Origin: Planctomyces sp.
GTDB lineage: Bacteria > Planctomycetota > Planctomycetia > Planctomycetales > Planctomycetaceae
Assembly (NCBI GenBank): GCA_005791255.1
Contig: SXXK01000076.1
Location: 1 to 32,947 of the forward strand
Direction: 5' to 3'
DNA: 32,947 nucleotides
Of the stretch, positions 1-32,947 are shown piece after piece. Under the pieces are notes generated by a model that was not told the DNA's origin, did no database searches, and saw nothing but the letters and a program-made list of their open reading frames with translations. Numbering within the stretch: position 1 is the first letter of the stretch; the number at the start of each line of letters is the position of its first letter. Position numbers and translations under genes: made by a program.

Positions 1-2
1 CA

Positions 3-353
3 GCTGCTGATCGCCGGATGAGGCTGGATTTTGGAGCGAGCGGTCTTGGTGGAAGTGTTCAGGCGGGAGACGGCTTTTACCGTGTCAGTGTGGATTTGAA
101 CGGTAACTCGACATTTGGTGACGCACAGGATGCTTCGTATGAATTCTTCCGGTTGTATGGAGATGCGAATGGCAACGGAAATGTGGCGACTGATGACCTG
201 AATCTGGTACTGAGCCAGATGGGGCAGGCTGGTAGCCAGTTGAATGGTGATCTCGATGGAAATGGTGTGGTGAATATTTCGGACCGTCTGGCAGCGACAC
301 GTCGTGCTGGGCAGAAGCTGCGGGACTGGATGCTGTTGCTTGTGGACGGCTGA
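3..353 (+). CDS. Partial secreted protein, C-terminal dockerin-like Ca2+-binding module
   Basis: The reading frame is open to the left edge of the window, so only the last 116 codons are visible and the start lies outside. The visible part ends in two acidic loops, GDANGNGNVATDDLN and GDLDGNGVVNISD, spaced like paired dockerin or EF-hand half-motifs (D-x-N/D-G-N/D-G). They are preceded by FFRLYGD. Planctomycetes commonly end large exported proteins with an FxRLFGDxNGDG module of this type, so this is probably the anchoring or Ca2+-binding tail of an extracellular protein. The catalytic or structural part cannot be judged. No PEP-CTERM or membrane segment follows the module. Confidence 0.75.
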   Translation, partial: AADRRMRLDFGASGLGGSVQAGDGFYRVSVDLNGNSTFGDAQDASYEFFRLYGDANGNGNVATDDLNLVLSQMGQAGSQLNGDLDGNGVVNISDRLAATRRAGQKLRDWMLLLVDG

Positions 354-398
354 GCGCCGGGCGCCCGCGGGTAATCTCCCCCAAATTCCCCCGAATCG

Positions 399-422
399 CC
401 CAAAGATTGCGAAATCTTTGGG
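399..422. terminator. 9-bp perfect hairpin in the gap before the TPR kinase
   Basis: The arms 399-407 (CCCAAAGAT) and 414-422 (ATCTTTGGG) are perfectly complementary around a 6-nt loop. It lies 45 nt after the stop of the dockerin-like gene and about 110 nt before the kinase start. No T-run follows on either strand, so it is a weak intrinsic terminator at best; a processing hairpin or operator are alternatives. Confidence 0.3.
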
Positions 423-532
423 ATTTCCAGCTTGAGGTTGGGAAAGATCAGCAAGTAGAATCCGAGAGTTTGGTCGGGTGGACATTTGGCACTTTTTGTT
501 CACTGTTTCCGTATTCGGAAAGAGGTGTGGAC

Positions 533-3511
533 ATGGCGGCTGCAGATTTTCGGGGTTCAAATGGCCGTTCCGGTGGCGTCGCAGAGAATCGTGGAGCGGT
601 AGAGACGATTGTTTCGCCGCCTGTTACTCGGCCATCAGCGGATCCTGCAGCGACTTTGGTGGCTTCATCTGAGGACACTCTGGAAGGGGGGCAGCTGGCT
701 GTTGCGTCAACTGTTGCGCCGGCCCTCGGGCATTTCGAAGCGCCCGTCTCGCAGCAGACTCTGCAGAAGACCTGGGTGGACCCGCAGCTGGCTGGCGAAC
801 CGATTGCGGCTGATCCGGGAGCCACACTTGTACCGCAGTCAACCGGTGTTGCCGGGAATCCCGGCGAGACTTTGGTGAACGGACCACCGGAACTTGAAGA
901 CTATGTTGAGACATTGAACGACGGCGGCAGTCAGGGGGGGACGAAGGTCACCGGTGCTGCGGGGAAGGTGATCGGCGACTATGAGATTCTCACCGAGCTG
1001 GGTCGTGGTGGAATGGGGGTTGTCTACAAGGCACGTCATCGCATTTTGAAGCGAACTGTCGCCCTGAAGATGATTCTGGCCGGGGCGCACAGCAGCGGTC
1101 CCGCTCTGCAGCGATTTCTGGCTGAAGCTCGCGCGGTTGCTCATCTGCAGCATCCGGGGATCGTGCAGATTTTTGACATGGGCCAGCAGGATGGCCTGCC
1201 CTGGTTTTCGCTGGAGTTTGTGGACGGCAGTGACCTGCAGAAGATGCTTGACGGAAAGCCTCGCGATGCGCGGTCTGCGGCTGCTCTGGTGGAATCGGTA
1301 TGTCGGGCCATGCAGTACGCGCACGACAATGGGATCCTGCACCGGGACCTGAAGCCGGCCAACATTCTGATGGACTCGGCTGGCAATCCCAAGGTGACGG
1401 ACTTTGGTTTGGCGAAGGAGGTGGATGGTGAGGCGTCCGGGGCGACTCGTGACGGCACCATCATGGGCAGTCCCAGCTACATGCCACCTGAGCAGGCTCG
1501 TGGAGAGATTTCCGCAGTGACGGCAAAATCGGATCAGTATTCGATGGGAGCGGTACTGTATCAGATGCTGACTGCTCGTCCGCCTTTCATCACGGACCGG
1601 CCACTTGAGACCGTGATGCAGGTGATCAACAACGACCCTGTGTCTCCCCGACAGCTGCAGCCGGCGAGTCCAGAGGATCTCGAGACGATTTGTTTGAAGG
1701 CATTGCAGAAGGATCCGGCAGCCCGGTATGAGAACTGTGCCGCGATGGCGGACGACCTGCGGCGTTACCTGAACGGTGAACCGATTCTGGCTCGTCCGAT
1801 CAGTCGCCTGCAGCGAACGTGGCGCTGGTGTCAGCGCAATCCCAGGATTGCAGTTCCATCTGGTCTGGCCGGTCTGTTCATCGCCCTGACGGCGGTGATT
1901 TCTTCCTGGGCGTGGGTGGTGACATCGGCGCAGGCAGCGCAGATTGCGGATGAAAAGAAGAACGTTGAGCAGCAGCGAGATGAGGCGGACAAGCAGCGGG
2001 GCATTGCGACTGAGCAGCGGGACGAGGCTGAACGTCAGAAGGTGGTGGCCAATCAGCAGAAGGCGAAGGCTGAGGAAAACGAGGCGCTGGCTCGCAGGCA
2101 GGCCAATCTGGCACTGCAGAACATTCAGTTCGTGCTCACCGAAACAGATGCGAAGCTGAAGCAGCAGGCCGGCATGAGCGAGGTGCGGATTGCGGTTTTG
2201 GAGGCGGTCTCGAAGAAGTGGGATGAACTGGACATTGAGCTGACGGGCGGGCTGCGTGGCGAAGCCATACCGACTCTGATGGCATTGCGGCAGCAGATTG
2301 GGACGGCATTTATTGAGCTGGATCGTCTGGCGGAGGCGGACCGCGAGTTTTCGCGGTTGTATGACATGAGTGCCGAGCGAATTGCATTGAAAGGCCGTAC
2401 AGACTCTGCTCGCAGCAACCGCGCCAAAATTGGCCTGGTCTGGATGCCGGTGAAAAAGCGTCTCAGTGGGGATCCAGCGTCAGCGATGGATTTGCTGGAG
2501 GAGTCTGAGAAGCTGGCACGTGAGTGTCTGTCAGATCCTCAGCCGCAGCCGGGCAGTCCCTCGAAGGAAGATCTCAGGGAGCTGCTGGCTGCAATCCTGC
2601 AGAATAAGGGTGTCGAGTCGTTGCATCAGGGACGTCTGGCGGAGGCAGAGAAGAGCTTTTCAGAGTCACTGCAGCTGATGGCCGAGGTGTTGCAGGCGAT
2701 CCGGACAGCTCCGGATTTCGCTGGTCTGAGTGAGGATGAGAGGGACAGTCGGACGGCTTCGCGGCAGATCAATCACGACAAGATGGCGCTCGGGCTGGCC
2801 TACATCTGCATGCGTCTGGGACGTACCGATGAGTCACTTGCGCTGTACGATCGGGCGATTGCCGGTCGTCGGGAGATTTACGAGCGTCGCAGGACGATGC
2901 TGCCGCTGAAGCTGGAGCTGGCGGGGCATCTGGGCAATTATGGCCAGTCTCTGTTGTGGATTGGGCAGCTGGACAAAGCGATGCCGGTCGTGCGTGAGTC
3001 TTTGAATCTGCTGGAGGAGGTTTACGCGTCGGATCCTCAGAAGGCAGATTACAAGCGTCAGCTTTCGACGGCGTTGTATCGGATGGCGACACTGCGGGAT
3101 ATGCAGGGCGAGTCGGCGGAGGCAGCGAGTCTGCAGGAGCGTTGCCGTGCGCTGCGTCAGGAGCTGGCGGACGCATCGAATGACGAGAAGAATCTGATCA
3201 ATCTGATGCTGATTGATGCTCGCTGCGGGCTTGTGGAGCCAACGAAGAAGCTGGTGGACGAACTGGGGGCGGTTTCGGCGAAGAACGGCGAGCTGCATTT
3301 GGAGCGAGCGCGGGCTTTGGCGCAGCTGTCGCGGCATGTCGCCGCTGAGGCTCGACCAGCCGTGGTGGCGGATGCACTGACCGCACTGGAGCGTGCGGCG
3401 AGTGAAGGGTTTGGGGATCCATTTCGCGTAAAGTCCGAACCTGATCTGGTGCCGCTGCAGGCAGAGGCTCGCTTCCTTTCGGTCGTAGAACGCTGTGCTG
3501 CGAATTTTTGA
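533..3511 (+). CDS. Membrane-anchored Ser/Thr protein kinase with coiled coil and TPR repeats
   Basis: This is a Hanks-type (PknB-like) kinase of 992 residues. The kinase domain starts near Y150. It shows the glycine-rich loop GRGGMGVVYKA, catalytic lysine K179 (VALK), HRDLKPAN with D272, DFG at 290-292, and the APE equivalent YMPPEQ. A hydrophobic segment at about 441-463, preceded by arginines (RTWRWCQRNPR), suggests one membrane span with the kinase inside. A Q/E/K-rich coiled coil follows (about 466-530), then TPR-like helical repeats from about 585 to 900, for example RLAEAEKSF near 700. The first 149 residues are low complexity with seven [ADEQ]-T-[IL] motifs. I chose ATG 533 because GGAAAGAGG sits about 7 nt upstream and an in-frame start at 407 would add unlike sequence overlapping the hairpin. 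Substrates are unknown; TPRs probably bind proteins. Confidence 0.93.
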   Translation: MAAADFRGSNGRSGGVAENRGAVETIVSPPVTRPSADPAATLVASSEDTLEGGQLAVASTVAPALGHFEAPVSQQTLQKTWVDPQLAGEPIAADPGATLVPQSTGVAGNPGETLVNGPPELEDYVETLNDGGSQGGTKVTGAAGKVIGDYEILTELGRGGMGVVYKARHRILKRTVALKMILAGAHSSGPALQRFLAEARAVAHLQHPGIVQIFDMGQQDGLPWFSLEFVDGSDLQKMLDGKPRDARSAAALVESVCRAMQYAHDNGILHRDLKPANILMDSAGNPKVTDFGLAKEVDGEASGATRDGTIMGSPSYMPPEQARGEISAVTAKSDQYSMGAVLYQMLTARPPFITDRPLETVMQVINNDPVSPRQLQPASPEDLETICLKALQKDPAARYENCAAMADDLRRYLNGEPILARPISRLQRTWRWCQRNPRIAVPSGLAGLFIALTAVISSWAWVVTSAQAAQIADEKKNVEQQRDEADKQRGIATEQRDEAERQKVVANQQKAKAEENEALARRQANLALQNIQFVLTETDAKLKQQAGMSEVRIAVLEAVSKKWDELDIELTGGLRGEAIPTLMALRQQIGTAFIELDRLAEADREFSRLYDMSAERIALKGRTDSARSNRAKIGLVWMPVKKRLSGDPASAMDLLEESEKLARECLSDPQPQPGSPSKEDLRELLAAILQNKGVESLHQGRLAEAEKSFSESLQLMAEVLQAIRTAPDFAGLSEDERDSRTASRQINHDKMALGLAYICMRLGRTDESLALYDRAIAGRREIYERRRTMLPLKLELAGHLGNYGQSLLWIGQLDKAMPVVRESLNLLEEVYASDPQKADYKRQLSTALYRMATLRDMQGESAEAASLQERCRALRQELADASNDEKNLINLMLIDARCGLVEPTKKLVDELGAVSAKNGELHLERARALAQLSRHVAAEARPAVVADALTALERAASEGFGDPFRVKSEPDLVPLQAEARFLSVVERCAANF

Positions 3512-3718
3512 GTTTTGAACCGGCTGCAGCACGCGAGTGGCTGCGAATGGCAGTATTAGGGAATGTTGGAATTCTTCCGGTTGTGCGATGCAGGAAAAAT
3601 CGTGCTCGGGTAATTTTGCTGATTTGATTTTGACGATTTCGCTTCCGGGGTGGGATAGTTGAGTTTTCGGGGACGTAAACGAAGAGTTCGAAGTATGTTG
3701 GGCGTTTGGGGGCGGGAA

Positions 3719-4369
3719 ATGTTTGAGCGCCGGGGCTGGGTATCTGCATGTGCTGGAATGCTGTTTGTTTTGGCGTGCTCCGCGGGCTGCCGCGGTGATT
3801 TAGTCATTGAGGTACAGGATGCTCAGATTCCATACGGCGGATCCGGTTACGTGGATGTGTTGATCAGCAGTGATTCATCGGATCTTCTGTCTGGGTTTAA
3901 TGCCAGGATCAACATTACGCCGGGTGGCTCTGCGAACGGCGACCTGCAGTTTGATGCAGTCCCTTTTGACGCGTCGACCATAACTTCTCCATTCAGTTAT
4001 GTCTTTTTGGGGGACAGTGCTGGGTACTCAGTGTCAGGGCCACTGCCATATGAGGCTAATGTCACTGATTTGACTGCGTCGTCGAGTGATGTCACGTTGG
4101 GTGGAACGAAGCGGCTGCTGGCGCGACTGGCTGTCACGCACGTGGGAGGAACATCTGCTGCTGTTGGCGAAACCTTCAGCATCGTATTTGACGACATTGT
4201 CAGCGTGTTTCTTGATTCATCATCCTCTCGATCTCTGTCAAGCAGTGGTCAGGATTTGACCGGCACCATAACCATAGTGACTCCGGAACCCTCAACTGGC
4301 GTTGTTTTGTTGTGTGCTGGCGCCGGTGTGGTGTTGTGGTGGCGGCGCAAGCGACGTTCAGGATGCTGA
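3719..4369 (+). CDS. Exported protein with PEP-CTERM sorting tail
   Basis: This small exported protein has 216 residues. It has an N-terminal signal peptide (MFERRGW, then hydrophobic VSACAGMLFVLACSAG) and a central beta-rich domain beginning DLVIEVQDAQI. The central domain resembles the cohesin-like domains found in planctomycete PEP-CTERM proteins. The C-terminus is a textbook PEP-CTERM signal: TPEPSTG, a hydrophobic span VVLLCAGAGVVLWW, and the basic tail RRKRRSGC. In known systems this tail is recognised by an exosortase, which is not in the window. In-frame alternatives start at ATG 3695 (weak GAAGAG upstream) or TTG 3659. I prefer 3719 because it gives the most compact signal peptide and has a G-rich stretch just upstream. 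A lipoprotein reading (VLAC or SAGC) is possible but the lipobox is poor. Confidence 0.85.
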   Translation: MFERRGWVSACAGMLFVLACSAGCRGDLVIEVQDAQIPYGGSGYVDVLISSDSSDLLSGFNARINITPGGSANGDLQFDAVPFDASTITSPFSYVFLGDSAGYSVSGPLPYEANVTDLTASSSDVTLGGTKRLLARLAVTHVGGTSAAVGETFSIVFDDIVSVFLDSSSSRSLSSSGQDLTGTITIVTPEPSTGVVLLCAGAGVVLWWRRKRRSGC

Positions 4370-4470
4370 CAGCGAACGCGTGTGGTAATCCAGCGAGGGC
4401 AGCCAGCGGTTCCGTTGTGATCTGCGGGACGGGGTGTTAGGCCCTCACGGCAGCAGCCGGGGCAGCGCGC

Positions 4471-4537
4471 AATAAAGGACAGCGCGGCAAGGTCCCCTCA
4501 AAGCTCCTAGCTTTCCTCACCGCGCTGTCTGTTTATT
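4471..4537. terminator. Long A/T-flanked stem-loop, probable bidirectional terminator
   Basis: The left arm 4471-4487 pairs with the right arm 4520-4537. There are ten consecutive Watson-Crick pairs (GACAGCGCGG with CCGCGCTGTC), a G-T pair, a one-base bulge at 4531, and six A/T pairs (AATAAA with TTTATT). The 32-nt loop contains a second perfect hairpin, AAAGCT-CCT-AGCTTT (4500-4514). It lies about 100 nt after the PEP-CTERM stop. The AT-rich ends give a T-rich 3' side in both orientations. A structured small RNA is an alternative. Confidence 0.6.
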
Positions 4538-4945
4538 GGAGATTTGCCAAGGTTTCTCGTTTCCGCCTGCAGCGGGCCGTTTGAATTCCCTCGACTCCAA
4601 GAACATAGGTCAGGGGAATCGCGGGTCAAAATTATTCCGGTGGAATTTTGAGGTTTGGGCTAAACGGTCGAAATGCGGGTTTTGCGAGGTTTTGTGGGGC
4701 GATGGAGTGGTGTGGAGTGGCCGGAGGGCGGTGCTCTGGGTGTTTGGGGAGGCTCGGGACGCACTGTCGATTGTGTCGGTTGTGTTTTGCGGGCTCGTCA
4801 GGATCCACCTGACACTCACAGGCGATTGCTTCAGTTGTGTCGGGGCATATTCCGATCTTCCTGAGAGATGCGGGAAGGCAGCGGAATGCGATTGGCCGTC
4901 GGCGGAACGCGGCGTACGGGACTCAGCCACAGTTGAGAACAAACG
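4538..4945. other. Non-coding gap upstream of cysE
   Basis: This stretch is G-rich on the plus strand from about 4660 to 4780. The open frames crossing it are TTG-initiated, cysteine- and tryptophan-rich, and look like chance. A short inverted repeat ATTCC-GGT-GGAAT occurs at 4634-4646. I could not identify a convincing promoter or riboswitch, although the cysE promoter should lie here. Confidence 0.5.
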
Positions 4946-5863
4946 ATGCAACGGATTGCACTGGAGGATGCGTGTGTGAGTGGGATCGCGGCCCGTTTGC
5001 AGGCTCAGGCTGCCGGTTGTCGCTCGGTTGCTGCCACTGCCCTGCCCTCGACAGATGCTGTGATTGGGCTGACGCAGGACTTGCAGGACCTGCTTTTTCC
5101 GGGGCTGCGGCGCAGTGATTCAACTGCTGTTGCACAGACTGCGGCGGACTATACGGTGCGACTGTCTGCTGCAGCGGTCGGACTGCAGCTGCAGGTGGGA
5201 CTGGCACTGCGACATGTGCGTCAGGCGACTCTGAGGCTGCATGAAGAACAGTCAGTGCTGCAGCGGGACGCAGAGCGACTGGTGGCCGGTTTTCTGCAGC
5301 GGCTGCCTGATCTGCATGGGCTGCTGCTGTCGGATGTGGAGGCGGCGTTTGAGAAGGACCCGGCTGCCAGGACTCGGGACGAGATCGTCCTGTGTTATCC
5401 GGGTATCCAGGCGATCAGTGTGTATCGTCTGGCGCATGAGCTGCTGTTGCTGGGGGTGCCGTATCTGCCGCGGATGATGACTGAGTGGGCGCATCGGGAA
5501 ACCGGTATCGACATTCATCCGGGTGCGGAGATTGGCAGTGCATTTTTTATCGATCACGGGACGGGCGTGGTGATTGGCGAGACGTGTCGGATTGGCGAGG
5601 GCGTGACGCTGTATCAGGGAGTGACACTGGGTGCCTGGTCATTTCCTCGTGACGAAGAGGGGCAGTTGATTCGCGGAGCGCGGCGTCATCCGACACTGGA
5701 AGACCGCGTGACCGTTTACAGCAATGCAACGATCCTTGGTGGAACGACGGTGGTGGGCGCCGGATCGCAGATTGGTTCCAGTGTGTCTCTGAATCGCAGT
5801 GTTCCGCCGAACACGATTGTGACGATTGAGCGTCCATCGCTGAGGTTTCGCGAGGCTGCGTAG
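4946..5863 (+). CDS. cysE: Serine O-acetyltransferase
   Basis: The enzyme transfers acetyl from acetyl-CoA to L-serine, giving O-acetylserine for cysteine synthesis. It has 305 residues: an alpha-helical N-terminal half (about 1-160) and a left-handed beta-helix of hexapeptide repeats (about 185-290). Family signatures are visible: GIDIHPGAEIG (D189, H191), FIDHGTGVVIGET with the probable catalytic H204, GVTLYQGVTLGAWS, and the RHPTLEDRVTVYSNATILGG segment. The long N-terminus resembles the EpsC-type bacterial enzymes rather than the shortest CysE forms. ATG 4946 has only a weak upstream GAG; no better start was found. A cysteine synthase partner is not in the window. The gene converges with the amidohydrolase, with 23 nt between stops. 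Confidence 0.95.
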   Translation: MQRIALEDACVSGIAARLQAQAAGCRSVAATALPSTDAVIGLTQDLQDLLFPGLRRSDSTAVAQTAADYTVRLSAAAVGLQLQVGLALRHVRQATLRLHEEQSVLQRDAERLVAGFLQRLPDLHGLLLSDVEAAFEKDPAARTRDEIVLCYPGIQAISVYRLAHELLLLGVPYLPRMMTEWAHRETGIDIHPGAEIGSAFFIDHGTGVVIGETCRIGEGVTLYQGVTLGAWSFPRDEEGQLIRGARRHPTLEDRVTVYSNATILGGTTVVGAGSQIGSSVSLNRSVPPNTIVTIERPSLRFREAA

Positions 5864-5869
5864 CGTGGG

Positions 5870-5881
5870 GGACTGCAGTCC
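5870..5881. other. 12-bp perfect palindrome between convergent stops
   Basis: GGACTGCAGTCC at 5870-5881 is perfectly self-complementary and lies between the cysE stop and the amidohydrolase stop. It could form only a 4-bp stem with a 4-nt loop. No T-run is present, so a terminator role is speculative. Confidence 0.25.
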
Positions 5882-5886
5882 GTTCA

Positions 5887-7155
5887 TCACTGGTTTTTGG
5901 CCGTTCCGGCTCGCACCAGCCCTCCCTGGACGACGGCGATGAAGTCATGACGTCGTTCGAGAACAGTGATATCCTGCAGCGGGTCTCCGGGGACAACCAG
6001 CAGATCGGCCAGTTTGCCGGGTTCCACGGTGCCGATTTCGTGGCTGCGTCCCAGCAGTTTGGCGCCATTTTTCGTGGCGCAGGTGAGCACTTCAAGCGGG
6101 CTGAAGCCGACGTATTTGACGAAGAAGGTCAGTTCGCGAGCGTAGTCGCCGTGTGGGTTCCAGGCAAAGCCGTAGTCGCCGCCCATGCCGAGGCAGCCAC
6201 CGGCTTTCAGGATCATGCGGGCACTTTCGGCGCCGCCATCGAGTGTTTCCTGGTGCCCATCGATGACTCGCTGTGACATTCCGAATTCAGGGCCTCGCTG
6301 AATACTGGCGTATTCAAAGTACAGTGCCGGGACACAGGGGACGTTGCGGGCGAGCAGCAGGTCAAGGCATTCCTGGTCCATGAAGGTGCCGTGTTCGACG
6401 GCATCGTAGCCGGCTTTGAGTGCGTTGCGAATGCCCTCTGTGGCGCGGCAGTGTCCGGTGACCTTGAGTCCGTGGTTGTGAGCGGTGGCGACAACGGCAT
6501 GCATTTCTTCAAAGGTCATGCAGAGCGTGTGGTGGTCGTTGGTGTCAGGTGCGGCGGCATCACCTGTGGGATAGGTTTTTACCCATTCGACTCCGTCCTT
6601 CACCAGTTTGCGGACGGCAGCGCGGGCTTCTGTGGGACCATTGATGAGCAGGACGAGGCCATCCATGCCGATGCGGCGAAAGTCGGGGTTCCAGTCCATC
6701 AGTCCGCCGACACCGCAGATTTCGCGACCGCTGGCGGCCAGTCTGGGGCCTGAGCAGATGTCGTTTTCGATGGCCTGTTTCAGCCAGACATCGATATTGA
6801 AGAGGCTGCCGCCGCTGCGGGCTGAGGTGTACCCGCATTCGAGGGCGAGGCGGGCGTTGGCCGCGGCCAGCAGGGTGACATATTCGACCGGGTATTTGAT
6901 GTCGAGATCTTCGAGTGCGGCGACGTTGAAGTAGGTGGGGTGAAAGTGGGCTTCCACGAGGCCGGGCAGAATGGAGCCTCCGGCGGCATCAATGACGGTG
7001 GCGTCCGGCGGAACGGGGGGTGCCGCCGCGGCGGGGCCGGCCCAGGTGATCCGTCCGTCAACCGCGACAACGATGGCATTGGGGACGGGGGGCCCTCCAT
7101 TACCGTCAATCAGCTGGCCATTGCGGATGACCACGGTGCCGTTGTGGGTCTTCAT
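5887..7155 (-). CDS. Metal-dependent amidohydrolase (imidazolonepropionase/Xaa-Pro dipeptidase-like)
   Basis: This is a 422-residue cytoplasmic hydrolase of the amidohydrolase superfamily (COG1228-like). The metal-binding signature is complete: GLVEAHFHPTYF with H70 and H72, the candidate carboxylated lysine K193 in WVKTYPTGD, H235 in VTGHCRA, H255 in DAVEHGTFM, and D327 in MGGDYGF. The N-terminal (VVIRNGQLIDGNG) and C-terminal (IGTVEPGKLADLLVV) strands form the usual small beta-sandwich. Related enzymes cleave C-terminal dipeptides with proline or other residues, or cyclic amides; the exact substrate cannot be read from sequence. ATG 7155 begins the conserved sandwich; a TTG start 34 codons upstream would add an Ala/Pro-rich stretch and was rejected. 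No signal peptide is visible. Confidence 0.92.
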   Translation of the reverse strand: MKTHNGTVVIRNGQLIDGNGGPPVPNAIVVAVDGRITWAGPAAAAPPVPPDATVIDAAGGSILPGLVEAHFHPTYFNVAALEDLDIKYPVEYVTLLAAANARLALECGYTSARSGGSLFNIDVWLKQAIENDICSGPRLAASGREICGVGGLMDWNPDFRRIGMDGLVLLINGPTEARAAVRKLVKDGVEWVKTYPTGDAAAPDTNDHHTLCMTFEEMHAVVATAHNHGLKVTGHCRATEGIRNALKAGYDAVEHGTFMDQECLDLLLARNVPCVPALYFEYASIQRGPEFGMSQRVIDGHQETLDGGAESARMILKAGGCLGMGGDYGFAWNPHGDYARELTFFVKYVGFSPLEVLTCATKNGAKLLGRSHEIGTVEPGKLADLLVVPGDPLQDITVLERRHDFIAVVQGGLVRAGTAKNQ

Positions 7156-7618
7156 GAGTGAGCTCGCGGGTGGAGGGTGGGGGGCCGGTCTGCAGGCTGC
7201 GGAACGCCCGGCGGATGCCAGGATGGAAGCATATTCGGCGGTCGCGGCCGGACGCAAGCCTCCGCGGTGACTGGACTTCCGTTCCGCTTCCGAATCGTGG
7301 GAACTCGCGTCAAACTGGGGTGTTTTCTGGGCTTTTCCTGTGAAAAAGGCCTGTGGATTCAGCGAAAAGCGTCAAGGCCTGCTTTTTGCTTGCCGATCTG
7401 CCCCGGCGGGTTTACACTTTCGGCTTCGGCTTTGCCGGCCGTTTGCCGGGAAGGAGTGCCGCGGTTAACGCGGTCAATTTCTGCACTTCCGCGGATCCTG
7501 CACTCTCAGGGTTTCCGCTTTGGGGTGCTCGGTGCTGCAGCGGTTCTGCGGCGTTTTACAGTCGGCGTTTCGGGTGTACTTGCCATCCGTCCAACTGACT
7601 GCCAGGGAAGATAGTGTC
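7156..7618. other. Divergent intergenic region between amidohydrolase and L31
   Basis: This gap must hold promoters for both the minus-strand amidohydrolase and the plus-strand L31 gene. A plus-strand sigma70-like candidate is listed separately. A short inverted repeat CCGCG-GTTAA-CGCGG lies at 7459-7473 inside the presumed L31 leader. Open frames in the region are low-confidence and unlike any family I know. Confidence 0.45.
7390..7418 (+). promoter_or_regulatory. Candidate sigma70-type promoter for the L31 gene
   Basis: A -35 like TTGCCG (7390-7395) and a -10 like TACACT (7413-7418) are separated by exactly 17 nt. It would give a leader of about 195 nt before the L31 start. Planctomycete promoters are poorly conserved, so this is only a consensus match. 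Confidence 0.3.
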
Positions 7619-7879
7619 ATGAAGAAGAACATTCATCCGGAATATCGTCCTGTCGTGTTCATGGACACCTCGACCGGGACTCGGTTCCTGATTAATTCCA
7701 CCATTCGCACCAAAGAAACGACGAAGTGGGAAGACGGTCAGGACTATCCGCTGTTTAAGGTGGAAATCAGTTCGGCGTCTCACCCGCTGTATACTGGCAA
7801 GATGAAATTCGTCGACTCGGCAGGCCGTGTCGAGAAGTTCACGAAGAAGTACAACTGGGCTGGTCGCGACGCGAAGTAG
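7619..7879 (+). CDS. rpmE2: 50S ribosomal protein L31 type B
   Basis: This 86-residue protein of the large ribosomal subunit lies at the subunit interface in known ribosomes. [18 protein letters not shown] at the start and [21 protein letters not shown] near the end are typical of L31. The region between is the longer type-B form. There is no cysteine at all, so this is the zinc-independent version lacking the CxxC ribbon. The C-terminus carries an extra NWAGRDAK tail beyond the usual KKY end. AGGGAAG at 7604-7610 is a good ribosome-binding site 8 nt before ATG. The neighbour prfA is a translation gene, a linkage seen in many bacteria. Confidence 0.95.
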
Positions 7880-7904
7880 CCTGGCGATGCTGAAAATCTG
7901 ACGG

Positions 7905-7945
7905 GGGCGTGCGCGGTTGGCCGTGCACGTCCTTTTCTTTTTTTT
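7905..7945 (+). terminator. Intrinsic terminator between L31 and prfA
   Basis: GGGCGTGCGCGG (7905-7916) pairs with CCGTGCACGTCC (7921-7932) around a TTGG loop. This is a 12-bp GC-rich stem with two G-U pairs. It is followed at once by a pyrimidine stretch of 13 nt with 12 T residues (7933-7945). It begins 25 nt after the L31 stop and ends 17 nt before the prfA ATG, so it should separate or attenuate transcription between the two genes. Confidence 0.8.
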
Positions 7946-7962
7946 GCTCTGGAGTTTCCAGC

Positions 7963-9039
7963 ATGTTTCCGGCACTAGAACGACAGGCTGCACGTTACGC
8001 AGAGCTGGAGAAGCAGCTGCTGGATTCCGACGTGCTGTCAAATGTGCCGCGGATGCTGGAGATCCGCAAAGAGATGGGCTCGCTGGCGAAAATCGCGGCG
8101 GCCGTGAGGCGATTTCATTCGCTGGAAGGCGACATTGACGCAGCAAAGATGATGGTCGATGAGGAAACCGACCATGAGGCTCGCGAGTACGCGAGGGGGG
8201 AATTGTCCCAATTGCAGGCTCAGCATCGTGAGCTGTCTGTGGAACTGGAGGACATGGCGACAGCCGGCGACTCGATTACTCGCGGTGCCTGCATCATGGA
8301 AATCCGGGCAGGCACCGGTGGCGACGAAGCCGCGTTGTTTGCGAAGGACCTGTATGACATGTACCTCGCCTGGTGCGGACAGCGGGGCTGGAAGACTGAG
8401 CTGCTGGAATTCAGTCCGACCGAACTGGGCGGACTGAAGGAAGTTGTGTTTTCGATTACTGGCGACGGGGCCTTTCACGCGTTGCAGTTTGAGAGTGGTG
8501 GTCACCGGGTGCAGCGTGTCCCTGAGACCGAGCAGCAGGGGCGGGTGCATACCAGCGCGGCCACGGTCGCGGTGCTGCCAGAGGCTGATGAAGTGGAAAT
8601 TGACATTCGCCCGGAGGACCTGGAAGTTGATACGATGCGGGCGGGCGGTCCGGGGGGACAGAAAGTCAATAAAACAGAAAGCGCTGTGCGAATCACGCAC
8701 CTGCCCACAGGCATTGTGGTGAAGTGTCAGGACGAGAAGAGTCAGCACAAGAATCGGGCGAAGGCGATGCGAGTGCTGCGCAGTCGCATTCTGGAACAGC
8801 AGCAGCAGAAGCTGCATTCCGAACGTTCGGAGGTCCGCCGTACACTGGTTGGATCGGGTGACCGTTCAGAACGCATTCGCACCTACAACTTTCCCCAGAA
8901 TCGGTTGACTGATCATCGCTGCAATCTGACACTGTACAAACTGGACAGGATTATTCAGGGTGATTTGAACGACCTGATCACGGAGCTGCTGGCGTTTGAC
9001 CGCAATGAACGCCTGAAAGCCAGCGAAGAGCGACTGTAA
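7963..9039 (+). CDS. prfA: Peptide chain release factor 1
   Basis: RF1 recognises UAA and UAG in the ribosomal A site and triggers release of the finished protein. The 358-residue length is normal for the family. The stop-codon recognition tripeptide is PET at 187-189 within [14 protein letters not shown], matching the PxT class of RF1 rather than SPF of RF2. The catalytic GGQ is at 231-233 in [14 protein letters not shown], where the glutamine is normally methylated. ATG 7963 has GGAG 8 nt upstream; an upstream in-frame start would run through the terminator hairpin. DJ-1/PfpI follows after 31 nt on the same strand. Confidence 0.97.
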
Positions 9040-9070
9040 GCGTATTGAAGCTGCAGAGGGAGAAACTCAG

Positions 9071-9649
9071 ATGAGTACTCGGGGCAGGGTCCTGATTGTG
9101 GTGGGTGACGCTACGGAAACGCTGGATACGATGTATCCGTACTACCGTCTGGTGGAGGCGGGTTTTCAGCCTGTTGTGGCAGCGCCTGAGCAGCAGCGTT
9201 ACCAGATGGTACTGCATGAGGTGAAGCCAGGCTGGACGATCACGAAGGAGTGGGAGGGGTACAGCATTCAGGCGGACGTGGCCTTCCGGGACATTCGTGA
9301 GCAGGACTATTCGGGCATTCTGTTTTCCGGCGGCAGAGCTCCGGAGTACATCCGCTATGACGCTGACCTTGTGCGAGTGACGAAGTACTTTTTTGGTGCC
9401 GGCAAGCCCGTGGCCAGCGTGTGCCACGGAGTGGAGATACCGGCATATGCAGACTGTGTGCGTGGTCGCCGTATGGCGACGGTTCCCAAGTGCCGTTTTG
9501 ATCTGGAAGTGTGTGGCGGCATCTTTGTGAATGAGGCCTGCGTGATTGACGGCAACCTGGTCAGTGGTCGCACCTTTCACGACAACGGGCATTACGTGGC
9601 GCCCTGGATCCGTCTGCTGGAGGCTCAGGCGACCGCCGAGGGACGCTGA
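9071..9649 (+). CDS. DJ-1/PfpI family protein
   Basis: This 192-residue protein belongs to the class I glutamine amidotransferase-like fold. It contains GRVLIVVGDATETLDT near the N-terminus, with a conserved acidic residue about E16, ILFSGGRAPEYIRYD, and the nucleophile elbow SVCHGVEI with C118 followed by H119. Members act as glyoxalases or deglycases, chaperones, or intracellular proteases; the activity cannot be assigned here. An AGAGGGAGA site at about 9055-9063 supports the start. The 31-nt distance from prfA suggests co-transcription. Confidence 0.9.
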   Translation: MSTRGRVLIVVGDATETLDTMYPYYRLVEAGFQPVVAAPEQQRYQMVLHEVKPGWTITKEWEGYSIQADVAFRDIREQDYSGILFSGGRAPEYIRYDADLVRVTKYFFGAGKPVASVCHGVEIPAYADCVRGRRMATVPKCRFDLEVCGGIFVNEACVIDGNLVSGRTFHDNGHYVAPWIRLLEAQATAEGR

Positions 9650-9741
9650 CCTGGGTGGTGGCGGGGAAGACAGAGCCCTGCACTTCTTCCTTGACGCAAC
9701 AGACCTGCGCGAAGGTCTGCGGATTGGGAATCAGGATCGCA

Positions 9742-9760
9742 CGTTTCGCGGAGCGAAACG
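9742..9760. terminator. 8-bp perfect hairpin between convergent genes
   Basis: CGTTTCGC (9742-9749) and GCGAAACG (9753-9760) form a perfect stem with a GGA loop. It lies in the 210-nt gap between the converging DJ-1 and msrA stops. No T-run follows, so it may be a hairpin that stops transcription from either side or a dispersed intergenic palindrome. Confidence 0.4.
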
Positions 9761-9859
9761 CGACAATCTGAACAGTTGACGGTCGCTTGCCTGCGCGAGT
9801 CGGCACTGTGGACTACGGAATGTCGGGGGCGTGCAGGCGGGTGACAGAAAGCGGGCAGC

Positions 9860-10444
9860 CTATTCGCCATCCTTCTTCAGATAATCCTTGAATTTCTTGC
9901 GGAACTTCGAGACTTTGGGGCCGACGACCGCCATGCAGTAGGGGTTCGACGGATTGTTGGCGAAGTAATCCTGATGGTAGTCTTCGGCTGAGTAAAACGT
10001 GGAATTCGGTTCCAGGGTGGTGACAATCGGGCTGTCGAAATCGCCCGACTTGTTCAATTGTGCGATCAGTTCCGTGGCCTGCTGCTTTTGCTTGTCGTCG
10101 TGGTAGAAGACAGCCGAGCGATACTGCGTGCCAACGTCGGCACCCTGGCGGTTCAGTGTCGTGGGATCGTGTGTGTAGAAAAAGATCTCAAGCAACTGCT
10201 CGTAGGTGATTTTGGAGGGATCGTAGTCAATGCGGATGGCTTCGGCGTGTCCGGTCAGCCCGGTGCAGACTTCCTTATAGGTGGGGTTCTTTTTGGTGCC
10301 GCCGAGATAGCCACTGACGACCTTTGTGACGCCCTTGACTCGCAGAAACACGGCTTCCGTGCACCAAAAACAGCCAGCGGCGAATGTTGCTGTGGCCGTT
10401 TTCGATTCAGCCTGCTTGCCGGCGGTTTCGTCTGAGCTGATCAT
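9860..10444 (-). CDS. msrA: Peptide methionine sulfoxide reductase A
   Basis: MsrA reduces methionine-S-sulfoxide in oxidised proteins. The 194-residue protein has the signature FAAGCFWCTEAVF with catalytic C25 and C28, followed by GVTKVVSGYLGG, GHAEAIRIDYDP, FFYTHDPTTLNRQGADVGTQYRS and the C-terminal NPYCMAVVGPKVSKFRKKF, all conserved family blocks. I chose ATG 10444 because AAAGGTGC lies about 8 nt upstream and residues before it have no family match. No signal peptide is visible, so it is likely cytoplasmic. No MsrB domain is fused. Confidence 0.95.
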   Translation of the reverse strand: MISSDETAGKQAESKTATATFAAGCFWCTEAVFLRVKGVTKVVSGYLGGTKKNPTYKEVCTGLTGHAEAIRIDYDPSKITYEQLLEIFFYTHDPTTLNRQGADVGTQYRSAVFYHDDKQKQQATELIAQLNKSGDFDSPIVTTLEPNSTFYSAEDYHQDYFANNPSNPYCMAVVGPKVSKFRKKFKDYLKKDGE

Positions 10445-10548
10445 GACTGCACCTTTGCTGCGTAAACCCTGAGGAAACCACGAAGTGTGGCCGAGTCGCT
10501 GTGCGGGAACCAATGACCTGCGTACCCGCATCCACTTGTTTGTCATGC

Positions 10549-10577
10549 ATCCTAGTCTGGAACACCCTGATCGGCAA
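10549..10577 (-). promoter_or_regulatory. Candidate sigma70-type promoter for msrA
   Basis: On the minus strand a -35 like TTGCCG (10577-10572) and a -10 like TAGGAT (10554-10549) are 17 nt apart. The leader to the msrA ATG would be about 97 nt. This is a consensus match only. Confidence 0.35.
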
Positions 10578-10689
10578 CAAGATAACGTTGAAGCATGCGG
10601 GTGACAACCGAACGCGGGAGGGCTTCCGGGGCTGCGGGGAGGCTGCAGGCTGTGGGAACAGAGCGTTTGTGACCCAGGAAAAGCCAGCC

Positions 10690-10742
10690 AAAAATCCCGG
10701 CCAACCGTTCATAATCCGCAGCGCAGGTGTGTTCAGGCCGGG
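10690..10742 (-). terminator. Candidate terminator after the alpha/beta hydrolase
   Basis: Read on the minus strand, CCCGGCC (10742-10736) pairs with GGCCGGG (10702-10696) and is followed by ATTTTT. The stem is a perfect 7 bp, but the loop is 33 nt, longer than ideal. It begins 4 nt after the hydrolase stop and would end the minus-strand transcription unit. Confidence 0.5.
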
Positions 10743-10746
10743 TGTT

Positions 10747-12783
10747 TCATTTGCCGGCTGTCAGTTTCAGTCGTTCAGAGTTTTCCTGCCAGGCGGGCTG
10801 CAGGCGGCTGAGCAGTTCGTTTGCGGCAGCCGCGTCCAGCGGTTCGCCCTGCGGCGTGACGGGAGCGTGCAGCCGCAAGGGCCGGGGAGCGACCAGTTCA
10901 GCGACATGCACCACGTCTCCGGCGTCCCGCAGAATTCCGGGAACCATATCGGCCAGTCGCTGGCCGACATACGGCTTGTCCGAAACAAAGGTGGTCAGCA
11001 GCCCCGTGATGTCGGCACCGTCGATGTTTTCATCGATGGCGACGGCTGCGATCGCGGCGAAACTGCCGGTTCCGCTGGCGACCAGTTCGATGCTGCTGCA
11101 CGGCAGCTTTTCCTTGAGCAGAGCCGTTGTCAGTCGAATATCGCGAACCCACTGACCGCACAGAGGTCGTCCCATCCAGAGAGACCATTCAGCTGAGTTG
11201 TGGTCGGGAGCTTTGCCGATGCGGTCGCCACTGACCTCCATCCGTCCGGTCGCTCGCAGTTCCAGCACGGCCCAGCCTGTTCCGGCCGCTTCCGCCAGCC
11301 GCTGCTGTTCCCGGACCCACGGGTGATCGCTGCCCTGACCGGTGAGGATGAGTCTGAGCCCGGCGTCGGCGGATTTCGGGTTGCGACCGACCAGCTGCAA
11401 TTGCAGTCCGGCTTCGGGTTTCAGTTGCAGTTCGAACGTTCCGGGGGCGGGTGATGTCAGTTGTCCTGTGCCAGCGCCCGGTTCGGTGCCGCCCAGCAGT
11501 CGTTCCAGTCGCTGTCGCAGCTCAGAGGGTGGCAGCAGTTTACGGGACTGCAGCAGGCCACGGGCTTCGCGGGCCGCGAATTGTGGCAGTGTCAGCCAGT
11601 CGTCGGGGCGAGTTGTGCCGGGGTAGCAGCGGAGTGCTTCCGGTTCTTCGAGAGATATTGGGGGCTCCGGGATCGGCTGCCCGGTGCCCTGCCCTTTCAG
11701 GTGCTGCGTCATAAATCCGTACATGGCTTCCCGCATGGGCTGATTGTAGTCATGGGGCGATTCGACGACGGTGTGTCGCGGAAGATCCGGCAGGTTGTAC
11801 AGGGAAAAGACGGGGCGAGCGGCACTGATGGATTTCGCAGCTTCACCGACGGAGAACTGAAAGGCATCCTGAGTGGCACTGATGATCAGAAGGGCGCGGG
11901 GGGCGGTCAGTGCGAGGATGCGGGATTCTTCGGTCATTGCCAGGGCTCCCGGGACGACCTCGCACATGCAGCAGGCGGCACCGAGGTAAGCCTGGTAAGT
12001 ACCGACCGAGCAGACCGGTGCAACGGCTTTGAATCGTTCATCCCAGGCTCCGGCATACATCGACTGATTGCCGCCGCCGCTGGCTCCGGTAATGCCAATT
12101 CGCTGCGGATCAACTTCGGGGCGTGAGCACAGATAATCGACAGCTCGCCCGTTTTCATAAACCTGAATGCCGCTGAGCGGTCGCCCGATGGGGAACAGTG
12201 TGGCGGCCGTCATTTCGCCATGGTATTCGCCGAGCTGTTCACCGATGGCGCGTTCACCCGCGCCGAAGGCATCGACTGCGAGGACAAAAAAGCCCAGCCG
12301 AGCGAGACCGGCACAGCGTGCCTGGACGTGCGGATCCTGTTTGGCTCCGGCCCAGTGCCCATGGACGCACAGCACTGCCGGCAGCTTTCCGGAGATTTTT
12401 GGAACCCACGCGCTGGCGGTCATGAAAACGCCCGGCAGTGTCTGGAATACAATTTTTTCGATGCGGTAGTCGGGGCGATCGAGCGTTTCGAGGATGCGGG
12501 CTTCCAGGGGCGCGTGCTGCTGCGGGAAGCCACCCCAGGCCAGTTCCAGCTGCTGCCGCAGCAGTGTCCGCTGAGCCTGCCATGCGGCCAGATCGGCCGG
12601 CGGCGCGTCCTGCTTTCGCAATTCAGCCGCCGTCTGTCGGACAAAACTGAGAAACGGTTTTTCGGCAGGTGCCTGCGCGTAAGCCGTGGCGAATATCAGC
12701 GAAGGAAGCAGTGTCTGCAGCAGCAGCACGCATACTGTACTGCGAGCCATCCGACAGCGGACCAACAGGCAATGTGAGGCCAT
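10747..12783 (-). CDS. Secreted two-domain alpha/beta hydrolase (acetyl xylan esterase-like)
   Basis: This 678-residue hydrolase carries an N-terminal signal sequence (basic start, hydrophobic VCVLLLQTLLPSLIFATAYA), so it should be exported. The first half (about 70-370) is an alpha/beta-hydrolase with VLCVHGHW as oxyanion-strand region, nucleophile S235 in GITGASGGGNQ, and probable D306 (ATQDAF) and H344 (ESPHDYNQ). This resembles acetyl xylan esterase or Abhydrolase_7-type enzymes of planctomycetes. The second half (about 430-678) looks like a degenerate hydrolase fold; its VASGTGSFAA turn may replace the nucleophile elbow. ATG 12783 has AAGGAACGAAG upstream; ATG 12750 is possible but lacks one. 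It follows the WD40 kinase by 140 nt on the same strand. The substrate, probably a carbohydrate ester, is unproven. Confidence 0.85.
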   Translation of the reverse strand: MASHCLLVRCRMARSTVCVLLLQTLLPSLIFATAYAQAPAEKPFLSFVRQTAAELRKQDAPPADLAAWQAQRTLLRQQLELAWGGFPQQHAPLEARILETLDRPDYRIEKIVFQTLPGVFMTASAWVPKISGKLPAVLCVHGHWAGAKQDPHVQARCAGLARLGFFVLAVDAFGAGERAIGEQLGEYHGEMTAATLFPIGRPLSGIQVYENGRAVDYLCSRPEVDPQRIGITGASGGGNQSMYAGAWDERFKAVAPVCSVGTYQAYLGAACCMCEVVPGALAMTEESRILALTAPRALLIISATQDAFQFSVGEAAKSISAARPVFSLYNLPDLPRHTVVESPHDYNQPMREAMYGFMTQHLKGQGTGQPIPEPPISLEEPEALRCYPGTTRPDDWLTLPQFAAREARGLLQSRKLLPPSELRQRLERLLGGTEPGAGTGQLTSPAPGTFELQLKPEAGLQLQLVGRNPKSADAGLRLILTGQGSDHPWVREQQRLAEAAGTGWAVLELRATGRMEVSGDRIGKAPDHNSAEWSLWMGRPLCGQWVRDIRLTTALLKEKLPCSSIELVASGTGSFAAIAAVAIDENIDGADITGLLTTFVSDKPYVGQRLADMVPGILRDAGDVVHVAELVAPRPLRLHAPVTPQGEPLDAAAANELLSRLQPAWQENSERLKLTAGK

Positions 12784-12797
12784 GAGTCTTCGTTCCT

Positions 12798-12842
12798 TGT
12801 CAGATCGGTGGGCAGGTGGACTGGCAGAGCAGTAATCTGACA
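12798..12842. promoter_or_regulatory. 8-bp inverted repeat upstream of the hydrolase
   Basis: TGTCAGAT (12798-12805) and ATCTGACA (12835-12842) are exact inverted copies separated by 29 nt. They lie between the kinase stop and the hydrolase start. They could form a leader hairpin or a split operator. No T-run marks a terminator. Confidence 0.3.
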
Positions 12843-12923
12843 GAAGGCAGGCTCGGGCGAAAGTGATCAGACAAGGTCACGGAAAACTGCAGGAGCCGGG
12901 GCCGCCACTGCGGGACGGTCAGT

Positions 12924-15900
12924 TCAGGGGTTGGTCCACAGTGTCAGTCGTCCCGTGGAATCTGCGGAGGCAAGTCGCCCGTCCGGGCCGGTACAGAGGG
13001 CCACGATGCGACCGTCGTGAGGCTGCCCCAAAGAGTTTTCCAGCTGCACGCCCCACCAGATTTTCCGCTGTTCGGCAGAATCGTCGGTCTGGCTGATCGT
13101 GGTGCCGGAATCCAGCGGAGGCAGCAGCCACGTATTGATTCGCGCGTCGATACCACCGGTCATTAGGCGGCCACGCGCTGTGTCGAGGGCCAGAGCTGTG
13201 ATGCCACCGGGCTGCCCATTGTCCGAGTTTGCGGGAATCCGCTCGTTCTCAGGATCATCCTGCAGCACCGCCACCAGTTTAGCCTGACCGCCCTGAAGTC
13301 TCCACACACAGGCTGCACTCAGCAACACGGCATCAGCTGCACGAAACGCCAGACCTCCGGCCGCAAGGACCAGACCATCGTCGGACCAGGTCAGGTCATT
13401 AAAACGACAGTCAAGTCCTGTGGGCAGCTGCAGCAGCACTTCCTCAGGCTTTCCTGCGCCGTCGGCCGTCCCGCTGTCGGCGGCAACCTGCCAGTACCGC
13501 AGTCGCCCCTGCTGCAGTGCGGCAAATCCGGCGCCGTTCGGTCGCCAGGCGACTCGGCTGGCAAAACTCAGAATTCCAAAGTCAGCGGCCCATGCGGGCT
13601 GCGGCTCTGCGATCGCCGGCAGTCGCAGCAGCGATGTCGGCAGCGAATCATCGTGATGCTGCCAGAGTCGAAGGTCACCCGAAAGATCACAACTGAGAAA
13701 CCGCAGGTCACCCGCTGCAGGGCTGAATCGGGCTTCGGCGAGCACCCCCGAATGCATCTCAGTCGCCGGCAGTCGGTACAGTGTTCGCCCTCGGGTTGGC
13801 GAACCGTCCCGTACATCAAATGCCCGCAAAGCATCACTGGCGGTCAGCACACAGGCAGCATCGCTGGAAATGTCGGCAGTGAGCCTGCTGCTGGAGTGCG
13901 TGCGGAATCTGGCGGTCGCTTGACCTGTGGTCAGATCCCACAAAAGTGTTTCACGACCACTGGCAGTGGCAGCCTGCAATGGCTGACCTGCTCCGCCACG
14001 CACTGCGGCTTTGGTGGCTGGTCGCTGGTCGGTCGATACCTGCAGGGACTGGATCGGCTGCCAGTCCGGCCCGCCGAACAGTGTCAGGCGACCACGCTGC
14101 AGCATCAAAACCTGCCGTCCGTCGTCGCTCCATGAAACAGTGGTCTGCAATGGCAGCGCACGGTCGGTGTCCGGCAGAAGCCGATCCTGCAGCAACTGCA
14201 GCAGCCGTCCATCAGCAGCGCGTATGGAGACCTGCAGTCGTGCCGCAGCAGGCTGTTCGTCGCCTGAAATGACGGCATCCTGCTGACCACTTTTTTTCCC
14301 TGTTCCCGCGACAGCCTCGGGCTGCAGGTCAATAACGGCAAACCGACTGCGATCTGCTGCTGGTTCCAGTGCGAGGATCTGTGAGCCTCGCACCAGGACC
14401 GGTCCGGCTTCCAGTCGTTCGCCGTTCAGCTTCCACGATCGCACGCTCCCATCGTAGCCGGCGGTAATCAGCGTGGATTCGTCCTGGAAGAACGCGGCAG
14501 TGATCTGGTCCTCGCGGTGAGATCGCTGCAGGTCAAGCAGACGTCCATCCAGCAGAGACCAAAGCAGCAGCTGCCCCTGACGACAGCCGGCCGCAACGAG
14601 GAGGCCGGAGGGTGACAGGGCCACGGTGGACACCTGCAATGGATTGCTGCCATCGGCATCGGCAGTGGCTGGCTGCAGCACATGCCGTGGCTGAGGCGCA
14701 ACGGATGCTTCGAAATCCGCAGTCCTCCAGACCAGCACGCGGGGAAGCAGTCCTGAATCCGGTTCGGCCGGCCTGCGCAGCACGGCGGCACCCGCGACGA
14801 CCAGGCTGCCGTCAGCTGATACGGCAAAACCGCCTCCGCCGGATCCGGTGATCAGCCGACATTTTTCCTGCCCCATCCCGTCAGCATCCGGCTGAGCATC
14901 CCAGACGCAGATGACTCCCATGGTTTCTGCCGTCAGCAGCAACCCGCTGGGCAGGAAACGCAGAGCAGTGATGTTTGAATTGTGCCCCTCGGTCAGGTAG
15001 CCGGCGGCTGCGGTCAGGGAGCCTGTTTCAGTTTGTTCCCGCAGTGGGTCAGGACGGGCGCTGACGGATAACAGCGGTTGCCCGGTGGGATCGAGAATGT
15101 GTGCGGCGAGGTCGTCGGCTCCGACCAGCAGTCGTCCGTTGTTCGGGCTGAGCTGCAGTGAATAAATACCGGTCCAGCGGCGCTGCTGTGGAGGGGCTGG
15201 AAGGTTGTGTTCGGGCAGAAATGCCCGAACTGCAGTTGGGGTGTGCAGGCTGGCTGGCCTGCGTGCCTGCGGCATGGCGGGTGGTTCGGTCGATTTCAGT
15301 CGTCGAAAGTCGTCCACAAGCCGCCGCAGCGTCTGCACATAGTCGTTGTATTCGGGCAGATTCCAGCGACACACTGTTCGGCTGTCGACACTGGTCAGCA
15401 GACCTGCACGGCCATCAGTAAACGCGGCATCGAGGACCGTTTCGGACTGCCCGGAAACAATCTCGGAGATTCGTCCGCCATTCTGCAGCTGATGCAGGTG
15501 AAAGTCCCGGGCCGGTTCAATTCGACCATCCTGCACATTCCAGACTTCGAGGTTGTCGCGGCGGCGCTGATGACCGGCCACGATTCGCTGACCGTCGATG
15601 GAGACTCGCAAAAATGCCGGCAATTGTTCATCGGCTGACGCGAATGCGGGCAGCGGTGCGGCATCCGTACCGACTGCAAACGGGAACTCGCCGCTGCGCA
15701 GTTCTGATTGCGCCGGCAGCCAGGCGAATGCCCGACGATCACTGCGACTGTTCAGGCCCAGAATCAGTGCCTGGCCATTGTGCGTGATACTGAGCATCAG
15801 GATGGAGGCCGGCAGGAACTGACCGGTACCATCACCGGCAGGCTGCCGGATCCTGAGTTGTCCGATATTGATCCGCGGAACGGTGTCGTCCGCGATTTCA

Positions 15901-18887
15901 GGAAGCGGGCCGGCAGCCCCGGCAGTCAGCGGGAAGGCTCGGATGAAACGATCGCGGCCCTGCGCTGAGTAGTGCAGCAGGAATCGTTCATCGGGCGTCA
16001 CTGCGAAATGCGTGCAGCGATGATCCACTGCGGGATCGGCAAACAGTGCCGTGCTGTGCAGCAGTGACGTCTGGCGGTCACCATTGACATCAAGGATGCG
16101 AAGTGAGGTGATGCGGTCGGCTGCAGCCAGGTACAGCCTCTGTTCGTTGCCGCTGAACACGGCAAAGGCGGTTCGGAAGGGCGTACCGTCGCCAGGTTCT
16201 TCCGGCTGGCTGCGAGGCTGGAACTGACGCTGCGGATTTCGACTGTACAGCAGGACTCGCCCGGTCTTCATCAGCACAGCGGCGTGCTGTCCGCGGGCCG
16301 AAACGATGATGCTGTCCACAGCTCCCGGATCGCTGAAAGCCAGCTGCTGCGGGGCATGATCTGTCTTTGGCATCTGCAGTGTCTCAGAAAACTCAATCGT
16401 GCGTCCGGCCTCGGGTTGCTCAGCCTGTCTCACGATTCGTACCAGTGTGCTGCCGTCGGCACTGAGAGCTGCCAGAGTGGATCGTGCGGGGAATTGTCGC
16501 CGGGCTGAACTGTTCGGTTCTGTGGCCCGCTGTCTGGCCTGTTCCAGTTTTTCACGGATACTGTTGCGAACGGCGTCAGTGAACCATGGATTGGGGCGAC
16601 CGGCTGCGGCTCGCGCTTCCAGTTCCTGCAGGGCGTTTTCAGCGAGCGGAACGACGGCCTGCCATTCCCGCAGGTCCTGCCGAGCTTCCAGCTGCTGGAT
16701 GAGATTGTCGAGGGCGACGCGATCGGCGATGGACTGCTGATTTCGCACTTCGACTGCGGCGGCGGCGACATCGGCCCGGGCCTGCTTCGTCACGGCTTCG
16801 CTCTCAGCAATCACCCGCTGTTTTTCCACATTGGCTGCATCCAGTTCCTGCAACGCCTTTTTCTGGCTTTCTTTGGCGGCATTTGCCGCTTTATCGGCGG
16901 CATCACGAGCCGCGTTGGCGTTGCTGGCCAGCAGTTCTGCCTGAGTCTTTGCTGCAGTGGCCTCCTGTTCGGCCTTCCTGGCGGCCACCTTATCCTGCTC
17001 GGCCTGCTGTCTGGCCCGTTCCGCGTCCTGCTGTCCGGCGACGGCCAGTTTGGCCGCGTTTTCCGCCGTCTGCTTGCGGGACTCAGCCTCGTCCGCCAGC
17101 TGTTCCGCTTCCTGACGTTTGTTAATGGCCTGTTTGATGTCGTCCTGAGCCGAACGAATTTCATCACGAGCGGACTTGAGGTCCAGCTGGAACACCAGAG
17201 TCAGTCCCAGCAGCAGCATAGCCAGTCCGCTGGAGATGAGCCAGGTGGTGCGTACGATGGTGCGGCGACGTCGTCCTGACTGAAGTTGAGAGGCGAGGCT
17301 GGTCAGTTCCGGTTCGGTGCGATCAGCGACGACTTCCAGTCCCAGATCGAAGTCGTTGCGGCGCAGTGCCAGTCTTGCAAAGGCTTCGCGAGCGGCACGG
17401 TCGCCGGTGATCGCTCGCTGATCATTCGGCCACAGACGCAGCGCTTCGGTGAACAGTGCGACGGACTGCTGATACTGGTCGTAGCTGGACGTTCTGTCGG
17501 ATGAATTGCGAGTGGCTGCGAGCAATTCTTCGGCGCGACCAGTGGTGCGGTACTGGCGAATGGCGTTTTGCAGTTCGCCGACGCTGGCGTATCGATCGGC
17601 GGGAGCGGTCGCCATGGCGCGGCGGGCGATCTGCATCAGTTCGCCGGTGTTCTGCACGTCCTGTTCAATCCGATTTTTACGGACGGCGTCGAAGATTGCA
17701 TCACGTCGCTGCCGGGGACCGGAAACGTTTTTCAGGGATTTCAGCAGGTGAGGCGGGAAGCCCTCGAGGATTTCGAACAGGATGGCACCCAGCAGGTAAA
17801 TGTCGGTCTGCGGACAGATACGACGGGTGTCCAAATCAAACAATTCGGGAGCGGCGTAGGCGAGGGTGCCCGCGCAGCCGCGACTGCTGATCAGTACGCT
17901 GTCTCGGCGGGGAAACTTTTCATTGACTATGGCCAGGCCCCAGTCCAGCACGATCACTTCGCCGTATGAACCGACGAAGACGTTCTCCGGCTTAAGGTCG
18001 CGGTTGATCACTCCCAGAGAATGCGCGTAGGCGACGGCGTCACAGACTTTCAGCAGGATGTCGAGATTCTCTTCGCGGCTGAGTTCGGGCATGGCTTTTC
18101 GCCAGTCCCGCCCGGCCACCTGTTTCATGGAGTAGAACAGCTTGCCTTCGGTGTTTCTGCCAAGGTCATGAACAGGAACGATGTTGGGGTGCACGAGGTT
18201 GGCAGTGATGACAGCTTCGGAGACGAACATCTCCTGAGCCGCCACGGGATCATCCTGATTGGGCTTAAGGGTCTTGATTGCCATTTCGCGATTGAGTGAC
18301 GTCTGGCGTGCCCGATAGACAATCCCCATGCCACCCTGGGCGAGGGTGCCAAGAATCTGATATTCCGGTGCACTGCTGGCCTGAGCGATGGCTGCGGCAA
18401 CAGGTGAAGTCCCCAGTGTCGCGTCATTGAGTCGGTTGACGATGCCTGACAGCTGGCCTTCGACGTTGTGCGAATGGATCCGCAGGTTCCATGTGCTGCG
18501 GGACGATCCGTCCGTGCTGTCGGCCGATTCAGAGGCCAGCTCGGTGTCCAGTTCTGCCGCGGACTTTTGCCCGGGGGTGATAATGAGCGTTGCTTCGTCA
18601 TCGGCCTGGGGCAGCGAACGCTGTGGCGGAGCGGTGACGACCAGATCATCGGCGGGGCCCGAAGCGATGGTGGCGTCGGCATCAGCAGCCTCAGACGGTG
18701 GCTGTGAATCGCGGATGGTGGCCAGCGGATCGAGGTGAATTTCCAGCGGCGGCGGGTTGGCCCCTGGTGTCGGTCCCTGTTCCGTCGCGAGGGCGTCGGC
18801 ATCGGAAAACGGCGTGACATCGGTGGACAGCTCGTTCGGCTCCGGCGGCCGCTGGTTGTGCGGCTGATTCTGATCCTGTCCGGCCAT
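12924..18887 (-). CDS. Giant membrane Ser/Thr kinase with coiled coil and WD40 propellers
   Basis: This is a 1,987-residue Hanks-type kinase. Residues 1-174 are Pro/Asp-rich and carry [ADE]-T-[IL] motifs (T57, T73, T100, T157). The kinase domain (about 175-440) has AQGGMGIVYRA, K205 (MAIK), D297 in INRDLKPEN and D315 in VLDWGLA; thus HRD is replaced by NRD and DFG by DWG. Four arginines (539-542) precede one membrane span (about 549-570), suggesting the kinase is inside. An Ala/Glu/Gln/Lys coiled coil (about 573-745) follows, then about 1,170 residues of WD40-type beta-propeller. I count about twelve W-bearing blade ends (for example VICVWDAQ, TLLWDLTTG, LRLWQHHDD, LTLWTNP), enough for two propellers. 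AGGG lies about 10 nt before the ATG. The giant repeat protein gene ends 64 nt upstream. Confidence 0.93.
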   Translation of the reverse strand: MAGQDQNQPHNQRPPEPNELSTDVTPFSDADALATEQGPTPGANPPPLEIHLDPLATIRDSQPPSEAADADATIASGPADDLVVTAPPQRSLPQADDEATLIITPGQKSAAELDTELASESADSTDGSSRSTWNLRIHSHNVEGQLSGIVNRLNDATLGTSPVAAAIAQASSAPEYQILGTLAQGGMGIVYRARQTSLNREMAIKTLKPNQDDPVAAQEMFVSEAVITANLVHPNIVPVHDLGRNTEGKLFYSMKQVAGRDWRKAMPELSREENLDILLKVCDAVAYAHSLGVINRDLKPENVFVGSYGEVIVLDWGLAIVNEKFPRRDSVLISSRGCAGTLAYAAPELFDLDTRRICPQTDIYLLGAILFEILEGFPPHLLKSLKNVSGPRQRRDAIFDAVRKNRIEQDVQNTGELMQIARRAMATAPADRYASVGELQNAIRQYRTTGRAEELLAATRNSSDRTSSYDQYQQSVALFTEALRLWPNDQRAITGDRAAREAFARLALRRNDFDLGLEVVADRTEPELTSLASQLQSGRRRRTIVRTTWLISSGLAMLLLGLTLVFQLDLKSARDEIRSAQDDIKQAINKRQEAEQLADEAESRKQTAENAAKLAVAGQQDAERARQQAEQDKVAARKAEQEATAAKTQAELLASNANAARDAADKAANAAKESQKKALQELDAANVEKQRVIAESEAVTKQARADVAAAAVEVRNQQSIADRVALDNLIQQLEARQDLREWQAVVPLAENALQELEARAAAGRPNPWFTDAVRNSIREKLEQARQRATEPNSSARRQFPARSTLAALSADGSTLVRIVRQAEQPEAGRTIEFSETLQMPKTDHAPQQLAFSDPGAVDSIIVSARGQHAAVLMKTGRVLLYSRNPQRQFQPRSQPEEPGDGTPFRTAFAVFSGNEQRLYLAAADRITSLRILDVNGDRQTSLLHSTALFADPAVDHRCTHFAVTPDERFLLHYSAQGRDRFIRAFPLTAGAAGPLPEIADDTVPRINIGQLRIRQPAGDGTGQFLPASILMLSITHNGQALILGLNSRSDRRAFAWLPAQSELRSGEFPFAVGTDAAPLPAFASADEQLPAFLRVSIDGQRIVAGHQRRRDNLEVWNVQDGRIEPARDFHLHQLQNGGRISEIVSGQSETVLDAAFTDGRAGLLTSVDSRTVCRWNLPEYNDYVQTLRRLVDDFRRLKSTEPPAMPQARRPASLHTPTAVRAFLPEHNLPAPPQQRRWTGIYSLQLSPNNGRLLVGADDLAAHILDPTGQPLLSVSARPDPLREQTETGSLTAAAGYLTEGHNSNITALRFLPSGLLLTAETMGVICVWDAQPDADGMGQEKCRLITGSGGGGFAVSADGSLVVAGAAVLRRPAEPDSGLLPRVLVWRTADFEASVAPQPRHVLQPATADADGSNPLQVSTVALSPSGLLVAAGCRQGQLLLWSLLDGRLLDLQRSHREDQITAAFFQDESTLITAGYDGSVRSWKLNGERLEAGPVLVRGSQILALEPAADRSRFAVIDLQPEAVAGTGKKSGQQDAVISGDEQPAAARLQVSIRAADGRLLQLLQDRLLPDTDRALPLQTTVSWSDDGRQVLMLQRGRLTLFGGPDWQPIQSLQVSTDQRPATKAAVRGGAGQPLQAATASGRETLLWDLTTGQATARFRTHSSSRLTADISSDAACVLTASDALRAFDVRDGSPTRGRTLYRLPATEMHSGVLAEARFSPAAGDLRFLSCDLSGDLRLWQHHDDSLPTSLLRLPAIAEPQPAWAADFGILSFASRVAWRPNGAGFAALQQGRLRYWQVAADSGTADGAGKPEEVLLQLPTGLDCRFNDLTWSDDGLVLAAGGLAFRAADAVLLSAACVWRLQGGQAKLVAVLQDDPENERIPANSDNGQPGGITALALDTARGRLMTGGIDARINTWLLPPLDSGTTISQTDDSAEQRKIWWGVQLENSLGQPHDGRIVALCTGPDGRLASADSTGRLTLWTNP

Positions 18888-18951
18888 AACTTTGTTACCC
18901 TGGGAATTGCGATGAAAGCTTCAGTGTGGTCAGAACTTCGAGCGTCAGTTG

Positions 18952-21900
18952 TCAGGATTTGCCTGGTGGCTGAGGTGGCTGCGGTGGCAGCGGTTCGGGG
19001 GGCACAGCCTGCAGCTGCGGCAGAGTTTCGGGCTGGTCCGGGGCCTGATCGTCACGAGCCGGGAACGGCTGACCTTCGATCACGTCGAACATCAGCAGCT
19101 GGCGCTCAATCCGCACGACGGACCCCGCAGCCGTGCGTTTCTTCGTCACCAGCCACAGTTCATAATCTTCTCCGTCCAGCAGCGGTCGTTCGATCTGCTG
19201 TGACTGTCTGAAAACCCAGGCTTTCAGAGCCTGGGGGTTCAGCAGCTCCTCACCCTGCTCGAACTTGTCCAGCTGCCTGAGCACAGTATAGCGACCCTGC
19301 TCGGACTGGCGTACTTCATAGATGTCCTCGGTCACGGCAAGACTGTCTTCCTGTGCGGCTTCCTGCTGCACGGAATTGTTGCTGAGGATCAGCGGTGCCG
19401 CGGCCGGCTGGAAGTCAGCCTGAGGTTTGGCCTGAACTTTGGCGGGTGGCTGCTGCTGGACCAGCGGAATGAAGGCTCGTCGCGGTGGTCGCTGGAAAGG
19501 TGCCTGGTCGGAGTCGCCGTTGCCCCGATTTCCGTTTCCTGGCCCATTTCCGTTGCCGTTGAACGGACCACCGGCAAATGGGCTGACCGGTACCTGGATG
19601 CGAACAACGGCACCATCGAAGTGGAAGTCTGCATTGGAATTCTGGTCACTGAACACGTCGCGCGGACCACTCGGCTGCCCAGGCTGCAGCGCACCGGTCG
19701 CGGCGCCGTCGGAAGATGAAATCAGTCCCGTTGTCAGATCGCTGCCGGTGACCGGATTGCGGACTCTGCCGACAGGCACAGCAGAGAACGCGGCGCCCTG
19801 CTGCACTTCGCCGCCGAAGACCCGGATGGATTCATGGTGTGAGACGCTGAAGTCCACGAGGAACTGGCTTTTCCCCGTGTCCAGAAATCGCAGCAGTTCG
19901 TTGAGTGAGTAGCTGTGACCGAGCTGCTGGCGCCCCGGGTTCACGTACAGCGTGGATGGCTGAGAGTCTGACGGGTCGCGCCAGTCGATATCCAGTCGCA
20001 GATTTTCTTCCGCGGGCACGCCAGGGCTGGAGCCGCTGGTGATCTGTACTTCAAAGACAATCTGCACGCTGATGTCGCCGGGGCTGCCGCCGCGGGCACC
20101 ACCGTTTGGGTCAGGCCGCAGCAGTCCAGGGAAGATCAGCCGACCCTGCGGTGAAGTTTCGGCTTTGCTGGCATCGAAAAACGCCGTAGTGGTAGTCGCA
20201 TTGGCAGCGGGGCGACCGAGGAATGTGGTGGCAACGCCCCCGTCAGTTCGCAGCGTGACGCGTCCATCGAACTGCACGCGACCCACTGCGGAATCCAGCG
20301 GCTGATTACTGCCGGCCGTTCTGCCGCGGGCGAACAGCAGCAGCCGATCGTCGGTCTGGTTCGCTGAGGCCCGGGCAGTCGGATCACCGTCTGTGGTCAT
20401 CAGGACACCGTCCGCCACACGAATGTCACCGGCCGCGTCGATGACAATCTGCTCAGAGCGGGTCGGGTCGCCATTGGTCGCCAGCAGCCTTACAGCAGCC
20501 GCATCACCGATGCGGATGTCTCCGCCGGCGCTGATACTGATGCGAGTACCGCTGGTTTCCAGAGTCTGCACAAGCACATGACCACGATGCTGAGCGTCCG
20601 TGCTGATCAGCAGATCGCCACCCGCCGATTTGACGGATGAGCCCGTCTGCATGGAGACGTCGAGTACGGCGGCGATGATGATGTCATGGCTGGCTGCGGA
20701 TGTCACCTGAGCTCCGGCCGCCAGCCTCAGGTTTTCGGCAGCGGCCAGTCGAATCTGCGGACGACCACCGGCGGATCCGACGGCGGGCGGCAGGGCCTGC
20801 ACCCGGTCCTGAACCAGCAGATCCTGATCCGCCTGGATCAGAATGCTGCCGGGGCCGGTCAGCTGCAGGCTGTCGATCTGCAGGCTGTCCAGTTCGTGCA
20901 GTTCAATATTGCCTCCGTCCGTGACCATGCCTGTCAGAGTGGCGATGCGTGTTTCCAGGGCATTGCCGGGGCCGATACCCTGTCGAGCTGTCAGCCTGGC
21001 TTCACCGGCCTGCAGATTCAGGCGTGCGATTGTACTGGAGTCGTTGGCATCTGTGAGTGCACCGCCGGCGACTGTCAGGCTGACCAGTCGGTCACCATTG
21101 TCGATCAGCTGCAGCCCGAGATTCCCGGCGGAAGCAACCTGCACCAGGCGAACATCACCGCTGGTGCGATTGACTGCGGTGGCGGTGCGGGCGCTGATTT
21201 CCAGCGCGTCCTCAGCACCGATCCCCGCAGCAGCATCAAGAATGACAGCGTCGCCGCTCAGGTTCAGCAACTGTTCATTGCTGGTGTCGTTGTTATCGGT
21301 GATTGTGCCGGTCAGCGACGTGACAGTGAGAGTGTTTCCGGCGGCGATCCGTCCGGCAACGAGATCGGAGGCGGCCCTGACGGTCACATTGCCGCTGCCC
21401 TGAATGCCCCCCGAGCCGGCAGCCATGAAGAGGCCTTCAGATTCGGCCGTCACAAGGACATGACCGGCCAGTGCGAGGATCTCGGAGTCAGTCTCAAGCA
21501 CGATACCGCTGGCACTGACGGTGACATCTCCGGTGTCCGATCGCAGCGTCCGTTGCGCGAAGAGCTGGCCTGCGGAGCGGACCTGGATGTCAGCATTGGT
21601 ACCGGAGGAAATCAAACCCTGGCGAGTAATAATCAGGCTGCCCGGCGATGTCAGATGGATGCCGTTGCTGCCGCTGACAGCGTCCAGTTGTCCGGCGCTG
21701 AGGTTCAGGTCCTGTCCGGAAAGCCTGCCGCCAATCCCGGAGCCGGCCCGCAGCCAGATCGAACCGGCGGTGGCCAGATTCAAAGTTTCGTCGGGTGTTG
21801 CGTCGCTGATGGCTCCGCCGATGGCCGTCAGTGTGAGGCTGCCGAGCTGACTGAGGATGCGGGAGATTTGCAGATTGTCTGCTGCGGTGATGGTGACATC

Positions 21901-24900
21901 ACCGTTTTCTGAGGTGATGCCGGCAGTGGCGTGCATCAGCACGCTGCCGGTTTCTGCACTGACAAACACAGAACCGTCGCCAGTGGCGCTGATGCGGCCC
22001 GAGGACAGCAATTTTACGCCGTCCTCGGAGATCAGGCGGATCTGACCACTACTCGCTGCCGAGACTTCACCTGCTACGGTGAGTTCACCCCGGTTGACAA
22101 GCACGTCGATATCCCCGCGGGGCCCCGAAGTGCGCAGTCCGGAGCCGTCGATGGTCAATGGGCCAACGGAATTCAGCCGCAGGCTGCCACCAGACCATGT
22201 GCCTTCAAGGCTGCCGACATCCACTGTCAGGCTGGCGACGTAGTTGGCATCAGTTGTTCCTGCGAAAAGCGAGGTGAACCCTCTGGTACTGATATGTGCC
22301 GAGTCCTGCGATGAGTCGCCTTCGAGGCGTCCCTCTGAATTGGTCACGGCAGCGCGGATGAGCAGATCTCCGTCGATGCTCTGAACGCGATAGAGCGTCA
22401 CGCTGGCGGCAGCTGTGAGTGTGATGTTTCCGTGCTCGGTCGAGATTACGGTGTCGTTTTCCAGAGACAGGCTGCCGAAGTTGATGGATATGTCGCCTGC
22501 TGGTCGCTCACCGGCTCTCAATGTCAAAGTCCCGCTGCCGACGGTACTGATGGCGACTGAAGGCAGCACACGCAGGTGATTTCCGGACTGCAGGGTGATG
22601 TTGCCCCCACTCGAATTGACCACCGATGATGCTATGGTCATCGATCCACGACTGGTGAATTGAATATTGCCGGCAACCTGAGGACTGCTGTCGGCAATCT
22701 GCAGGCCGGACAGATCAGCAACATCAGAAATGGTGGTTTCCTCTGACGAGGTCAGGAAGATGCCTCCCGATTGGCTGAGTGCTGCCAGCCGCAGATTGGG
22801 GCCGCCCAGTTCGATGCTGTTGGCGGATGTGCCGATTCCGGTCCGGGCCTGCAGTGCCATGCTGGAAGCTTCCAGATCATTGTCGCTGTCACTCTGCAGT
22901 TCCTCGATGGACGAGGCGGCGGTGATGCTGAGAGTCTCCGGGGAGCGTAACTGACCAACCCGGACAGTGCCGGAGCTCAGTGTGGCGAGGCTGATGCTGC
23001 CGGAGTTCTGCTGGCGGGCAACTCTGACTGTCAGGTCGCCATCGATTGCGGTCAGGCTGATGCTGCCATTGACGGTAAGAGCGTCGTCGATGAGGGTATT
23101 CCCATGCCCGGTCACGATGACTGCACCCTCGCGGGCAGCAAGCCGTGTGAATTGGCCATCACGTGAATTGGTCAGGTGCACGACACCGTCAGCGGATTCC
23201 GCGGTAATGCGGCTGGCAGTCAGCTGCAGGGGCAGATTACTACCGATGCCTGTGCCCGCATTCAGCACCACGTCTGGCGCCAACAGCTGGCCGGTGCCGG
23301 AAATCCGGCCTCCCGGAGCATCAACGGTGATGCGTTCACCGGCCTCCAGTCGTCCCTCCAGCAACTGGTCACCTGTGATAGAGCCGGACGAGAGCTGAAT
23401 TGTGCCGGTGGATGTTGAGTTGCCGGCAATGATCCGGCCGGTGGAGGTGACAGCGATTCCGCCAGCGGTTCCGAGTCCGGCTCGCAGCGACACCGACTGG
23501 CTGCCCAGCAGCGATCCGGAAATCCGGGCGTCGTCGTTGGCGGAGGTCAGTCGGAGTTCTGTGCCCCGGACTGCTGCGTCCACCTGCAGGCGACCATCCG
23601 CAGTCAGCTCCGCGCTGCCTGTGGCGATCACATCGGATCCTGTCGCCAGCTGATTGCGGGCATTGACCATGATATCACCGTCGGCAGTCAGGGCTCGGGA
23701 ATCACCGTCGAGATCGACGAGGTTGAGGGACCCTTTTGCCAGCACGGAAAGTGCGCCGCCGGTTCGTCCGTCGAACTGCTCAGGGCCGTCGCCACCGCTG
23801 GGAGTCGGAGTGATTTGCAGCAGTTGAGCGGAGCCCGAGCGGACCAGAATCTGCCGAGCCGAAAGGTCAATCACCTGCGATCCTGCGGTGATTGATTGCG
23901 CCTGCAGACGCAATTTGTCGGCCACCATCACCGGCTGGCGCAGCGTGATCGTACCGACCCCATCATTGTCCGCATCAGCGATCAGCGCGAGGCTGCCAAG
24001 TTGATTGGGGTCTGTGCCGCTGATGGTCAGGTGGTCGTCGGAGATCAGAAACAGTGTTTCAGCTCGCAAAGAATCCGTCTCAAAACTGGTGCCCTGCAGC
24101 ACGGCGTAGTCGCTGGCTTCAACCGACAGACGACCCGTGAGGCTGAGTTCGAGCGGCTGTGGCAGTCCGTTGAAGAAATCAGCGGGTGGACCAGCGACGA
24201 AGATGGCCTGCAGCAGCAGATCTTTGGCAACCACGTTGCTGCGGGCAATGCCGCCGTCGTCGTTGTTATCGACGATTCCGCCGCTGGTTGACTGTACCGT
24301 CACCGCGCCCGTTGACTGCAGCAGGGCCAGTTGTATGTCGGAATCCGCAGTCAGTCGAATCTGTCCGTCACCGGCCTGCATGGTGCTGCCGGAATTCATG
24401 CGAATCCCGGACCCGTTGCCGCGGGCCTGCACCTGAATGCTGCCGGCATTGATGGCTGTTACGAGGGCCTGGGCCTGCTGCAGAATCTGTCCGTCTGCCA
24501 GCAGCCGAACGTCACCGCCAAGGGAGTTCCGAACGGCGGCACTGATGGTCATATCGCCGGTGGCTGTCAGGCTGAGGAGCGGTCCGTTCGGGTCGCCTGT
24601 CGCCTGTCCTGCGGAGCCCAGCTGCAGTCCGTCGATGCCGTCGCTGCTGCTGAGCATGACCGAGCCCGCTGCCGCCAGCAGCAGGCTGCCTGACTGTGTT
24701 GCTGCAGTGAGCTGCAGTCCGGAGCCGGTAAGATCCAGTGCCTTACCGCTGGTGCCGACACCGGCGGTCGTCTGCAGCAGAATGCGGCTGGCGGTGAGAT
24801 CCGCGGCACTGTCGCTGAGCAACTCAGACACGCTGCCCGCCGCTATCACGATTCGGTTGTCGACAGCCTGCAGGTTGTTGATCTGCAGGTCGCCGTTGCC

Positions 24901-27900
24901 ATTCTCGATGGTCAGATTTCCGGAACCACCGGCGACAGCAGTGTCAAGGAAAATCGGCGCCGATTCGCCGATTACCGCAATATTGCCTTCCTGTGAGGTA
25001 ATTTTATGGATTTCTGCAGATGCATTTGATCTCAGTGTGACGGAGCCGGTGCCTGTGGACACGGTCGAATAAACAGCTGCGGTGTTGCTGGTCAGGCTGA
25101 TGTCGCCGTTGAGCGATTCCGCGGAGACAGTTCCGGCATTGAGTCTGAGCGGTGCAGTATTGCCGATGCCGGTGGCAGCGCGCATCGCGAGGAATCGAGC
25201 GGTGAGTTCGGAGCTGCCATTGATTGATCCTCCGAGTGCGGAGACGGTCAGGCTGTCAGTTGCCCGCACCGTGCCGTTGAGGCGGATTTCGCCTGAGGTA
25301 TTCCCGGCGGAGAGTGTCATATCACCGTTGGCCGCAGTTCCGCCGGCTTCGATCAGAGAGGCCGTTGTCGTCAGCAGATCGCCCGTGCCGTCGTCGCCGG
25401 CGGAAATTTTGACCAGCCTGTTTGCCGCGATGTGGCTGTTGATTGTGATGTCATCGGCTGCGGAGATGGTAATGTTGTCGGGGTCAACCGGGGCATCAAC
25501 GACGATGTCAGCGCCGGATGTGAGGACAATGTTTCCCTGGGTCAGGACCTTTCCGCTGACACGCAGCCTGCCGCTGGCGTCGAGCATCAGGTTGCCTGTG
25601 GCCAGTGACGATGCGAGGGCTGTACCGCTGCCGTCCAGGTCCTGCAGCTCGACATCGCCGGCGGCGATGATCTGCAGGTCTGCTGCAGACCGAGCGTCAA
25701 GCCTGCCTGGCTGATTGGCCGAGGGGCCATTCAGCTCGATGCGAATCTGCTCCGACTGGCCGGACTCGAGCAGCAGGTTGCGGGCTGTGAGTCGTGTGCC
25801 GCTGGTGCCGCCGTCAAGGTCGGCGGCCGAGATCCTGAGATTGCCGGTGACGGCAACGGGGTTCTGCAACGTCAGCGTTCCGGGTCCGCCGCCGTCCGAC
25901 CCCGCCAGCAGTGCAAGGTTTGTCACCAGCGGCAAGGCCGGTGTCGAGAACACAATATTCTGATCGGACATCAGGAACAGGGTTTCGGCAGCGAGCGAGC
26001 CTGTGCCGTTGATACTGCCGCGGAGCGCCGCGAAGGACTGAGCCTGAACGGTGAGCGTTCCGGTGAGGTCAATTTCAAGCCCGTCGGGCAGATCTGTAAA
26101 AAAGTTGTTGACTGCTGTGCCGATGTTCGCCGCGGTGAGCGTGAGGTTGTTCGCAGTAATATTGAGTGTGCGCGCAGTGCTGTTGTCATTGGCGTCAATG
26201 ATATCGCCGGAGACGGAGACAGCGACCACATTTCCGTTCGTTGTCAGTCGGGACAGGAAGATGCTGCGACTGGCCTGCAGGGAAATGAATCCGTTGCCGG
26301 CGGTGAGACTGGCGTCCTGATCGAGGACGATATCGTCAGTGAAGGCGTTGAGCACAATGCTGCCGAATTGACCGGTTGTGACGTCTCCTGCAGCTTCAGC
26401 AAAGACTCGTGAGCCGTTCAGCGTGATGAATCCGGAGTCTGATGTGATGCTCCTTCTGAGGATCAGCTGTTCGGCAGCTCGCAGGGCAATATTTCCGGCA
26501 TTGGCAGCATGCACTTCGGCTGCCGCATCGATGGGACCGGCGTCAGTCGTCAGCTCAATGTTGCCGGCGGCGTTTGCTGTACGCAGCCCCATGCCATGCA
26601 GGCGGACCGAGCCGATGGAGCGGAGATGAATGCTGCCAAATGTGGATGAAGCTTCCAGTGCGGTGACATTCAGATTGATGTCTTCGGCGGGGGCGGGTCC
26701 ACCGATGCTGGCGGTGGCGAACAGGCTGACGGTGCCGGCAGTCGTCAGGTTGGGGTTTTCGCTCAGCGAATTGTCCACAATCGCTCCGGGGGTCAGTGTT
26801 CCGCCGGCGCTGAGCACCATGGAGCCATCGACACTGGCGAGACTGGCGATGCGAATATCACCGGTGGCCTGCAGCGAGATTTTCCCGTGATGTGCGTTGA
26901 TCGTCGTACCATCGTCCTGAGTGATGGAATTGCCGAGGCCGCCCTGACTGCCGAAGAATGGAGCCCCCGCCTGCAGCGTGATCGTACCGCCGTCGAAGGT
27001 TCTGACCACACTGCCGGAACGCTGCTGCAGATCGCCATCGGCCTGCAGCCAAATGTCGCCGCGGGAATGATTCACGACATCCGTGTCCAGCAGCACTTTG
27101 CCCGCAGACGTCAGTCTGATGCCTGCTGGAGCGGCTGTGCCACTGGTATTTCTGATCACCAGTCCACTGCGGTTCAGCACATTACCGACGCTGATTGAAT
27201 TCAGTGCTGCCAGCTGGATTGCAGCATCATCAGACTGTGCCGCCAACTGCAGCTCGATGCCGTCCAGTTCAAGCGGGTTCCCGGCACTGCCGATGCGGTG
27301 CACGGCCGCAAGCGCGATGGCCGTGCTGTGCAGGTCCGCTTCGGGATCATCGTCGGCTTCGGTGATGCTGTCCGCAGAGTCTGCCAGGATGCTCTGCCCT
27401 GCCGCGACGGCGTCGAGGACGATCGAACCGGTTTCGATTGTGTGCAGGAAGACGGAGCCCTGTGGGGCGGTGATCTGGCCGGCTGTCAGCTGGCCACGCG
27501 TAATTTCAATGGAAAGGTGGCCCTCCCCGGTGCTGGCGACCTGAACCTCCGTCGGCCCGAAGCCGCGAAAATCGATCGAGCCGGCTCCGCTCGTCAGGCT
27601 GGAAGCAATCGCAGGCTGGTTGCTGACGATGCCGATGTCGCCGGTCTGAGTGTCAGCCGACAGACTGTTGACGAGCACATGCAGCGGCTGCTTGTTGCCG
27701 ATCCCGGTACCGGCGTCGATATCCAGAATGCCTGATTCCAGTTGAGCAGTACCATTGACGGAACCGGAGGCTGCGGCGATGACCAGCAGCGATCCGGCCT
27801 GCACTGTTCCCTGCAGCTGAATGTTTCCGCTGTTCTGTCCGGCGGTCAGGCGGATGGTGCCTGTTCCGGCACTGCTGCTGCCTGCCTGCATGCCCGCCTC

Positions 27901-30900
27901 TGCTGTGGCCTGCAGATCGCCGCTGCCGTCGCTGCCAGCCGAGACGCTGATCAGGCTGGTGGCCTGCAGCTGCCCGCTGATGGTGATGTCATCGGCTGCC
28001 GTGATGGTGATGCTGGTGGGATCAATGGCGTCGTTGATGACGATGTCGGCGCTCGAAACGAGCACGACGTCTGAGCCGGTGAAGATTTTGCCATCGACAC
28101 GGATGGCTCCGTCGGCCTGCAATTTCAGGCTGCCGGTGCCGGAAGTGGATGCCAGGGCCTGCCCGCTGCCATCGAGATCTCGCAGCTGAACTGCGGTGCT
28201 GGCGGTAATGTCCAGTGCGCCGCCGGAGCGGGCATCGAGGCTGCCGCGCTGGCCGGTGCCGGGGTCATTGAGTGTCAGCCGTACGGACTCGGACTGACCT
28301 GACTGCAGCAGCACATTGCGGGCGGTCAGGTTGATTCCCGGGCTGCCCGCGTCAATGTCTGCACCGGAGATTCGCAGGTCGCCGGAGACTGCCACAGGTG
28401 TGCTGAAAAACAGTGTGCCGTTATTGTTTCCATCCACATCAGCCAGCAGTGCGAGGTTGGTGACGGAGGGATTGACTGTCGAGAAGCCGAGGTTGCCGGC
28501 GGACATCAGAAACAGGGTTTCTGCTTCCAGCAGGTCGGTGCCTGCGATGGAACCCTGCAGCGCGGCAAACTGCTGCACAGAGACGCTCAGGTTTCCGGAA
28601 ACGCTGACTTCCAGCGCATCCGGCAGCCCTGTGAAAAAATCCACCGGTCGCTGCTCGATGGAGTCTGCTTTCAGTTTCACGTTGGCAGCGGTGATATTGG
28701 TGCGTTTCGTTGTTGGCGTGTCATTGTTGTCAATCAACCGTCCCTGAGCGGCGGTGATGCTGACGTTCCCCGCCGTATTCAGATCGGAAACAAGCACCTG
28801 TGTGGCCGCCTGCAGTGTGATGTCGCCGTTTTGTGCGTTGAATGCGACTTCTGAGTTCATCAGGATTTCGCTGTTCAGTGCCTGCAGGCTGATGGAACCA
28901 TCGCCGCCGGTGGAAATGTTGCCGGCCACTTCCGCCTCGATGCGGCGTGCTGCCAGCCGAATACTGCCGGCTTCCGACGTGATTCCGAATCGCGTCTTAA
29001 GATCGCCGGCCGCGGTGAGATTGATGCGGCCGATGCCTGCTGCCTGGATGCGACCCTCGACCTCGATCCCGCCCGCAGCGGTGGTGACCAGAATGTCACC
29101 GGCGCCACCCAGGGTCTGGAGGCCGCTTTTGTGGATCCGCAGAAAATCCGCGGAACGCACATAGATACCACCGGAGCCGGCCGTCGCCTGCAGGCCGAAG
29201 ACCTGCACGTTCAGATCCTGCTGCGAATTCGGGCCGCCGATGTTGGTGCTGGCACGCAGGGTCAGCAGGCCGTTCGTCGCCAGATTCAGAGTTTCCTCGA
29301 CGGAATTGTCGACAATGCTGCCGATTGCCCCGCCATTGCCGGCTTCGATCGAGATGTCACCGGAAAGGCTGAGGACCTCAGCCAGCACCACATCGCCGGC
29401 GGCACGCAGCGAAATCTGACCCTGCTGACTGCTGATCACGGCGCCTTCAGTCATCTGGATGCTGCCGGGAAGGGAGCCCTGCTGACTGACCCCGGCGATC
29501 AGGCTGATGAGTCCGTTGCCACCTGTGACGATGCGGGTCGGAGCTTCCTGGAAAATGTCCTGCCCGGCTGTCAGGGCCACGTGGCCGTGGGCCAGGTTTT
29601 CGATGCTGCTGACCACGGAAATCACACCACCGGCACCGAGGCTGATGGAGGTTGCGGGATTCATGTCACCCGGATCGCTGATCCTCAGTCCCTGAAATTC
29701 AGCGACCTGTCCCACAAAGACGTTTTCCAGAGCCTGCAGGTGGATGTCACCGGTGGCAGTCAGAGCGGCCAGTGTCAGGTCAATGCCGTCGACTTCGATG
29801 GCGCCGGCGGCCGTTCCGATACCTGTGACTGCCTGAATCGCGATCTGATGTCCCCGCAAATCAGCGTCGGGATCATCATCAAGCTCAGCCACCGCCCTGC
29901 CGGACTGGATTCTGATCTGACCACCGGCGATTGCATTGCCGACGAGGACGAGGCCCTGACCGCCACTGAGCAGGACGATGTTGCCGACTTCTGTGATGGC
30001 CTGTTGAACTTTCAGATCACCGTCAACTGTGCTGAATCTGAGACTTCCGGTCCCTGCGAAAGCCGACACGAAATCCGCCGACGGTTCACTTTCGACGATG
30101 ATGCTGCCGCTGCCGGACGACAGGCTGGTGTAAGTCGCGGCGAGGGTGTTTTTCAGGAAAATTCCGTTCGTCACACTGTCAGCGTCGATCGTGGCAGCCC
30201 TGATTCGCAGCGGTGCCGGATTGCCGATGCCGGCCAGGGAGCGCAGGCTGAGCTGTGGTGCGGACAGTTCGGTGCTGCCGTTGATCGAACCACCTGTGGC
30301 CGTGACTGTGATGGCTCCCCGGGCCCGCACTGTTCCATGCAGCTCGGTATTGCCCGCCTGGTCACCGGATCGCAGCAGCATCACACCGGGTATCCCGGGA
30401 ACTCCGGCTTCCACGAAGGCGGTGCTGGTGGTGAGCAGGCTGCCGGTGCCATCGGTACCGGCGACGACCTGCAGAGATGTGGCAGCGGAAACGGCGCCGG
30501 AGATCACGAGGTCGTCAGCGGCCGTGAGCGTGACAGTGTCCGGATCAATGACTCCGAAAACTCGCATGCTGCCACCCGCAGACAGACTGATGCTGCCGGC
30601 AGCTGAGACTTTGCCCTGAACAAGAACGTCGCCGGCTGCTGTGAGTTTCAGGCTGCCGCCTGGGACGGTGGACTGCAGGGCCTGGCCGTTGCCGTCAAGA
30701 TCGGCCAGTGCAACGGCCGAGTCGGCGGTGATCTCCAGATTCCCGGTCACGCGGCCATCAAACTGACCGGGTTGGCCGGTCTGGCCGGGCAGCAGGTTCA
30801 GATGCACGTCCTCAGACTGCCCCGAAACAAACAGAATGCGGCCGGCGGAGAGATCGATGGTGCCGTCGCTGGCCTGCACATCAGCCCCCTGAATCAGCAG

Positions 30901-32172
30901 GCTTTCCGGGAGTGACAACTGGTCACCGATCAGCACCGTCCCGCTGCCGTTGCCATCCAGGTCTGCGATCAGTGCCAGGCCCTGCAGGCTGGACTGAGCC
31001 GCGCGAGTGAAGTCAACGTCGTTCAAAGATGCCAGTGTCAGGTCGTGAGCCTGCACAGCGAGCTGACCATCGATGCGCCCTGAGAATGCAGCAAAGCCGG
31101 GGGCTGTGGCGGTCAGATTGCCGGACAGCAGTACATCAATATGGTTGCGGAACAGTGGAAACGGATTGGGGCCGGAGGAGCCGATATCCTGACCGATCTG
31201 CAGAAACAGATCGCGGGCCTGAATATTGGTCTGGATACCGGCGAGGTCATTGCCGTCGATCAGGCTGCCACCGTCGACCTGCAGCCGTACGGAACGTCCG
31301 ATGTTCTCGATACGACCGATGGTCAGATTGCCGGGTGTGCCGGTTTCCGTGATGTCGATGGTGCCTTCGCTGGTGTTGATGGCGGTCAGTGACCGCACAT
31401 CGGTTTCCAGAGTATCCGCGTTGCCGATGCCTTTGGTGGCGGTGATGTCCAGCAATTCGCCGCGGAATGAGACCTGTTCGATCTGTCCATCCAGAATCTC
31501 GGCCAGTGATTTGACCTGAATCCAGCTGCGGGAATCAACGCGTCCGGCGACCAGAACGTCACCGCCGGCATCGAGCTCCACGGATTTGCCGTGCACGATG
31601 CCGCCGATGTCGATGCGTCCGGCGGCTGTCACACGGATCTGGTGATCGGGAGCGTCGAGGATTGGGTTGGGGCCGCGGGTGGCGTGTGTCAGGAGGACAT
31701 TGCCGTCCGAGTGAATGCTGAACTGAGCGGCGGTGGAGCCGGTTGACAGGCTGATGGCATCGTTCACAAAGACATCGACGTCGCCCTGGGGGGATTCGGC
31801 GAAAATCGAGAGATTGCCGGACTGGCCGGGGCCCTGCAGCAGTGACTCCTGCACGGACAGCAGTGTGCCGTTGTTGAGGATGGAGATACCGGGGGCGGTG
31901 TTGCCAATCCATTCCCCCATGCCGCTTCCCAGCTGGAACTGCAGTTCCCCGGGACCTTCGCTGACCTGCAGGGCTCCGGGGGCCGTGAAGTTGTCCACAG
32001 TCAGCCCGGCGGCGTTCAGCACAAAGCTGGCATTGAAGACGCGGCGATCTTCGAGTCGAGTGAAGCGGATGGGGCGTGCGGCAGGTCGCGGAACGGCAGC
32101 GGCGGCCGGCTGTTCGCGACGCTCGCCCTTCAGCAGCTGCAGCACCTGAGTAAGAAACGTACGTAAGCTCAT
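18952..32172 (-). CDS. Giant beta-helix-type repeat protein with RLEDRR N-terminal motif
   Basis: This protein has 4,406 residues from the chosen ATG at 32172, which has GGAAAGG about 11 nt upstream. The N-terminus has a basic stretch and FTRLEDRRVFNASF (about 37-50), the planctomycete LEDRR/LEPR-type motif of giant exported proteins. Most of the chain (about 60-4000) is short beta-strands with repeated phrases such as GDxxLxA, ITAADDITI and GIGN, like filamentous-haemagglutinin or adhesin beta-helices. Four super-repeats carry acidic DLDGxGxAL loops at residues 491, 1332, 2178 and 2820. I saw no cysteine. The last 400 residues differ: a GNGNGPGNGN-type linker, a Pro/Gln-rich stretch, a small mixed domain around VTEDIYEVRQ (about 4282-4375) and a Pro-rich end PPQPPQPPGKS. 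No PEP-CTERM, autotransporter barrel or dockerin end is visible. Function is probably surface-structural or adhesive. Confidence 0.9.
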   Translation of the reverse strand: MSLRTFLTQVLQLLKGERREQPAAAAVPRPAARPIRFTRLEDRRVFNASFVLNAAGLTVDNFTAPGALQVSEGPGELQFQLGSGMGEWIGNTAPGISILNNGTLLSVQESLLQGPGQSGNLSIFAESPQGDVDVFVNDAISLSTGSTAAQFSIHSDGNVLLTHATRGPNPILDAPDHQIRVTAAGRIDIGGIVHGKSVELDAGGDVLVAGRVDSRSWIQVKSLAEILDGQIEQVSFRGELLDITATKGIGNADTLETDVRSLTAINTSEGTIDITETGTPGNLTIGRIENIGRSVRLQVDGGSLIDGNDLAGIQTNIQARDLFLQIGQDIGSSGPNPFPLFRNHIDVLLSGNLTATAPGFAAFSGRIDGQLAVQAHDLTLASLNDVDFTRAAQSSLQGLALIADLDGNGSGTVLIGDQLSLPESLLIQGADVQASDGTIDLSAGRILFVSGQSEDVHLNLLPGQTGQPGQFDGRVTGNLEITADSAVALADLDGNGQALQSTVPGGSLKLTAAGDVLVQGKVSAAGSISLSAGGSMRVFGVIDPDTVTLTAADDLVISGAVSAATSLQVVAGTDGTGSLLTTSTAFVEAGVPGIPGVMLLRSGDQAGNTELHGTVRARGAITVTATGGSINGSTELSAPQLSLRSLAGIGNPAPLRIRAATIDADSVTNGIFLKNTLAATYTSLSSGSGSIIVESEPSADFVSAFAGTGSLRFSTVDGDLKVQQAITEVGNIVLLSGGQGLVLVGNAIAGGQIRIQSGRAVAELDDDPDADLRGHQIAIQAVTGIGTAAGAIEVDGIDLTLAALTATGDIHLQALENVFVGQVAEFQGLRISDPGDMNPATSISLGAGGVISVVSSIENLAHGHVALTAGQDIFQEAPTRIVTGGNGLISLIAGVSQQGSLPGSIQMTEGAVISSQQGQISLRAAGDVVLAEVLSLSGDISIEAGNGGAIGSIVDNSVEETLNLATNGLLTLRASTNIGGPNSQQDLNVQVFGLQATAGSGGIYVRSADFLRIHKSGLQTLGGAGDILVTTAAGGIEVEGRIQAAGIGRINLTAAGDLKTRFGITSEAGSIRLAARRIEAEVAGNISTGGDGSISLQALNSEILMNSEVAFNAQNGDITLQAATQVLVSDLNTAGNVSITAAQGRLIDNNDTPTTKRTNITAANVKLKADSIEQRPVDFFTGLPDALEVSVSGNLSVSVQQFAALQGSIAGTDLLEAETLFLMSAGNLGFSTVNPSVTNLALLADVDGNNNGTLFFSTPVAVSGDLRISGADIDAGSPGINLTARNVLLQSGQSESVRLTLNDPGTGQRGSLDARSGGALDITASTAVQLRDLDGSGQALASTSGTGSLKLQADGAIRVDGKIFTGSDVVLVSSADIVINDAIDPTSITITAADDITISGQLQATSLISVSAGSDGSGDLQATAEAGMQAGSSSAGTGTIRLTAGQNSGNIQLQGTVQAGSLLVIAAASGSVNGTAQLESGILDIDAGTGIGNKQPLHVLVNSLSADTQTGDIGIVSNQPAIASSLTSGAGSIDFRGFGPTEVQVASTGEGHLSIEITRGQLTAGQITAPQGSVFLHTIETGSIVLDAVAAGQSILADSADSITEADDDPEADLHSTAIALAAVHRIGSAGNPLELDGIELQLAAQSDDAAIQLAALNSISVGNVLNRSGLVIRNTSGTAAPAGIRLTSAGKVLLDTDVVNHSRGDIWLQADGDLQQRSGSVVRTFDGGTITLQAGAPFFGSQGGLGNSITQDDGTTINAHHGKISLQATGDIRIASLASVDGSMVLSAGGTLTPGAIVDNSLSENPNLTTAGTVSLFATASIGGPAPAEDINLNVTALEASSTFGSIHLRSIGSVRLHGMGLRTANAAGNIELTTDAGPIDAAAEVHAANAGNIALRAAEQLILRRSITSDSGFITLNGSRVFAEAAGDVTTGQFGSIVLNAFTDDIVLDQDASLTAGNGFISLQASRSIFLSRLTTNGNVVAVSVSGDIIDANDNSTARTLNITANNLTLTAANIGTAVNNFFTDLPDGLEIDLTGTLTVQAQSFAALRGSINGTGSLAAETLFLMSDQNIVFSTPALPLVTNLALLAGSDGGGPGTLTLQNPVAVTGNLRISAADLDGGTSGTRLTARNLLLESGQSEQIRIELNGPSANQPGRLDARSAADLQIIAAGDVELQDLDGSGTALASSLATGNLMLDASGRLRVSGKVLTQGNIVLTSGADIVVDAPVDPDNITISAADDITINSHIAANRLVKISAGDDGTGDLLTTTASLIEAGGTAANGDMTLSAGNTSGEIRLNGTVRATDSLTVSALGGSINGSSELTARFLAMRAATGIGNTAPLRLNAGTVSAESLNGDISLTSNTAAVYSTVSTGTGSVTLRSNASAEIHKITSQEGNIAVIGESAPIFLDTAVAGGSGNLTIENGNGDLQINNLQAVDNRIVIAAGSVSELLSDSAADLTASRILLQTTAGVGTSGKALDLTGSGLQLTAATQSGSLLLAAAGSVMLSSSDGIDGLQLGSAGQATGDPNGPLLSLTATGDMTISAAVRNSLGGDVRLLADGQILQQAQALVTAINAGSIQVQARGNGSGIRMNSGSTMQAGDGQIRLTADSDIQLALLQSTGAVTVQSTSGGIVDNNDDGGIARSNVVAKDLLLQAIFVAGPPADFFNGLPQPLELSLTGRLSVEASDYAVLQGTSFETDSLRAETLFLISDDHLTISGTDPNQLGSLALIADADNDGVGTITLRQPVMVADKLRLQAQSITAGSQVIDLSARQILVRSGSAQLLQITPTPSGGDGPEQFDGRTGGALSVLAKGSLNLVDLDGDSRALTADGDIMVNARNQLATGSDVIATGSAELTADGRLQVDAAVRGTELRLTSANDDARISGSLLGSQSVSLRAGLGTAGGIAVTSTGRIIAGNSTSTGTIQLSSGSITGDQLLEGRLEAGERITVDAPGGRISGTGQLLAPDVVLNAGTGIGSNLPLQLTASRITAESADGVVHLTNSRDGQFTRLAAREGAVIVTGHGNTLIDDALTVNGSISLTAIDGDLTVRVARQQNSGSISLATLSSGTVRVGQLRSPETLSITAASSIEELQSDSDNDLEASSMALQARTGIGTSANSIELGGPNLRLAALSQSGGIFLTSSEETTISDVADLSGLQIADSSPQVAGNIQFTSRGSMTIASSVVNSSGGNITLQSGNHLRVLPSVAISTVGSGTLTLRAGERPAGDISINFGSLSLENDTVISTEHGNITLTAAASVTLYRVQSIDGDLLIRAAVTNSEGRLEGDSSQDSAHISTRGFTSLFAGTTDANYVASLTVDVGSLEGTWSGGSLRLNSVGPLTIDGSGLRTSGPRGDIDVLVNRGELTVAGEVSAASSGQIRLISEDGVKLLSSGRISATGDGSVFVSAETGSVLMHATAGITSENGDVTITAADNLQISRILSQLGSLTLTAIGGAISDATPDETLNLATAGSIWLRAGSGIGGRLSGQDLNLSAGQLDAVSGSNGIHLTSPGSLIITRQGLISSGTNADIQVRSAGQLFAQRTLRSDTGDVTVSASGIVLETDSEILALAGHVLVTAESEGLFMAAGSGGIQGSGNVTVRAASDLVAGRIAAGNTLTVTSLTGTITDNNDTSNEQLLNLSGDAVILDAAAGIGAEDALEISARTATAVNRTSGDVRLVQVASAGNLGLQLIDNGDRLVSLTVAGGALTDANDSSTIARLNLQAGEARLTARQGIGPGNALETRIATLTGMVTDGGNIELHELDSLQIDSLQLTGPGSILIQADQDLLVQDRVQALPPAVGSAGGRPQIRLAAAENLRLAAGAQVTSAASHDIIIAAVLDVSMQTGSSVKSAGGDLLISTDAQHRGHVLVQTLETSGTRISISAGGDIRIGDAAAVRLLATNGDPTRSEQIVIDAAGDIRVADGVLMTTDGDPTARASANQTDDRLLLFARGRTAGSNQPLDSAVGRVQFDGRVTLRTDGGVATTFLGRPAANATTTTAFFDASKAETSPQGRLIFPGLLRPDPNGGARGGSPGDISVQIVFEVQITSGSSPGVPAEENLRLDIDWRDPSDSQPSTLYVNPGRQQLGHSYSLNELLRFLDTGKSQFLVDFSVSHHESIRVFGGEVQQGAAFSAVPVGRVRNPVTGSDLTTGLISSSDGAATGALQPGQPSGPRDVFSDQNSNADFHFDGAVVRIQVPVSPFAGGPFNGNGNGPGNGNRGNGDSDQAPFQRPPRRAFIPLVQQQPPAKVQAKPQADFQPAAAPLILSNNSVQQEAAQEDSLAVTEDIYEVRQSEQGRYTVLRQLDKFEQGEELLNPQALKAWVFRQSQQIERPLLDGEDYELWLVTKKRTAAGSVVRIERQLLMFDVIEGQPFPARDDQAPDQPETLPQLQAVPPEPLPPQPPQPPGKS
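19505..19580 (-). repeat. Gly/Asn low-complexity linker in the giant protein
   Basis: The encoded segment alternates Gly and Asn (FNGNGNGPGNGNRGNGDSDQ). It separates the beta-repeat part from the Pro/Gln-rich tail. It is a probable flexible linker. Confidence 0.6.
22700..24177 (-). repeat. Giant-protein super-repeat, copy 4
   Basis: This copy begins at FFNGLPQPLEL. It retains AETLFLIS, LALIADADND, RSGSAQLLQI, DLDGDSRAL (residue 2820), GRISGT, GIGSNLPL and DSDNDLEAS. The end is approximate; the NLAT-type block continues below 22700 in a rearranged order. Confidence 0.7.
24178..26103 (-). repeat. Giant-protein super-repeat, copy 3 (shortened)
   Basis: This copy begins at FFTDLPDGLEI and spans 1,926 bp. 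It keeps AETLFLMS, LALLAGSDGG, SGQSEQIRI, DLDGSGTAL (residue 2178), GSINGS, GIGNTAPL and DSAADL. It lacks the roughly 200-residue NLAT/GLxT block of copies 1 and 2 and passes directly to VDNNDDGG. Confidence 0.85.
26104..28638 (-). repeat. Giant-protein super-repeat, copy 2
   Basis: This copy begins at FFTGLPDALEV and spans 2,535 bp. Landmarks occur in the same order as in copy 1: AETLFLMS, LALLADVDGN, SGQSESVRL, DLDGSGQAL (residue 1332), GSVNGT, GIGNKQPL, DDDPEADL, NPNLTTAG and IDANDNSTAR. Confidence 0.85.
28639..31164 (-). repeat. Giant-protein super-repeat, copy 1
   Basis: This module runs from the NPFPLFRNHIDVLLSG segment to the next FF-G-LP segment, 2,526 bp. It contains ordered landmarks: LALIADLDGNG, SGQSEDVHL, DLDGNGQAL (residue 491), GSINGS, GIGNPAPL, DDDPDADL, ETLNLAT and IDNNDTPTTK. 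It is the most diverged copy in its first 200 residues. Confidence 0.8.
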
Positions 32173-32529
32173 CTGTGGAACTGCCTTTCCGACTGACGCT
32201 GTGTCTGGCCGGGGCCGGACACAGCATGCCGAAGGAGTGTGATGATCAGTCGCTTCCAGGAAGAATGCGAAGTATGGGTAATATTTCCTGATTTTCGACG
32301 GCCAGCGGGACTTTCTGTGCCGGCGAACTGCAGAAAGATTGAGGATTTGACGGGAGAAATCGAACGGGATGCGTCTTGACAGCCAGGCCAGCCGCAATCC
32401 GCATTTTCAAGGTCTGTTCCTGCAGATCGATCCAACCCTGACATTCGCTTTTGTCGAAATAACCGGAAAATGGCGGGGAAGTCGAACAGCCATAACTCTG
32501 CAGTTACAAAGTCACACAGGGGCACTTTG
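32173..32529. promoter_or_regulatory. Divergent regulatory region of giant protein and secreted protein genes
   Basis: This 357-nt gap separates the giant gene (minus) from a secreted-protein gene (plus), so both promoters should be inside. I found a strong palindrome near the giant start (listed separately). A TTGACA occurs at 32376-32381 on the plus strand but has no acceptable -10 at 16-18 nt. No other gene is evident. Confidence 0.55.
32198..32225. promoter_or_regulatory. 13-bp-arm palindrome before the giant gene
   Basis: GCTGTGTCTGGCC (32198-32210) and GGCCGGACACAGC (32213-32225) are inverted copies with one T-G wobble and two central bases. In the minus-strand transcript this hairpin ends 7 nt before the GGAAAGG ribosome-binding site (32190-32184). 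It could be an operator or a translation-controlling leader hairpin. Confidence 0.55.
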
Positions 32530-32947
32530 ATGAGCATTAGCCGTGGCGTGATGGGTCTGTTGGCGGGCCTGCTGAGCGTGTCAGGCATTGGTGCAGCGGA
32601 CGACAGGCAGATTCTGCCGGCTCAGTCGGGCGGCAGTGCGGTTGTTGGGGAGGCGGATGTTCGGCGTGTGAGTGTGGATGGTTTGTTTGCTCCGATTGGC
32701 ACTTTAAGGTTGCAGCCGCCGGCGGTGACGGGCGCAGTGGCTGCAGCGGATCCCAGGCCCCCTGCGCTGGACGAACTGATCTCGCAGCAGCTGGCGGCCG
32801 ACACTGCCGCGGCCTATTTGGGCGAGCAGCGAGCGGTGCCTGCCGGACAGCGCAGTCGTCCGTTGTCAGCGGGTCGGAATCCCCATGCATTCCGTCATCA
32901 GCCCTTGTATTTTTCTCAGCCGGCGATGGAGGTTTCGGGGCAATCGA
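32530..32947 (+). CDS. Partial secreted protein with planctomycete PLYF-type motif
   Basis: The frame is open from ATG 32530 to the right edge, 139 codons, so the C-terminus is missing. AGGGG about 8 nt upstream supports the start. The first 24 residues, MSISRGVMGLLAGLLSVSGIGAAD, form a signal peptide with a likely cut after GIGA or AA. The visible mature part is Ala/Gln/Pro-rich and unfolded-looking. It ends in HQPLYFSQPAMEVSGQS, which resembles the PLYFEDxxLERxG motif I associate with conserved secreted planctomycete proteins. I do not know its function. It is divergent from the giant gene, which may indicate shared regulation. Confidence 0.75.
   Translation, partial: MSISRGVMGLLAGLLSVSGIGAADDRQILPAQSGGSAVVGEADVRRVSVDGLFAPIGTLRLQPPAVTGAVAAADPRPPALDELISQQLAADTAAAYLGEQRAVPAGQRSRPLSAGRNPHAFRHQPLYFSQPAMEVSGQS

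Follow-up and report, generated by a model that had tools for sequence, protein, structure and literature searches.

Planctomycetes encode transmembrane Ser/Thr kinases in which a cytoplasmic kinase domain is followed, mostly via one transmembrane (TM) segment, by a C-terminal periplasmic array of WD40 repeats (PMC11032199). Separately, "giant genes" of more than 5 kb (Reva and Tummler 2008, as cited in PMC5177795) are widespread in the phylum and have predicted roles in adhesion or at the cell surface (PMC5177795). Prior to this work, the role of the planctomycete giant genes and of the WD40 membrane kinases was mostly unexplained for either. Here, we describe a planctomycete locus in which a gene of each kind stands next to the other. 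Its kinase matches the architecture of the published ones, with the kinase domain inside and the WD40 array, in this case by prediction, in the periplasm. However, PMC11032199 covers the kinases alone, and the words giant, adjacent, neighbor and upstream are absent from it, whereas the kinase considered here has a conserved and dedicated partner gene. Similarly, PMC5177795 nowhere uses the word kinase, whereas in this case one subset of the giants is defined by its constant kinase partner.

Two further classes of proteins bear comparison with this locus. The PASTA-type receptor kinases (PknB/Stk1) have in common with the kinase a cytoplasmic Ser/Thr kinase domain, one TM segment and an extracytoplasmic sensor; in contrast to them, it displays WD40 propellers in place of the PASTA repeats and is encoded together with a giant partner. 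It scores 189.4 of the 450 bits that define membership in the PASTA kinase family (NF033483). The filamentous hemagglutinin-type adhesins of two-partner secretion (TPS) systems resemble the giant in their long repetitive body and its modeled β-helix, and one giant homolog gives a weak match to the 20-aa fil_hemag repeat, but the neighbor of the giant is a kinase rather than a TpsB-like transporter. The parts are of known kinds, as exemplified by the one-TM receptor Ser/Thr kinase, and the giant partner is the new element. Consistent with the first-pass annotation of this DNA, which knew of no described system with such a composition, our search of the open literature recovered the components separately but no description of the giant–kinase pair; subscription journals were outside its scope, and an earlier mention there is possible. 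Through the conserved one-to-one pairing, an orphan receptor kinase gains a candidate partner, and a giant surface protein a candidate role in signaling.

Gene layout and transcription signals

The window, i.e., the whole stretch of 32,947 nt analyzed here, is an entire contig (C11) of a Planctomyces sp. assembly of 5.58 Mb in 542 contigs. The first-pass annotation had placed three minus-strand genes in a row in it, coding for a giant repeat protein, a WD40 kinase and an α/β hydrolase (Table 1). The open reading frames bear out this arrangement, with gaps of 64 nt between the giant and the kinase and 140 nt between the kinase and the hydrolase, and so do the domains, with strong E-values for the kinase and WD40 regions and a hydrolase match exceeding the Pfam cut-offs. 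An alternative start of the giant at an upstream TTG (32397) would add 75 aa; the ortholog in genome G126 has an identical MSLRTFL start at the ATG.

Table 1. Features of the locus, in positions of the window
Feature	Position	Strand	Details
Terminator-like hairpin 3′ of the hydrolase gene	10690–10742	minus	not significant
Hydrolase ORF	10747–12783	minus	678 aa
Kinase ORF	12924–18887	minus	Ser/Thr kinase-TM-WD40, 1,987 aa; comes second in the pair
WD40 β-propeller ectodomain of the kinase	12927–16505	minus	residues 795–1987; AlphaFold2 mean pLDDT 81
Single TM segment of the kinase	17184–17252	minus	basic flank on the kinase side; hydropathy 2.05
Juxtamembrane TPR-like segment of the kinase (YQQSVALFTEALRLWPN...)	17253–17570	minus	conserved across the kinase family
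Protein kinase domain	17589–18362	minus	residues 176–433, predicted cytoplasmic; PF00069, E 1.7e-29
Giant repeat protein ORF	18952–32172	minus	4,406 aa from the ATG at 32172; first gene of the pair
Small β-β-α-β-β C-terminal domain of the giant (YELWLVTKK ... ERQLLMFDVIEGQPFPA)	19057–19332	minus	
Ig-like β-sandwich after the last β-helix coils of the giant (EENLRLDIDWRD)	19585–20187	minus	AlphaFold2 model
Basic N-terminal leader of the giant, ending FTRLEDRRVFNA	32029–32172	minus	LEDRR/LEPR-type planctomycete motif

The same annotation had noted a terminator-like hairpin after the last gene only. Such a hairpin (CCCGGCC/GGCCGGG at 10742, with a loop of 33 nt and a following ATTTTT) is indeed present there, and nothing of a comparable kind is found in either intergenic gap, but it is no better than chance: the minus strand has four hairpins of equal quality as against about 2.2 in shuffled sequences, and the folding z-score is −0.44. 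As both its frequency and its folding match chance expectation, we do not count it as evidence of a transcript end and reject it as a mark of one. A scan for promoter consensus sequences found none separating the genes, which is uninformative as planctomycete promoters may deviate from the consensus. About 35 nt 5′ of the giant ATG lies a strong imperfect palindrome (GCTGTGTCcggccccggccaGACACAGC, 32195–32235), and the corresponding upstream site in G126 has a different sequence that is likewise palindromic (TCTGGCCAGA). Elsewhere in the window, the plus strand codes for another Ser/Thr kinase, with TPR repeats (407–3511), a peptide chain release factor (7909–9039) and a DJ-1/PfpI protein (9071–9649), and the minus strand for an amidohydrolase (5887–7257) and a peptide methionine sulfoxide reductase (9860–10546).

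Conservation of the giant–kinase pair across genomes

The linkage between the giant and the kinase is strongly supported. A giant directly upstream of a kinase-TM-WD40 gene on the same strand was observed at 63 loci in 58 genomes, these being the loci that were inspected rather than a random sample, with many metagenome assemblies and some single-contig genomes among their sources. The first-pass annotation had stated that its proposal would be refuted if relatives did not conserve the pair, and against this test the giant and the kinase held up. Most of the loci belong to the family of the window (apparently Planctomycetaceae), and three come from other families of the same class (G429, G514 and G488; L231–L233). 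The partner kinases range from about 1,700 to 2,350 residues, while the gap between the two genes has a median of 95 nt, being at most 200 nt in 54 of the 60 loci measured and giving way to an overlap in 13 of the 60. The cultured strain Thalassoglobus neptunius KOR42 carries the pair, as do single-contig genomes. Among the records of metagenome-assembled genomes with loci from this planctomycete family, several (L120, L127, L138, L145 and L161) bear the title Candidatus Kuenenia stuttgartiensis, which is probably a misnomer.

Starting from the giant, a profile of the two C-termini from the window's genome gave matches in 34 of the 170 genomes of the order, and a better giant profile (from alignment A3) extended these to 43 of the 170, all within the window's own family. 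In the DNA downstream of these matches, a same-strand kinase adjoins the giant in nearly every locus that is long enough, the exceptions being G121, where a SelB-like gene comes next, and genus g49, where another giant does. The giant profile also matched weakly in a different family (G399, locus L110), with no pair there, and this match was treated as chance.

A kinase-first scan of the GTDB species genomes, which was independent of the giant, named 80 loci, the nearest of them in Planctomycetaceae, Fuerstiella and Thalassoglobus neptunius KOR42. Among the 25 kinase ORFs with a full-model score above 1,700 bits, 24 have a giant directly upstream, with L113, the kinase of G121, as the exception; in the same list, none of the 26 assessable kinases lacking WD40 repeats has an upstream ORF of more than 1,000 aa. 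A profile of the ectodomain detected a related WD40 kinase in 111 of the 170 genomes of the order, and 40 of these loci were fetched. Whenever such a locus included its 5′ side, the upstream ORF was again a giant, the longest exceeding 3,900 aa, except in L204, L226, G121 and genus g49; L230, with its split kinase, was left out. About ten kinase loci are without an adjacent giant, and seven of these belong to one genus. As for more distant WD40 kinases, L155, L159 and L185 keep an upstream giant and L157 (5552–13831, 2,759 aa) is without one.

Duplication, shared descent and unlinking

A kinase search of the window's own genome returned 41 matches, one other of which was near full-length. This second kinase, on contig C364, is 41% identical to the first over residues 173–1985, and directly upstream of it, at a distance of 171 nt, the contig contains the 3′ portion of a giant whose C-terminus is 40% identical to that of the window giant. 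The diverged second pair (L011) occupies 688–9576 of C364, with its giant running off the contig at the 5′ side. Two pairs are also present in G011, G014 and G019.

Trees of 28 giant C-termini and of their partner kinases show a distance correlation of r = 0.91, as against at most 0.31 in 2,000 permutations, and share 18 of 25 splits. These trees show that the partners have not been swapped; they do not imply physical contact, because vertical inheritance of linked genes produces the same match. On similar grounds, the pair might be viewed as an ancient gene order without function, its adjacency merely never having been broken, and vertical inheritance alone would indeed account for the matching trees. 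However, the genes 3′ of the pair have been shuffled from one genus to the next, the gaps within it are short and sometimes replaced by overlaps, and the pair has been duplicated as a unit, all of which makes this explanation highly improbable.

In two lineages, G121 and genus g49, the genes have become unlinked and yet both have been kept, which argues for a functional tie that goes beyond linkage. G121 carries its giant and kinase apart. In g49, the kinases (L216, L218–L221, L223 and L224) mostly follow a FabH-like gene (KAS III, β-ketoacyl-ACP-synthase-III-like), and a giant with a similar C-terminus is found elsewhere in the genome, followed by another LEDRR-type giant (L101 and L102).

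A tie of a looser kind would be coupling of expression only, with the kinase acting as a general sensor of envelope or secretion stress that is co-transcribed with a costly giant and makes no contact with it. A pairing of that sort would be just as conserved and adjacent, and the WD40 ectodomains are diverse, as might be expected of a general sensor; however, the paralogous pairs diverge together, and the unlinked lineages keep both genes. Hence, we consider this account unlikely. The pair is adjacent, on the same strand and sometimes overlapping across many genera, and it descends and duplicates together. As it has stayed together across many genera, its distribution suggests that the kinase serves the cell in monitoring the giant or in controlling it.

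Architecture of the kinase

Judging from the conserved residues, the catalytic core of the kinase is complete: K205, E224, D297, K299, N302 and D315 are invariant across the 28 homologs of alignment A4, and all catalytic residues are retained, with NRD standing for HRD and DWG for DFG. Together with this intact Pkinase domain, the single TM segment with a basic kinase side and the C-terminal propellers give it all the hallmarks of a WD40-ectodomain Ser/Thr kinase. The 28 aligned kinases share one conserved TM segment that comes after a basic stretch of the RRxRxIRxTW type. As the basic stretch precedes the TM segment, the positive-inside rule predicts that the WD40 part faces outward, in line with the orientation initially put forward for the window kinase; the topology is read from hydropathy and this rule rather than from a dedicated predictor.

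Between the TM segment and the propellers is an Ala/Glu-rich stretch resembling a coiled coil. In Foldseek searches, the ectodomain recovered a propeller protein with an E-value of 9e-26, along with many multi-propeller proteins. At the other end, the N-terminus of the kinase is disordered and in several homologs displays repeated motifs of the T-W/F-V-P type, for instance in L060 (about four copies), L071, L066 and residues 12–32 of the window kinase. These motifs could plausibly serve as autophosphorylation or docking sites.

Architecture of the giant protein

The window giant has no Pfam match above the cut-offs and no NCBIfam match. Long internal repeats run through it, with segments of ~300–400 aa that are 25–54% identical to one another (E-values down to 1e-91). 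At its N-terminus, it has a basic leader with an LExRR(V/L)LNA-like motif, and we take motifs of this LEDRR/LEPR type to be a mark of planctomycete giant exported proteins; since NCBIfam gave zero matches on this N-terminus, the assignment to that type rests on the motif. Every giant start that was read opens with such a basic leader and continues into LEDRR(V/L)LNA or a variant thereof; this was seen at the 13 fetched giant N-termini, among which the motif varies, and likewise in L155, L185, L194, L208, L211, L228 and L232–L236. The giant is probably exported, and no known secretion signal or transporter was found beside its gene. Two-partner secretion of the filamentous hemagglutinin type was considered and rejected, as the whole giant gives no match to TPS or hemagglutination-activity domains in Pfam and NCBIfam up to an E-value of 0.1. 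So was a classical autotransporter, for which Pfam shows no C-terminal β-barrel match and the modeled C-terminus consists of Ig-like, linker and α/β regions instead.

In the AlphaFold2 models, this C-terminal part comprises, in order, the Ig-like sandwich (pLDDT mostly 63–93), a disordered linker and the small α/β domain (pLDDT about 70–92). VIA-align gave Z-scores of 5–6 for the C-terminal model against Ig-like domains and 7.6 for model residues 1–346 against a tailspike (β-helix). These values lie under the caution line of Z 8, where common arrangements also score, and the alignments hardly touched the small last domain. Foldseek found no match at E ≤ 0.001 for the C-terminal end, including the small domain, and profile searches of Pfam and the PDB with this domain yielded chance-level matches only. 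It belongs to the best-conserved regions of alignment A3. Distant giants have a C-terminal domain of similar layout, which is alike by eye and in topology; hhalign between the small domain of the window's group and that of the remaining giants gave a probability of 7.9%, too low to establish homology.

The repeat body of the giants differs between genera. It is β-helix-like in the window's group, whereas 11 cadherin stretches are found in L185, laminin-G plus cadherin in L232, DUF5649 in L233 and PATR in L155. The recurring parts are the leader, an acidic linker and, usually, a basic tail. The linker, located before the C-terminal tail, has a median charge of −13, and the C-terminus has a net charge of at least +3 in 47 of 59 giants as compared to 1 of 59 of their kinases. 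In the majority of the giants, a short hydrophobic stretch leads into an Arg-rich basic tail with Ser/Thr residues, often of the form SRAARLxRK. This CTERM/LPXTG-like combination of a hydrophobic stretch and a basic cluster is found in most homologs but not in the window giant; the basic tail is absent from the latter, its two orthologs and L228. The combination of a variable body with recurring ends and a kinase suggests the modular evolution of a sensing adhesin.

Possible modes of action of the pair

We propose that the giant and the kinase form a dedicated pair of surface protein and receptor kinase that senses from the outside in, a reading which, taken as a whole, we regard as evenly poised between right and wrong. 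The giant would be exported to the envelope or the surface of the cell, and its repeats might there touch other cells, a polymer or some surface. Its near-C-terminal region would remain by the inner membrane and be bound there by the WD40 propellers of the kinase, such that the kinase would change when the giant assembles, is occupied or is lost, and would then phosphorylate cytoplasmic targets. In most homologs, the hydrophobic stretch and the Arg-rich tail may anchor the end of the giant beside the kinase. As the window giant is without the basic tail, such an anchor cannot be the general mechanism, and this giant would depend on its remaining C-terminal domain. Further points against the reading are the kinase loci with no adjacent giant, the low hhalign probability for the small C-terminal domain, and the fact that searches turned up no known export route.

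The basic tail is also the basis for a serious rival to this reading, namely control from the inside out, wherein the kinase regulates the export, processing or anchoring of the giant, for example by phosphorylating a cytoplasmic Arg-rich tail, and the WD40 propellers read some other periplasmic signal. The tail present on most giants carries Ser/Thr residues that make it a plausible target of a cytoplasmic kinase, and the unlinked g49 giants retain it. Nevertheless, the pair has been kept where the tail is missing (in the window giant, its two orthologs and L228), the Ser of the tail is frequent rather than invariant, and the hydrophobicity of the adjoining stretch is marginal, so that we rate control of this kind as rather unlikely overall.

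Under the outside-in sensing that we favor, the two genes could represent a class-wide system for contact sensing, in which a genus-specific giant body is coupled to a constant C-terminal module that plugs into the propeller receptor kinase. We advance this extension tentatively, as a somewhat doubtful generalization. Its working would be like that of integrin/cadherin outside-in signaling, with parts that are unrelated.

The hydrolase and other genes 3′ of the pair

The product of the third gene is an exported α/β hydrolase resembling acetyl-xylan esterases (Pfam AXE1/Abhydrolase_7), which the first-pass annotation had included in one unit with the pair. It could in principle be a functional third component, e.g., one modifying a sugar ligand of the giant, as it is on the same strand at a distance of 140 nt with no strong terminator in between. 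However, its close relatives in G128, G126, G125, G011 and G013 are on contigs other than that of the pair, and an ortholog follows no other pair, with L196 having merely a 31%-identical hydrolase. Moreover, the gene downstream of the pair varies by genus and is a different one even at the second pair of the window's genome. As the relatives keep the pair without an adjacent hydrolase ortholog, the inclusion of the hydrolase did not hold and the three-gene unit is rejected; we see scarcely any likelihood of such a function, and by these sequence comparisons the esterase is a chance neighbor outside the conserved unit.

More generally, what lies downstream of the kinase is conserved within small clades but not from genus to genus. 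The largest recurring 3′ family is found at seven loci of one sub-clade, which includes the second pair of the window's genome, and consists of Cys-rich exported proteins that combine a YHS domain with a HEAT-like part (L011, 1–480; L046, 10317–11576; L047, L048, L049, L051 and L061). In that sub-clade, this exported protein is a possible third component.
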